From Microglena sp. YARC (Eukaryota > Chlorophyta > Chlorophyceae > Chlamydomonadales > Chlamydomonadaceae): DNA of 64,000 nt. Below, one piece after another: positions 1 through 64,000 of the stretch (position 1 is its first letter; the number at the start of each line of letters is the position of its first letter). The position numbers and the translations under genes were made by a program. The DNA lies in assembly GCA_022414725.1 (NCBI GenBank), contig CM039464.1:47657910-47721909 (forward strand), given 5' to 3'. The notes below the pieces were generated by a model, which saw nothing but the letters and a program-made list of their open reading frames with translations, was not told the origin of the DNA and searched no databases.

Positions 1-165
1 AAGGTGCGGGGTGTGAATCCCTACGGGTGCGCTTAAGTGTTTTCGGTTGCTGTCAACCGTCATGGTAGCGTTGTCCAAGTAAGGTAGCAGCCCGTTCTCT
101 ACCACCGTAAGACGGGGCTCCCATAATACCATGCCCCACCAGGCGCTATCATTACTTTTTGCCAT
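1..165 (-). repeat. Dispersed repeat family G, copy at window edge
   Basis: Read on the minus strand, this stretch (CGCCTGGTGGGGC motif, then an arm ending in GGTTGACA) matches 45808-45935 and a truncated copy near 58547-58610 on the plus strand. It is a dispersed repeat of at least 125 bp with no open reading frame that I can support. Its function is unknown. Confidence 0.55.
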
Positions 166-369
166 CTTTTATGTGTAGCAGCTTCTAGGCGGACTATCCA
201 GCTAAACCTACAGCAACCTGGTGCCCGGGGAGCTAACATCATTTGTCCAGCACTGCTGATATGCTGCTGCTTCGCGTCCTTTCTGGCATCTCTGCCCACT
301 CTGGCGCACCACCCTTGCTCCGAAGCCATTTGGTCATAACCCTGCAAGCAAAGACAGTTTTTTTCAAAT

Positions 370-905
370 CTGAAAGTGATTTTTCCTAACTGCATGGTTT
401 TAGGCCTCCTCCAGGGACAGCGTTTCAATAGCTTTTATAGCTTTTAAGGGCCATTTAGGTCTAAACAAACATTTTAAGATAATTTGTATAGCGGCAATTT
501 GGGCCAAAACAGGGTCAAAAGTAGCGATCCCTATATATAGCGGGGGGGGGGGGGAAATCCCTGCAAGCAAAGCAAACAGATGAGGTGCACACTGGCCGAA
601 TAGTGAGTTCATTCATTCATGGAAGCAAAGACAGTTTTTTTTCAAATCTGAAAGTGGGTTTTTCCTAACTTCATGGTTTTAGGCCTCCTCCAGGGACAGC
701 GTTTTAATAGTTTTTCATAGCTTTTAGGGCCATTTAGGGCAAAAAAACGGTTTTTAATGCAATTTTTATGACAGCGATTTGGGTAAAAACGGGGTCAAAA
801 GTAGCGATCGCTATTAAATAGCGGGGGAAATTCATGGCAAGCAGAGCTAGCAAGCAGATGAGGTGCACACTGGCCGAATAGCAAATTCATTAATTCATGG
901 CCTGA
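370..905. repeat. Two-copy tandem duplication, about 280 bp unit
   Basis: Two diverged copies share the block AGGCCTCCTCCAGGGACAG (402 and 681), a GTAGCGATC segment, a poly-G tract and the end ATGAGGTGCACACTGGCCG. I see no convincing gene in it. Confidence 0.75.
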
Positions 906-1022
906 AACTGGCCTGAATCGTGTATCTATAATGAATAGCCTGTCGATGACAATGTACTGTGACCAGCCAATCAATCAATCTATCATTTATTGATTGATTG
1001 TCTTGTAAATATTACTACATCA

Positions 1023-1352
1023 CATAGCTTCTCTTTTTGGCTACAAGCAGCAGCTTTTACACAGCTCCCTGAGCCAGCAACTGGGGTAAGCCCCACGATT
1101 TCAGCAGTGCTGGAAAGACAATTCTGACAGCTTCTACAGCTGCACTGCATGCCATAGGTTGGGCTCGGTAGCAAGCCAGGGGAGCTGCCTAGAAGCTGCT
1201 GCTGCACTGCATGGCCATAGGTTGGGCTTGGTAGCAAGCCAGGGGAGCTGCCTAGAAGCTGCTGCTGCACTACATGGCCATAGGTTTGGCTCGGTTGCAA
1301 GCCAGGAGAGCTGCCTAGAAGCTGCTGCTGGTAGCTGAAAGGAAAAGCTATG
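1023..1352. mobile_element. hAT-type MITE with internal 63-bp expansion
   Basis: The ends CATAGCTTCTC and AAAGCTATG form terminal inverted repeats that match the better preserved element at 1736-1938. Inside, a 63-bp unit (GCCATAGGTTGGGCTCGGTA start) that includes part of the right arm is repeated about three times. The flanking 8-mers match only partly, so the target-site duplication has decayed. It has no coding capacity. Confidence 0.65.
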
Positions 1353-1423
1353 ATTAATCAATTAACCAATGAATGAATTAGTTAATTCACTACCAGTATT
1401 AATAACGACCAATGTTATATTGG

Positions 1424-1605
1424 TAGGGACCGGCACATCATATTATGTTGACCTAAGGCGTGTATGATATCATATGACATCATACAAATTGCATCATATG
1501 ATACTGTATATAAATGGTAAGTTTGGCCTAGTCAGACTACTAGCATCATATGATACCATACGATGCCATGATATCATATTGCCGCTTCCTATCTATTGGT
1601 ACCCA
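1424..1605. mobile_element. Palindromic MITE family B
   Basis: The left end GGGACCGGCACATCATAT and the right end ATCATATTGCCGCTTCC are inverted copies of each other, and the interior is AT-rich with many CATATGAT palindromes. Related copies lie at about 7766-7892 and 10870-11010. TATTGGTA occurs close to both sides but is offset on the right by a few bases, so a target-site duplication is only possible. No gene is carried. Confidence 0.5.
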
Positions 1606-1735
1606 TGTACGTCTCCTTCTGAGAAGTGTGACTTGATCCTTCATTTGTTTCCTGTGTTCGTGCGGCTTCGGTCTGACTGATGCTCATGACAGACCACTCG
1701 GACGAGACAACCCCCATATCATTCGGGGAAGTGGC

Positions 1736-1938
1736 CATAGCTTTTCCTTTCAGCTACGAGCAGCAGCTTCTAGGCAGCTCCCTGAGCCAGCCACTGGGCC
1801 AAGCACCAAGATGACATCAGTGCAGGAAAGCTGCCTGTCTGAGCTTCAAGGTGCAATAGGTTGCTTCAGGTTTGGCTGACTAGCCAGTCAGGTGAGCTGC
1901 CTAGAAGCTGGTGCTCGTAGCTAAAAAGGAAAGCTATG
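1736..1938. mobile_element. hAT-type MITE with perfect 8-bp TSD (family A)
   Basis: This 203-bp element starts CATAGCTTTTCCTTTCAGC and ends with the inverse. The inverted arms of about 50 bp include AGCAGCTTCTAGGCAGCTC. It is flanked on both sides by the identical 8-mer GAAGTGGC (1728-1735 and 1939-1946). An 8-bp duplication plus terminal inverted repeats is the signature of the hAT superfamily. It has no open reading frame and is a non-autonomous copy. Sister copies with their own 8-bp duplications are at 43364-43576 and 58647-58849. Confidence 0.85.
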
Positions 1939-2039
1939 GAAGTGGCTGAAATGCGGAACATGTGCGAACGGCATTTAGGCATGCGATGGTCCCTTTATGA
2001 CGTGGCATGTTAGACTTGTCTCATGCGCTTGAGTTTAAA

Positions 2040-2345
2040 TACTCACGTAGGCACCTTTTTGGCGGAGCCCCCCCTTTTGGGGGGCGGGAGCCCCCAGGGT
2101 CACCGCGTTGTCAATTTGAAGCGAGGTCCTAACTGTCTTGTAAACCCTGGCTTTGGTCCGCTGCACTTGATTCTTTTGAAACCTGTCGCTCCAATAGCCA
2201 ACACCATCCACCAGTTTTCGCTTCGCTTGCGACGCCTCAGACTTGTTTTCTTGAACGCCACTGGGTCGCATTTCCGTTACTGCATGACGACGCATGGGTT
2301 TGGCGCTGCCCCCCGAACCCCCCGGGCTCCGCCATGCGATGGCTA
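2040..2345. repeat. GC-rich dispersed element E
   Basis: The block GGCGGAGCCCCC...GGGAGCCCCCAGGGTCACC and the following tract with ACCTGTCGCTCC and CGACGCATGGGT recur, in both orientations and in pieces, near 10553-10835, 41040-41290, 48040-48140, 48890-48935, 60655-60790 and 62960-63160. The copy shows internal G/C palindromes. It is probably a short transposon, but I could not define its ends. Confidence 0.5.
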
Positions 2346-2542
2346 AACTATAATCCTGAGATCAGGCTTGACTAGCCCAAGTAGCTACTCAACCTGGCCT
2401 ACCCCAATCCGAAATTAAAAACACTGCATTCAGGTGTCCTGCTATTGTGAGAGGTGCATTTCCTTTTTTCTGTCCCTGTCTTCACTTGAACCAAGCTGGA
2501 TTGAAGAAAAATCATTACTATTATCCATTGTCTATCTCCCCA

Positions 2543-2606
2543 TCACTTTATCTATCTATCTATCTATCTATCCATCTATTTATCTATCTATCTATCTATC
2601 CATCCA
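2543..2606. repeat. (TATC)n microsatellite
   Basis: A run of TATC tetranucleotides with a few CATC variants. No gene is visible here. Confidence 0.9.
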
Positions 2607-2670
2607 CCGGTCTCTTTCTCTCCCTACCCCCCACAAACATATTTTTATGATACGTGATTATGTTCGTGTC

Positions 2671-3150
2671 GCTCACCATTTGGTTATGTTACTGCCAAAG
2701 ACGGCAAGCAGCCTTAAAGGCTGGAGCCATGTAACAAAGTTCAAGTTCAAGCTCACCATTTGGTTATGTTACTGCCCAAGACGGCAAGCAGCTTCAAAGG
2801 CTGGAGCCATGTAACAAAGTTCAAATTCAAGCTCACCATTTGGTTGTGTTACTGCCGAAGATGGCAAGCAGCCTTACAGGATAGAGCCATGTAACAAAGT
2901 TCAAATTCAAGCTCACCATTTGGTTGTGTTACTGCCGAAGATGGCAAGCAGCCTTACAGGATAGAGCCATGTAACAAAGTTCAAATTCAAGCTCACCATT
3001 TGGTTGTGTTACTGCCGAAGATGGCAAACAGCCTTACAGGATAGAGCCATGTAACAAAGTTCAAATTCAAGCTCACCATTTGGTTGTGTTACTGCCGAAG
3101 ATGGCAAACAGCCTTACAGGATAGAGCCATGTAACAAAGTTCAAGTTTAA
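2671..3150. repeat. 80-bp tandem repeat, six copies, from element D
   Basis: GCTCACCATTTGG recurs exactly every 80 bp (2671, 2751, 2831, 2911, 2991) with a variant at 3071. Each unit contains TACTGCC(A/G)AAGA(C/T)GGCAA and GGAGCCATGTAACAAAGTTCAA, which are the core of dispersed element D (for example 13349-13416). This is a tandem amplification of a short dispersed element. Confidence 0.85.
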
Positions 3151-3204
3151 GCTCACCATTTAGTCCCATTCTCGACGGGGCGGCCCCCATGCAGGGCGTG
3201 AGCA

Positions 3205-3435
3205 TGTACGTGGGAGATAGGTAGGTAGGTGGCTAGGTAGATGGCTAGGTATGTGGGTAGGTAGGTAGGTCGGTAGGTAGATTTGTGTGTAGGAAGGTGG
3301 CTAGGTATATATGTGTGTAGGTAGGTGGCTAGGTAGATGTATAGGTATGTAGGTGGGTAGGTAGGTAGGTAGATATGTGTGTAGGTAGGTGGCTAGGTAG
3401 ATGGATAGGTATGTGGGTAGGTAGGTGTGTGGTTA
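3205..3435. repeat. (GGTA)n-rich degenerate microsatellite
   Basis: GTAGGTAGGTGGCTAGGTAGAT-type repeats, G+T rich on the plus strand. It is bracketed by two copies of GCTCACCATTTAGTCCCATT (3151 and 3470), so it seems to have grown inside a duplicated repeat. Confidence 0.8.
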
Positions 3436-3644
3436 TGAATGTGGTTATGTGGTTATTTAATGTATTCAAGCTCACCATTTAGTCCCATTCTTGACGGGGC
3501 AGCCCCCATGCAGGGCATGAGAGTCGATATCTCCATCGGGTGTAGTACTCCAGAAGAAGATCGCATCACCTTGCCTCGGTGCGTATGTAAAGCTTCCATC
3601 TGCAAAGCGGAAGTTACTTGAAGGTGATCACATTACATAAGATA

Positions 3645-3717
3645 GTGAAATAATAATAATAATAATAATAACAATCTGATAATAATCTGATAATAATAAT
3701 AATAATCATAATAATAA
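3645..3717. repeat. (AAT)n microsatellite
   Basis: A stretch of AATAATAAT with interruptions. Confidence 0.85.
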
Positions 3718-3782
3718 TCAATTATAGTATTAAAAAATCAGATTTGATCATACCGTACTGTTCTCAAAAGTTTACCATAAAA

Positions 3783-3955
3783 GTGAGAAGAGGGCAAACA
3801 GACAGGCGAAGAAAAGTGGGCAGGGTAGCCAAGGGGTAACCAGAAAAGTGGAAAGTGGGCAAACAGACAGGCGAAGAAAAGTGGGAAGTGGGCAGGGTAG
3901 CCAAGGGGTAACCAGAAAAATGGGAAGTGGGCAAGGAGACAGGCGAGCAAACAAA
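3783..3955. repeat. Minisatellite, about 70-bp unit
   Basis: AAGTGGG, GACAGGCGA and GGGTAGCCAAGGGGTAACC blocks occur two to three times. A (TCAAG)n stretch follows at 4003-4048. No coding signal is supported. Confidence 0.7.
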
Positions 3956-4095
3956 TAAGCGTGCAAGTAGAATAGCCAGACACATGCTCAAGGGGTGAAG
4001 TCAAGTCAAGTCAAGGCAATTCAAGTCGAGTCAAGTCAAGTCAAGTGCCACATCAAATGTTGCATCATTCATTGAAGTTTGACTGGTTCACTCAC

Positions 4096-4253
4096 CTTCA
4101 CAGTTTCTCCAGTCCTCAATCTCGCTTCGGTCAGCTCCATCGTTGCCACCTTTCGTTGCGTTGCCAACACACTCAGCCAATTTTCCGCGTCGCTTGCAAC
4201 GCTGCATAGGACTTGTCCCATGTCAGGTGCCAACTCAAATATTGTATCATTCA
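4096..4253 (-). CDS. Unrecognised protein, internal exon, copy 1 of tandem exon array
   Basis: On the minus strand this unit reads NDTIFELAPDMGQVLCSVAS, then DAENWLSVLATQRKVATMEL, then TEARLRTGETVK. It ends in a strong donor (AAG|GTGAGT) and starts after a possible acceptor CTTCAG. The peptide looks like a helical, charged protein segment, but I do not recognise the family. The same exon is repeated at 4278-4435 and 4460-4617 with a period of exactly 182 bp. The spacer between copies would be only 24 nt, bounded by GTGAGT and CAG. Because 182 is not a multiple of 3, reading through without splicing shifts frame. Neighbouring exons of this gene were not identified; it lies downstream of P4H on the same strand. 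Confidence 0.45.
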
Positions 4254-4277
4254 CTGAAGGAATACTGGTTCACTCAC

Positions 4278-4435
4278 CTTCACAGTTTCTCCAGTCCTCA
4301 ATCTCGCTTCGGTCAGCTCCATCGTTGCCACCTTTCGTTCTGTTGCCAACACACTCCTCCAATTTTCCGCGTCACTTGCAACGCTGCATAGGACTTGTCC
4401 CATGTCAGGTGCCAACTCAAATATTGTATCATTCA
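4278..4435 (-). CDS. Unrecognised protein, internal exon, copy 2 of tandem exon array
   Basis: An intact second copy of the 4096-4253 exon. It differs by a few substitutions (W-R for W-L after DAEN, ATER for ATQR). It keeps the open frame and the AAG|GTGAGT donor. Either of these two copies could be the spliced one. Confidence 0.4.
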
Positions 4436-4459
4436 CTGATGGAAGACTGGCTAACTCAC

Positions 4460-4668
4460 CTTCACAGTTTCTCCAGTCCTCAATCTCGCTTCGGTCAGCT
4501 CCATCGTAGCCACCTTTCGTTCTGTTGCCAACACACTCCGCTAATTTTCCGCGTCACTTGCAACGCTGCATAGGACTTGTCCCATGTCAGGTGCCAACTC
4601 AAATATTGTATCATTCACTGAAGGAAGACTGGTTCACTCACCTTCACAGTTTCTCCAGTCCTCAATCT
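4460..4668 (-). pseudogene. Third (broken) and fourth (partial) copies of the tandem exon
   Basis: Copy 3 (4460-4617) carries TAG in place of the Trp codon that follows DAEN, and its donor region has GTTAG in place of GTGAG (plus strand CTAACTCACC). Copy 4 is only the donor end (4642-4668) and then diverges into unrelated sequence. These appear to be decayed members of the array. Confidence 0.5.
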
Positions 4669-4904
4669 CCCGCGAGCCCCCTGCAATCAGACGTGAATTA
4701 TGTTAAGTTTGGTGTGTTGTGGCATACCCAACACTCTGATCAGAACTGCACAAATTGAGTGTGACGTGCCCCCTGCCCCCACCACATGCCTTCTTCACCC
4801 CACTCCCTCACCCTCCACCCCCATCCCACCCCTTATGCAAATGCAGATCAACTGTCAGTAGGCGAGATGCCAGCAGAGCAGCGGCATGCACAAATCAAAG
4901 CTAG

Positions 4905-5060
4905 ACTTTGAGAGCAAAACTTTGAGAGAAAAAACTTTGAGAGAAAAGCTTTGAGAGAAAAGCTTTGAGAGAAAAACTTTGAGAGAAAAACTTTGAGAGA
5001 AAAAACTTTGAGAGAAAAAACTGTGAGAGAAAAACTTTGAGAGAAAAACTTTGAGAGTAA
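4905..5060. repeat. Short tandem repeat, about 15-bp unit
   Basis: ACTTTGAGAGAAAA repeats about ten times with length variation. No gene is seen between 4680 and 6390. Confidence 0.85.
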
Positions 5061-5149
5061 AGAAACAGTCACCCTCAAGTCAGCAATTTAGTCAACCCCA
5101 ACAAATTGAGTGTGTTGAGCCCCCTGCAAATCAACCAGGCAAGAAGTGG

Positions 5150-6125
5150 GTGGTTCAGACCACAGACCACAGTCTACGTACAGCACACCACAGAGCATAG
5201 AGCGCAATCCACAGACAGCAGGCCATAGTTACAGCATACCACAAATCACTGAGCACAATTCACACACAGCAGAGCACAGAGCACAGACCGCTTACAGCAG
5301 AGCACAGAGCACAATTCACAAACAGCAGACCACAGTCCACAGTTACAGCATACCACAGACCATAGAGAACAATCCGCACACTGCGGATCACAATCCACAC
5401 ACAGAATACTACAATCCACACTTTCAGCAGAGCATAGAGCATAGAGCACAATCCACACACAGCAGACCACAGTCCACACGTGCAGCATACCACAGAGCAT
5501 AGAGCACAATCTGCACACAGCGGATCACAATCCACACACAGAATACTACAATCCACACTTTCAGCAGAGCACAGAGCATAGAGCACAATCCACACACAGC
5601 ATACCAGAGTCCACACGTGCAGCAGAGCATAGAGCATAGAGCACAATCCACTGACAGCAGACCACAGTTATAGCATACCACAAAGCATAGCGCACAATCC
5701 TAACACAGCAGCCCACAGTCCACTTACAGCAGAGCACAGAGCATAGAGCACAATCCACACACAGCAGACCACAGCCCACACGTGCAGCAGAGCAAAGACC
5801 ATAGAGCACAATCCACACACAGCAGACCACTGTCCACACGTGCAGCAGAACACAGACCATAGAGCACAATCCACACACAGCAGACCACTGTCCACACGTG
5901 CAGCAGAGCACAGACCATAGAGCACAATCCACACACAGCAGACCACTGTCCACACGTGCAGCAGAGCACAAACCATAGAGCACAATCCACACACAGCAGA
6001 CCGCTGTCCACACGTGCAGCAGAGCAAAGACCATAGAGCACAATCCACACACAGCAGACCACTGTCCACACGTGCAGCAGAGCACAGACCATAGAGCACA
6101 ATCCACACACAGCAGACCACGATCC
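5150..6125. repeat. 58-bp minisatellite, about 16 copies
   Basis: CACACGTGCAGCAGAGC recurs every 58 bp in the right half (5779, 5837, 5895 and on). More diverged units with ACAGTTACAGCATACCACA fill the left half. The long Cys-rich open frames across it are frame products of the repeat, not a gene. Confidence 0.9.
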
Positions 6126-6391
6126 ACAGACGACAGACATCAAAGGAGTGCCAACAGACGAATCAAGAAAACAAAGGCGTACAACAAAAACAGGTAGTGG
6201 GTGTACCATGGATGCCTGCTGCGCTGGGGCAGGGCAGGGAAGGTAGGGAAGGGCTCTGTTCCTATTGTGCGCGATGCATCGTAAATCGAGCGTCCCGGTG
6301 CGACTAGATGCAACCCAAACTCCCCCCAGTGTAATCCAAACAAACCTATTCAGGACTGAATCAACATCATTGTTGTGTTTCTTTTGTTCCT

Positions 6392-6546
6392 ATGTCCTCT
6401 GTCCCACTGGGCTACGTTTCGCCAGAATCTGATGATGATGATGATGATGATGACATTTTTCTTGGAGCCCTACTAGACTCCTTATGTGCTGGAGGCTTAA
6501 CGGAGCCAAAGGGGACTTATGAACATCATGCAAACATCAAATCTGG
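6392..6546 (+). other. Possible coding segment with Asp run, not recognised
   Basis: An open frame starts MSSVPLGYVSPES and continues with eight Asp residues (GAT repeats) and then IFLGALLDSLCAGG. A polypyrimidine stretch ending in CGCCAG lies just upstream of the GAT run and could be an acceptor. It runs straight into the 40-bp satellite at 6547. This is weak evidence for a plus-strand exon; it may be chance. Confidence 0.2.
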
Positions 6547-7018
6547 TCACATGCGATGGCTACGCCCTGGGACCCCCCTAATCTGGTCACATGCGATGGC
6601 TACGTCCTGGGACCCCCCTAATCTGGCCACATGCGATGGCTACGCCCTGGGACCCCCCTAATCTGGCCACATGCGATGGCTACGCCCTGGGACCCCCCTA
6701 ATCTGGTCACATGCGATGGCTACGCCCTGGGACCCCCCTAATCTGGTCACATGCGATGGCTACGTCCTGGGACCCCCCTAATCTGGCCACATGCGATGGC
6801 TACGTCCTGGGACCCCCCTAATCTGGCCACATGCGATGGCTATGCCCTGGGACCCCCCTAATCTGGTCACATGCGATGGCTACGCCCTGGGACCCCCCTA
6901 ATCTGGTCACATGCGATGGCTACGCCCTCGGACCCCCCTAATCTGGTCACATGCGATGGCTACGCCCTGGGACCCCCCTAATCTGGTCACATGCGATGGC
7001 TACGTCCTGGGACCCCGC
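6547..7018. repeat. 40-bp satellite, 12 copies
   Basis: The unit ATGCGATGGCTACGCCCTGG plus GACCCCCCTAATCTGGTCAC repeats about 12 times with very few changes (T/C and G/T at fixed sites). The near-identity points to recent expansion. The ATGCGATGGCTA start also occurs at the end of GC-rich element E (2332-2344), a possible seed. Confidence 0.95.
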
Positions 7019-7040
7019 TTCACGCTACATGACAGGTGCT

Positions 7041-7415
7041 ACACACTGCACTGGTAGAGAATGCTCTGCTGGCAAGCAGGCGGACACATCCAGCATAGCC
7101 CCACCAGCGCTAACAAGCTCACTCACCCACCACCTGCACCCACCACACCCACCACTACAAAACACTCAAGCCTTAGACTTACCTCGCACCAGCTTTAATA
7201 GCAGAGAATGCTCTGCTGGCAAGCAGGCGGACACATCCAGCATAGCCCCACCAGCACTAACAAGCTCACTCACCCACCACCACCATCCATCACACCCACC
7301 ACCACAAAACACTCAAGCCTTAGACTTACCTCGCACCAGCTTTAATAGCAGAGAATGCTCTGCTGGCAAGCAGGCGGACACATCCAGACGGAAAGGTGTG
7401 TCACTCAGCGGTGAA
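7041..7415 (-). CDS. Unrecognised exon with tandemly copied donor end
   Basis: On the minus strand a frame DTPFRLDVSACLPAEHSLLL followed by KLVR ends in GCGAG|GTAAGT, a consensus donor. The donor end repeats with a period of 147 bp: complete copies around 7190 and 7337, and a copy lacking the donor at 7058-7100. The acceptor is uncertain (possibly TTTCACCGCTGAG near 7408). I do not recognise the peptide; another frame (LLASRAFSAIKAGA) is also open, so the reading frame is not settled. It could belong to the same minus-strand gene as the exons near 4.1-4.6 kb. Confidence 0.3.
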
Positions 7416-7439
7416 AATGAAAATGACGTGCCCCACCAC

Positions 7440-7720
7440 CACGCACAAACACACCACCACCACGTTAACCACCACCACACATACCACCACCACTACACAC
7501 CCCACCACCACGCATACCACCACCACCACGCACACCACCACCGCTACGCATACCACCACCACCACCACGCACACCACCACCACCACCACGCACACCACCA
7601 CCACCACCACGCACACCACCACCAGCACCACGCACCACCACCACCACCACCACCACGCATACCACCACCACCACGCACACCACCGCCACCACCACCACCA
7701 GGCACACCACCATTTGTATT
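7440..7720. repeat. (CCA/CAC)n trinucleotide array
   Basis: CACCACCACGCA-type repeats fill this stretch. His-rich and Val-rich frames here are low-complexity artefacts. Confidence 0.9.
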
Positions 7721-7765
7721 GGGGGCATTAATACAAATAACTTGGTGCACCCCACCTACCATAAG

Positions 7766-7892
7766 AGACCGGCATATCATATGATAACATACAAATTGAA
7801 TCATGTATTCAAATTATCTTTTGTATGAATGGTAACTTTGGCCTAGTCAGACTGCTGGATATCATTTGATATCATATTGCCATTTCCTACAA
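7766..7892. mobile_element. MITE family B copy
   Basis: The start GAGACCGGCATATCATATGA and end ATCATATTGCCATTTCCTAC match the inverted ends of 1424-1605. The shared interior includes TTTGGCCTAGTCAGACT. No coding capacity. Confidence 0.5.
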
Positions 7893-7924
7893 GTGAGACG
7901 TACTCACATTTCCTCTGTTACTTG

Positions 7925-8075
7925 GGCTGACACAGACAGACACAAAAGGCAGAAAGGTACAGACTGGCGCAGACACACAGACAGGCACAGGCAGGCACAC
8001 AGACACACGGACAGGCACAGACAGGCACACAGACACAGACAGGCTGACAGACTCACAGACAGGGACACAGACAGG
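7925..8075. repeat. CACAGACAGG-type minisatellite
   Basis: Repeats of about 10 bp (GACACACAGACAGGCACAG). It ends near another family B-like end (TCATATTGCCGTTCCCTACC) at about 8084-8103. Confidence 0.8.
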
Positions 8076-8207
8076 GACATGTCATATTGCCGTTCCCTAC
8101 CTACCATTGATGCCTTCTTTTTTGAAAACCGTCTCCCCTCCCTCTGTGACATCGCTAAGGTAGGCCAGAATAGTCAAAACGCGCTGGCTGCGCTGTGGAC
8201 CAAACTC

Positions 8208-8470
8208 CTACATGGCAGTGTTGTTTATTTCAGATGTATTGTTTTTTTCAATATTGAGTGGATGGTTGGTAGACCTCGGGATTTATGGCGTGGGCCTGGC
8301 ATGGGTCAAAACACAAAATCCTGCATGGCAGTGCTTTTTGGTTCAGATTTGTTGTACTTTTCAATCTTGAACGGATGGTTGGTAGACCTCGGCATTTATG
8401 ACGTGAGCCTGGCATGAGTCAAAACACGAAATCCTGCATGGCAGTGCTGTTTAGTTCAGATTTATGGCCT
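8208..8470. repeat. 113-bp tandem repeat, 2.5 copies
   Basis: CTGCATGGCAGTG recurs at 8208 (variant), 8321 and 8434. Two long poly-G tracts follow at about 8491-8512 and 8643-8664. I see no gene from 8470 to 9570, only simple repeats and unique filler. Confidence 0.85.
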
Positions 8471-8869
8471 GGCATTTATGGCCTGGCATCAGGGGGGGGG
8501 GGGGGGGGGGGGCAACTTCTAACCAAAATGACCCCATCGTCCAACTTTGTAGATATTGTAGAGAGGATGAAGAATCCGGTTTTGTTTCTTGATTTGGCCT
8601 AGTAGAAAAAAAGTAATGGTCCTCCTAAGTTTTGGGCCGCAGGGGGGGGGGGGGGGGGGGGGGGTCCAGGAAAAAATCTGACATTTTCAAAAAAATAAGG
8701 TACTTTCCAGCCGCTTTTCCAGGCACTTTTTTTCTAGCCCTCAGAATGACATGGGAGTGGAACTAGGGTGTTCTTCTACTTAATACCAGTCCAAAAATGC
8801 TATTGGGAGAGAGACCCACCACATATTTTGCCCAGGGCACATGGGTGGGGTGTGGGGTGGGGGCTCCAG

Positions 8870-8873
<4 letters not shown>

Positions 8874-8931
<58 letters not shown>

Positions 8932-8932
8932 C
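8874..8932. repeat. (CT)n microsatellite
   Basis: About 25 CT dinucleotides followed by CTTTCTCTCTCCCTCTCTCC. Confidence 0.95.
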
Positions 8933-9577
8933 CTCTCTCCACACACAACGCCCTAACCAGCACTTGTACAACGACGTACAGAGCGAGACCTCATTCTTAT
9001 TTTTCCTTTCCCGTCACTGTGCGTCTGTTTTCTTTCTGGTGACTAGTTGACTAGTAGGCACATTAGGGGAAAAGGGGCCCTGACCCCCAAGCCCCACCAA
9101 ACAATGTAACATTGATGATGATGATTTTCTATGTTTCAAACATTCCTAATGGTCTCTAGACCAACCTGAATGGATAGGCCTTTGAAAATCCTGTAAAATG
9201 AGCCTAATTAGACACCATTACACTAAGTGGTGGCTGAGATAGTGACTGTACAGTGGGTTCCGGAGCCGGGGGGGGGGGGGGGGGGTCTGCAGAAGGGTGC
9301 CTCAGCACTTTTGGGGGATGGGGTCTTTCACTTTTTTTGCCCTCCCCTTGCCTGCAAAGGATCAAAACCAACCTGTTTATGATCAGTTTTTATTTCAGAT
9401 TTATGTAGGCCAGGTTGAGTAGCTACTTGTAGGGAACGGCAACTAATATTAGGGTTTGAACAACTAACATTAACTCATATTGTTACAGTGTCACAATAAT
9501 ACTAATTTTTCAAATAAATTCAAAATTGTGGTGAATAAAACTAGTAAAATAATAGTAGGCCCTTATTTGGGCCTAAT

Positions 9578-10380
9578 AATAACAACAACAACCGGTGAAT
9601 CAACTGTCGACTTACCCTTCAAAAATGACCACAGCAAGACATGACTAATAACAACAACAACAACCGGTGAATCAACTGTCGACTTACCCTTCAAAAATGA
9701 CCACAGCAAGACATGACTAATAACAACAACAACCGGTGAATCAACTGTCGACTTACCCTTCAAAAATGACCACAGCAAGACATGACTAATAACAACAACA
9801 ACCGGTGAATCAACCGTCGACTTACCCTTCAAAAATGACCACAGCAAGACATGACTAATAACAACAACAACCGGTGAATCAACTGTCGACTTACCCTTCA
9901 AAAATGACCACAGCAAGACATGACTAATAACAACAACAACCGGTGAATCAACTGTCGACTTACCCTTCAAAAATGACCACAGCAAGACATAACTAATAAC
10001 AACAACAACCGGTAAATCAACTGTCGACTTACCCTTCAAAAATGACCACAGCAAGACATGACTAATAACAACAATAACAACAACAACCGGTAAATCAACT
10101 GTCGACTTACCCTTCAGAAATGACCACAGCAAGACATGACTAATAACAACAACAACAACAACCGGTAAATCAACTGTCCACTTACCCTTCAGAAATGACC
10201 ACAGCAAGACATAACTAATAACAACAACAACAACAACCGGTAAATCAACTGTCGATTTAACCTTCAAAAATGACCACAGCAAGTCATGACTAATAACAAC
10301 AACAACAACGACCGATAAATCAATTGGCGACTTACCCTTCAAAAATGACCACAGCAAGACATGACTAATAACAGCAACAA
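9578..10380 (-). CDS. P4H: Tandem micro-exon-like array, possible P4H exon 5 (11 copies)
   Basis: A unit of about 66-75 bp repeats 11 times. On the minus strand each unit contains an acceptor-like TTGTTGTTGTTATTAG, then 29 nt, then a consensus donor GTAAGTC. The 29 nt read SCLAVVIFEG in the phase left by P4H exon 4 (phase 0). This hydrophobic strand could correspond to the RLATVLLYL-type strand that follows the HxD motif in P4H enzymes, but the match is loose and about eight residues would be missing. The unit at about 10320-10366 lies closest to exon 4. The alternative is that this is purely a minisatellite that carries splice-like motifs. All copies keep both motifs, which is unusual for neutral repeats. 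Confidence 0.35.
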
Positions 10381-10431
10381 GCCGATTCCGTTGTTATTTT
10401 ACCAGTGCATGACAACAATAGAAACACACAC

Positions 10432-10500
10432 CTTGGGGTCAAAGGAGTCCATATGGCTGTCGTAGTGCTGCAGGTGCTGGTATTGCAGTACATTGAATGG
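10432..10500 (-). CDS. P4H: Prolyl 4-hydroxylase, exon 4 (iron-binding HxD motif)
   Basis: The 69-nt exon lies between CTCTGCAG and GTGTGTG, phase 0 on both sides. It encodes PFNVLQYQHLQHYDSHMDSF then DPK. In plant P4H the segment after the PRSHGE-like motif is AFNVLRYEIGQKYDSHYDAF, so the match is direct. The His and Asp of SHMD are the expected Fe(II) ligands of the 2-oxoglutarate dioxygenase fold. It follows exon 3 after an intron of about 1.5 kb that is full of TG-rich repeats. The second His ligand and the Lys that binds 2-oxoglutarate would lie in exons I did not find. Confidence 0.85.
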
Positions 10501-10552
10501 CTGCAGAGGTGGTGGGTAAATTTGAAGTTGTAAATTTGAAGTGTTACATGCT

Positions 10553-10835
10553 TTTTGGCGGAGCCCTCCCCCTTCTGGGTGACCGACACGAGGTAGGGGG
10601 AAGCTGGTCCGGGGATCATAACCCCCCACCCCCTGACTGGCTACCCCCGGACTAGATTCCCCCTACCCTGACACGAAGCCTGACACGTAAGCCAACTGCC
10701 TCGTCACTAACTGTATTGTAACTAACTGGATACAATCCGCTCCATTCCGTTGCCACCTGTCGCTCCGATTGCCAACACTCTCTGCCAGGTGTCTGCGTCG
10801 TGCCTAGGACTTGTTCAGCCAACTCTGGGCTGCTT
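10553..10835. repeat. GC-rich dispersed element E copy
   Basis: TTTTTGGCGGAGCCCTCCCC and the following CACCTGTCGCTCCGATTGCC match the 2040-2345 copy in the same orientation. It lies inside P4H intron 3. Confidence 0.5.
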
Positions 10836-10869
10836 GCCATCTTTCAATTCAAAGTTCCCCCCGTGCGTC

Positions 10870-11010
10870 ATCATTTGACATCATATGATGCCGGCAGTCT
10901 GACTCGGCTAAAATTGCCATTTATTTACAGTTTTATGTGATGCATTTGGTATGATACCATGTGATTTCATACTCGCCTTTGGTCAACATCATTTGATCGC
11001 CTGTCCCTAC
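10870..11010. mobile_element. MITE family B copy, inverted
   Basis: TGACATCATATGATGCCGGC near the left and TTGATCGCCTGTCCCTAC at the right, with a TTTACAG interior, match family B in the opposite orientation. It lies in P4H intron 3. Confidence 0.4.
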
Positions 11011-11042
11011 ACATTCATAAAAGCGGGTATATACTATGCTCA

Positions 11043-11985
11043 TCATTTGTGTGTGTGTGGTACTGGTGTGTGAATGTACTGCCTGCTGTTGAAAAGGGTA
11101 ATTTGTGTGTGTATGTGTGTGTGATACTGTTGTGTGAATGAGCTCCAGTTGAAAAGGGTAAAAGACGAATCATCTCTGTGCCTCACCACCCCATTCTCCC
11201 GTGGCATACGAGCTGCAGCTGCTATGTGCTCCTCCACTGCTGTGCGTGATCCTGGTGTGTGAATGTGCTGCTGCCATACTGTTGAAAAGGGTGATTTGTG
11301 TGTGTGTGTGCGTGATCCTGGTGTGTGAATGAGCTCCTGTTGAAAAGGGTAATTTGTGTGTGTGTGTGTGTGTGTGATCCTGATGTGTGAATGAGCTCCT
11401 GTTGAAAAGGGTAATTTGTGTGTGTGTGTGTGTGCGTGATCCTGGTGTGTTAATGAGCTCCTGTTGAAAAGGGTAATTTGTGTGTTTGTGTGTGCGTGAT
11501 CCTGGTGTGTTAATGAGCTCCTGTTGAAAAGAGTAATTTGTGTGTGTGTGTGTGTGCGTGATCCTGGTGTGTGAATGTGCTCCTGTTGAAAAGGGTAATT
11601 TGTGTGTGTGTGTGTGTGTGCGTGATCCTGGTGTGTGAATGAGCTCCTGTTGAAAAGGGTAATTTTTGTGTGTGTGTGTGCGTGATCCTGGTGTGTTAAT
11701 GAGCTCCTGTTGAAAAGGGTCATTTGTGTGTGTGTGTGTGTGCGTGATCCTGGTGTGTTAAAGAGCTCCTGTTGAAAATGGTAATCTGTGTGTGTGTGTG
11801 CGTGATACTGGTGTGCGTATGAGCTCCTGTTGAAAATGGTAATTTGTGTGTGTGTGTGTGTGTGTGTGCGTGCGTGATCCTGGTGTGTGAATGAGCTCCT
11901 GTTGAAAAGGGTCATTTGTGTGTGCGTGTGTGCGTGATACTGGTGTGTGAATGAGCTCCTGTTGAAAAGGGTGCCCGACTAATCA
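11043..11985. repeat. TG-rich minisatellite with copied P4H donor edge
   Basis: The unit is about 55-65 bp: GTGATCCTGGTGTGTGAATG, AGCTCCTGTTGAAAAGGGTA and then (TG)n of varying length, about 14 copies. At 11187-11237 it includes a second copy of the 3' end of P4H exon 3. On the minus strand this copy reads VEEHIAAAARMPRENGV and then GTGAGG. A sequence resembling one unit (TGTGTGAATGCACTGCC...GTTGAAAATGG) recurs at 16190-16225. Confidence 0.85.
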
Positions 11986-11999
11986 TCAGTGTGACTCAC

Positions 12000-12204
12000 C
12001 TCCCCATTCTCCCGTGGCATAAGAGCTGCAGCTGCTATGCGCTCCTCCACCCAAGCAAGCACCCCGGTAGGGTCCATGTCTGTGGACAGGAAGGCACCCT
12101 CACTAGTCCGGGTCTGCTGCTCCTCTTCCACCTCCTCACCCGGACGGTACGCCAATCCAGAGGGGTAAATTTCCTCTTTGGCCAAGGCAATGATGTGGTC
12201 ACAC
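12000..12204 (-). CDS. P4H: Prolyl 4-hydroxylase, exon 3
   Basis: The 205-nt exon has acceptor CCCCAG and donor GAG|GTGAGT. Its first base completes the Arg codon left by exon 2. It encodes CDHIIALAKEEIYPSGLAYR, PGEEVEEEQQTRTSEGAFLS and TDMDPTGVLAWVEERIAAAA, then LMPRENGE. Plant P4H has the same order: CDHLI or CEAII, RTSSGTFL, a DKTGxLxxVEKKIAxAT segment and MIPRSHGE. Three acceptors compete: this one, and partial copies at 12387 and 12587. Only this copy continues into RTSEGAFL, so it is chosen. P4H hydroxylates prolines in secretory proteins in the ER/Golgi lumen using Fe(II), 2-oxoglutarate and oxygen. Confidence 0.9.
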
Positions 12205-12592
12205 CTGGGGGGGTGGGGGGTGGGTAGGGTTGGAGTGGGATGCAGTCTTGGTCTTAAACCTGTCTGCAGGCCTGTGATTACATTCTCAGTTCGGGTGTGC
12301 TGCCCCTCTTTCGCCTCCTCACCTGGACGGTACGCCAATCCAGAGGGGTAAATTTCCTCTTTGGTCAAGGCAATGATGTGGTCACATCTGGGGTGAGGTG
12401 GTGTGGTGTGTGGTGTGTGGTGTGGTGTGGTGTGGTGGGGTGCAGTCTTGGTCTTCAACCTGTCTGCAGGCCTGTGATTACATTCTCAGTCCGGGTCTGT
12501 TGCCCCTCTTCCACCTCCTCACCCGGACGGTACGCCAATCTGGAGGGGTACATTCCCTCTTTGGTCAAGGCAATGATTTGGTCACACCTGGG
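12205..12592 (-). repeat. Two extra copies of P4H exon 3 acceptor end
   Basis: On the minus strand, copies beginning at 12587 and 12387 repeat the acceptor plus about 95 nt of exon 3 (DHIIALTKEEIYPSGLAYRP then GEE). Both then switch to NVITGLQTG instead of the real continuation. The acceptor AG is present in both (CAG|GTGTG-like or CAG|ATGTG). The copies are upstream of the complete exon in transcript order, so each is a decoy that would lead to out-of-place sequence. Confidence 0.8.
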
Positions 12593-13025
12593 GTTGGGTG
12601 GGGTGGGTGGGGTGGGGTGGAGTGGGTGGGGTGGAGTGGGGTGGGTGTGCTGTGTGGGGTGGGTGGAGTGGGGTGGGGTGGGTGGGGTGGGGTGGGGTGG
12701 AGTGGGGTGGAGTGGAGTGGGTGGGGTGGTGGGTGGGGTGGTGTGGGTGGGGTGGAGTGGGGGTGGGGTGGTGTGGTGTGGGGTGGGGTGGGGTAGGGTA
12801 GGGTGGAGTGGGGTGGGGTAGGGTGGTAGGGTGGGGTGGGGTAGGGTGGGTAGATTGGTTGGGTTGGGGTTGGGTTGGGTTGGGTTGGTTGGGTTGGGTT
12901 GGGTTGGGTTGGGTTGGGTTGGGTTGGGATGGGTTGGGTTGGGATGGTTGGGTTGGGTTGGGTTGGGTTGGGTTGGGTTGGGTTGGGTTGGGTTGAGTTG
13001 GGGTGGGATGGGTAGGGGTGGGGTG
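12593..13025. repeat. (GGGGT)n / (GGGTT)n array
   Basis: The left part is GGGTG/GGAGT-rich, the right part is regular TTGGG pentamers (about 12855-13000). It is strongly G-rich on the plus strand and therefore has G-quadruplex potential. It sits in P4H intron 2, immediately next to the third acceptor copy. Confidence 0.9.
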
Positions 13026-13348
13026 CAGTCTTGGTCACAGCAAAAAATAAAGGTGGGTCCAATTCCAAAAAATATTTTCAAATAAACAGGAAATAAATGT
13101 CATTTTTTTATTTTGTCTCAACCAGGGGGTCTGCGGGCGAAGCAAACACGGGCATTATAAACGCTACCACACCACACCCCTGAGTACATAAGAATACCAT
13201 TCCACTCCACTCCTCTCCGCTCCAAGCACACCAAACGCTACCACACCACTACCACACCACACTCCTGACTTCATAATGCACACCTAACCTGACCTAACAT
13301 AAAAACAAATGACTTGTTCGCAATTTCATTTTCCTTGTTCTAATTGTT

Positions 13349-13416
13349 TTTACTGCCGAAGACGGCGAGCAGCCAAATTGCTGGCTGAAGCAATGAAACC
13401 AAGTTCAAGTTCAATT
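13349..13416 (+). repeat. Short dispersed element D
   Basis: TACTGCCGAAGACGGCGAGC, then AGCCAAATTGCTGGCTGAAG, then a CAAGTTCAAGTTCAA tail. Full or partial copies lie at 15241-15303, 47915-47980, 48598-48666, tandemly at 2671-3150 and, reversed, near 44390 and 45965. The hexamer TTCAAG tail repeated at one end suggests a retroposed short element. Confidence 0.6.
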
Positions 13417-13425
13417 AATGCACAC

Positions 13426-13694
13426 CTGGCCTTGTCAATGAAGCTTGGGTAGAGTATAATCCTAGGGTGCCATGAGAGGATTTGGAAGGGCATGAGACGG
13501 ACAAAGTCATCCCCAGACTGACCCACTGGCACTGGAGGTCTAACATTTAGAAGGCCAGATGCGTCCAACAGGTAATTCTCCAGCTGGGCCGGATCCAATG
13601 GATCGATTCCAGGCTGGCTTGACTTCGCCTGCTGGGAGCTAACGACTGACTCAGAGTTCAAGTCCGAAGTGGTCATGGTCAGGGCCCGCCGCGC
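13426..13694 (-). CDS. P4H: Prolyl 4-hydroxylase, exon 2
   Basis: The 269-nt exon starts after GCCCCAG and ends GCCAG|GTGTGC with two bases of the next Arg codon. It encodes ARRALTMTTSDLNSESVVSS, a Ser/Gln-rich linker, PLDPAQLENYLLDASGLLNV, a Pro/Val segment and PFQILSWHPRIILYPSFIDK. The ILSWHPR-LYPSF segment matches the ISWxPRxFLYxxFL block that opens the catalytic domain in plant P4H. The join across intron 2 gives KARCDH, as expected. The 60-80 residue N-terminal linker is not conserved in the family. Confidence 0.8.
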
Positions 13695-13883
13695 CTGGGG
13701 CGTTGAACCCTGCTCGGGAATTATTCGTAAGTAGATGGGTGGAGCTACGGAAGGTTACAGAGCGTGGGACGTGCTTGAATTGGGAAGACAGGCGTGTAAT
13801 GCATTCGTCAAAGCGAATTCCAACAACAGACGCATGGTAGCGTCCATGCGCTTTCATGCTCTAGAAATAGGGCGCACACCCAC

Positions 13884-13979
13884 CGCGTCTGGCAGCTCCG
13901 CATTCTGCTGCAAGTAGCGGCCGGCCACGAAGCAGAAGACACAAAGAACAATCGCCAACCCGACTGGGACCGAACTCAT
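13884..13979 (-). CDS. P4H: Prolyl 4-hydroxylase, exon 1 with signal anchor
   Basis: From the ATG at 13979 the frame reads MSSVP, then a hydrophobic stretch (VGLAIVLCVFCFVAG), then RYLQQNAELPDA, ending GCG|GTGGGT in phase 0. This suits the type II membrane anchor of ER/Golgi P4H enzymes. An in-frame ATG at 14087 would add 36 hydrophilic residues; I prefer 13979 because the anchor then sits at the N-terminus as in relatives. The intron to exon 2 is 189 bp. The exon assignment rests on position, phase and the anchor, not on conserved sequence. Confidence 0.55.
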
Positions 13980-14651
13980 TGTTGGAAGTCCCCCCCCAGA
14001 AGTGTGGACTTGTTGACTTGAACTGTCTACGGTGCTGCTTTCGCTCAACACGTTTGAACCGATGATTGCACGAAGTAGTTGGATCAATAATATGTTGAAA
14101 CGAGCAAGGTTTTGAATGCCTGACTTTATTGCAGATGATGGCAGCTCGGTAGTAGAGCGACCGCCATAGGACGCGACCTGTTGACAGGCTGGCGCCCCCT
14201 CATCGAGTCCAAGTTCAAGTTCAAGTTAAAATGTAACCGAATCCACGTCACTTCATCACACGCGGCCGGCGCCATCTTCAGGTCTTCAAGGGCCTTGTTC
14301 GCGGGCATTATCGTTCAAAGGAGGGGGAAAGGTAGCCCCCATTTAAGTTTATTAGGGGGTTTAGGGTTAAGTGGTTTAAGTTTGGAGTCAAAGGTTTAGG
14401 ATCCTATCTCAATATGGCTAGAGATCGCCAAGACTGTCTGGCCAAGAATCTCTGGCCACCAATTTACATGTGGGATCTTTGAAACTTGAACCAGTTCACT
14501 GGAACATAGTGGATGAAGTCCTACCGGTATTCTCCAATCATTTCTTCTTTTACTTTAGCACCAAATCATCAGAATTCAGAAACGCGCCCTAGAGGTGAAA
14601 GCTCAGGTTCACAAGGAAGGAAGAATGCTGTGTACCAGACTTCGTTATAAT

Positions 14652-14704
14652 CGGTAGTGTACCAACCGGACATCTGAATCAGATGTCCGGTTGGTACACT
14701 ACCG
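14652..14704. repeat. Perfect 26-bp inverted repeat with 1-bp centre
   Basis: CGGTAGTGTACCAACCGGAC ATCTGA is followed by one A and then by its exact reverse complement. The flanks GTTATA and TATAAC extend the pairing with a mismatch. It could form a long hairpin. It has no coding context and could be a small foldback transposon. Confidence 0.9.
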
Positions 14705-15199
14705 AGTATAACAGACTTGGTCACTTGGATCTCCCCCAGTCCCCCTCATGGGATAAGAGTGAGAAGCCTGAGTTGCCTAATAATCTCATCCGATACCTCC
14801 TTCACAGGTAGTGCGTAATATGTATAGATTTATAACTACCTTACTACCTCCCATTATTTAAAGGTGGAAACTCATAGATGAAAACGTCAAATTCTTGGAA
14901 GGATCGAATGTGTCACCTCCATGATACTAGAACCATTCAAGATGAACACCATGTGGTCTTTAAATGTACTGTCAAAGCCTGACTGAATCCGAAAACTCGA
15001 TTTCCCAGTCTGAGATTTAAATGATTCCTCTACATTACCTGATGTGCAATCCAGAAGTTGAAGGTCGAGCGAAGTTTCCACTGTTCACCCGTGTACCGGT
15101 ATGCAGAGATTATCTCGAGTTCTTTTATAGGTGTTATTACCGGTATTTTTTTTACTGTTTTTTATCGTTCAGTAGAAGAAGCAAATGGGGAAATACACG

Positions 15200-15303
15200 A
15201 AGAAGACAAAGTGATTTGTTCGCGTTTACAATTTCCATGTTTTTACTACCATAGACGGCGAGCAGCCAAATTGCTGGCTGAAGCTATGTAATCAAGTTCA
15301 AGT
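15200..15303 (+). repeat. Element D, longer copy
   Basis: TTTGTTCGCGTTTACAATTT precedes ACCATAGACGGCGAGCAGCC, the AAATTGCTGGCTGAAGC core and the CAAGTTCAAG tail. The TTCGCGTTTACA-TTTCC lead is also present before the copy at 47915-47980. Confidence 0.55.
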
Positions 15304-15305
15304 AT

Positions 15306-15452
15306 GTTGTTACAGTCCAGGGGTAGGCCAAATAGGCTAAAGGGACTTGCCCAACTGTGTAGGAAGGGCTTAAAAGAAAAAGCACTGATGAACTGACCCC
15401 CAAACAATCGTTTAACCAGCGGGGGGGGCCCTAAGTTCGTGCTACAGTACGA
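15306..15452 (-). mobile_element. SINE-like element C copy
   Basis: TGTTACAGTCCAGGGGTAGG, GGGACTTGCCCAAC, TGATGAACTGACCCCCAAAC and GGGCCCTAAGTTCGTGC appear in the order seen in at least six other places (33238, 36363, 39443, 43146, 63366 and fragments at 42.0-42.6 kb). Read on the minus strand it runs from GCACGAACT to CTGGACTGTAACA, with a variable short-repeat tail. Confidence 0.6.
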
Positions 15453-16189
15453 TACTTCAAAATCTACGTTTTGAGAAGGATCTCAGGTCCAAACCTGCGT
15501 TTCATGACCCAAAACGTGCATTTGCAATGTGACAGACACACACAATTCTGTGTTTGAGACGTGAAAGATACCGTTCTGAACAACCCTACACCGCACACGC
15601 TAAAAAAGAAAAATGATTGTACTGACCTGCGCATGTATGTACATACCGGTATCGTTTTACAATGGGGCCTCTGAGTTCGTGCAAGCTACAGTTATACTTT
15701 ATTCTACGATTATAGCATGTCTTGAACCTGTCTATATCCGTGTTAAATTCTGTAACCAGGGGTTTTGTTTTTAGTTGTGAAAGGATTTCACCCCACCCTC
15801 CCAACACAAACCAGCAACACCGAGGATTCAGTTCGAATGGCATTGCCTCTCTTACAAAAGAGTAGACGTAGCTCCGGTAGTGTTCTTACTACCCATGTTT
15901 ACCAGGCCCGCAGACAGTGGACAGCCTGAAGGCTGATTGACCATGTAACCAAACCAAACTTGACTGCCCACCTCTCAGCCTCATAAAAAACAGAATGGCA
16001 TCAATCACATTTGTTATCAATGCGGTGACCACCTTTTAGCCTCTATATCATCCCCATGGACAAATGGATGTAACCCGTAGGTTCCTTTGGGGAGTATTTG
16101 GCTAGGGCTGATCCCTCCAGCTTTAGGACTCAAAGGCCTGTCGCAAAGATGATCAATATGGGACCTGCATGCACAAGCAGAAACATGTG

Positions 16190-16735
16190 ATACTGGTGTG
16201 TGAATGCACTGCCATGCTGTTGAAAATGGAACCTGGTTTGTGTTGTGGTGGTGGTGGTGGTGGGAAGCATGGCAATTGCCTCAGGGCACAAGGCGTGTGT
16301 ATGTGTTAGTGTGGTGTTGGTGGTGGCCAGCACGGCTATTTCCTGAGGGTACAAGGTGTGTGTACGGGTTTGTGGGGTGGTGGTGGTGGTGGTGGTGTGT
16401 GTCTGTGTGTGTGTGTGTGTGTGTGGTGGTGGGGGGGGGAGGGCGGCATGGCTATTGCCTCAGGGCACAAGGTGTGTGTATGTGTGCGTGGTGGTGGTGG
16501 GGGCAGCATAGCTATTGCTTCAAGGCACATGGTGTGTGTATGGTTTCGTGTGGTGGTGGGGGCAGCATCACTATTGCCTCAGGGCGCAGGTTGTGTGTAT
16601 GGGTTTGTCTGGTGGTGGTGTGAGGGGGCAGAATGGCTCTTGCCTCAGGGCACAAGGTGAGTGTATGTGTGTGTAGTGGTGGTGAGGGGGGCAGCATGGC
16701 TATTGGCTCCGGGCACAAGGTTTGAGTGAGCGGGC
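16190..16735. repeat. TG-rich minisatellite, about 75-85 bp unit
   Basis: GGCTATTGCCTCAGGGCACA AGGTGTGTGTATGTGT repeats about seven times with (GGT)n or (TG)n spacers. No gene is visible. From 14000 to 16190 I see only dispersed repeats and unique sequence without a supported gene. Confidence 0.85.
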
Positions 16736-16974
16736 CCTTTTTGGAACACGCTTATCCCTATCCTACCCCCAACCCCCGCTTCCCTAAATGACGTTTCAGT
16801 GCTGTATTCAATGGTCCATGCCTTCTACTGATCAATTAACTTTGAATGCTGAAGAAGCTAGCCGCCATCCACTGTAGCCGATATCATCTGGAAAGTGTGT
16901 TGTCAGGACGGAGGTAATCTGGTTCATGTAGTGCGATAATTTACTTCATCCAAACGTCCACCTTCAGTTATTGT

Positions 16975-17240
16975 CACCTCCCACCACCTCCTCCTAACAC
17001 CGCCTGCCACCACCACCTCCTTCTTAAACCACCACCATCTCCTACTAACACCGCCACCACCACCTCTTCCCTATACCACCACCATGACCTATTCTTTATA
17101 CCACCACCACCTCTTCCTAATACCACCACTACCGCCTCTTACTTATACCACCACCACCTCTTCCTAATACCACCACTACCGCCTCTTACTTATACCACCA
17201 CCACCACCTCTTCCTAATACCACCACCTCCCAATTCCACC
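16975..17240. repeat. (ACC)n-rich degenerate array
   Basis: ACCACCACCTCTTCCTAATA blocks, pyrimidine/A-rich on the plus strand. It abuts the 3' side of the exon at 17264-17425, that is, the start of that exon's following intron. Confidence 0.8.
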
Positions 17241-17263
17241 ACCAGCACCATGAAAGCACGCAC

Positions 17264-17425
17264 CCTGTAGGTCGTCAGGTTTGCACGCTCAAGTCTCAGT
17301 TCATCTGTGACCAGCCTGTCACGTGTGGGGGAGCGGCGCCCATAGCAATACATCCACGGCTCCTTGTACGCTTCAAGCTCAAAGTGAACCTTGGCAACCT
17401 CCACTTGAGCAGCGGCTCGCTCCAC
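17264..17425 (-). CDS. Unrecognised protein, internal exon
   Basis: The 162-nt exon, phase 0 at both ends, lies between TGCACCAG and AGG|GTGCGT. It encodes VERAAAQVEVAKVHFELEAY, KEPWMYCYGRRSPTRDRLVT, then DELRLERANLTTYR. The composition (charged, helical start, WMYCYGRR middle) looks like a real protein, but I do not recognise the family. A second copy of its first 79 nt with the acceptor is at 19041-19119. It lies upstream of P4H on the same strand, so it is probably the 3' part of another gene. Confidence 0.45.
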
Positions 17426-17739
17426 CTGGTGCAAGCATGTTCAGTGGTTTTAAAGAGCCAGGGCGTCCTCCTTCATGTTACAAAAATAGTAGGGTGCCCT
17501 AAGGGCCCCTGCGATGGTCGGCCCAAGGGTTGAACTGAGCGAAGACAGGCGGGCAGGCTGTTCGCAGAACCTAGGCAAGGGCAGCCACGTCGCAATCGGG
17601 AAGGGGAGGCGAGTCGAAGGTCGCAAGATGCAGGACGGAAAAATTAGACGCCAGATTGGGCTTCTAGGAATTCATCGTTTATGCCCTTCAATCATTCAGC
17701 GCTTGCATCTAAGTCGGACCTAAGGACTTCATTTTGACC

Positions 17740-18770
17740 AGCAACTTTCAAGCCGACGGCAACAGTCACGGGTTGGTTGCAGAGGGGAGGGGTGACACGA
17801 GGAGGGGGGGCTACGATTTCGACCCGGACTCGGTATGATAGGGTTTCGAAGGGCGAGGTACCTTTCGGAACAGTTTCTCGCGAGCTTCGATTGTTCGAGG
17901 TTGCAAACAAAACTTCGTCGCTTTCAACTTGCTCCCCCCCAAAAACTCATTTCCCGGCCTTCTGATCCTCCTAAGTTTCGGTATGAAAGTGGCCAGCCAA
18001 CGCGTATCGGCTCATGGTGCTTCGTGCCGTTTCTTGCTGTTGCGCAAAACCTGCGTAGGCTGTAGGCAGGAGCCTCATGCGCCCCTTATATGATTTTGTT
18101 GGCCAGACAGTGTCGTTTCGTCACATACGAGTCTTCGTGCAGGGGTGGGTGGGTTTCCGAGGTAGCCAAGCCAGCCGGGCAGATGGAGCCAAGCCGAGCC
18201 ATATCGGAAGCATCCAGACAGTTTTCCGGAAACTAAAATTTCTGCGCTGAACAGAACAGCGCCAGAATGAGCAGGTGGTTGAAAGAGCTCGACATGCATG
18301 CAGCGCAATCGCTCGGGCTCTCCAGCGCATCTGCATGACATGCAACGAGAGCCGATTGGCACAATTTGTCTGACAGATTGCTCTCGTTGCCATTGCGAGC
18401 TATATCTGAGGGGCCGCTGCTCCCATCGACAAGTTAAAAAGCAGGTGCTCGGGACAAAGAAAAAAACATCCAGCTTGTTATTCTGACATTTTTCTTAACC
18501 GCGGCCACCAAAGAAGCCGGAGGTGACTCCATGGGGACTAGAATCCCGACAAGCAACTTGCGCGAAGTTTCCCAGAAGAGATGCTTGATCATGGGAAAAA
18601 TGGTTGGTCTGACAAGACGAAATTTCGAAGGTTCGAAGGAGGGTTTTCCATCCCGACCATTTGAGGTCGTATCATACCTGTTCTTGGTCGAAATCGAAGG
18701 CCCTCCTCCTCGTGTCACCCCTCCCCTCTGGTTGGTTGTATTGTTTGACCAGCTTCCCACAGCTTCGACG
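17740..18770. mobile_element. Possible 1-kb element with long inverted ends
   Basis: Left part (about 17770-17860): GGGTTGGTTGCAGAGGGGAG, GGGTGACACGAGGAGG, CGATTTCGACC, GGTATGATA. Right part (about 18655-18750) is the reverse complement with changes: TATCATACC, GGTCGAAATCG, CCTCCTCGTGTCACCCCTCC. The arms of about 100-130 bp could be terminal repeats of a non-autonomous DNA transposon, or two inverted copies of a dispersed repeat. No transposase frame is seen in between. Confidence 0.45.
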
Positions 18771-19040
18771 GACCCAATCAAACTGAATTCCTGACCATTC
18801 CAGCAGACTGTTCGCCCATCTCCGGCTTTATGTTCAACCGTTCTAACAGGCAATATAACTAACAATCTCCTTCGCCAACCGTTTCTCCGTGATTTTCGAC
18901 CGTCCCAACCGTTTTACGACCAATTTATACGATGTCGGTTAATTAACCATTTAACGAAAAATTTCGACATTTTTTCTCAGTTCCTATTACATAGGTCAGC
19001 AGCCTACCGGCCGACCAACTAGATAAATAGCTTAAACCAT

Positions 19041-19119
19041 AATATATCCATGGCTCCTTGTACGCTTCAAGCTCAAAGAGAACCTTTGCAACCTCCACTT
19101 GAGCAGTGGCTCGCTCCAC
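19041..19119 (-). repeat. Copy of acceptor end of the 17264-17425 exon
   Basis: On the minus strand, CAG is followed by sequence reading VERATAQVEVAKVLFELEAY KEPW, nearly identical to the exon start at 17425. The similarity stops after about 79 nt. In transcript order it lies 1.7 kb upstream of the complete exon and is a decoy acceptor. Confidence 0.75.
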
Positions 19120-19239
19120 CTGGTGAAAGCATGTTCAGTGGTTTGGGAATCGTCAGGGTGCCCATATTTTATTTACCAAAATTGGCATAAAATAACATGA
19201 CCTGGCCAAGTTACCAAGTTATGAGGAGCAGTGGCACCG

Positions 19240-22200
19240 GCCGTACCGGTGCACCGATGGCAAGCTGGCTCACTAAGTCCTGCCGCCCCTTTCCTTTCTT
19301 TACCTTCAAATGCCTAAACAGTAGTCAAGCTACAAGAGGAGCAGCGGCAAGCTGGCTCACTAAGTCCTTGCAGCCTTTCCTTTCTTTACCTTCAAATGCC
19401 TAAACAGTGTCAGCTACAAAGGAGCAGCGGCAAGCTGGCTCACTAAGTCCTGCCGCCCCTTTCCTTTCTTTACCCTCAAAATGCCTAAACAGTAGTCAAG
19501 CTACAAGAGGAGCAGCGCAAGCTGGCTCACAGTTCTGCCGCCCTTTCCTTTCTTTCCTTCACAATGCCTAAACAGTAGTCAAAGCTACAAGAGGAGCAGC
19601 GGCAAGCTGGCCTCACTAAGTCCTGGGCCGCCCCTTTCCTTTCTTACCTTTCAAAATGCTAAACAGTAGTCAAGCTAACAAGAGGAGCAGCGGCAAGCTG
19701 GCTCACTAAGTCCTGCCGCCCTTTCCTTTCTTTACCTTCAAATGCCTAAACAGTAGTCAAAGCTACAACAGAGCAGCGGCAAGCTGGCTCACTAAGTTCC
19801 TGCGCCCCTTTCCTTTCTTTACCTTTCAAATGCCTACAAATACCTAAACATGTCAAGCTTACAAGCTGTCTACTAACGTAAGTCCTCCGCATGGAAAACA
19901 GTAGTCAGCTACAAAAGAGCGCGGCAGCTGGGCTAAGCAAATGGCACCTACAAGAGGAGCAGCGGCAAGCTGGCTCACAAGATATGCCGCGCCCTTTCCT
20001 TTCTTTCAAATGCCTAAGCCTGCCGCCCTCCTTCTTTAACCTTCAAATGCGTAACAGAGGAGCAGCGGCAATCACTGCCCCTTCCTTTCTTTACTCCATA
20101 AAAGTAGCCTAAACCTACAAGAGGAGCAGCCGGCAAGCTGGCTCAGTTAAACGCCCCTTTCCCCTTTACTTCAAATGCTCAATCTCAAAATCAGTCAAGC
20201 TACAGAGTCAAGAGAGCATACGGCAGCTGGCAAGCTGGCTTCACTAAGCCTCCAGCTGCGGCCCCTTTCCTTTCTTTACCCTTCTGGCCTCACTAAGACC
20301 GCCTCAAATAGACCCAACTACAAGAGAGCTACAGCAGCGCAAGCTGGCTCACTAAGTCCCTGCCGCCCCTTTCTTTCTTTCTTCAATCATACAAGAGGAG
20401 CAGCGCACAGCGGCTCAGTCGCTTAGAGTCCTGCCGGGGGCCCCTTTCCTTACCAGCTCGGCAAAGGCCTCACCGTTTTTTCACATGCCGCCCCTTTCCT
20501 TTTCTTTACCTTCAAGCCTATAAACAGTAGTCAAGGTACAAGAGGAGCAGCGGCTAAGTCGCTTGCGCGAACTAGCCTAAAATCCAAGCTACAAGTCCTG
20601 GCAGGCCCTTTCCTTTGCTTTACCTTCAAAGTAAGTCCTGCCGCCCCTTTCCTTTCTTTGGCTTCAAATGCCTAAAATAGCCTAAACGTTTGTTACAGAG
20701 AGGAGCAGCGGAAGCTGGCTCACTAAGTCCTGTTCCCCTTTCCTTTCTTTACCTTCAAATGCCTAAACAGCTAAGAGGAGCAGCGGCAAGCTGCGCTCAC
20801 TAAAGCTCTGTCAAAAGCTACAAGCTACAACAGGAGCAGCGGCAAGCTGGCTCACTAAGTCCTGCCGCCCCTTTCCTTTCTTTAACCTTCAAATGCCCTA
20901 AACAGTAGTCTTACAAGACGAAGGTCAGCGGGCAAGCTGGCTCACTGGTCCCTGCCGCCCCTTTTCCTACCTCAACGCCTCTCACAGCTACAAGAGGAGC
21001 AGGCGCAAGCACTACAAAGTCCTGCCGCCCTTTCCCTTTCCTTTTAGCCTAAAATAGCCAAACAGTTGTCCAAGTAGCGGCCTAGTCTGCCGCCCCCTTC
21101 TCCTTTCTTACCATTCAACATGCCCTAGCTACCAAGCGGAGCAGCGGCGAAGCTGGCTCAACACTAATCCTGCCGCCCCTTCCTTTCTTTCACCTTCAAG
21201 GACAGTTGTTGTCTACAACAGGCAGCGGCAACTGGCTCACTAAGCTGCCGCTCCATTAGTCAAGCTACAATCTTCTGCCCCTTCAAATGACCCTTCAAGC
21301 TGCCTGCCGCACCCTTCTTTCTAAATGCCGCCCCTTTCCTTTCCTTTACCTCTAAAATGCCTAAAACAGTAGTCAAGCTACAAGAGGAGCAGCGCGGCAA
21401 GCTGGCTCACTAATCCTGACCGCCCCTTTCCTACCTTCAAATCAAATGCCCTACTAACGTAGCAGCGGCAACGCGGCAATCGGCCAATCACTAGCTGCCG
21501 CAAATGCCTAAACAGTTAGTCAAGCTACAAGAGAGCAGGCAAGCTGGCTCACTACAGTCCTGCCGCCCCTTTCTTTCTTTACCTTCAAATGCCTAAACAT
21601 GTAGTTGTCAATACAAGAGGAGCAGCGGCAAGCTGGCCTCACTAAGTCCTGCGGCCCCTTATCCTTTCTACTTCAAATGCCTAAAACAGTAGTCAAGCTA
21701 CAAGAGGAGCAGCGGCAGCTGGCTCACTAAGTCCTGCCGCCTTTCCTTTCTTTACCTTCAAGATGCCTAAACAGTAGCCTAAGATACAGCGGCAAGCTGG
21801 CTCACTAAGTCCTGCCGCCCTTTCCTTTACTAAACAGTAGTCAAGCTACAAAGGAGCGGCAAGCGGCTCACTTAAAGTCCTGCGCCTTTCTTTCTTTAAG
21901 CCTTCTTTCCTTGCCGCCCCTTTCCTCTTCTTACCCTCAAATGCGCTCTAACACCGTAGTCAACCTCATACAAGAGGAGCAGCGCAGCTCACTAAGTCCT
22001 GCCGCCCCCCTTTCCTTCTTTACCTTCCAATGCCTAAACATAGCCTAAACAGTTGTCAACGCTAGCTGCAACAGGGCTAACAGTAGTCCAGCTACAAGAG
22101 GAGCAGCGGCAAGCCTGGCTCACTAAGTCCCTGCCGCCCCTTTTCTTTCTTTACCTTCAAATGCCTAACAGTAAGTCAGCTACAAGAGGAGCAGCGGCCA

Positions 22201-25194
22201 AGACTGCTCACTAAGTCTAAACAGTAGTCAAGCTGCCGCCCTGCCGCCTAAACAAGTAGTCAAGCTCTTGGCTCACTATAGTCTGCCGGCGCCTTTCCTT
22301 TCCTCTAACCTTCGCCGGCAAGCTACTCAAGCTGCTCACAAGTCCTGCCGCCCCTTTCCTTTCTTTACCCTTCAATGCCTAAACAGTAGTCAAGCCTACA
22401 AGAGGGAGCAGCGGCAAGCTGCTCACTAAGTCCCTGCCGCCCTTTCCTTTCTTTACCTTCAAATGCCTAAAATAAGTTTGTCAAGCTACAAGAGGAGCAG
22501 CGGCAAGCGGCACTAAGTCCTGCCCGCCCCTTTCCTTTCTTGTACCTTCAAATGCCTAACAGTAGTCAAGCTACATAAGAGGAGCAGGCAAGCTGGCTCA
22601 CTAAGTCCTGCGCCCCTTTCTTTTCTTTACCTTCAAATGCCTTCTCAAACAGTAGTCAAGCTAAAAGTAAGTCAGCTACAAAGAGGAGCTTTTATCTCAA
22701 AACTGTCCTGCCGCCGCCTTTCCCTTTCTTTCTTAACCTTGCCTAAAATAGCCAAACAGTAAGTCAAGCTACAAGAGGAGAGCGGCAAGCTGGCTCACTA
22801 AAGTCCTGCCGCCCCTTTTTCCTTTCTTTACCTTCAATCCATAAACAGTAGTCAAGCTACAAGAGGAGCAGCGGCAAGCTGGCTAGTCACTAAGTCCGTG
22901 CCGCCCCTTTCCTTTCTTTACCTTCAAATGCCTAAACAGTAGTCACTACAAAAGGAGCAGCGGCAAGCGGCTCACTAAAAGTCCTGCCGCCCTTTCCTTT
23001 CTTTACCTTACAAATGCCTAAACAGTAGTCAAGCTACAAGAGGAGCAGCGGCAAGCTGGCTCACTAAGTCCTGCCGCCCCTTTCCTTTCTTTACCTTCAA
23101 ATGCCTAAACAGTTTGTCAAGCTACAAGAGGAAAGCAGAGGCAAGCTGGCTCACTAAGTCTGCCGCCCCCCCTTTCCTAAATGCCTTCTCTAAATGCTTT
23201 CCTTTCTTTACCTTCAAATGCCTTAACAGTAGTCAGCTACAAGAGGAGCAGTCCTTGCCGGCTTAAATAGCTGGCTGGCTAAGTCCAGTAGTGCTGCCTT
23301 CCCTTCCTTTCTTTACCTTCAAATGCAATGCCTAACACAGTCAAGCTACAAGAGGAAGCAGCAGCGGCACAAGCTGGCTCACTAACTAGTCCTGCCGCCC
23401 CTTTCCTTTACCTTCTTTACTTCAGCGGCAAGCTGCTCAAAGATGCCTAACAGTAGTCAAGCTAAAAGAGAACGAGCAAGCGGCTTACAAGCTGGGGAGG
23501 TCCTGCCGCCCTTTCTTTCTTTTACCTTCAAATGCCTAAATAGCCTAAACAGTTTGTCCAAGCTACAAGAGGAGCAGCGGCCAAGCTGTCACTAAGCTGG
23601 GTCACTTATCCTGCCGCCCCTTTCCTTTCTTTTACCTCCAAATGCCTAAACAGTACTAGTCAAAGCTACAAGAGAGCATGCTAAAGCCCTGGCTGCCCTA
23701 TAACAGTGTTCAAGCTATCAGAGGAGCAGCGGCAAGTAAGTGCGCCCTTTCCTTTCTTTACCTTCAATGCCTAAACAGCTCACAGCTACAAGAGGAGCAG
23801 CGGCAAGCTGGCTTCACTAAGTCCTGCCGCCCCTTTCCTTTCTTTACCTTCAAATGCCTAAACAGTTGTCAAGCTACCAGAGGAGCAGCGCAAGCTGGCT
23901 CACTAGAGTCCTGCCGCCCTTCCTTTCTTACCTTCAAACCTTAAAAATAGCCTAAACAGTTGTCAAGCTACTAGAGGAGGCAGCGGCAAGCTGGGCTCAC
24001 TAAGTCGCTGCGCCTTTCCTTTTTAAACTCAAATCTAACTTCAAGGCTACAGAGGAAGCAGCGGCAAGCTGGCTCATAAGTCCCTGCCGCCCCTTTCCTT
24101 TCTTTACCTTCAAATGCCTAAACAGTAGTCAACGCTACAAGAGGAGCAGCGGGCAAGCTGGCTCACTAAGTCCTGCCGCCCCCTTTCCTTTCTTACCTTC
24201 AAATTAAATACTAAACGTTTGTCGACGCTACAAGAGGAGGCAGCGGCTAAAGCTGGCTCAAAGTCCTGCCGCCCTTTCCTTTCTACCTCAAATAGCCTAA
24301 ACACGTTAACCCGTCAAGCTACAAGAGGAGCAGCCGGCAAGCTGGCTCACTAAGTCCTGCCGCCTTTCCTTTCTTTACCTTCAATGCCTTAAATAATGCC
24401 TAAACAGTTGTCAAGCTACAAGAGGAGCAGCGGCAAGCTGGCTCACTAGTCCTGGCCGCCCCTTTCCTTTTCTTTAACCTTTGCTAAAGTATGCCAAACA
24501 GTTGTCTAAGTCTACAAAGAGGAAGCAGCGGACAAGCTTGGGCTCATGAGAGTCCTGCGCCCCTTTCCTTCTTTATCCTTCAAATGCCTAAAACAGTAGT
24601 CAAGCTACAAGAGGGAGCAAGCGGCAAGCTGGCTCACTAAGTCTGCCGCCCCTTTTCCTTTGCTTACTTCAAAATGCTAAAATATGCCTAAATTCCAGTT
24701 CGTCAAAGCTATCAAGAGGACCACGCGGCAAGCTCGGCTCACTAACGGTCCTGCCGTCCCCTTGTCCTTTCTTAACCTTCCCAAAATGCCTAAATCAGGT
24801 TAGTCAAGCTACAGAGGAGCAGCGGCAAGCTGGCCTCACTACAGCTGGCCGCCCTTTTCCTTTCTTTACCTTCAAACTGCCTAAAATAGCCTAACAGTTG
24901 TCAAGCTACAGAAGGAGCAGCGGAAGCCTGGGCTCGACTAAGTCCTGCGCCTGCCTTTCTTTCTTTGACCTTTCAAATGCCTAAACAGTAGTCAAGCTTA
25001 CAAGAGGAGCAGCGGCAAGCGTGGCTCACTAAGTCTGCGCCCCTTTCCGTTTCTTTACTTCAAATGCCTAAACAGTAAAGTCAAAGCTACAGAGAGGAGC
25101 AGGCGCAATGCTGGCTCACTAAGCCTGCGCCCTTTCCTTTCTTTACCTTCAACAATGCGTAAAAGTAAGTCAAGCTTACAAAGAGGAGCAGCGG
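19240..25194. repeat. 87-bp satellite array, about 65-70 copies, error-rich
   Basis: The consensus unit is CAAGCTACAAGAGGAGCAGC, GGCAAGCTGGCTCACTAAGT, CCTGCCGCCCCTTTCCTTTC, TTTACCTTCAAATGCCTAAA, CAGTAGT. Units show very many single-base insertions and losses. The array runs up to the N gap. On the plus strand each unit has a long pyrimidine tract ending in AAACAG, which looks like an acceptor. I cannot identify an exon to which it would belong. Confidence 0.95.
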
Positions 25195-26194
25195 NNNNNN
25201 NNNNNNNNNNNNNNNNNNNNNNNNNNNNNNNNNNNNNNNNNNNNNNNNNNNNNNNNNNNNNNNNNNNNNNNNNNNNNNNNNNNNNNNNNNNNNNNNNNNN
25301 NNNNNNNNNNNNNNNNNNNNNNNNNNNNNNNNNNNNNNNNNNNNNNNNNNNNNNNNNNNNNNNNNNNNNNNNNNNNNNNNNNNNNNNNNNNNNNNNNNNN
25401 NNNNNNNNNNNNNNNNNNNNNNNNNNNNNNNNNNNNNNNNNNNNNNNNNNNNNNNNNNNNNNNNNNNNNNNNNNNNNNNNNNNNNNNNNNNNNNNNNNNN
25501 NNNNNNNNNNNNNNNNNNNNNNNNNNNNNNNNNNNNNNNNNNNNNNNNNNNNNNNNNNNNNNNNNNNNNNNNNNNNNNNNNNNNNNNNNNNNNNNNNNNN
25601 NNNNNNNNNNNNNNNNNNNNNNNNNNNNNNNNNNNNNNNNNNNNNNNNNNNNNNNNNNNNNNNNNNNNNNNNNNNNNNNNNNNNNNNNNNNNNNNNNNNN
25701 NNNNNNNNNNNNNNNNNNNNNNNNNNNNNNNNNNNNNNNNNNNNNNNNNNNNNNNNNNNNNNNNNNNNNNNNNNNNNNNNNNNNNNNNNNNNNNNNNNNN
25801 NNNNNNNNNNNNNNNNNNNNNNNNNNNNNNNNNNNNNNNNNNNNNNNNNNNNNNNNNNNNNNNNNNNNNNNNNNNNNNNNNNNNNNNNNNNNNNNNNNNN
25901 NNNNNNNNNNNNNNNNNNNNNNNNNNNNNNNNNNNNNNNNNNNNNNNNNNNNNNNNNNNNNNNNNNNNNNNNNNNNNNNNNNNNNNNNNNNNNNNNNNNN
26001 NNNNNNNNNNNNNNNNNNNNNNNNNNNNNNNNNNNNNNNNNNNNNNNNNNNNNNNNNNNNNNNNNNNNNNNNNNNNNNNNNNNNNNNNNNNNNNNNNNNN
26101 NNNNNNNNNNNNNNNNNNNNNNNNNNNNNNNNNNNNNNNNNNNNNNNNNNNNNNNNNNNNNNNNNNNNNNNNNNNNNNNNNNNNNNNNNNNNNN
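25195..26194. other. Assembly gap (1,000 N)
   Basis: Exactly 1,000 unknown bases, which is likely a placeholder size rather than a measured one. It joins two different satellite arrays, so the true distance and even the adjacency are uncertain. Confidence 0.99.
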
Positions 26195-26847
26195 GGTGTA
26201 TGTAGTGTATGTATGTATGTATTGTATGTTGCTATGTATGTATTGTATGTATGTAATGTATGTATGTATGTATGCATGTATGTATGCATGTATTGTATGT
26301 ATGTATTGTATGTATGTATGTTGCTATGTATGTATGTATGTATGTAATGTATGGTATGTATGTATTTGTATGTATGTATGTATGTATGTATGTATGATGT
26401 TGCTAGGTGTATGTATGTATGTATGTATGTATGTATGTATGTATGTATGTATGTTTATGTATGTATGTATGGTATGTTGCTATGTATATGATATGTATTT
26501 ATGTATGTACGTGTTTATGTATGTTATGTATGTATGTATGTATGTATGTTATGTATGTTGCCTATGTATGTATTTGTATGTATGTATGTATGTATGTATG
26601 TATGTTGTATTTGTATGTATTTATGTATGTATGTATGTATGATGTTTGTATGTTGCTATGTATGTATTGTTATGTATGTATGTATGTATGTTGTATGTAT
26701 GTTATGTTATGTATGTATGTATGTTGCTATTGTATGTATTACTGTATGTATGTAGTGTATGTATGTATGTACTGTATGTATGTATGTATATGGTTATGTA
26801 TGTATGTATGTATGTATGTATGTTGCTATGTTATGTATGTATGTATG

Positions 26848-26878
<31 letters not shown>

Positions 26879-27082
26879 TGTGCTATGTATGTATGTATTG
26901 TATGTATGTATGTTATGTATGTATAGTATTATTGTATGTATGATGTATGTTGCTATGTATGTATGATGTATGATTATGTATGTATGTATGTTGCTATGTA
27001 TGTATGTATTATGTATGTATGTATGTTGTATGTATGTACTGTATGTATGTATGTATGTATGTATTTGCATATGTAATGTATG

Positions 27083-27113
<31 letters not shown>

Positions 27114-30100
27114 TGTTGCTATTGTAAGATATGTATGTATGTTATGTTGCATGTATGTATGTATGTATGTATGTATGTATGTATGTTGTATGTATGTATG
27201 TACTGTATGGTATGTATGTATGTATGTATGTATCATGCATGGCATTATGTATGTATGTATGTATGTGTGATGATGTATGTTGCTATTGTTTGCTATGTTG
27301 CTACTGGTGATGTATGTATGATGTATGTATGTTCATGATTGTATGTTATGTATTGTATGTTGCTATGTATGTATGGTATGTATGTATGTATGTATGTAGT
27401 ATGTATGTATGTATGTATGTTGCTTATGTTGCTATGTTGTATGTATTGTATGTTATGTATGTATGTATGTATGTATCTGATGTATGTGATGTATGTATGT
27501 ATGTATGTTGCTATGTATGTAGTATGTATGTATGTATGTTAGGTATGATTGTATGTATTGTATGTTTGATGTGTATGTATGTATGTATGTATGTGTATGT
27601 ATGTTGCTATGTTATGTATGTTATTGTATGTAGTATGTATGTATGTATGTTATGTATGTATGTATGTATGTATTGTATGTATGTATGTTGCTATGTATGG
27701 TATGTATTTGTATGTATGTATGTATGTATGTATTGGTTGCTAGTATGTATGTATGTATGTATGTATGTATGTATGTATGTATGTATGTATGTATGTTATG
27801 TATGTATGTTGCTATGTTGTATGTATGTATGTATGTATGTTATGGTATGTATGTATGTATGTATGTATGTATGTTATGTATATGTATGTTATTGTGCTAT
27901 GTATGTATGTTATGTATGTTAGCTATGTATGTTATTGTAGTATGTAGTTATGTAGTATGTATGTTGTGCTATTGTACTGTATGTATGATATGTATGTATG
28001 TATGTTATGTATGTTATGGTATGGTACATGTATGTATGTATGTATGTTTGCTATTTGTATGTATGTATGTATGTATGTATGTAGTGTCTATGTATGCATG
28101 TATGTATGGCATTGTATGATGTATTGTATGTATGTAGTATGTTGCTATGTTATGTATGTATGTATGTATGTATGCTATGTATGTATGTATGTATGTATGT
28201 ATGTATGTATGTATGTGCTATGTATGTATGTATGTAAATGTATGTATGTAATGTATGTATGTATGTATGTATGTATGTATGTATGTTGCGGTATGTATGT
28301 GTTGTATGTATGCAGTATTGATTGTATGTATTTGTATGGCGGTATGTATGTTGGCTAGGGTGTGGGATGTATGGTATGTATGACATGTATGATATGTATG
28401 TATGTATGTATAGTATGTATGTATGTTGCTATGGTATGTATGATAATGTATGTATGTATGATAATGTAATTGTATGTATATTAAATGATAATGATTTGCT
28501 ATATGTATGTATGTATGTATGTATGTATTTGTATTGTATGATATATTAGACTAGGTATGTAGTGTATGTACTGTATGTATGTATTGTGTATGTATGTATG
28601 TAGTGTATGTGGCTATGTATGTATGTATGGTGATGTATGTATGTATGTATGTATGTAATATGTATGTTGCTATGTATGTATGAGTATGTATTTATAATGT
28701 ATGTAGTGGGTATGGTATGGTATGTAGTGTTGCTGATGTATGTATGTATGTATGTATGTATGTATGTATGTATGTATGTATGTATGAGTATGTATGTATG
28801 TTATGTATGTTTGCTTATGTATGTAGTGTATGTATGTATGGTATGGTAGTGTATGTATGTTTGCTATGGTATGTTATATGTATGTATTATGTATGTATGA
28901 TGGATGTATGGTATGTATGTATGTATGTATGTTGCTAGTGTAGTGTATGGTGTTATGTATGTATGATTTTAATTTATGTGTATGGTATGTATGTTGTTGC
29001 TAGGTAAGTATGTTATGTATGTATGTTGCTATGTAGTGTATGTATGTATGATATGTATGTATGTATGTAGGTGAGTGTATGTAGTGTAGTGTAATGTATG
29101 GTATGTCTGACTATGTTATGTAATTAGTATATATGTTTGCATGCATGCATGTATGTTTGTTATGTATGTATGTATAGTATGTATAGCTATCGTTTGCTAT
29201 TATCTGTTGCTATTGTATGTATGAGTATGTAGTGTAGTGTAATGTATTATGTATGTATTGCTAGTATGTATAAGTAATAATATGTTGTATGTAGTGTTGG
29301 GCGTGAGTAGTAGTTGCTGATGTTGCTGATTATGTACTGTATGTAATGTAATGTTGCTTAATAGTATTATGATTGTATTGTATGTATAGTATAGTGCTAG
29401 TTGTAGTGTTGAGTGATGATGATGTATGTATGTATGTATTGTATGTATGTATGTTGCGTGGTGTATGGTATGGTATGTATGGTTAGGTGGTATGGTAGTG
29501 TTGCTGATGTATTGCATGTGATGTATGGTAGTGTATTGAGTGTGATGGTATGTAGTGTATGTATGTATGTAGTGTAATTAGGTGATGTGGATTGTTTGCT
29601 ATGTAGGTATGTATGTATGTATGTATTGTATGTATGTGCTATGTTATGATATGTATGTATAGGTATGTATGATATGTATGTATTGTTGTATGTATTGTAT
29701 GATTGTTATTGTATGTATGGTATGCTTGCTATGTATTTGTCTTATTGTATTGTTATGTTATGTATGTATGTATGTGATGTATGTGCGTATGCGTATGGTA
29801 GGTATGTATGGGTAGATGTATGTAGATATGTAGTATGTTTATGTATGTATGTATGATATGTTCTAGTGTGGAGTGGATGTATGTGATGTATGGGTATGGT
29901 GAGTAGGGGTAAGTATGTATGTATGTTATGTATTGTATCGTATGTATGTGTGAGTTATGTATTGTATGATTGCTATGTAATGTACTGCTATGTATGTATG
30001 TATTATGTATGATATGTATGTATGTTGGTGATGGTGGTGGTATGAGGTGGTATGTGTGGCTGAGTGTGATGGGCTATGTATGGAGTGGTAGTGTATGTTA

Positions 30101-32356
30101 GTGTAGTGGTATGTTATGTATGTATGGTCTATGTATGTTATGTATGATATGTTAGTGGGTGTAGATAGTTATGTATGAAGAATGTAGGGTAATTGTATGT
30201 ACTGTATGTATGTATTTATGTAATTGGTAGTATTAATGTGATGTTGCTTATGTATTGTATTAGTTAGTGAGTGTAGTGGTAGGGAGGTAGTATTATTATG
30301 TTGCTATGTAAGTAAGTAATTTATGTTATGTGTGCATATGTTGTTATGGTATGTTATGTAGTAATGTATGTGTATATATGTATTGATGTATGTATGTTGC
30401 TATGTATGTATGTATGTATGTATGATACTGTATGTATGTATTATGTATGTATGTATGATATGTAATGTTGTGTAGCAATATGTATGTATGTATGGTATAT
30501 GTATGGTATGTATGTATGTGATATATGTATGGTATGTGATATGTATGGTATGTTGCTATGTTGTGATGAGTAATGTATGTATGTATGTATGTAATGTATT
30601 TGTATTATGTATGTTGCATATTGTATGTTGAGTTGATGGATTATGTATGTAGGTATGGGGTGAGTGGTAATGTATGTATGTGATGTATGGTTGCATCTAT
30701 GATTATGAATGATATGATAGTATGTAGTGGTATGTAGTGTATGTATGTATGTTAGGTATGTATGGATAGTAATTTTATGTATAGGGTGATGGTATGTACA
30801 TGTTCTATGTATGTATTTGCGTGTATGAAATTTATTGTGTATGGTGAATGTATGTATGTAATTAGTAATGAATATGTAATGTAGGGTGTGAGGTAGTTGC
30901 TATGTATGTAATGTAATTTTATGTATAGTGGTGAATGTAATGTATTAATGTATGTGGATGTATGTATGTAGTTTGCTATATAGTGTATGTATTGAATGTA
31001 TGTATGATAGTGATGGGGGATATGTATGTATGTAGTAGTTATTTATGTTGAGTGGTATGATTGCATGTATGTATGTATGTATGTATGTATGTATGTATGT
31101 ATGTATTTGCTAATGTAGTGTGAATGATATGTATTGATGAGGTGTATGGTAGTGTATGTATTATGTATGTATGGTATGTATGATTATATTTCTATGGTAA
31201 TGTATGTCATAAGGAGGGGGGGCTTGTATGTTGTATGGTAGGTAGTGATGTGGTTGGCTGATGTATGATGTATGTAATGTGTGTATGGTGTATGTATGTA
31301 TTTATGTCGTATGTGAATGTATGTATATGTAGTAAGGGGTGTATGTATGTATGTATGTGTATGTATGTATGTATATGTATGTTGCTATGTGTGTATGTAG
31401 TATGTAGTGGTATGTAGGATGTGAGTGTATGTATGTATGTATGTAAGGAAAGTGTTAATGTATGTATGTATGTTGCATGTATGTATGTATGTATGTATGT
31501 ATGTATGTATGTATGTATGTATGTATGCTATGTAGTAATGTAATGTATGTATGTTGCTATGTATGTATGTATGCATGTAAATATGTATGTATGTATGTAT
31601 GTAATGTATGCTATGTATGTATGTATGTATGTTATGTATGTATGTTATGTAATGTGTATGTATGTATTAGTGTATGTATGTATTGTATGTATGTATGTAT
31701 GTATGTATGTAATGTATGTTGCTATGTATGCATGCATGTATGTTGGGTATGTATGTATGTATGTATTATGTATGTATTAAGTATGTATGTATGTATGTTG
31801 TAGTGCTTATTGTATGTATTGTATGTATGTATGCATGTATGTATGCGATGTATGTATGTATGCATGTATGTATGTATGTATGTATGTATGTATGTATTGG
31901 CTATATGTATGTATGGCATGCATGTATGTATGTATGTATGTATGTATGTATGTATGTATGTATGTATGTATGTATGTATGTATGTATGTATGTATGTATG
32001 TATGTATGTATGTATGTATGTATGTATGTATGTTTTGCTGATGTATGTATGTAAATGTATGTATGTATGTATGTATGTATGTATGTATGTATGTATGTAT
32101 GTATGTATGTATGTATGTATGTATGTATGTATGTAGTATGTATGTATGTAATGTAGTGTATGTATGTGTATGTATGTATGTATGTATGTATGTATGTATG
32201 TATGTATATGCATGTATGTATATGTATGTATGTTGTATGTATGTATGTATGTGATGTATGTATGTAAATGTTATGCAATATGTATGTATGCTATTATGTA
32301 ATTATGTATGTTGCTATGTATGTATTATGTATGTATGTATGTATGTATGTGGTATG

Positions 32357-32388
<32 letters not shown>

Positions 32389-32503
32389 TGTATGTATGTA
32401 TGTAGTATGTTCTATGTATGTATGTATGTATGTTGCCTATGTAATGTATGTATGTATGTATGTATGTATGTATGTATGTATGTATGTATGTATGTATGTA
32501 TGC

Positions 32504-32534
<31 letters not shown>

Positions 32535-33237
32535 TGTATTGTATGTATGTATGTATGTGTATGTATGTATGTATGTATGTATGTATGTATGTGATGTATG
32601 CTACCTGTATGTATGTATGCTATGTTATGTTTGCTATGATGTATGTTATGTATTGTAATGTATGTATGTATGTATGTATGTGTTTGCTATGTATGTATGT
32701 ATGTATGTATGTAGTGTATGTATGTATGTATGCTATGTATATGTATGTATGTTGTATGTATTATGTATATGTATGTTATGCTATGTATGTATGTATGTAT
32801 CTATGAGATGTATGTATGTATGTGCTATGTAGTATGTATGTATGTATGTATGTTATGTGTTATGTTGTATGTATGTATGTATGTTGCTAAGTATGTATGT
32901 ATGTATGTATTATGTATTGTATGTTGTATGTGCTATGTATGTATGTATGTTATGTATGTATGTATGTATGCTATGTATGTATGTATGTATGTATGTAGTT
33001 TGTATGTATGTATGTATGTATGTATATGTATGTATGTTATATGTATGTTGCTATGTATGTATGGGTAATGTATGCCGATATGATGTATGTTTGCCCAATT
33101 TATGATATGTATGTAAAAAATGTATGTTGTATGTTGCTATGTATGTATGTATGTTATGTTGGTATGTTATGTTGCTATGTATGTATTAGACAGTATGTAT
33201 GTATGTATGTATGTATGTATGTATGTATGTATGTTGC
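26195..33237. repeat. 7-kb (TATG)n array with TTGCTA interruptions
   Basis: GTATGTATG tetranucleotide repeats run for the whole interval, punctuated irregularly by GTTGCTATG. The array is cleanest at the ends (26.2-28.3 and 31.4-33.2 kb) and degenerate with many indels at about 28.9-31.3 kb. It ends in TATGTTGCTACAGTC, which is the start of a SINE-like element C. The interruptions TTGCTA are therefore copies of the junction between tail and element. Confidence 0.97.
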
Positions 33238-33375
33238 TACAGTCAGGTAGCCGAATAGTTTTTGCTGAAGGGACTTGCCCAATCATGATATCAGAAGGGG
33301 ATAAAACAAAAACAAAAAATGATGAACTGAACCCCAAACAAATCGTGTGTAAGGAGCTGTGGTGCATGGGTCTCC
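33238..33375 (-). mobile_element. SINE-like element C at end of TATG array
   Basis: CTACAGTCAGGTAGCCGAAT, AGGGACTTGCCCAAT, CATGATATCAG, TGATGAACTGAACCCCAAAC follow the array directly. Read on the minus strand the element ends in a (CATA)n tail, which here is the 7-kb array. This links the array to the element family. Confidence 0.6.
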
Positions 33376-33599
33376 ATAGGACAGTGTAATGCAATGCTGT
33401 TTACATGGTAGCTTCGTTCATCATAATGTTTTTGCTAACTTTTAAGCAATATGGGCAATCCAATACAATAATCAAGCAAAGGTACGTACGTCCATAACGG
33501 TTCCAATAAGTTACATTATTTTACATCACATCGATCAAATCAAATCAATTGAATCAAATTAATTGAATCAAAAAAATGAAAATAAAATGGAAAACATTT

Positions 33600-33962
33600 T
33601 GGGGGTATCTTGGCATCACATCACCATACATAACATTAACATCACAACTCATCAACATCGCCATCACAACACAACTCAACGCATAGGTATCATGCGCAGC
33701 CTTGGCAGCCCCCCATACAAGGTGAGAAGAACATCACAACACAATCACATCACAACAGATAAGATATCATAGCAGCCTTGACAGCTCCCCACCAAGTTAG
33801 AGAAGAACAACACAACTCATCACATCACTTCACATCACATCACAACACATAGGACATCATGGCAGCCTTGACAGCGCCACATGAAGGTGAAGAAGAGCAT
33901 CACAACTCATCGCACCACATCACAACTCATCACATCACTTCACATCACATCACAACACATAG
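33600..33962 (+). repeat. Three extra copies of a GluQRS exon acceptor end
   Basis: Units of about 80-110 bp carry CATAG or ATAAG, then sequence like GACATCATGGCAGCCTTGAC AGC and GAAGGTGAAGAAGA, separated by (CATCACAAC)n. Edges start at 33687, 33764 and 33853. The fourth, at 33963, continues into the complete exon. The copies cover the acceptor and about 45 nt of coding sequence. Confidence 0.7.
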
Positions 33963-34097
33963 GACATCATGGCAGCTTTGACAGCCCCCCATGAAGGTGA
34001 AGAAGAACCTGTTTATCCTGGTACCTGTCGAAGAACATGGCAAGATCATCAGAAGCAGGATCAGCAACAGCAGCAACAGCGGAAATGGGCAGCAGTG
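33963..34097 (+). CDS. gluQ: Glutamyl-Q tRNA(Asp) synthetase-like, zinc-site exon (3' end uncertain)
   Basis: After CACATAG the frame reads DIMAALTAPHEGEEEPVYPG then TCRRTWQDHQ and a Gln run. Bacterial GluQRS has the same block: SAPH followed by YPGTCR, where Tyr and Cys are zinc ligands. The partner CxC motif should be in an upstream exon that I did not find. The frame stays open until a TGA at 34143-34145. The donor is not clear; GTG|GTGGCA after 34097 keeps phase 0 with the next exon but is a weak site. GluQRS attaches glutamate to queuosine of tRNA(Asp) and is a truncated relative of glutamyl-tRNA synthetase. Confidence 0.65.
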
Positions 34098-34640
34098 GTG
34101 GCAGCAGCAAGCATGCGAGCATCATCACCAGCTTCAAGAGGATGAGAAGGAAGGACTATTGTTGCCTCATAAACATCATCACGTTCTGATTCACCATGAC
34201 CATCTTCACCATGGCCTGATCCATCACAAGCATCATCATGAAGAGCATGACCATTGTGACCATCGTCATGACCATCACATGCACCGCTCTACTTTTGAAC
34301 CTGCGCCCGGGGCACTGGCTACATGTGGAGATCGTGGAGATATTTTGGGGAGACGCAAAATGGCCGGTTTCAAAATCGGTGTCTCCGGTGCAACGGATCC
34401 CCGTAAATCTGCGCCTGCAATTGCAACGGAGATTCTCGTGCTATATACAGATCAAGTATGCAACATCAGGTCAGTGATTTGGGATTCAGGGTATCTTGAA
34501 CACAGGTCCCGTTAGCAATGCTAGAATGCGCACCTGCTTGATGCTAAGGGAGATGCTTGTGCTACTAACAGCATGCACACAGCTCAGGTTGAAGATTCAG
34601 GGTGTCAGAACGGAGGTTCCGTTGGGAATGCCGGAAAGGA
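34098..34640 (+). other. Unassigned stretch with His-rich frame and small duplication
   Basis: (CATCATCAC)-type sequence gives a His-rich frame up to about 34285. It is followed by an open segment MAGFKIGVSGATDPRKSAPA that reaches a donor-like CAG|GTCAGT at 34469, not recognised. GATTCAGGGT(A/G)TC and GGTCCCGTTAGCAATGC-like pieces occur twice (34481 and 34597). This is inside the GluQRS intron or could hold an extra lineage-specific exon. Confidence 0.3.
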
Positions 34641-34689
34641 TGTTTTGTTTTAGTGGAGGATAAGATCTGACAAGGGCAGCGATGGCAGT

Positions 34690-36290
34690 GGAAGCTGAGA
34701 CATGGGAGGCTGGAGGAGCAGGGCAGGTAGGTCTTGAGAGGGAGGAATGGGAGGGATGTGAGAAGGGGGGCGGGGAGGGAGGGACAGGAAAGAGACAGGA
34801 AGGGACAGGAGGGGAAGAGGGGCAATGGAGGGACGGGGACGTGACCGGGGCAGGAGGAGGACAGATATAGAGACAGGAAAGGGACAGGAATGGAAGGAGG
34901 GGAGTGGGGGGGGGGGGGGAGGTTTATGAGAAGCGGGGCGATGGGACGACGGGACGGAAGGGTAAAGGAAGAGACAGGAAGGGACAGGTAGGAAGGGGGG
35001 GGAGGGGAGGGGATATGAGAAGGAGGCGATTGGAGGGAGGGACGGGACGGGAGGTTATAGGAAGAGAACAGGAAGAACATGAAGGAAGGGACAGGAAGGG
35101 AAGGGGAGGGGGGGATATGAGAAGGAGGCGATGGAGAGGAGGGACAGGAAGAGACAGGAAGGGACAGGAAGGGAAGGGGGCGAGAGGTATGAGAAAGGAG
35201 GATGGGAGTGACGGGACGGGAGGGATAGGAAGAGACAGGAAGGGATCAGGAAGGAACAGGAAGGGAAGGGGAGGGGATGGTGAGAATGAAGGCGATGGAG
35301 GGAGAGGGGGGGACTGGAGGGATAGGAAGAGGCAGGCAGGAACAGAAGGGAAGGCGAGGGGGGATATGCAGAAGGAGCGATGGGGAGGGAGGAGACAGGG
35401 ACTGGAATATAGGAAGAGGCAGGAAGGAACAGGCAGAAGGAAGGAGGGGGGGATATGAGAAGGAGGCGATGGGAGGGAGGAACAGGACGGGAGGGATAGG
35501 AAGAGGCAGGAAAGAACAGGAAGGGAATGGAGGGGGGGATATGAGATGGAGGCGATGGGAGGGAGGGACAGGACGGGAGGGATAGGAAGAGCAGGAAGGA
35601 ACAGGAAGGGAAGGAGGAGTTATAATAAAGAAGGATGGGAGGGAGGGACGGGACGCGAGAGATTTTAAGAGACAGGAAGAGACAGAAAGAGACAGAAGGA
35701 GGGGAGGATACGAAATGGAAGGATGGAGGAGGGATGGGACGGGAGGAATAGGAAGAAGCAGGAAGGAAGGAGGGATATGAAACCGGAAGGATGGAGGAAG
35801 GGACCGTACGGGAGGATATATTAGGAAGAGACAGGAAGGGAGGGAAAGGGTATGAAAACGGAAGGATGGGAGAGAGGGACGGGACGGGAGGGATAGATAG
35901 GAAGAGACAGGAAGGGAGGAAGGGGTATGAAAACGGAAGGATTGAAGGGAGAGACGGGACGGGAGGGATAGGAAGAGACAGAAGGGAAGGGGGGAGGGAT
36001 ATGAGGAGGGGGCGATGGGAGGGAGGACGAGACAGGAGGGATAGAAGAGGCAGGAAGGGACAAGAAGGAAGGGGGAGGGATATGAGAACGGGGGGATGGG
36101 AGGGAACAGGACGAGAGGAATATGGGAAGGGGGAATGGGAGGAGGGACAGGGCGGGAGGGATATGAGGAGGGGGTTGGGGGAGGAACGGGGCAGGAGGAT
36201 ATGGGAAGGGGGGGGATGGGCGGGAAGGACGGGAGGGGACAGGATAGGAAAAGACAGGAAGAGACATAAAGGGAAGGGAGGAGGCATATA
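34690..36290. repeat. Polypurine minisatellite, 1.6 kb
   Basis: GGAGGGAGGGACAGGACGGG, AGGGATAGGAAGAGGCAGG and GGGGGATATGAGAAGGAGGC repeat with a unit of about 80-90 bp. The plus strand is almost pure G+A, so it could form triplex or H-DNA. The long Pro/Ser and Gly/Arg frames in it are artefacts of composition. Confidence 0.9.
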
Positions 36291-36362
36291 AAAAGGGGGT
36301 AGGTGGGAGGGGGGAGGACTGAAGGAACTCCTACCTCGGCCATCTTACTCACACACTGAAAG

Positions 36363-36535
36363 GCACGAACTCCGGGCCCCCGTCGTTTTTTATTTGTTGG
36401 GGTTCAGCTCAGCATCGCTTGTATTTTTTAACAGTCTTTCTGTTAGTTCGGTTGGACGAGTCCCTTTAGCTTGTTTGTCTACCCCTCACCTGGACTGTAA
36501 ACATGCATGCATACATATTTCTGTAGGCCAGGTTG
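36363..36535 (+). mobile_element. SINE-like element C copy, plus orientation
   Basis: GCACGAACTCCGGGCCCCCG TCG, TTGGGGTTCAGCTC, GAGTCCCTTTAGC, CTACCCCTCACCTGGACTGT and then the tail AACATGCATGCATACATAT. It shows the orientation clearly: a GCACGAACTC start and a CATA-type tail. Confidence 0.65.
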
Positions 36536-36611
36536 AGTACCCCAAGCGTCTACGCAAGCCTGATTTCAGGAATGATGTGTAGCCATCACATGGTCCATAC
36601 CACCAGTCTAC

Positions 36612-37165
36612 CAGCATAGTTTTTCGTTACAGCTTCAAGAAGCAGCTTCTGTGCAGCTCCCCTGACTTGCTCCCCAGTGGTCCATACCCTCAGTCTACCA
36701 GCATAGCTTGTCGTTACAGCTTCAAGAAGCAGCTTCTGTGCAGCTCCCCTGACTTGCTCCCCAGTGGTCCATACCCTCAGTCCACCAGCATAGCTTGTCG
36801 TTACAGCTTCAGGAAGCAGCTTCTGTGCAGCTCCCCTGACTTGCTCCCCAGTGGTCCATACCCTCAGTCCACCAGCATAGCTTGTCGTTACAGCTTCAAG
36901 AAGCAGCTTCTGTGCAGCTCCTCTGACTTGCTCCCCAGTGGTCCATACCCTCAGTCCACCAGCATAGCTTGTCGTTACAGCTTCAGGAAGCAGCTTCTGT
37001 GCAGCTCCCCTGACTTGCCACCCATCCAAACCTGGAGCCAAGTAGTGCGCATGGAAGCTGAGAGCATCAGCTTTCCAGTACTGCTGAAATCTTAGGGCTT
37101 AGCCCAGTGGCTGGCTCAGGGAGCTTCTCAGAAGTTGCTGCTTGTGGCCGGGGGAAAAAGGACCA
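36612..37165. mobile_element. MITE A relative with 87-bp internal expansion
   Basis: A unit of 87 bp (CAGCATAGCTTGTCGTTACA, GCTTCAAGAAGCAGCTTCTG, TGCAGCTCCCCTGACTTGCT, CCCCAGTGGTCCATACCCTC) repeats five times and is an arm of the family A MITE. The right end (CCAGTGGCTGGCTCAGGGAG, CTTCTCAGAAGTTGCTGCTT) matches the opposite arm. The open frame of 29-residue repeats is a by-product of the 87-bp period. Confidence 0.7.
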
Positions 37166-37448
37166 CCAGGATGCTGGAATGGTCTTAGTACTAAGAACAA
37201 ATTGCATTTTTGGTGGTAGTTATTTGCAAGTCTTATTGCTGGCTCTGCTGGCAATAACGCTGACAATTACAAGTTGTGCCGGCAATAACAATTACAAGTT
37301 GTGCCGGCAATAACATTTGCAAGTTTTGCCGGCAATAACGCCGACAATTACAAGTTTTAATAGAACGTATGAGATACTATCACATTTTTGTAAAATTGCA
37401 TAATTTGAAATTATATTTAATTGTTTCAAATGCTGCTGAATGTCACAG

Positions 37449-37754
37449 GAAGATGCCCAGGCCAAGCCAAGGTCACACAAAGACGGCCAGACCAAGCCAA
37501 TGTCTGGTGAAGATGCCCAGGCCAAGCCATTGTCTGGTGAAAATGCCCAGACCCAGCAAGTGTCTGGTGAAGATGCCCAGGCCAAGCCAATGTCTCCTGG
37601 CAACATGCTGGGCAGGAGAGGCAAGGCAGGCAACGGCAAAAGGCCAAAGAAGGTGACCAAAGCAGCCCAGCCTGAGGGCAAGAATATTTCGTGGAGGTTC
37701 CGAGTGCCTGAGGGGGAGATGGTCACCTTTGTGGATGGACACTTCGGACCACAG
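37449..37754 (+). CDS. gluQ: Glutamyl-Q tRNA(Asp) synthetase-like, exon with 10-residue repeats
   Basis: The exon runs from GTCACAG to CCACAG|GTGGGG, phase 0 at both ends. It starts with five imperfect 10-residue repeats (SGEDAQAKPM type, a 30-bp coding minisatellite), then a basic linker (GKRPKKVTKAAQPEGK), then NISWRFRVPEGEMVTFVDGH FGPQ. The last part matches the xxRxRVPDGxVxFxDxxxGxQ segment of bacterial GluQRS, just before GDFVLRRxDG. The repeats and basic linker are an insertion that bacterial enzymes lack. Three further copies of the donor end follow in the intron. Confidence 0.8.
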
Positions 37755-38238
37755 GTGGGGCGGGGGTGTGTGGTAGGGTGGGTGGGTGTGAGGGGTGTAG
37801 AAGTGCCTGTGGTGTGTGTGTGTATAGGAGTACCTGATGGGAGATGGTCGCCTTTGTGGATGGACACTTTGGTCCACAGGTGGGGAGGGGGACCGGGGTG
37901 TGTGGGTTGGGGTGGGGGTGTGTGGGTTGGGGCGGGTTGGGGGTGTCAAGCAGTGCGTGTGAGTGTAAGAGTGCCTGATGGGAATTTGGTCGCTTTTGTG
38001 GACAGACACTTCGGTCCACAGGTGGGTGAGCAGATATTTTTTCCGTTTCGGAAGGGGGTCGTTTGGTACCTTTCAGGGATTTTGTACTTTCCAAGCGTGG
38101 GGCCCAGGTAGCGATTTGTGTAGGGTGGCCATGGGAGTGTCTCTGTGTGTAGGTTTGGGTAGGTGTGTGTGTAAAAGTGTGTAGGGTGGGTGGGGGGGTG
38201 GGGTGGGGTGGGGGTGGGAGGAGAGTGTGTGCGTGTCG

Positions 38239-38271
<33 letters not shown>

Positions 38272-38560
38272 GGGGGTATGTCTGTGTGTCGGAGAGTGTG
38301 TGTGTGTAAGAGTGCCTGGTAGTGAGGTCATCGCCTCTATGGATGAATACTTCAGTTGACAGGTGGGTGTGAGTGTCTCTGTGTGTGTTGGGAGTGTGTG
38401 TGTAGGTGTGTCTGGGGGGAGTGTGTGTGTGCAGGAGGTCTATGTAGAACTGTGTGTGTGTGAGGGAGTGTGTGTGTGGGGGGGGGGGGGGTATGTGTGT
38501 ATGCAGGAGTGTGGGGGGGTAGGAGCGTATGTGTGTTTTAGGTGTGTGTGGAGTTTGTAG
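37755..38560 (+). repeat. GT-rich intron with three copied donor ends
   Basis: Segments 37828-37879, 37970-38021 and 38311-38362 each repeat the last 50 or so nt of the preceding exon (VPEGEMVTFVDGHFGPQ in the original) and then a donor (ACAG|GTGGGG, ACAG|GTGGGT, ACAG|GTGGGT). Each is preceded by GTAAG or ATAG. Small indels break the original frame in the copies. (TG)n, GGGGT runs and a poly-G tract separate them. Confidence 0.85.
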
Positions 38561-38860
38561 TCCTGCATGATGATTTGATGTTTCATGCTGCTGTGTTTCT
38601 ATGTTAAAGGAGACCCCTACTTTGTATCTGAAGCTATGGGTTAACCACAAAATAGCTTAAGTTATCAAGCCACTCGCAAGGAGTCCTGTCGGATCACCCA
38701 CGATTCTCTCCTAGGACTGGTCGGGTCAACTTCACAACGTTTGACAGAAATTTGCGCGTGACCTTACGGGGGATTTTGGGACCGCCGGTTCTTGGGCCAC
38801 GGTTCAGTAGTAGAACCGTTGGTTGCGTGGCAGGTTGACAGAAAGTCCCGACCCGACCTA

Positions 38861-38908
38861 ACCCAACCCAACCCAACCCAACCCAACCCAACCCAACCCA
38901 ACTTCCAG
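38861..38908. repeat. (AACCC)n at a 3' splice site
   Basis: About eight ACCCA pentamers end directly in ACTTCCAG, the acceptor of the next GluQRS exon. The simple repeat occupies the polypyrimidine-tract position. Confidence 0.85.
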
Positions 38909-39099
38909 TTTCATGTAGCTGGTAAAGACTTTGGCGATTTCGTTGTGTGGCGCCACGATGGTCTACCCTCCTACCAGCTGGCTTGTGCCGTTGACGACGG
39001 TGGGATGGGGATCACTGAGGTTGTGAGAGGAGCTGATCTCATGACCTCTACGGCTCGCCAGCTGTTGGTAATGAGAGCTCTCGGTCTGCCAGAACCAAG
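38909..39099 (+). CDS. gluQ: Glutamyl-Q tRNA(Asp) synthetase-like, catalytic core exon
   Basis: The 191-nt exon encodes [63 protein letters not shown] plus two bases of Arg. Bacterial GluQRS reads GDFVLRRxDGLFAYQLAVVVDD, xQGVTDVVRGADLLxSTxRQ, LLGLPxPxY here, so the assignment is strong. VDD, GxT and VVRGADL are the class I Glu/Gln synthetase core around the amino-acid and ATP site. The exon joins in phase with 37449-37754 (GPQ/FHV) and 39695-39813 (PEPR/YFH). Confidence 0.93.
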
Positions 39100-39195
39100 G
39101 TATTTTGTGATGCTATTTGAGTGGTATTTTGTCAAGCCGAGGGCACAGTTGGAGTCCAGTAGGGCACCAGGAAAAATGCAATCATCATTATCAAT

Positions 39196-39197
39196 TC

Positions 39198-39243
<46 letters not shown>

Positions 39244-39272
39244 TCATCATCGTCATCATCATCAAAATCATT

Positions 39273-39303
<31 letters not shown>

Positions 39304-39328
39304 CCATCATCATGATCATCATCACTGA
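39196..39328. repeat. (ATC)n microsatellite
   Basis: CATCATCATC runs with a few AAATCATTATC changes, in the intron between the two catalytic GluQRS exons. Confidence 0.95.
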
Positions 39329-39442
39329 TACAATGCATTGACCTTGATATACTCACTTCTGCTATAAGACTCGCACAATTAAATTATCATCCTATGCGTG
39401 ATTATGATTAAATTATAATTGTAGAATTAAATTATCACTGTA

Positions 39443-39665
39443 GCACGAACTCAGGACCCCCGTCGGTAAAATGATTGTCTGGGTTTAGTTCATCAATGCC
39501 TTTTCTCTTTAGCCCTTCCTGTCACGATTGGGCAAGCCCCTCTAGCATATGTGGCCTACCCCTGGACTATAAAATACATACACACAAACATACATAAATA
39601 AATACATACATACATACATACATACATACATACATACATACTTACTTACTTACTTACTTACGTAA
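39443..39665 (+). mobile_element. SINE-like element C with (TACA)n tail
   Basis: AGCACGAACTCAGGACCCCC GTCGG, GTTTAGTTCATCAATGCC, CACGATTGGGCAAGC, GTGGCCTACCCCTGGACTAT, then A-rich sequence and a clean (ATAC)n/(TTAC)n tail to 39662. This is the best example of an intact head, body and microsatellite tail. Confidence 0.7.
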
Positions 39666-39694
39666 GCATGATATACTCACTTCTGCTGCAACAG

Positions 39695-39813
39695 ATACTT
39701 TCACACTCCACTGGTGTTGGACCAGCACGGAGTGAGGCTGGCAAAGAGGAACAACGCACTCACCTTGCGAACTCTTCGAGAGCATGGGGCGGTGCCATCT
39801 GAAATGCGCAAAG
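39695..39813 (+). CDS. gluQ: Glutamyl-Q tRNA(Asp) synthetase-like, KMSKS-region exon
   Basis: The 119-nt exon lies between GCAACAG and AAAG|GTTGGG. It encodes (R)YFHTPLVLDQHGVRLAKR, NNALTLRTLREHGAVPSEMR K. Bacterial GluQRS continues YxHLPLLLDxxGxRLSKRxx AxxLRxLR at this point; RLAKR takes the place of the KLSKR form of the class I KMSKS loop, with Ala for Ser. The last residues, which are variable in the family, and the stop codon were not found. Copies of the exon's 3' end lie downstream at about 39919-39985 and 40588-40645. Confidence 0.88.
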
Positions 39814-40650
39814 GTTGGGTTGAACCTGCTGCATATTGACGAGTCCTAGGTTGTGAATCCAAGTCCCATCTATTTTCCGGGGGTATCAAGAGCGTGGGTT
39901 GGTATTAATCCAAGTCCCGGTTGTGTCGAGAGCGTGGAGCGGTGCCATCTGATATGCGAAAAGGTTGGGTTGAACCTGCTGCATATTGACGAGTCCTAGG
40001 TTGTGGATCCAAGTCCCATCTATTTCCCGGGGGTATCGAGAGCATGGGTTCCTTATTCCCCAGGGGTATCGAGAGCGTGGGTTCCGAACTTCCCAGGGGT
40101 ATCTAGAGCGTAGGTTCCGAACTTCCCAGGGGTATCGAGAGCGTGGGTTCCGAACTTCCTAGGGGTATCGAGAGCGTGGGTTCCTTATTCCCCAGGGGTA
40201 TCAAGAGCGTAGGTTCCGAACTTCCCAGGGGTATTGAGAGCGTGGGTTCCTTATTCCCCAGGGTATCAAGAGCGTGGGTTCTTAATTCCCCAGGGGTATC
40301 GAGAGCGTGGGTTCTTAATTCCCCAGGGGTATTGAGAGCGTGGGTTCCTTATTCCCCAGGGGTATCAAGAGAGTAGGTTCCGAACTTCCCAGGGGTATCG
40401 AGAGTGTGGGTTCCTAATTCCCCGGGGGTATTGAGAGCGTGGTTTCCTTATTCCCCAGGGGTATTGAGAGCATGGGTTCCAAATTTCCCTGGGGTGTCCA
40501 GAGCGTGGGTTGATATGAATCTACTGGGATCCACATTTTCCCGGGGGTATCGAGAGCGTGGGTTGGTATTAATCCAAGTCCCGGTTGTGTCGTGAGCGTG
40601 GGGCGGTGCCATCTGATATGCGCAAAGGTTGAGTTGAACCTGCTGCATAT
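39814..40650 (+). repeat. 34-bp minisatellite grown from a GluQRS exon end
   Basis: The unit GGGGTATCGAGAGCGTGGGT TCCGAACTTCCCAG repeats about 14 times (40030-40500). Its GAGAGCGTGGG core equals the exon's own CGAGAGCATGGGGCGG. Longer copies (GAGCGTGG(A/G)GCGGTGCC, ATCTGATATGCG(A/C)AAAGGTT) with the donor GTTGGG or GTTGAG bracket the array at 39919-39985 and 40588-40645. Confidence 0.85.
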
Positions 40651-40734
40651 TGTTGTTGAATTGTGACAATGAGAAGCACAGACAATAAAGTGAAAGAACC
40701 TGAAAAAATATAGGTAATAATAAGCCACGGTCAG

Positions 40735-41040
40735 GAGCGAGCATCCCAAGCTATACCGTTTTGTAGACCTCCTCTTCCTGGTTAAGTTGGTACCCAGTAA
40801 GCCTCGATTCCAATGCCCTATCAAGGGGCAGTTTCGTCGTCATACTGCTGAGTGCCAATCTCTTTTTCCTCTAATGGTATCTTGGTGGCTCTTGGCTTCA
40901 CTGCTCCATCAGGCAGCTCGCCGATATACTGCTAAGTACCATCCCAGAGTCCTGGTTGTTTAGGTATCTAGGCGGCCCTTGGCTCAACTGCTCTATCTGG
41001 CAGTTCCCCGATGTACCGCTAAGTACCTGCTGCATATTGA
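40735..41040. repeat. Short tandem duplication, no gene seen
   Basis: GGCAG(C/T)TC(G/C)CCGAT(A/G)TAC, TGCTAAGTACC and CCTCTAATGGTATCTTGGTGG-like pieces occur two to three times at spacings of about 80-100 bp. I see no supported coding region. Confidence 0.5.
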
Positions 41041-41295
41041 GCCTAAGTCCTAGGTGCGTCGCAAGCGGCACTGAAAAATCACAGGGAGTGATGGCTATCG
41101 GATCGACAGGTGGCACTGGAATCGAGTGCAGCAGACCGAAGCCAGGGTTTATGGCAGGGTCAGGGGCCAGTTACGGCCAGGGTAACGTGCGGACAACACG
41201 ACAGACATACAGACAATCAGACAGCAGGGTGACTCTAGGGGCTCACGCCCCCCAGAAGGGGGGACTCCTTCAAGGCAGCAGGTCGGAAATTGTGA
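41040..41295. repeat. GC-rich dispersed element E copy, inverted
   Basis: GGTGACTCTAGGGGCTCACG CCCCCCAGAAGGGGGGACTC matches the GGGAGCCCCCAGGGTCACC end of 2040-2345 in reverse. The stretch before it, with GGTGCGTCGCAAGCGG and TGGCACTGGAATCGAG, matches 60655-60790 and 10720-10830 in part. Confidence 0.5.
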
Positions 41296-41444
41296 ACCTA
41301 GCAACGGGTTCAAACCCCTGACCTGTTAGTCAAAGCTGGTACTACTGTTCTAACGAAGCCTGAGCTTGTAGCATCATCAGCCGATGGAATAGCTAATATT
41401 AGTTTAAATGCCATGGTCACTGGCAGTTGTCTGACTTAGAGCTT

Positions 41445-41550
41445 TCAGACCTCCCACCACCACCAACACCACCCACCCATCCACCTATCTACCACCATCA
41501 CCACCACCACCCATCCACACACACACACACACACACATCCACCCACCCAT
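41445..41550. repeat. (CCA)n/(CACA)n low-complexity tract
   Basis: CCACCACCACC, CCATCCACC and ACACACACAC runs. Confidence 0.9.
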
Positions 41551-41635
41551 CCACCAGTGTAACCCCTAACATATATGTAGTCAGCCATGTCTGTTGTTGC
41601 ACCGTCAACCATGGGAATAGTTAATCTTATTTCAA

Positions 41636-41815
41636 AATTCCTTGCATGTCTCCTCACAGAATCCGTTGGCAAGCCAAATCCCACCTTTCGGAATCCGTAG
41701 ACAACGTAATGTCTTCTTACAGAATCCGTAGGCGAGCCAATTTGCACCTTCCGGAATCCGTAAGCAAGGCAATAACCTCCTTTCAGAATCCGTAAAGCAA
41801 GCAAGTCCCTGTTGC
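41636..41815. repeat. Minisatellite, about 40-55 bp unit
   Basis: CAGAATCCGTAGGCGAGCCA and TTCGGAATCCGTAGAC pieces occur five times. A poly-G tract follows at 41830-41850. No gene is seen. Confidence 0.75.
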
Positions 41816-42019
41816 CGCATCGATATGATGGGGGGGGGGGGGGGGGGGGGGCATCGTCAACCAGCGGAATAAAATAGTGAAAAATAGTTGCCTAGCCGGT
41901 CTTGCAGTTTTTTTTTAGTAATTTCAGATTATCTTAGGCCATGCTGATTAGCTACTTGGGCTACTCAAGCCTGATTTCAGGATTGTTGCGCTGCAATCTC
42001 TCAGACTGATCTGCATATT

Positions 42020-42575
42020 GAACTAATTTTGTTGGGCTAGTCCCTTTAGCCTAATTGGCTACCCCCTGGACTGTATTGTACGTATTTGCAGTCCAGTGGT
42101 AGCCGAATAGCCTAATTGGCTACCCCCTGGACGTAATGTATGTATGTTGCGACGTGACTTGCGACTTGTTTGATCGCGAGGTTTTCGCGACTTTTCAAGC
42201 GACACCCACATGATTCTGGATCCTGGAAACATCAGTTGGTTACATGCCCTGCCTTGCTTGACTTACTTTCAACCTGGAGACCCGTGGTGCAGTGTTGATA
42301 AGAGTATCGTCTGCTGCGTGAGCCGGTACACCATGGGCAGCAGACGTCTATGCCAGGTCTTATCAACAAAGCACTCCAGGATTCACTCCTTTTTGTTAGG
42401 CTCAAATTGCACTGCTCACTGTGTATTGTTGTGCCTATTTAAATTCACTGTTGCTATAGCTCAGGGGTAGCCAAATAGGCTACAGGATACCCCCTGGACT
42501 GTATGTGTGTATGTTTGTACAGCCCAGGGGTAGCCAAACAGGCTACAGGGTACCCCCTGGACTGCAACATGCATA
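42020..42575. repeat. Fragments of SINE-like element C
   Basis: GGTAGCC(A/G)AATAGGC, TACCCCCTGGACTGTA and GCCCAGGGGTAGCCAAACAG pieces appear at about 42030-42110 and 42465-42565 in both orientations, with short TGTATGT tails. The sequence between them (42140-42460) is unique with no supported gene. Confidence 0.55.
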
Positions 42576-42837
42576 TCTGATATGTTGAACGCACATTAGT
42601 TGACGCCGTATCGATGGAATGAATGTATGGTGTTGTTATGCATTATCCTTAAGGCCGTTGTCTGTTGGTGGACCGGCACCCTACGCCTGCAGACAACACA
42701 ACCACGCCTCATTGATACGAGCACCTTGGGCGCATAGCTGCTTAGTTCATTCTGCTTGTTGCACTGACTGATCTTGCTTGCAAATTGACACCTTGATGTT
42801 TGTTGTTACAGTACAGGGGTAGCCAAATAAAAGTTGA

Positions 42838-42846
42838 TTGAGTCTT

Positions 42847-42884
<38 letters not shown>

Positions 42885-42921
42885 AGCCTGCCTGCCAGCC
42901 TGTCTGTCTGTCTGTCAGTCA

Positions 42922-42957
<36 letters not shown>

Positions 42958-43145
42958 GTCTGTCTGTCTGTCAGCCTGCCAGCCTGTCTGTCTGTCTGCC
43001 TGTCTATCTGTCTGCCTGTCAGCCTGTCAGCCTGTCTGTCTGCCTATCTGTCTGTCTGTCTGTCTGCCTGTCTGTCTGTCTGTCTGTCTGTCAGCCTGTC
43101 AGCCTGTCTGTCAGCCTGTCTGTCTGCCTGTCTGTCTGTCTGTAT
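42838..43145. repeat. (CTGT)n array with CAGC interruptions
   Basis: CTGTCTGTCTGT repeats for about 300 bp with CTGTCAGCCTGC interruptions. GTTACAGTACAGGGGTAGCC, the tail end of element C, lies on both sides (42808 and 43150), so this is another array between or inside copies of that element. Confidence 0.95.
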
Positions 43146-43290
43146 ATGTTGTTACAGTACAGGGGTAGCCAAATAAGCTAAGGGACTTGCCCAACCATGA
43201 TACCAGGAGGGGCTATAATGAAAAAATGATAAACTGAACCCCAAACAATTGTTTTACTGTTTTACTGACAGGGGCCCTGAGTTTTAGCAG
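43146..43290 (-). mobile_element. SINE-like element C copy
   Basis: TGTTGTTACAGTACAGGGGT, GGGACTTGCCCAACC, CATGATACCAGGAGGGGC, TAAACTGAACCCCAAACAAT, GGGGCCCTGAGTT. The tail side faces the (CTGT)n array. Confidence 0.65.
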
Positions 43291-43363
43291 CAGTGAAAAT
43301 TTAATTCGACAATGATAATTTAATTATCATCCCAAATGCGATGAAAATTGATGGTAATAGGCA

Positions 43364-43576
43364 CACTGTTTTTCTTTTCGGCTACTAACAGCAGCTTCTA
43401 CTCCTTCTAGGCAGCTCCCTGAGCCGGCCACTGGGCTGAGCCTAAAAATATCAGCAGCGCTAGAAAGCTGATTACGTCAGCTTCAAGGCGCACTAGGTCG
43501 CTTTAGGTTTATCTGATTAGTCAGCCAGGGGAGCTGACTAAAAGCTCCTTCTCTTTGCTGAAAAAAAAAAACAGTG
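43364..43576. mobile_element. hAT-type MITE with perfect 8-bp TSD (family A)
   Basis: This 213-bp element starts CACTGTTTTTCTTTTCGGC and ends AAAAAACAGTG. It is flanked by AATAGGCA on both sides (43356-43363 and 43577-43584). Inner arms include AGGCAGCTCCCTGAGCCGGC and GCCAGGGGAGCTGACT. It is non-autonomous. Confidence 0.85.
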
Positions 43577-44279
43577 AATAGGCAACAAATCCTGTAAGAC
43601 GTGCCACGGTGTGTTGGAATCTAATTAGGTTAGTCCTAAGTTTCCAAATGTATCACATGGGGCCATGTGGGCCCTAAGGCTGTCCGATCCTTGTTAACAC
43701 CCTAGGGGTGTTTAAGCCTGCGAGCTTCCTAGGACGTTAACACCCTCCGACCGTTCCGAACACCCTACCACCTCCTAAGCATGTCTGCATCTAGTAAACA
43801 CCCTATTAAGGGATGTTAAACATGTTTCCTGGGGTGCAGACTGCCGTGGGGGGGTGCTTGTACGGTAATTGGAAGCCAGTGAGCAGCCCAGCATTGGCAG
43901 AAGAACCATGTGACAATCTGTGATAATTATAATTGTTGTTCTAAGCTTCGTGCGCTCCTTAGTTGGTCAGCCCAAGCTAAGTAATGTGATAGTAGCAACA
44001 ACCCTTGTTTGATAACAACAAAATGCGGTGGTTGTCGTTACTGCCAATTACTGTCAAGCCGACGTCAGCACTTATGCGGTGTCCATGCAGTGTCTTGGTA
44101 TGTTCGTCTACGTAGGGGATTTATGCGTGGCAGTCATATATATACCGTACGCGCCTTCAGTATTGGCAAACGATTTGGCAAACGACCCTTTGCCAAACCG
44201 GATTGAGGTTGCCAATCCAGGTTGAGACCACTCCAGGTGGTTGGTCTTTGCCAAGTTATTGCTAAGTTACGGTTACCAT

Positions 44280-44530
44280 GGTACTCTGTCTGCTAAGCCC
44301 TAGCAAGTTAAATGTTCCTGATTTGAATTGCTACATGGTTTTATTTTCAGCAAGCTTGGGCAGACTACTTAGTAAACATGTACTTGAACTTGGTTACATG
44401 GCTCCACCCGGCAATTTGGATGGCTGGAGCCATGTACCGGTCTGGCTACTAAGCCCTAGCAAGTTAAATGCTCCTGATTTGAATTGTTACGTGTTTTTAC
44501 AGCAAGCTTGGACATAATACTTGGCGAACA
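44280..44530. repeat. Two-copy tandem duplication, about 170 bp
   Basis: CTAAGCCCTAGCAAGTTAAA TG(T/C)TCCTGATTTGAATTG occurs at 44293 and 44449. Element D-like sequence (GGTTACATGGCTCC, GGCTGGAGCCATGTA) lies between. I found no supported gene in the unique flanks 43590-44280 and 44530-44900. Confidence 0.7.
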
Positions 44531-44911
44531 TGTAACAAGGAAATGTAACAATAACATAAGACCCTTTGCCAACTGGATTTCAAGTCTGAGCTTGAGACAG
44601 TCAAAGCCATAGACCCCTTTGCCAAGTTAGTTTTGCCATGCTTTTCTGAGACTGCTTTTAGGGTTAAAATGACATTTGCCAATTCTTAATCTTGCCAATA
44701 CTTAAAGCGTGTACGGTATATAAGTCATATATATAAGTTATGAAAGGAATTTCACCGAAGGAGGTGGGTCTCCCAACACAAACCAGCGGCACCAAGGATT
44801 CAGTTTGAATGGTGTTGACATTCCTACAAATGAGTAGGCACATTTAGGGTTGGTGGTAGATATCGACCCACGACCAAGCGAACTTGCACCTCTATCCCTA
44901 TTGACCACTGC

Positions 44912-44987
44912 TGGACCATACAGGCTGCGAGGGCCTTCTGGATATCTAGCTAGATATCCAGAAGGCCCTCGCAGCCTGTATGGTCCA
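44912..44987. repeat. Perfect 76-bp palindrome without spacer
   Basis: GGACCATACAGGCTGCGAGG GCCTTCTGGATATCTAG is followed immediately by its exact reverse complement; one more base pair (T/A) extends it. The centre is CTAGCTAG. A spacer-free palindrome of this size is unstable in cloning and replication, so it is either recent, a foldback element, or an assembly/chimera artefact. Confidence 0.95.
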
Positions 44988-45635
44988 ACAATAACGCACA
45001 TCCCGAGTGGGGTTTACAATTCAACAACCACGACAGACAAGCTAATGTTGTAGAGGTCGGTCCAAGGCGGTTTTAGCTAGCAATTTATCCGCCTGTGTTG
45101 GTCAATTCTAATTTGTGAGCGACCTTTCATTGCTCCCCGTCAATTCGTGAATTACAGTTGCATCAATGCTTTCCAGACGAGTCCCCTCTCGCACGCGCCA
45201 GCACCCCTCAAATAACGTAATGCAGGCACTCGAGTCAAACAAGTTCCGCCAGGTAGGCAGGTACACGCTAGCTTCAACTGCTTTAACAGGTCCGTTGGTC
45301 CGACCACTAGGGGGCCCCGGGCGCCCTGCTATTTCAGCAGGTTTCACCCAAGGGAGTACCAGTACTTGAAAATCTGTGAGCAACTCAGAGTTGGCTGGAG
45401 AACCATGTGACAAATATAAATATTATTGCACTTAAGAATGAGTATTAATAAAACCAATTATAATATTATTAATCCGTGTGATGTCCCCAGAAATCCAGAA
45501 TAGGACTGACGGAACAGCACTTCAGCAGCCGAACGAGCAGATCTCTCAATTTATAACATGACATATTGACATCACATTTGTTTTTTCGAGGAGGATTTTT
45601 GCCTCGAAGGGTGGGTCTCCCAATGCGAGCCCTAG

Positions 45636-45706
45636 ACTCAAAAGATTAAACCTAACCCTAAAACATAAACCTAAACCCTAAACCCTAAACCCTAAAGTAA
45701 TCTCAT
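45636..45706. repeat. Interstitial telomere-type repeats (CCCTAAA)n
   Basis: AACCCTAAACCCTAAACCCT AAA with degenerate units before it. Shorter runs of the same motif lie near 49766-49795 (TAAACCCTAAACCC) and in reverse near 14353-14370 (GGGGGTTTAGGGTTAAG). This is the plant and green-algal telomere motif. Confidence 0.85.
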
Positions 45707-45807
45707 TTAGCAGGTATCAGTATAGTATTATACCGGTATTCAAAAGATCGTTCGTCAAAGAAACCAAATCATATGGCGCTATGTGTGCAGTCAGAAACAT
45801 TTTTTTT

Positions 45808-45935
45808 TTTATGATAACGCCTGGTGGGGCGTGGTTTTAAGGGAACCCGTCGTATGCGGGCAGAGAACGGTCTACCACCTCGACTACCATCGCTAAGCTA
45901 CCATCGCGGTTGACAACGACCTGCAACGCTAAGGG
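45808..45935 (+). repeat. Dispersed repeat family G copy
   Basis: ATGATAACGCCTGGTGGGGC, GAGAACGGTCTACCACC and CGGTTGACAACGACC match the reverse complement of 1-165. Confidence 0.6.
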
Positions 45936-45944
45936 TCAACTTGA

Positions 45945-46180
45945 TAGGGTATCACTCTGTCCTTGGACTTGGTTACATAGCTCCAGCCAGAATTTTGGCT
46001 GCTCGCTAAAAAGTCAGTGCCTGCCTGGAATCGAGCTCGGGTCAACTCGATAGGGCTGCACTCGGTCCTTGAACATGTCTCCATAGCTCCAGCCAGCATT
46101 TGGCTACTCGCTAAAGAATATATGCCTACCGGGACTGGACCCGAATCAACTCGACAGGACAGCACTTCATGTAGTAAGTT
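45945..46180. repeat. Tandem tRNA/SINE-like units, about 100-110 bp
   Basis: CTTGGACTTGGTTACATAGC TCCAGCC is followed by a segment GTGCCTGCCTGGAATCGAGC TCGGGTCAACTCGATAGGGC; this pair occurs two and a half times. The TCGAGTTGACCCGAGCTCGA piece on the minus strand resembles a tRNA T-arm (GGTTCGA type) but is degraded. It may be a composite of element D and a tRNA-derived part. Confidence 0.4.
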
Positions 46181-46273
46181 CTCTCTATCTCCCTCTCTCT
46201 CTCTCATGAGGAAGCGGCACTCGTTCAAACATACTTAGATGACTTCTGAATTTAGGCTACCCCTAAAACGCCT

Positions 46274-46344
46274 GTGCCTACCGGGTATCGAGTCCGAGTC
46301 TCAACCGCCATAAAGTGGTGTACTAACCCCTATACAATAGGCAC
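46274..46344 (-). tRNA. tRNA-like sequence, probable pseudogene or SINE head
   Basis: The 71 nt on the minus strand fold as a cloverleaf: a 7-bp acceptor stem with perfect pairing (GTGCCTA with TAGGCAC), a 4-bp D stem (GTAT/GTAC) around AGGGGTTA, an anticodon stem with one mismatch and loop TTATGGC (ATG in the anticodon position), and a T arm with CTCGATA in the loop and one mismatch. The T loop lacks the normal TTCGA start, and ATG is not a usual anticodon, so it is probably not functional. Confidence 0.4.
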
Positions 46345-46459
46345 GTGATACTTATGACGTCCCACGTGATCCATACTCTAATACATTTTCCTTCATAAAA
46401 TAAATGTATCGGTGGCTGTGCTTAGTTTGTTGGTTTCATTTCCCTTGTAATCTTTCTTC

Positions 46460-47548
46460 ATTTCTCTAGTTTGAGCTCTTGCTTGTGGGTTCTGGTGTAC
46501 GGGCAGGGCTTTGTGTTGGCTACAGAAACTTTCAGATGCGTATAGCCAACAGATCTGCCCTGTGTGGTGGATTCTCTCACCGATGTCATGTGTGCCTACT
46601 TGCTGAATCTTATGCTATGTTGGTTTCTGGACTCTCTTTTTTTCGTCTGGACTCCCCTATTACTTCATGGGGTGTCTATGGTAGTCATCCTAGGTACTCC
46701 GTACCTTTTCTGCAAGATGGTTGTGATGGTTTGAATTGTGATTTTTTCCTTTGAAGGCATTATCGCTGCATACTAAGGTGCTCATAGCGCATGCTATTGG
46801 GTGGTCTTTAGTTCTTTTTAGTTCGGCCTTCTTCTCTTGTGGTTGGTGGGCCTGGTGCTCTGGATTGCCTACCTTTGCATCCCTCCCCTTTCCGCCTCTA
46901 GTTTGTTTCCTATTTGGCTATTTTGGACTTGACCCAGTTTGATTTTCAGGTTGGTGGGGGTGCCTTACAAACCCTCGTGCTTAATGTTAGTTATAGCATT
47001 TGATGGTTGGCAGGCTGTGCTGCTTTCCTGTCTCGGCAGTGATTTGCTGAGTTTATGTACCGGCAACGAATCCTCTCTCTCTCTCCTGACCTGGTTTGTT
47101 TTTCATTCAGGTTTGTGGGGGTGCCTTAAAACCCTCGCTCTTCCTGTAATCCTGTTATAAAATTGGATGGTCGGCAGGCTGTGCTGCTGTCCTGTCTCGG
47201 CAATTCTTAGCTGAGTTGATGTAACGAATCCTCTCTCCTGTTGCCAGATGTTTGTGCTGGGTTGAGTACTTGAGTGGTTGACTTGTGTTTTTCGCTTCAA
47301 GGGCATCATCGCTGCATTTGAAGGTGCTCATAGCGCATGCCCTTGGGGGGCGTTAGTTCTGTTTGGTTCGGCTCTCCTCTCTTGCGTTTGTTGGGCTTGG
47401 TGCTCTGGATAGAGTGCCTTTGCATACCTCCCCTTTCCGCTCTCCTTTCCGCTTTATGTGCATTTCCTTTCTTTGACTATTCTGTTCCTACCGGTAGCTT
47501 GTTTTCAAGGTTTTTTTTTGGGGGGGGGGGGGGGGGGGCTCTCCTGAC
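46460..47548 (-). repeat. Tandem copies of the donor end of the 47549-47679 exon
   Basis: GCCTGACCTGGTTTGTTTT-type donor ends with the adjoining GGGGTGCCTT(A)AAA and GGCAGGCTGTGCTGCT pieces occur at about 47089-47190 and, with the donor lost, at 46927-47030. CGCTGCAT(A/T)...AAGGTGCTCATAGCGCATGC also occurs twice (46767 and 47308). Small indels break the frame in the copies. I do not see a separate gene. Confidence 0.5.
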
Positions 47549-47679
47549 CTGGTTTGTTTTGCAGTTTGTGAGGGTGCCTTGAAAAACCTCATGCCTCCTG
47601 TTACACAATTTGATGGTAGACACTAGGCAGGCTGTGCTGCTGTTCCTCAATCTCAAACAGATTTCACCAGAGGAAATTT
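47549..47679 (-). CDS. Unrecognised protein, possible internal exon
   Basis: The 131-nt exon lies between GCTTTCAG and ACCAG|GTCAGG. It completes one codon and then reads ISSGEICLRLRNSSTACLVS, TIKLCNRRHEVFQGTLTNCK, TNQ, phase 0 at the donor. The frame is open and both sites are good. I do not recognise the peptide. The copied donor end upstream (46.9-47.2 kb) follows the same pattern as the recognised genes, which is the main reason to think it is a real exon. Confidence 0.35.
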
Positions 47680-47879
47680 CTGAAAGCGGCTGCCCCCACC
47701 CCACCCCCCACCCACCCCACCCACAGTCCCACACCCACACACTATTTGGGGTTCGCTATCTACCCCGGCCCCCCCCGACAATGTTTCGACTTGTTTCGAT
47801 TGTTTCAGGGCTTACGACGCCTTAAGACCCCGGTTCTGACATGCAGTACACAAGCAACGTTTTAGCGCCCCCCTGTTAG

Positions 47880-48935
47880 TTCGCGTTTACATTTCCTAGT
47901 AAGTTTTGTTTTTTTACTGCCGATGGCGAGCAGCCAAATTGCTGGCTGAAGCTACCGGTATGTAACGAAGTTCAAGTTCAAGTTCAACTTACCCCCAACT
48001 CACACGTCCCGGCAGAGTAGCCAACTGACGTTGCCAGAAGCTTGGTCCTACGATTAACCCCGGAGGGTTTGGGGCGGCATTTCTGACTAGTTTAGCCGGA
48101 CCCATGCTTCGCCATGCAGCGACGGAATGGCGTGGCGTCGCACAAAGTAAAAACAATGGGTATATAACTTGAACTTGGTTACCGCCCTCAACTAAGGAGA
48201 GACCCCACGGTTACACCAGTCACACTGGGGAAGAGGAGGAGGGAGAGAGGAGGAGGAGGAGTTACGGAAAACCTAAGGGTTCGGCGCCTGTGGGCGCCCT
48301 CTGACCACGCCAGCCGGCATAGCGCATGACCTGCGGCTCTGGACCCAGACCTAGACCCAGACCGAGACCCACGAACGTGCGCGAGGTGAGAAGTCACCTC
48401 TAGTTACATGGCTCAAGCTAACAATTTGGTATCTGGCCGTCTTCGGCATGGTGTAGCATCTGTACTGTTTATTTGGGGGCTACGCGTGGCAGCTTATAGA
48501 CAGCTCTCTTCCCCTGTCCTTCGGCGAAACCCGCTTCAAGCAAATGCGCCTGAGAGCGGGCATGACAATATATTATATATATGACATGACAACATGCTTT
48601 TACTGCCAAAGACGGCGAGCAGCCTAATTGCTGGCTGAAGCTATGTAACCAAGTTCAAGTTCAAGCTGGCATGACAAGCATTCCAATGCAGCTATCCGCT
48701 TCGCTGGCTCCTTGGGTTCCACGGGTGTTGCACGGGTGGACGGCGTTGTAGAAGGGTGAGCAGCCCAGAGTTGGATAAAACCATGTAACAATCCAATCCA
48801 ATGCAGATGAAAGCGTTGGGCTTGAACCTATAGATTACTGGCAGGGCTGGCTGGGAGCTGCCATGGGTAGCCGAAAAAAGAAACAGTGAGAATCTGGGGA
48901 GCTCCCCCTCCTGCTTTTGGGGGCGGAGCTGTCTC
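47880..48935. repeat. Cluster of dispersed elements D and E
   Basis: Element D copies lie at about 47883-47985 and 48598-48668. Element E pieces lie at 48040-48140 (GGTTTGGGGCGGCA, GCCATGCAGCGACG) and 48893-48935 (GGGGAGCTCCCCCTCCTGCT TTTGGGGGCGGAGC). The interval 48940-49790 is unique or low complexity with no supported gene. Confidence 0.5.
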
Positions 48936-49799
48936 GTGAGCAAGCCTATTAAAAAAAGGGTTTTTTGTGTCCTGATTTATATCGTTCAGAAGAAGAGGAA
49001 AGAAAAAATGGGAAAATGAAAGAAAAAAAGAAAAAGAAAACAAAAGTAATTTGTTCGAGTTTACATCAGCATCAACACAACAAGAAAAACGTGCACCCTG
49101 GGCCACCTAAAACTACTCGCCCCCTAATTAACATGAGCCTTCCTTGGTATTGGTGTGCCGACAAACTGTAAACTGACCCGGCCCCAGGGGAACAGGAGTT
49201 CGCTACCGCAATTGGCGACGTCTCTTGAATGAGGACTCCTAGCCACACCGGCCTATTATGCATTCAGCCGATTACCGGCATTACGTGCCTGTGTTAAAGG
49301 CAGACGCAAAGGCAAGGTGCTTGCTAACTGACAGAATGGCACCGTTGGGTGGAGAGAGATGGACAGAGATATGTTAACTCAGGCGATGATAAAAGGAAAG
49401 GCGCCCCCGGAAGATTCTCTCAGATTGGGTTACGGGCTTAGACCTGCGGCTGTATCCACGTGTGCATACGCGTGGACACTCCACAGTCAGTGGGACTGAC
49501 CTACCGGTCACTAAACTCCAACACGAACCCTTGACTGTCTTTGCAGAAAAAAAGGACATATATATAATCCGATAATGAGTTAATGACAGGTACATTATAT
49601 AGTAAGAATAAATAATCGCTCTACGCATCATAGTGTGTCATGTACAGAGGATGGCCTAAAACACACAGCTGCACACATCAGCCCTGGCCCTTGGATCTAA
49701 CATTTTTGGCAGCCCCACCTCCAACAGCAAACTGCACACAGACACACTAATAGCAGCTTGGGGTTAAACCCTAAACCCTATCCCTAAACCCATTTAAGT

Positions 49800-51473
49800 G
49801 GCATGGCCGAATAATCTTGACCCCAGTAACGGGGCGATTGGTGGCATCTATTTGACCAACCGCCAACCAATAGCACACTAGCAGCTTTGCGACTCAACTG
49901 GCCCGGCCCAAATTATCTTGACCACAGTAACCGGGCGATCAGTGGCTTCTGTTTGACCGTTCGCCAATCAAAAGCACACCAGCAGCTTTGCGACTCAACT
50001 GACCTGCCACGAATATTCTTGACCCCAGTAACGGGGCGATCAGTGGCTTCTGTTTGACCGACTGCCAATCAAAAGCACACTAGCAGCTTTGTAACAAAAC
50101 AGTCTTGCCACGAATACTCTTAACCCCAGTAACGGGGCGATTGGTCGCATCTGTTTGACCGCCAGCCAATTAAAAGCACACTACCAGCTTTGCGACTAAA
50201 CTGATCTGCCACGAAAACTCTTGACCCCAGTAACGCGGCGATTGGTGGCATCTGTTTGGAAGAACGCCAATCAATTGCACACTAGCAGCTTTGCGATCAA
50301 ACTGACCTGCCACGAATATTCTTGACCCCAGTAACGGGGCGATCAGTGGCTTCTGTTTGACCGACCGCCAATTAATAGCACACTAGCAGCTTTCCGACTA
50401 AACTGGTCTAGCTCAAATAATCTTGACCCCAGTAACGGGGCGATTGGTGGCATAAGTTTGGACGACCACCAATCAAAAGCACACTAGCAGCTTTGCGACT
50501 CAACTGACCTGCCACGAATACTCTTGACCCCAGTAACGGGGCGATGGGTGGCATCTGTCTGACCGACCGCCAATCAATTGCTCACTAGCAGCTTTGCGAC
50601 TAAACTGGCTTAGCCCGAATATTCTTGACCCTAGTAACGGGGCGATTGGTGGCATCTGTTTGGAAGACCGCCAATCAAAAGCACACTAGCAGCTTTGCGA
50701 CTGAACTGACCTGCCATGAATACTCTTGACCCCAGTAACCGGGCGATTGGTGGCATCTGTTTGACCGACCGCCAATCAAAAGCACGCTAGCAGCTTTGCG
50801 ACTAAACTGGCCTGCCATGAATATTCTTGACCACAGTAACGGGGCGATTGGTGGCATCTGTTTGAACGACTGCCAATCAATAGAACACCACCAGCTTTGC
50901 AACTAAACTGGCCTAGCCCAAATAATCTGAACCCCAGTAACCGGGCGATTGGTGGCATCTGTTTGACCGACCGCCAATTAATAGCACACTAGCAGCTTTA
51001 CAACTAAACTGGTATAGCCCAAATAATCTGAACCCCAGTAACAAGGCGATTGGTGGCATCTGTTTGACCAAACGCCAATCTAAAGCACACTAGCAGCTTA
51101 GTAATTGAACTGGTCTGGCCCAAATAATCTTGACCACAGTAACCGGGCGATCAGTGGCTTCTGTTTGACTGACCGCCAATCAAAAGCACACTAGCAGCTT
51201 TGCGACTAAACTGACCTGCCACAAATAATCTTGACCCCAGTAACGGGGCGATGGGTGGCATTTGTTTGACCAACCGCCAACCAATAGCACACTAGCAGCT
51301 TTGCGACTCAACTGACCTGCCACGAATACTCTCGACCCCAGAAACCGGGCGATCAGTGGCTAATGTTTGCAAATAAACTGGCCTGGCCCAAATCATCTCG
51401 ACCCCAGTATTGGGGCGTTTGGTGGCATATGTTTGGGCGACCACCAATCAATAGCACACTAGCAGCTTTGCGA
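49800..51473 (-). repeat. 101-bp satellite derived from the end of the cyclophilin coding region
   Basis: GCAGCTTTG recurs every 101 bp (49881, 49982, 50083, 50184 and on), about 16 copies. On the minus strand each unit holds the last 25 or so codons of the cyclophilin ([12 protein letters not shown], then VKIIRARPV and a TAG stop) plus 3' flanking sequence GTCGCAAAGCTGCTAGTGTG. Most units keep the DRPVT and the stop region almost unchanged. It begins directly after the true stop codon at 51474. Confidence 0.93.
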
Positions 51474-51638
51474 CTAAACTGGCCTTGCCCGAATAATCTT
51501 GACCTCCGTTACCGGGCGATCAGTGGCATCTGTTTGGACGACCGCCAATCGCTTAATAACTGACATGCCACTGCAGACACGGCCAAAGATGGTATGCTTG
51601 CCATCTAGCCACGGAGTAGGGGCGAGAGAGATGAAGAA
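51474..51638 (-). CDS. PPIL1: Cyclophilin (PPIL1/CYP18-2 type), last exon
   Basis: After the acceptor CGTGCCTAG the exon reads [54 protein letters not shown] and then TAG. Plant CYP18-2 has [20 protein letters not shown] and VCRGMEVIKRLGSVQT, then DRPIHEVKI, so the orthology is clear. The Phe, Trp and His residues that form the cyclophilin active site (FF, PW, GKH) are present. PPIL1-type cyclophilins are peptidyl-prolyl isomerases of the spliceosome. The segment downstream of the stop is a satellite of its own 3' end, and the intron upstream holds about ten copies of its acceptor end. Confidence 0.95.
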
Positions 51639-52055
51639 CTAGGCACGGAGAGATAGGGAGATGGTTTCATGGTTATGCATGAAGGGATAGGGGTACGTTT
51701 ATTTATTTACTGATTTATTTGCCTTTATGTATGAAGAACTAGGCACGGAGAGATAGGGGTTATGCGTATTGGTTAGGAACGGATGAATGGGGATGGAGCA
51801 TATACAGGTTGTGTGATGCGTGGGGTTATTGAGACCATCTAGCCATGGAGTAGGAGCAAGAGAAGAACTAGGAAAGGAGAGATAGGGGTATTGCGCATTG
51901 TTTAGGGAACGGATGAATGGGGATGGAGCATAGACAGGTTGTGCGATGCGTGGGGTTATTGAGACCATCTAGCCACGGAGTAGGGGCAAGAGAGATGAAG
52001 AACTAGGAACAGAGAGATGGGGTGGTGGTTTCATGCTTAGGCATGAAGGGATAGG
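51639..52055 (-). repeat. First copies of the cyclophilin acceptor end
   Basis: CATCTAGCC(A/C)..GGAGTAGG followed by AGAGA(T)GAAGAACTAGG occurs at about 51835-51875 and 51967-52005. On the minus strand these read CCTAG then [12 protein letters not shown], the first 40 nt of the last exon. Between them is GGTTAGG..GGATGAATGGGG sequence shared with 55.8-57.2 kb. Confidence 0.85.
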
Positions 52056-55000
52056 GTTAATGCCTATTGGGCAGGCGTAAAGGGATATGAGTAATGCGTA
52101 TTGGTTAGGCGTGAAGATGGATATGGTTAGTAATGCCTATTGGTTAGGCGGTGAAGGGATATGAGTAATGGTTAGGCCTATTGGTTAGGTGCGTGAAGGG
52201 ATATGAGTAATGGGTATTGGTTAGGCGTGAAGGGATATGAGTAATGGGTATTGGTTAGGCGTGAAGGGATATGAGTAATGGGTATTGGTTAGGCGTGAAG
52301 GGATATGAGTAATGGGTATTGGTTAGGCGTGAAGGGATATGAGTAATGGGTATTGGTTAGGCGTGAAGGGATATAAGTAATGCGTATTGGTCAGGCATGA
52401 AGGGATATGAGTAATGCGTATTGGTTAGGCGTGAAGGGATATGAGTAATAGGATTGGTTTAGGCGTGAAGGGATATGAGTAATGCGTATTGGTTAGCGTG
52501 AAATATGAGTAATGCTATTGTTAGCGTGAAGGGATATGAGTAATGCGTATTGGTTAGGCGTGAAGGGATATGAGTAATGGTAATTGGTTAGGCGTGAAGG
52601 GATATGAGTAATGGGTATTGGTTAGGCGTGAAGGGATATGAGTAATGTGTATTGGTTAGGCGTGAAGGGATATGAGTAATGGTATTGGTTAGGCGTGAAG
52701 GGATATTATGAGTAATGCGGTTAGGCGTGAAGGGATATGAGTAAGCATGGTATCGGTAGGCGTGAAGGGATATGCGTGAAGGGATATGAGTAATGCGTAT
52801 TGGTTAGGCCGTGAAGGATATATGAGTAATGCCTATTGGTTAGGCGTGAAGGGATCGCGCGTGAAGTATGAGTAATGCCGTATTGGTTAGGCTGTGAAGG
52901 GATTGGGATTGGTTAGGCGTGAAGGGATATGAGTAATGCGTATTGGTTATGAAGGGATATGAGTAATGCTATAGGCGTGAAGTGAGTTAATATTGGTTAA
53001 TATGAGTAATGCGTATTGGTTAGGTGAAGGATAAGTAATGCGTATTGGTTAGGCGTGAAGGGATATGAGTAATGGGTAGTTAAAGGATCTGCGTATTGGT
53101 TAGTGAAAGGGATATGAGTAATGCGTATTGGTTTTGAGTGAAAAAGGGATGAGTCGTAAGGATATGGTTGGTTAGGCGTGAAGGGATCGTGAAGGGATAT
53201 GTGGTTATGCGTATTGGTTAGGCGTGAAGGGATAATGATAAGGTTAGGCGTGAAGGGATATGAAGTAATGGTATTGGTATGAAGGATATGAGTATGGTAT
53301 TGGCGTGAAGGGATATGACAGTAATGCCTATTGGTTAGGCGTGAAGGGATAATGGCGTAGTTAGGCGTGATGCGTATTGGTTAGGCGTGAAGGGATTATG
53401 AGTAATGCGTATTGGTTAGGCGTGAAGGGATATGAGTAATGGGTATTGGTTAGGCGTGAAGGGAGTATGAGTAATGCGTAGGTTAGGCGTGAAGGATATG
53501 AGTAATGCGTAATTTGGTTAGGCGTGAAGGGATATGAGTAATGCGTATTGGTTAGGCGTGAAGGGATATGAGTAATGGGTATTGGTTAGGCGTGAAGGGA
53601 TATGAGTAATGCGTATTGGTTAGGCGTGAAGGGATATGAGTAATGCGTATGTTAGGCCGTGAAGGGATATGAGTAATGCCTATTGGTTAGGCGTGAAGGT
53701 ATGAGTAATGCTATTGGTTAGGCGTGAAGGGATATGGAGTAATGCCTATTGGTTAGGCGTGAAGGGATATGAGTAATGCCTATTGGTTAGGCGTGAAGGG
53801 ATATGAGTAATGCGTATTTGGTTAGCGTGAAGGGATATGAGTAATGCGTATTGGTTTAGGCGTGAAGGGATATAGTAATGCCTATTGTATGTTAGGCGTG
53901 AAGGGATATGAGTAATGGGTATTGGTTGTTAGGCCTGTGAAGGGATATGCGTATTGGTTAGGCGTGAAGGGATATGAGTAATGCGTATTGGTAGCGTGAA
54001 GGGATATGAGTAATGCGTATTGGTTAGGCGTGAAGGGATATGAGTAATGGGTATTGGTTAGGCGTGAAGGGATATGAGTAATGTGTATTGGTTAGGCGTG
54101 AAGGGATATGAGTAATGCGTATTGGTTAGGCGTGAAGGGATATGAGTAATGCCTATTGGTTAGGCGTGAAGGGATATGAGTAATGCCTATTGGTTAGGCG
54201 TGAAGGGATATGAGTAATGCGTATTGGTTAGGCGTGAAGGGATCTGAGTAATGCGTATTGGTTAGGCGTGAAGGGATATGAGTAATGCGTATTGGTTAGG
54301 CGTGAAGGGATATGAGTAATGCCTATTGGTTAGGCGTGAAGGGATATGAGTAATGGGTATTGGTTAGGCGTGAAGGGATATGAGTAATGCCTATTGGTTA
54401 GGCGTGAAGGGATATGAGTAATGCGTATTGGTTAGGCGTGAAGGGATATGAGTAATGCGTATTGGTTAGGCGTGAAGGGATATGAGTAATGCGTATTGGT
54501 TAGGCGTGAAGGGATATGAGTAATGGGTATTGGTTAGGCGTGAAGGGATATGAGTAATGCCTATTGGCCGTTAGGGGCGTGAAGGGATATGAGTAATGGG
54601 TATTGGTTTGGTTAGGCGTGAAGGGATATGAGTAATGCGTATTGGTTAGGCGTGAAGGGATATGAGTAATGCGTATTGGTTAGGCGTGAAGGGATATGGG
54701 ATTGGTTAGGCGTGAAGGATATGAGTAATGCGTATTGGTTAGGCGTGAAGGGATATGAGTAATGCGTATTGGTTAGGCGTGAAGGATATGAGTAATGGAG
54801 TAATGTTATGGCGTGAAGGGATATGAGTTAATGGTATTGGTTAGGCGTGAAGGGATATGAGTAATGCCTATTGGTTAGGCGTGAAGGGATATGAGTAATG
54901 CGTATTGGTTAGGCGTGAAGGGATCTGAGTAATGCCTATTGGTTAGGCGTGAAGGGATATGAGTTATGCGTATTGGTTAGGCGTGAAGGGATATGAGTAA

Positions 55001-55830
55001 TGCCTATTGGTTAGGCGTGAAGGGATATGAGTAATGCGTATTGGTTAGGCGTGAAGGGATATGAGTAATGGGTATTGGTTAGGCGTGAAGGGATATGAGT
55101 AATGCGTATTGGTTAGGCGTGAAGGGATATGAGTAATGCGTATTGGTTAGGCGTGAAGGGATATGAGTAATGCGTATTGGTTAGGCGTGAAGGGATATGA
55201 GTAATGCGTATTGGTTAGGCGTGAAGGGATATGAGTAATGCGTATTGGTTAGGCGTGAAGGGATATGAGTAATGCGTATTGGTTAGGCCGTGAAGGGATC
55301 TGAGTAATGCTTATTAGGCGTGAAGGGATATGAGTAATGCGTATTGGTTAGGCGTGAAGGGATATGAGTAATGCGTATTGGTTAGGCGTGAAGGGATATG
55401 AGTAATGCGTATTGGTTAGGCGTGAAGGGATATGAGTAATGCGTATTGGTTAGGCGTGAAGGGATAGTGAGGTTAAGGGATGGGTAAGGGATTGGTTATT
55501 GGGTGAAGGGATATGAGTAATGCCTATTGGTTATTGGTTAGGCGTGAAGGATATGAGTAATTGGTATTGGTTAGGCGTAAGGGATATGAGGCGTATTGGT
55601 TAGGCGTATTGGTAGCCGTGAAGGGATATGAGGTATTGGTTAGGCGTGAAGGGATATGAGTAATGGGTATTGGTTAGGCGTGTAGGGATATGAGTAATGC
55701 GTAGAGTAATGCGTATTGGTTAGGCCTGAAGGGATATGAGTAATGTGTATTGGTTCGGCATGAAGGGATATGAGTAATGGGTATTGGTTAGGCGTGAAGG
55801 GATATGAGTAATGCGTATTGTTTAGGAAAG
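52056..55830. repeat. 34-bp satellite, about 110 copies
   Basis: The unit GCGTGAAGGGATATGAGTAA TGCGTATTGGTTAG repeats over 3.7 kb. Variation is mainly TGCGTAT, TGGGTAT and TGCCTAT. Between about 52.4 and 54.0 kb and at 55.5-55.8 kb there are many indels. The unit is a fragment of the larger repeat at 55.8-57.2 kb (GGCATGAAGGGATAGGGGTA, ATGCGTATTGGTTAGG). It lies in the 8.7-kb cyclophilin intron. Confidence 0.97.
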
Positions 55831-57175
55831 GGATGAATCGAAACCAGCTAGCCACGGAGCAGGGGTGAGAGAGATTAAGAAGATTAGGCACAGAAAGATA
55901 GGGAGGTGGTTTTATGGTAAGGCATGAAGGGATAGGGTTAATGCGTATTGGTTAGGAAAGGGATGAATCAAAACCGTATGGGCACGGAGTAGAGGCAAGA
56001 GAGATGAAGAACTAGGCATGGAAAGATAGGGGTAATGCGCATTGGTTAGGAAAGGGATGCATGGGGATGGAGCATAGACAAGTTGTGTGATGCTCGGGGC
56101 CATTGGAACCATTAAGCCACGGAGTAGGGGTACGAGAGATGAAGAACGAGGCACGGGGAGATAGGGGTAATGCGTTAGGTTAGGCATCAAGGGATAGGGG
56201 TTCTGGGTATTGGTTAGGAAAGGGATGAATCAAAACCATCTAGCCACGGAGTGGGGGCACGAGAGATGAAGAACTAGGCACGGAGAGATAGGGAGGTGGT
56301 TTCATGGTTAGGCATGCAGGGATAGGGGTACGCATATTTAGTTGTATTTATTTGTGAAGGACTAGGCATGGAGAGATAGGGAGGAGGTTTCATGGTTACG
56401 CATAGGTATAGGGGTACGATTATTTATTTTTTAATTTGTATTTATTTATGAAGAACTAGGCACGGAGAAATAGGGGTAATGCGTATTGGTTAGGAAAGGG
56501 AAGAATGAGGATGGAGCAATAGACAGGTTTTTGTGTGATGCGTGGGGCCATTTGGAACCATTGGAACCATCTAGCCAGGGAGTAGGGGCAAGAGAGATGA
56601 AGAACTAGGCACGGAGAGATAGGGAGGTGGTTTCAAGGTTAGGCATGAAGGGATGGGGGTACGTTTATTTATTTATATGTATTTATTTATGCAGGACTAG
56701 GCACAGAGAGATAGAGGTAATGCATATTGGTTAGGAAAGAGATGAATGGGGATGGAGCATAGACAGGTTGTGTGATGCGTGGGGCCATTGGAACCATCTA
56801 GCCACGGAGTAGGGGCAGGAGAGATGAAGAACTAGGCACGGAGAGATAGGGAGGTGGTTTCATGGTTAGGCATGAAGGGATAGGGGTACGTTTATTTATT
56901 TGTATATATTTATGAAGAACTAGGCACGGGGAGATAGGGATAATGCGCATTGGTTAGGAAAGGGATGCACGGGGATGGAGCATGACAAGTTGTGTGATGC
57001 GTGGGGCCAGCGAAACCATCTAGCCACGGAGTAGGGGCACAAGAGATGAAGAACTAGGCACGGGGAGATAGGGGTAATGCGCATTGGTTAGGAAAGGGAT
57101 GCATGGGGATGGAGCATAGACAAGTTGTGTGATGCGTGGGGCCATTGAAACCATCTAGCCACTGAGTAGGGGGGT
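55831..57175 (-). repeat. Larger tandem repeat with copied acceptor ends of the cyclophilin last exon
   Basis: Units of about 125-330 bp contain ATCTAGCCACGGAGTAGGGG and GAGATGAAGAACTAGGCACG, starting near 55846, 55979, 56112, 56238, 56570, 56797, 57018 and 57150. On the minus strand each has the acceptor CGTGCCTAG and the first 35-40 nt of the last exon. Spacers hold TTTATTTATTTGTAT and GGATGGAGCATAGACAAGTTGTG. The last one, at 57150, is cut off inside the exon part. Confidence 0.88.
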
Positions 57176-57395
57176 CAGATTGCAAAATATCAGCCTTCGG
57201 GCTGCTCACACTGTGGATTTCACCAAATTTAGTTTCGCCTTAGAATCGGTAGGCAGGCGGAGGAGGCGAAAACGAACTATCGCTGTTCTTTACTTTTTCG
57301 ATTCCGCCGTCTGGCGACGAAGAGAAGGGCATTAAGCTGTGACAGTCTGCACGTGGAGTACACGTTGGGAGTACATAAAAAGGTAAACTAAAAAA
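57176..57395. other. Unique stretch without a recognised gene
   Basis: Non-repetitive within the window, with TTTCGCCTTAGAATCGGTAG and a GGAGGCGAAAACG / TTTTTCGATTCCGCC pair that is partly self-complementary. I do not see a supported gene or RNA. Confidence 0.5.
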
Positions 57396-58315
57396 AGGTT
57401 AGCCTATATTTATTTTAATCTCTTACTTACTAAGCACTTAAATATAAAAAGGTTAACCTATATCTATTTACCTATATCTATTTAACTATAAAAAGGTGAA
57501 CCTATATCTATTTACATATATCTATTTAAGTATAAAAAGGTTGACCTATATCTATTTACCTATATCTATTTAACTATAAAAAGGTTGACCTATATCTATT
57601 TACCTATATCTATTTAACTATAAAAAGGTTGACCTATATCTATTTACCTATATCTATTTAACTATAAAAAGGCTGACCTATATCTATTTACCTATATCTA
57701 TTTAACTATAAAAAGGTTGACCTATATCTATTTACCTGTATCTATTTAAACTATAAAAAGGTTGACCTATATCTATTTACCTATATCTATTAACTATAAA
57801 AAAGGTTGACCGTATATCTATTTAACCTATATCTATTTAACTATAAAAAGGTTGACCTATATCTATTTACCTATATCTATTTAACTATAAAAAGGTTGAC
57901 CTATATCTATTTACCTATATCTATTTAACTATAAAAAGGCTGACCTATATCTATTTACCTATATCTATTTAACTATAAAAAGGTTGACCTATATCTATTT
58001 ACCTATATCTATTTAACTATAAAAAGGTTGACCTATATCTATTTACCTATATCTATTTAACTATAAAAAGGTTGACCTATATCTATTTACCTATATCTAT
58101 TTAACTATAAAAAGGTTGACCTATATCTATTGACCTATATCTATTTAACTATAAAAAGGTTGACCTATATCTATTGACCTATATCTATTTTACTATAAAA
58201 AGGTTGACCTATATCTATTTACCTATATCTATTTAACTATAAAAAAGGTTGACCTATATCTATTTACCTATATCTATTTACCTATATCTATTTAACTATA
58301 AAAAGTTTAACCTAT
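57396..58315. repeat. 44-bp satellite, about 20 copies
   Basis: The unit TTGACCTATATCTATTTACC TATATCTATTTAACTATAAA AAGG repeats with single-base changes. It is strongly AT-rich. It lies in the 8.7-kb cyclophilin intron. Confidence 0.96.
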
Positions 58316-58356
58316 ATCCTATTGGAAAGAGGCCTTGCGGGGTTGGGCCAGCTGTG

Positions 58357-58434
58357 ATGAATGGAGCTGAAATGGCACGTACTGAATGGGTAAAAGCAGG
58401 ACGTGTTCCATTACAAAGTTTAAACTATTTGTAA
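58357..58434 (+). pseudogene. rps3: Fragment of organellar ribosomal protein S3 (rps3)
   Basis: The plus strand reads MNGAEMARTEWVKAGRVPLQ SLNYL and a TAA. Bacterial and organellar S3 proteins carry [28 protein letters not shown] near the C-terminus, so 16 or so of 20 residues agree. The codons are AT-rich (GCA, ACT, GTA, TTA) unlike the nearby nuclear exons. Upstream sequence does not match S3 and the part after PLQSL is cut, so it is a fragment. It most likely came from plastid or mitochondrial DNA inserted into the nuclear genome, and it lies antisense in the cyclophilin intron. Confidence 0.6.
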
Positions 58435-58535
58435 GCAATACCCTCTGGATGGAAAAAATGATGTAAGTCGGGGGGGAGTCAGTTATTCCCATAGTATTTG
58501 TTTACTACGCTACTGCACCTCACTCCTGAGTAAAG

Positions 58536-58612
58536 GTAATGATAACGCCTGGTGGGGCGCGGTGTTAAGGGAACCGACTCTTCGTCCTCAAGCGATTTGG
58601 TCTATCTCCTGA
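58536..58612 (+). repeat. Dispersed repeat family G, truncated copy
   Basis: AATGATAACGCCTGGTGGGG CGCGGTGTTAAGGGAACC matches 45808 onwards, then diverges. Confidence 0.55.
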
Positions 58613-58646
58613 GTATATTATGGACGAGGGCAGGGGTACACAATAC

Positions 58647-58849
58647 CAGTGTTTTTCTTTTCAGCTAAAAGCAGCAGCTTCCAGGCAGCTCTCCTGACTG
58701 GCTATTCAGCCAAAGCTAATGCAACCTAGTGTGTCTGGAACCTGACAGAATCCGCTGGCCATAACTGTCGACATCGTGGGGCTTGGCCCAGTGGCTGGCT
58801 CAGGGAGCTGCCTAGAAGCTGCTGCTCGTAGCTGAAAATAAAAACTATG
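58647..58849. mobile_element. hAT-type MITE with perfect 8-bp TSD (family A)
   Basis: CAGTGTTTTTCTTTTCAGC at the left and the inverse of CATAGTTTTTATTTTCAGC at the right. CACAATAC flanks both sides (58639-58646 and 58850-58857). The arms include AGCAGCTTCCAGGCAGCTC. It is 203 bp, without coding capacity. Confidence 0.87.
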
Positions 58850-58863
58850 CACAATACCCATCT

Positions 58864-59070
58864 CATAGCTTTCTTTTCTGCTACAAGCAACACCTTCTAG
58901 GCAGCTCCCCTGACTGGCTCTTGAGCCAAACCTAACGCTACCTAGTGCACCTCCAAGCTGGCACAATCAGCTGTCCAGAACTGCTGAACTAGTAAGGTGC
59001 AGCACAGTAGCTGGCGCAGGGAGCTGCATAGAATTTGCTAAGAAAAGCCGAAAAGAAAAGCCAGGTGTAA
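58864..59070. mobile_element. Second, degraded family A MITE
   Basis: CATAGCTTTCTTTTCTGCTA and AGGCAGCTCCCCTGACTGGC at the left; GGCGCAGGGAGCTGCATAGA and GAAAAGCCGAAAAGAAAAG at the right. It lies 14 bp after the previous element. The right end is diverged and no target duplication is visible. Confidence 0.6.
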
Positions 59071-59181
59071 CGGATCAGAATCGTTACACCAAAGCGACAT
59101 TCGGCAAAGGAGTTCATATGATGTCCGAGTATTCATTCTCTAGTACATATACCGAGTCATACCGTTACACCAGGACTCACC

Positions 59182-59199
59182 TGACTCACCTGACTGCTG
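59182..59199 (-). repeat. Diverged copy of cyclophilin exon donor end
   Basis: On the minus strand CTTTCAG is followed by an 18-nt GPNSSQ segment and then GTGAGTCAG. The genuine exon at 60340-60417 ends GPNTNGSQ and then GTAGGT. So this is a short extra copy of the donor end, with an acceptor-like motif of its own. Confidence 0.45.
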
Positions 59200-59219
59200 T
59201 TGGGACCCTGAAAGAAGAT

Positions 59220-60259
59220 ATTATCCCCCCCCCCCCCCCTCCACCCACCCACCCACGCTACTTAAGCCTGGTGATGTCTTTTTGACGAAACTAGTCTCTG
59301 CAATCATAACATTCGTCTCTTTCTCTCGCCTTTTCCAACTGTTGATATCTCGTCTCGAGAAAGCAATCAACCTAGATTCTAGATCTGAGACCCAGCTGCA
59401 CGGAGAGAAGCTTTTATCCCCCCCCACACACACACCACCACCACCACCACCACCACCCCACACACACGCTACTTCAGCCTGGTGATGCCTTTTTGACGAA
59501 ACTAGTCTCTGCAATCATAACATTCGTCTCTTTCTCTCGCCTTTTCCAACAGTTGATATCTTGTCTCGAGAAAGCAACCAACCTAGATCCTAGACCTGAG
59601 TCCCAGCTTCCCGGAGAGAAGCTTTTATCCCCCCCCCCCCCCCCCGCCCCCCCCCACCACCACCACCACCACCACCCCACACACACGCTACTTCAGCCTG
59701 GTGATGTCTTTTTGACGAAACTAGTCTCTGCAATCATAACATTCGTCTCTTTCTCTCGCCTTTTTCCAACTGTTGATATCTTGTCTCGAGAAAGCAACCA
59801 ACCTAGATCCTAGATCTGAGTCCCAGCTGCCCGGAGAGAAGCTTTTATCCCCCCCCCCCCCCCCCCCCCACCACCACCACCCCACACACACGCTACTTCA
59901 GCCTGGTGATGTCTTTTTGACGAAACTAGTCTCTGCAATCATAACATTCGTCTCTTTCTCTCGCCTTTTCCAACTGTTGATATCTTGTCTCGAGAAAGCA
60001 ACCAACCTAGATCCTAGATCTGAGTCCCAGCTGCCCGGAGAGAAGCTTTTATCCCCCCCCCACCCCCACCCCCACCCCCACCACCCACACACACACGCTA
60101 CTTCAGCCTGGTGATGCCTTTTTTGATGGTACTAGTCGCTATCTGTAATCATAACATTCGTCTCGTTCCCCGCCTTTTCCAACTGTTGATATCTCGTCTC
60201 GAGAAAGCAACCAACCTAGATCCTAGATCTGAGTCCCAGCTGCCCGGAAAGAAGCTTTT

Positions 60260-60297
<38 letters not shown>

Positions 60298-60300
60298 ACA
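59220..60300. repeat. Tandem repeat, about 205-220 bp unit, five copies
   Basis: CTGCAATCATAACATTCGTC recurs at 59299, 59509, 59729, 59933 and (variant) 60143. Each unit has ATCTTGTCTCGAGAAAGCAA, CCTAGATCCTAGATCTGAGT, GGAGAGAAGCTTTTATCCCC and a (C)n(ACC)n tract whose length varies. Frames inside it are open on both strands, but I see no sign of coding. Confidence 0.93.
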
Positions 60301-60339
60301 CACACGCACCCCAAGCCGAAAAGAAAAGCCCAGACCTAC

Positions 60340-60417
60340 CTGACTCCCGTTGGTGTTAGGACCAGCATTTGCCATGCTAAGGATCCCAGCACCTGTATGC
60401 TTAAGCTCTCTAGTTAC
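60340..60417 (-). CDS. PPIL1: Cyclophilin (PPIL1/CYP18-2 type), middle exon
   Basis: The 78-nt exon, phase 0 at both ends, lies between ATGTGGCAG and CAG|GTAGGT. It reads VTRELKHTGAGILSMANAGP NTNGSQ. This is almost identical to plant CYP18-2 (ELKHTGAGILSMANAGPNTN GSQ), and AN and Q are active-site residues in cyclophilins. A CTAG inside could be read as an acceptor too, but the chosen one gives the family's length (FEDE-VTRELKH). The following intron, to the last exon, is 8.7 kb. Confidence 0.95.
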
Positions 60418-60424
60418 CTGCCAC

Positions 60425-60650
60425 ATGAGTGAGTTGGTTGGGTTGGTTGGGTCAATTGGGTTGGTTGGATTGGTTGGGGTTGGGTTGGTTGGTTGGGGTG
60501 GGTTGGTTGGTTGGGGTGGCATACTAGCACCAGTGTTTGGCACACTAAGCCTGCGTGGTTGGTTTGGTTTGGTTTGGTTTGGTCTGGTTTGGTTTGGCAC
60601 ATGAGTGAGGTTGGTTTGGTTTAGTTTGGTTTGGCAACAGAATCGAGCGG
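60425..60650. repeat. (GGTT)n-type low-complexity tract
   Basis: GGTTGGTTGGGTT and GGTTTGGTTTGG repeats in two blocks, with ACTAGCACCAGTGTTTGGCA between. It abuts the acceptor of the cyclophilin middle exon, within 10 bp, so it takes the polypyrimidine-tract place on the minus strand. Confidence 0.9.
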
Positions 60651-60654
60651 ACCA

Positions 60655-60800
60655 AAGCTAGTCAGATACGAGATTGTTGGCTGACGTGTCAGGCTTCGTC
60701 TTGGTCACCTTCAGTCGCACAAACAACCGGGCAACAAGGTGACCCTGGGGGCTCCCGCCCCTCAGAAAGGGGGCTCCACCAAAAAATGCACGATAGTGAA
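60655..60800. repeat. GC-rich dispersed element E copy
   Basis: GCTGACGTGTCAGGCTTCG, GGTGACCCTGGGGGCTCCCG CCCCTCAGAAAGGGGGCTCC match the element at 10553-10835 and 41220-41290. The unique stretch 60800-61120 has open frames on both strands but no recognised protein. Confidence 0.5.
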
Positions 60801-61126
60801 TAACGTTGAGAAACTAGGATTCTGGTTTTTGGTGGTTGGCCCCAGTGAAAGCAAATGGGTTTGCCCCCTCAACCTCACGCCTTGTATTAAGGCAAACCAT
60901 TTATTCATAACCGCCCTCAATGTAGCAGCGCCCCCACTGTTACACTGGATACACCCGGGAGGAACCGCGGTACTCAAGGGTTTGGCGTCGACAGAGGCCA
61001 TGAGCCCACGCCACCTGCGCATGAACCTGCGACATGGGCCGGGCACCTGAAGTTGATAAGGACGGTCAAGTTGTTCTATTTATTCTGGTTGACCAGCTCT
61101 TGACTGAGATCCAGCCTGGGACCATG

Positions 61127-62098
61127 GACACTGTTTATTTTTTTGGCCACTGGTTGCAGCTTCTATGCAGCTCCCTTTCCCTGCTCTTGGGCCACTGGTA
61201 GCAGCTTCTATGCAGCTCCCTTTCCCTGCCCTTGGGCCACTGGTAGCAGCTTCTCTGCAGCTCCCTTTCCCTGCCCTTGGGCCAAATCTGAAGCTAGCTA
61301 GTGTGCCTAAAAGCTGACATAGAGGGCATTTGAATGTAGCTGAAAGCATGGGGACTGGCCCAGTGGCTAGCTAATGTAGCTGAAAGCATGGGGACTGGCC
61401 CAGTGGCTGGCTAATGTAGCTGAAAGCATGGGGACTGGCCCAGTGGCTGGCTAATGTAGCTGAAAGCATGGGGACTGGCCCAGTGGCTAGCTAATGTAGC
61501 TGAAAGCATGGGGACTGGCCCAGTGGCTAGCTACTGAAGCTGAAAGCATGGGGACTGGCCCAGTGGCTGGCTAATGTAGCTGAAAGCATGGGGACTGGCC
61601 CAGTGGCTAGATAATGTAGCTGAAAGCATGGGGGCTGGCCCAGTGGCTGGCTAATGTAGCTGAAAGCATGGGGACTGGCCCAGTGGCTGGCTAATGTAGC
61701 TATAAGCATGGGGACTGGCCCAGTGGCTAGCTAATGTAGCTGAAAGCATGGGGACTGGCCCAGTGGCTGGCTAATGTAGCTGAAAGCATGGGGACTGGCC
61801 CAGTGGCTAGCTAATGTAGCTGAAAGCATGGGGACTGGCCCAGTGGCTGGCTAATGTAGCTGAAAGCATGGGGACTGGCCCAGTGGCTAGCTAATGTAGC
61901 TGAAAGCATGGGGACTGGCCCAGTGGCTAGCTAATGTAGCTGAAAGCATGGGGACTGGCCCAGTGGCTGGCTAATGTAGCTGAAAGCATGGGGACTGGCC
62001 CAGTGGCTGGCTAATGTAGCTGAAAGCATGGGGACTGGCCCAGTGGCTGGCTAATGAAGCTGACTGGAAGCTGCCATGTACAGCCCCCCCAAAAAACA
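61127..62098. mobile_element. Family A MITE swollen by 54-bp and 40-bp tandem repeats
   Basis: The left end CACTGTTTATTTTTTTGGCC and the right end CAAAAAACACTA suit a family A element. Inside, GCAGCTTCTATGCAGCTCCC TTTCCCTGC with GGGCCACTGGTA occurs three times (54 bp). Then the 40-bp unit CTGAAAGCATGGGGACTGGC CCAGTGGCTGGCTAATGTAG occurs about 18 times (61326-62055). The 40-bp unit comes from the CCAGTGGCTGGCT arm of the MITE. The element lies just downstream of the cyclophilin exon at 62135, on the minus strand. Confidence 0.75.
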
Positions 62099-62134
62099 CT
62101 AAACATGAATGGTTAAGCATTCTGAAGGACATAC

Positions 62135-62233
62135 CTCGTCTTCGAATTTTCCACCGTAAATTGACTCCCCGCCACGCCCGGTTCCCGTTGGATCGCCTCC
62201 TTGAATCATGAAGTCAGTGATGATCCGATGAAA
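62135..62233 (-). CDS. PPIL1: Cyclophilin (PPIL1/CYP18-2 type), FHR exon
   Basis: The 99-nt exon, phase 0, lies between GTCTGCAG and GAG|GTATGT. It reads [33 protein letters not shown]. This is the cyclophilin active-site block (Arg of FHR, Phe and Met of DFM, Gln of QGGD), and GTGRGGxSIYGxxFEDE is typical of PPIL1. Upstream coding sequence (about 50 residues, including the RGYY motif) was not found; it may be beyond the window or in an exon too short to see. Three extra copies of its acceptor end lie upstream in transcript order. Confidence 0.95.
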
Positions 62234-62239
62234 CTGCAG

Positions 62240-62880
62240 ACAAGAGGGAGGGGGAGAGTGGCAGTGGTGGTGGTGAGTGTCTGTGCGTGTGCGTGTGTGG
62301 GGGTGGGGTGGGGTGGGGATCGCCTGCTTGAATCATGAAGTCAGTGATGATCTGATGAAACTGCAGACAAGAGGGAGGGGGGAGGGGCGGTGGTGGTGGT
62401 AAGTGTCTGTGCGTGTGCGTGTGTGTGGGGTGTGTGTGGGGGGGTTGGGATCGCCTCCTTGAATCACGAAGTTGGTGATGATCCGATGAAACTGCAGACA
62501 CGAGGGAGGGGTGGTGGTGGTGGTGATATGCGTGTGTGTGGGGCGGGGTGAGTGTCTGCGTGTGTGTGGGGTGTGTGGGGGTCAGGGGAGTCTGTGTGTG
62601 GGGTGTGTGGGGTGGGGGTGGGGGGGATCGCCTCCTTGAATCATAAAAGTCAGTGATGATCCGGTGAAACTGCATACACGAGGAGGGGGGGGGGGGGGGG
62701 GGGGGGAGGATGGTGTGTGTGTGTGCGTTTGTGTGGGGGGGTGAGTGCCTGTGCATGTGTGTGGGGTGTGTGGAGGGGAGTGAGGGTGGGAGAGTGTCTG
62801 AGCGTGTGTGTGTGTGTTTGTTTGTGTGTGTGTGTGTGTGTATGTGTGTGCGTGTGTGTGTGTGTGTGTGGGTGGGTGGG
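62240..62880 (-). repeat. GT-rich tract with three copied cyclophilin acceptor ends
   Basis: On the minus strand, exon-like starts at 62360, 62491 and 62668 repeat the acceptor (CTGCAG) and FHRIITDF(M)IQ(A/G)GDP, about 42 nt, then pass into low-complexity CCCAC/ACAC sequence. The copies have changes (Leu/Ile/Val and an Ala for Gly; an extra base in the one at 62668). The spacers are (TG)n, GGGGT runs and a poly-G tract at 62687-62706. Confidence 0.9.
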
Positions 62881-62959
62881 GGAACCACATTGAAGAGCAC
62901 GGGTTGAGACACAGAGGAAAGCCAACAGAGACTACTCCTTTGATTTGAGCCACATCCAC

Positions 62960-63160
62960 ACGAGTCTATGAAAGCACTTTTGTTTTGCGATACGTCGCTA
63001 GTCTGTTGCTGCATGGCGACGCATGGGTCATGCTAAACTAGTCATAAATGTCCCCCTGACCCCCCCCCCCCCCCCCCCCCCCGGGTTGCATTCTGCGGGG
63101 TTTGGGGGGCAGCGCAGCGCACTGGGGTCGCACCGAGTCGCTCAATTTGCGACACGTTGC
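62960..63160. repeat. GC-rich dispersed element E-like copy
   Basis: GCGATACGTCGCTAGTCTG, GGCGACGCATGGGTCATGC and GTTTGGGGGGCAGCGCAGCG, with a poly-C run at 63060-63082, resemble the end of 2040-2345 and 48040-48140. Confidence 0.45.
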
Positions 63161-63365
63161 ACAAAAAACAGTCTATCATTGTAAACAAGCCCTGGAAAAT
63201 CTAATAAGCACACAGAACTGCAAACCTTACATTACATTGTCATCAACAGGCCATAGGTGGCCCAAGACAAGCCGGCTCCACAACATCCGGGAGGGGTCTT
63301 TCAACAAATCCTCAGAAAAAGAAAGGCAATATTGCAACGAGCACTACTACTTCAATGTATGTTGT

Positions 63366-63490
63366 ACAGTCCAGTGGTAGCCAAATAGGCCAAAAGGACC
63401 TGCCCTACCATGATATCATAGCTAAAACAAAAAACTGATGCGCTGAACCCTAAACAATTATTTACGAAAGGGGTTCCTAGATTCGTACTT
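63366..63490 (-). mobile_element. SINE-like element C copy
   Basis: TGTACAGTCCAGTGGTAGCC, ACCTGCCCTACCATGATATC, TGATGCGCTGAACCCTAAAC, GGGGTTCCTAGATTCGTACT. The tail side is AATGTATGT. Confidence 0.6.
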
Positions 63491-63499
63491 GAAATGTAA

Positions 63500-63934
63500 T
63501 CAACACCACCTAGCGATCACTTCTGGTTCGCTCACTTTCCGTTTCCTAAGAATATCTCTGATAAGAAAGCCATAGAAGTAGGAGGCCTTTCTGTCTATTT
63601 CCACATTGTTCACTCGCTTTGAAGTGTAGTGAAGAGAGTGTCCCTCGTAGCCCATGTCACTAAATGGCTCCAGAAAAACGCACAACACTAAAATAAATAA
63701 ACTATCCACCACCACTTCCTCTCCCTGATCATCATCATCACCATCATCATCTCCACCACCATCATCACCATCATCAGCATCATCATCAGCAGCAGCATCA
63801 CCACCATCATCATCACCAGCATCATCACCCCCAACATTATTGAAAGCGTCTCTCCTAAGTTGGATCACTGTGCCCTGTCTGCTTGAAATACTAGATGGCT
63901 GTAATGATGTACTACCAGGAGATGGCCAAAGCAT
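63500..63934 (-). CDS. Hypothetical protein or last exon with acidic tract
   Basis: An open frame of 144 residues runs from an ATG at 63934 to TAG at 63500-63502. It opens MLWPSPGSTSLQPSSISSRQ, has a 35-residue Asp/Gly-rich tract coded by CAT/CAC-type repeats, a hydrophobic stretch VVVDSLFILVLCVFLEPFSD, then MGYEGHSLHYTSKRVNNVEI, DRKASYFYGFLIRDILRKRK, VSEPEVIARWC. The C-terminal 70 residues are non-repetitive and look like protein. I do not recognise the family. It may be the last exon of a longer gene, and the ATG is only a possible start. Confidence 0.35.
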   Translation of the reverse strand: MLWPSPGSTSLQPSSISSRQGTVIQLRRDAFNNVGGDDAGDDDGGDAAADDDADDGDDGGGDDDGDDDDQGEEVVVDSLFILVLCVFLEPFSDMGYEGHSLHYTSKRVNNVEIDRKASYFYGFLIRDILRKRKVSEPEVIARWC

Positions 63935-64000
63935 ATACTATGGCAACAAGCACACAGTGTAACAGCTCGCTAGTTTAGCCAAACCAACTTCTACACATTC

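Follow-up and report, generated by a model that had tools for sequence, protein, structure and literature searches.

Results

Genes and splice junctions of the window

The window, the whole 64-kb stretch of DNA that was analyzed, holds three intron-rich genes of the green alga Microglena sp. YARC. Genes for a prolyl 4-hydroxylase (P4H) and a PPIL1-type cyclophilin lie on the minus strand, and a gene for GluQRS lies on the plus strand. Splice junctions were placed using homology, reading frame and GT-AG ends, and the tandem arrays themselves were not used. The least certain of the placed junctions is GluQRS acceptor Y. Exons join in frame at the exon-adjacent sites in P4H, in GluQRS exons Y-Z-W and in PPIL1. 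The assembled P4H exons match orthologues; the public P4H gene model lacks exon E as well as 15 of the residues that exon A encodes. PDB searches returned only weak matches for P4H (E 0.4) and no match for a GluQRS exon. Rfam and tRNA scans of the window found none. Ten ORFs from unexplained stretches of the window were submitted to a Pfam scan and 0/10 matched; unannotated genes are possible there.

The rule for a copied junction was an alignment across it of a same-strand stretch no more than 8 kb away, with a score of at least 28 overall and no less than 7 on either side. Visual inspection also showed weak resemblances at P4H acceptor E and donor A and at GluQRS acceptors W and Y; these did not reach the thresholds and counted as misses. 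The donors of GluQRS exon X and of exon 4 of a hydrolase gene described below were left out of the counts as their place is uncertain.

A spanning copy was found near 9/25 placed junctions (one of them marginal), and 16/25 had none. The copied junctions are four donors and five acceptors: P4H acceptor B (12205), donor B (12000), acceptor D (8208, the marginal case), donor E (4642) and donor F (3476); GluQRS acceptor X (33962) and donor Y (37754); and PPIL1 acceptors p (62234) and r (51639). With reversed sequence as a control the score was 0 at 22/25 junctions and at most 21 at the other three, so the junction copies exceed chance. The first-pass annotation of this DNA had claimed that splice sites are copied together with exon edges at both donors and acceptors of unrelated genes on both strands, and these nine junctions bear it out.

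Copied exon edges and gene ends

In P4H (minus strand), exon F (3599-3476) and a donor-spanning copy with 46 exon nt (score 49 at ~3157) lie within 2671..3599, as seen with TRF and in the sequence. The exon F region also holds about six 80-nt units with AAATG/GTGAGC. Exon E (4680-4642), which is in frame and aligns to orthologues, is accompanied by three further 182-nt TRF units within 4040..4680 (scores 86, 82 and 67 at 4278, 4460 and 4096). Each unit consists of the last 28 of the exon's 39 nt, the donor and ~150 nt of intron. Thus the copies previously noted at 4.1-4.6 kb are real, but they repeat a donor edge with 28/39 exon nt and not a whole exon. Upstream of exon D, a 113-nt TRF array (8201..8489; score 31 at 8315) barely enters the exon; this acceptor copy is marginal, with 7 exon nt only and an AG that is not intact at the aligned place. 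A donor-edge copy of exon B with 51 exon nt (11160..12000; score 85 at 11187) lies beyond an eleven-copy 62-nt TRF array in the same intron. The exon B acceptor has two extra copies with ~100 exon nt, also found by tblastn (12204..12643; scores 74 and 69 at 12388 and 12588). Copies of the P4H start and stop were absent in a test of CDS ends. By eye, the two ends of P4H intron A-B share CCAGGTGTG, a 9-nt match.

In GluQRS (plus strand), exon X (from 33963) is preceded by three acceptor-spanning copies within 33673..34031 (scores 82, 58 and 49 at 33852, 33686 and 33762; tblastn). The donor edge of exon Y (53 nt) is followed by copies that restart with that exon segment (37703..38367; scores 62 and 37 at 37879 and 38362), and a further diverged copy lies near 38021. 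Exon Y also contains an in-frame 30-nt (10-codon) repeat at 37449..37595, identified by TRF and translation. It is the sole array seen wholly inside coding sequence, and its unit is divisible by three. The final coding segment has, together with the stop and the 3' flank, one full copy (39776..40651; score 104 at 39989). A second copy, seen by eye farther downstream, reaches about the stop. The test of CDS ends gave one further match of score 20 at the GluQRS stop. The array at 39.9-40.6 kb had been described as a donor array. It is a copied array, but what it repeats is the GluQRS stop, and the donor assignment is rejected.

In PPIL1 (minus strand), the CDS end and 3' flank form ~16 units of 101 nt at 49808..51550 (TRF), with the stop copied 15 times, as proposed earlier for a gene end at 49.8-51.5 kb. 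Identity was 0.826 between native sequence and copies, and 0.838 among the copies. In intron q-r (51639..57170) the acceptor edge of exon r is present in many copies (scores up to 90; tblastn) with 34-nt arrays between them (TRF). Three acceptor-spanning copies with 44 exon nt lie upstream of exon p (62233-62135) within 62135..62700 (scores 91, 66 and 64 at 62361, 62492 and 62670).

The first-pass annotation spoke of about 13 places with junction copies and listed 14. Seven span junctions (4.1-4.6, 11.2, 12.2-12.6, 33.7-33.9, 37.8-38.4, 51.8-57.2 and 62.3-62.7 kb), two are the gene ends above and five touch no placed junction. Of these five, the places at 7.2, 9.6-10.4 and 59.2 kb are real TRF arrays and that at 47.1 kb is a real repeat with diverged copies. 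The acceptor array at 19.1 kb was found neither by TRF (the nearest starts at 19259) nor by self-comparison of 18.7-19.3 kb. Two junction arrays, at P4H donor F and the marginal P4H acceptor D, were absent from that list.

Structure of the copies

Comparison of copy depth placed the unit ends 7 to 109 nt into exons and not at splice sites. Exon-side end points agree among the copies of one edge (28, 28 and 28 nt for P4H E; 44, 44 and 44 nt for PPIL1 p; 53 and 53 nt for GluQRS Y), as if one founding unit had multiplied. AG or GT is intact in 24/28 junction copies among the matches listed (the best 12 for PPIL1 r), a fraction that junction-anchored alignment favours. Stop codons occur inside copied units in two of the three genes (PPIL1 and GluQRS, not P4H). 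At five junctions compared, copies diverge ~3 to 43% from the native edge, with one truncated unit diverging more. The five arrays gave no clear pattern of homogenized inner copies with the boundary copy left out.

Genes elsewhere in the genome

Two further stretches of the genome contain genes with exon-edge copies. An alpha/beta hydrolase gene has copies of 5/7 junctions; acceptor 3, for example, has its native site at 14566 and a copy at 14060. This gene was not a blind choice, because repeats in its translated segment drew attention to it. Its uncounted exon 4 donor has copies of score 31. A two-pore channel gene has copies of 0/2 junctions. Its 644-nt intron has no TRF array and 0/25 points with a copy, a combination to be expected if junctions are copied in proportion to the density of arrays. 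A third gene, in genome stretch C2, has a donor with three copies, which was left uncounted as it was noticed through those copies.

Junctions compared with introns and other sequence

TRF arrays cover 60% of 24.9 kb in 11 introns, which agrees with the earlier suggestion that arrays swell the introns. A local copy was found for 1084/1463 (74%) intron points, with a low-complexity share of ~43%. High copy coverage was rejected as proof of hot spots, since random noncoding points are copied in 67% of cases, more than junctions. Frequencies were also expressed with founder weighting, which counts each array once and is itself a model. The founder-weighted frequency is 0.25-0.40 throughout introns, with no peak in relation to distance from a junction.

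In the window and the two genes elsewhere, 14/34 junctions are copied. The introns predict 11.0 (0.32 founder-weighted; P 0.18), in a small sample of only five genes to which the hydrolase gene alone contributes 5/7. All pooled points, introns included, predict 5.8, an enrichment of ~2.4-fold (P 0.0008, with points treated as independent). Junctions are thus enriched relative to all sequence, and what remains is an intron-wide excess. The founder-weighted frequency is 0.32 in introns vs 0.15 outside modelled genes, and 0.30 vs 0.18 in the rest after dispersed repeats were masked. Together with the enrichment over pooled points, this makes a gene-linked duplication bias possible. TRF coverage ranged from 1 to 80% across twelve 10-kb pieces.

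Discussion

Origin of the arrays

The arrays are probably minisatellites of the type called mirages in lancelets, produced by frequent local tandem duplication and filtered by selection on coding sequence. Stretches of intron or gene-flank DNA, tens to a few hundred nt long, would be duplicated in tandem at a high rate and then expand, presumably by slippage or template switching together with unequal exchange. A stretch that straddles a coding edge by chance would take exon sequence and a splice site along. Selection would remove copies that disrupt the reading frame or shift the splice site in use, and those on the intron or 3'-flank side would be harmless because the exon-adjacent site still works. 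Coding edges would then be the only place where exon sequence multiplies, unless the unit is in frame. Both the neutrality of the copies and continued use of the exon-adjacent site are inferred.

Compatible with this, and tentatively considered here, is a link of duplication to genes or transcription that is not junction-specific and favours transcribed introns over intergenic DNA. The higher array frequency of introns, before and after masking, points to such a link, as does the finding that introns are the sequence densest in repeats in two green algae (PMC3887541). The contrast is blurred by old unmasked mobile elements and unmodelled genes in the outside regions and by the very large variation between regions, and the channel gene intron lacks arrays. 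If the process were lineage-wide, perhaps linked to transcription or R-loops, and had placed exon-edge copies beside ~40% of splice junctions and at many gene ends, introns would keep growing, and spare splice sites and material for intron gain would keep arising, throughout the genome. We consider this extension rather improbable.

The first-pass annotation proposed that the arrays are seeded by duplication directed at exon-intron junctions, for instance at R-loops or the ends of introns. The excess of copied junctions over pooled points, the 5/7 junctions of the hydrolase gene and the published excess of tandem repeats towards green-algal intron ends (PMC3887541) speak for targeting. It is nevertheless unlikely: relative to the same introns there is no junction peak and 14 junctions are copied where 11.0 are expected, stop codons are copied although nothing is spliced there, units end well inside exons and 20/34 junctions are uncopied. 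Slightly less likely still is that the copied edges are leftovers of introns born by tandem duplication of AGGT-containing exon segments. That model has real examples (PMC4974935), and the 9-nt match between the two ends of P4H intron A-B would suit it, but the arrays sit within an intron and repeat one of its edges. Tandem arrays are hard to assemble and the window has a 1000-N gap, yet an assembly artefact is very improbable given that the copies differ from the native edge and lie at many separate places.

Comparison with known systems

Introner-like elements are repeated sequences that carry splice sites. They form introns in unrelated genes, whereas the algal junction copies contain coding sequence from the gene that they lie beside. 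An introner-like identity was rejected for the window on this ground.

Intron gain by tandem duplication is described by the Rogers model and the potato RdRp case (PMC4974935). The alga shares the duplication across an intron-exon boundary; the gain of an intron is reported for the potato case. In human genes of segmental duplications, internal tandem repeats lie at exon-intron boundaries, their number differs from one recent paralogue to another, and new introns are backed by transcripts (PMC2812944). Boundary tandem repeats are common to both, but the algal ones are in single genes and were observed in DNA only.

The related algae Chlamydomonas reinhardtii and Volvox carteri have their highest tandem repeat density in introns, with a genome-wide excess towards intron ends (PMC3887541). 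Repeat-rich introns are shared. As described, that study counted repeats by position, and exon edges inside the units are an observation from the present alga.

The closest system is the mirages of lancelets (amphioxus), minisatellites across exon-intron boundaries reported in Adh3, TnC, the globins BflGb6 and BflGb9, and PGBD5 (PMC3087553, PMC3902484). The first-pass annotation knew of no described system. According to these reports mirages have the same arrangement, and an excess of repeats at algal junctions had also been published (PMC3887541). Mirage units of 10 to 160 bp occur at 5' and 3' boundaries and keep AG or GT in many, not all, copies; regular splicing is undisturbed, length is unstable between alleles or cells, and inner copies are homogenized with the boundary copy left out (PMC3087553, PMC3902484). 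Likewise, the algal tandem copies cross a splice site and include some exon sequence, occur at both boundary types and often keep AG or GT. The likeness is drawn from the sequence of one assembly, in which exons join in frame at the exon-adjacent sites.

The reports on mirages concern a few lancelet genes, and an algal genome with copies at ~40% of scored junctions would be a good test system. It would suit questions of splice-site choice amid duplicated sites, intron growth by tandem duplication and the possible turning of copies into new introns. The omissions of the public P4H model, whether or not caused by copied edges, may also caution gene predictors. Unlike mirages, the arrays here are found in a green alga and not a cephalochordate, have periods of mostly ~80 to 220 nt, are denser in the few genes scored (14/34 junctions), extend to gene ends and include copies that further arrays separate from the edge by distances of hundreds to thousands of nt. 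Exon-edge arrays are an arrangement already known from lancelets, and what is new here is a dense green-algal case.

Gene models of the window

Three genes of the 64-kb window were modelled by tblastn combined with reading frame and GT-AG ends, and for the prolyl 4-hydroxylase (P4H) also with an orthologue alignment. P4H lies on the minus strand and has eight exons (3476-13979). Four exons were located for GluQRS on the plus strand and three for the PPIL1-type cyclophilin (PPIL1) on the minus strand; the first part of each of these two genes was not located. The models yield 25 splice junctions, the least certain of which is the GluQRS acceptor Y, plus three stop codons and one start. For 11 introns both ends could be placed; together these span 24.9 kb, of which TRF tandem repeats cover 60%.

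Using BLASTP, the P4H protein built from the window was 90% identical over 100% of the query to the public gene model P0001; the model lacks two segments, exon E and 15 residues of exon A, which account for the difference. The first named P4H matches after P0001 came from Haematococcus, Chlamydomonas and Volvox, and this protein comparison places the source, a green alga, near the Chlamydomonadales. For the PPIL1 exons, matches were obtained to solved structures of peptidyl-prolyl isomerases, 8xi2 being the best, and to human PPIL1. Three sequences of the genome assembly measure 194.9, 94.8 and 63.2 Mb.

Several other features of the window were recorded. A dispersed element of ~70 nt occurs at 13341-13426, 15238-15303, 47911-47981, 48595-48664 and 2689-3150, and in four further fetched stretches (L013, L015, L019, L021). 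At two P4H donors, A and F, it starts directly behind the donor; at the first it seems by eye to be flanked by AGGTGTGCATTA, and at the second it is now part of the 80-nt array. A diverged satellite with units of ~85 to 90 nt and frequent small indels occupies several blocks of 19259-25191, and a 7-kb TGTA-type tetranucleotide tract (26197-33234) adjoins a 1-kb gap of N. GluQRS exon Y starts with an in-frame 10-codon repeat (37449-37595), which was not found in P0122, the one green-algal homologue compared. An interstitial, telomere-like tract of the AAACCCTA type lies at 45647-45696.

Copies of exon edges

A junction was scored as copied when a same-strand stretch no more than 8 kb away aligned across it, with the self-diagonal blocked. 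At a score of at least 28, 9/25 window junctions were copied, and at a score of at least 35, 8/25. Reversed sequence scored 0 at 22/25 junctions and never exceeded 21. The copies of exon edges with splice sites reported in the first-pass annotation are in part real. For example, downstream of the GluQRS donor Y the final 53 nt of the exon recur together with the donor, and upstream of the PPIL1 acceptor r lie at least 12 copies that reach score 28. The AG or GT was intact in 24 of the 28 copies listed, a count biased towards intact sites by the junction-anchored alignment. Copied units also hold two of the three stop codons: that of PPIL1 recurs 15 times, and that of GluQRS has one full copy.

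Two 80-kb stretches outside the window, one each from sequences C2 and C3 of the same genome, were sampled. The C2 stretch contains a gene with two Pfam ion-channel domains, probably a two-pore potassium channel. Neither of its two junctions was copied, and its 644-nt intron had no TRF array and a local copy at 0/25 points. In the C3 stretch an alpha/beta hydrolase gene, whose exons were located through four homologues (36 to 42% identity), had 5/7 junctions copied; this gene was not chosen blind, as its exon translations came from a list of coding scores and repeats in one exon translation drew attention to it. Its introns had local copies at 168/206 points (founder-weighted frequency, defined below, 0.51). 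The C2 stretch also holds a third gene, one donor of which is copied three times; it was left out of the counts because it was noticed through its copies. Since the hydrolase gene and this third gene also carry them, exon-edge copies are not confined to the window.

The fetched stretches had other features. Two long ORFs in L002 (5574-9989) have coding scores of 168, the highest among the segments listed, and 105, and show no visible introns, in contrast to the intron-rich genes. Among the three best segments of each piece, one ORF segment returns at intervals of 2.18 to 2.19 kb in L010 and L011 (first 50 kb of C3) and was found in L009 and L012 as well, so there seems to be a long tandem array close to the beginning of C3. 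Retrotransposon-like coding segments, some copia-like, were recognized by eye in translations of L004, L007, L020 and L026.

Frequency of copies at junctions and elsewhere

Tandem copies are everywhere in the window. Under the same rule, 2035/3029 (67%) noncoding points and 921/1244 (74%) intron points of the window genes had a local copy. Against repeated counting of long arrays, each point was weighted by 1/(1 + number of its copies), a founder weight that is itself a model. Founder-weighted noncoding sequence of the window predicts 5.8/25 copied junctions where 9 were observed; circular shifts of the junction set reached at least 9 in 14% of trials (plain binomial 0.06). With low-complexity points dropped, 4.8/25 were expected (circular shifts 7%, plain binomial 0.02). 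Introns alone predict 7.7/25 (P 0.35), or 6.3/25 (P 0.16) with low-complexity points dropped.

Pooling five genes, one of which contributes 5/7, gave 14/34 copied junctions. The full set of 9269 control points, which covers introns and exons as well, predicts 5.8/34 (P 0.0008, points taken as independent), and introns of the scored genes predict 11.0/34 (P 0.18). Old junction copies would be easier to detect than old intron copies, because the functional edge is conserved. Founder-weighted frequency by distance from the junction was 0.29 (7-60 nt), 0.40, 0.34, 0.36, 0.32 and 0.25 (>1200 nt), with no peak at the junction across these classes, and 0.15 away from modelled genes. When sequence also present in other fetched stretches was masked, the values were 0.18 away from modelled genes and 0.30 in introns. 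Given this difference and the flat profile, the excess of copies belongs to introns as a whole, and none is demonstrable at the junction itself in the present sample.

Repeat unit ends and origin of the arrays

At the 14 copied junctions (9 window, 5 hydrolase gene) the best copy extended between 7 and 109 nt into the exon (individual depths 7, 10, 28, 38, 44, 44, 44, 46, 51, 53, 65, 98, 100 and 109 nt). At several edges the copies stop at the same exon point (P4H E 28, 28, 28; PPIL1 p 44, 44, 44; GluQRS Y 53, 53), which suggests a single founding unit, multiplied afterwards, at each such edge.

The first pass had proposed a duplication process tied to exon-intron junctions. Such targeting is not needed to explain the copies, as introns predict 11.0/34 copied junctions against 14 observed (P 0.18), no peak marks the junction, and stop codons are copied too, which disfavours a process tied to splicing. 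The simplest account is frequent local tandem duplication plus selection, in which the duplication step would arise by slippage, template switching or unequal exchange. When a unit straddles a coding edge, the extra copy would go into the intron or 3' flank and be harmless there, and a unit within an exon would be tolerated only in frame. The sole array observed inside coding sequence, the 30-nt repeat in GluQRS exon Y, fits this expectation as a single case.

Comparison with known systems

The first pass knew of no described system of this kind, and counterparts are on record. Further cases of the lancelet "mirages", minisatellites spanning exon-intron boundaries, are given in PMC3902484, tandem repeats occur at exon-intron boundaries of human genes in segmental duplications (PMC2812944), and in a potato gene a duplication crosses an intron-exon boundary (PMC4974935). 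For Chlamydomonas and Volvox, PMC3887541 reports the highest repeat density in introns and repeats commoner near intron-exon junctions. No earlier report of boundary-spanning arrays in green algae was found in literature that mostly excluded subscription journals. The arrays, present in the window and in two more stretches of the genome, are a real, dense case of an already known kind.
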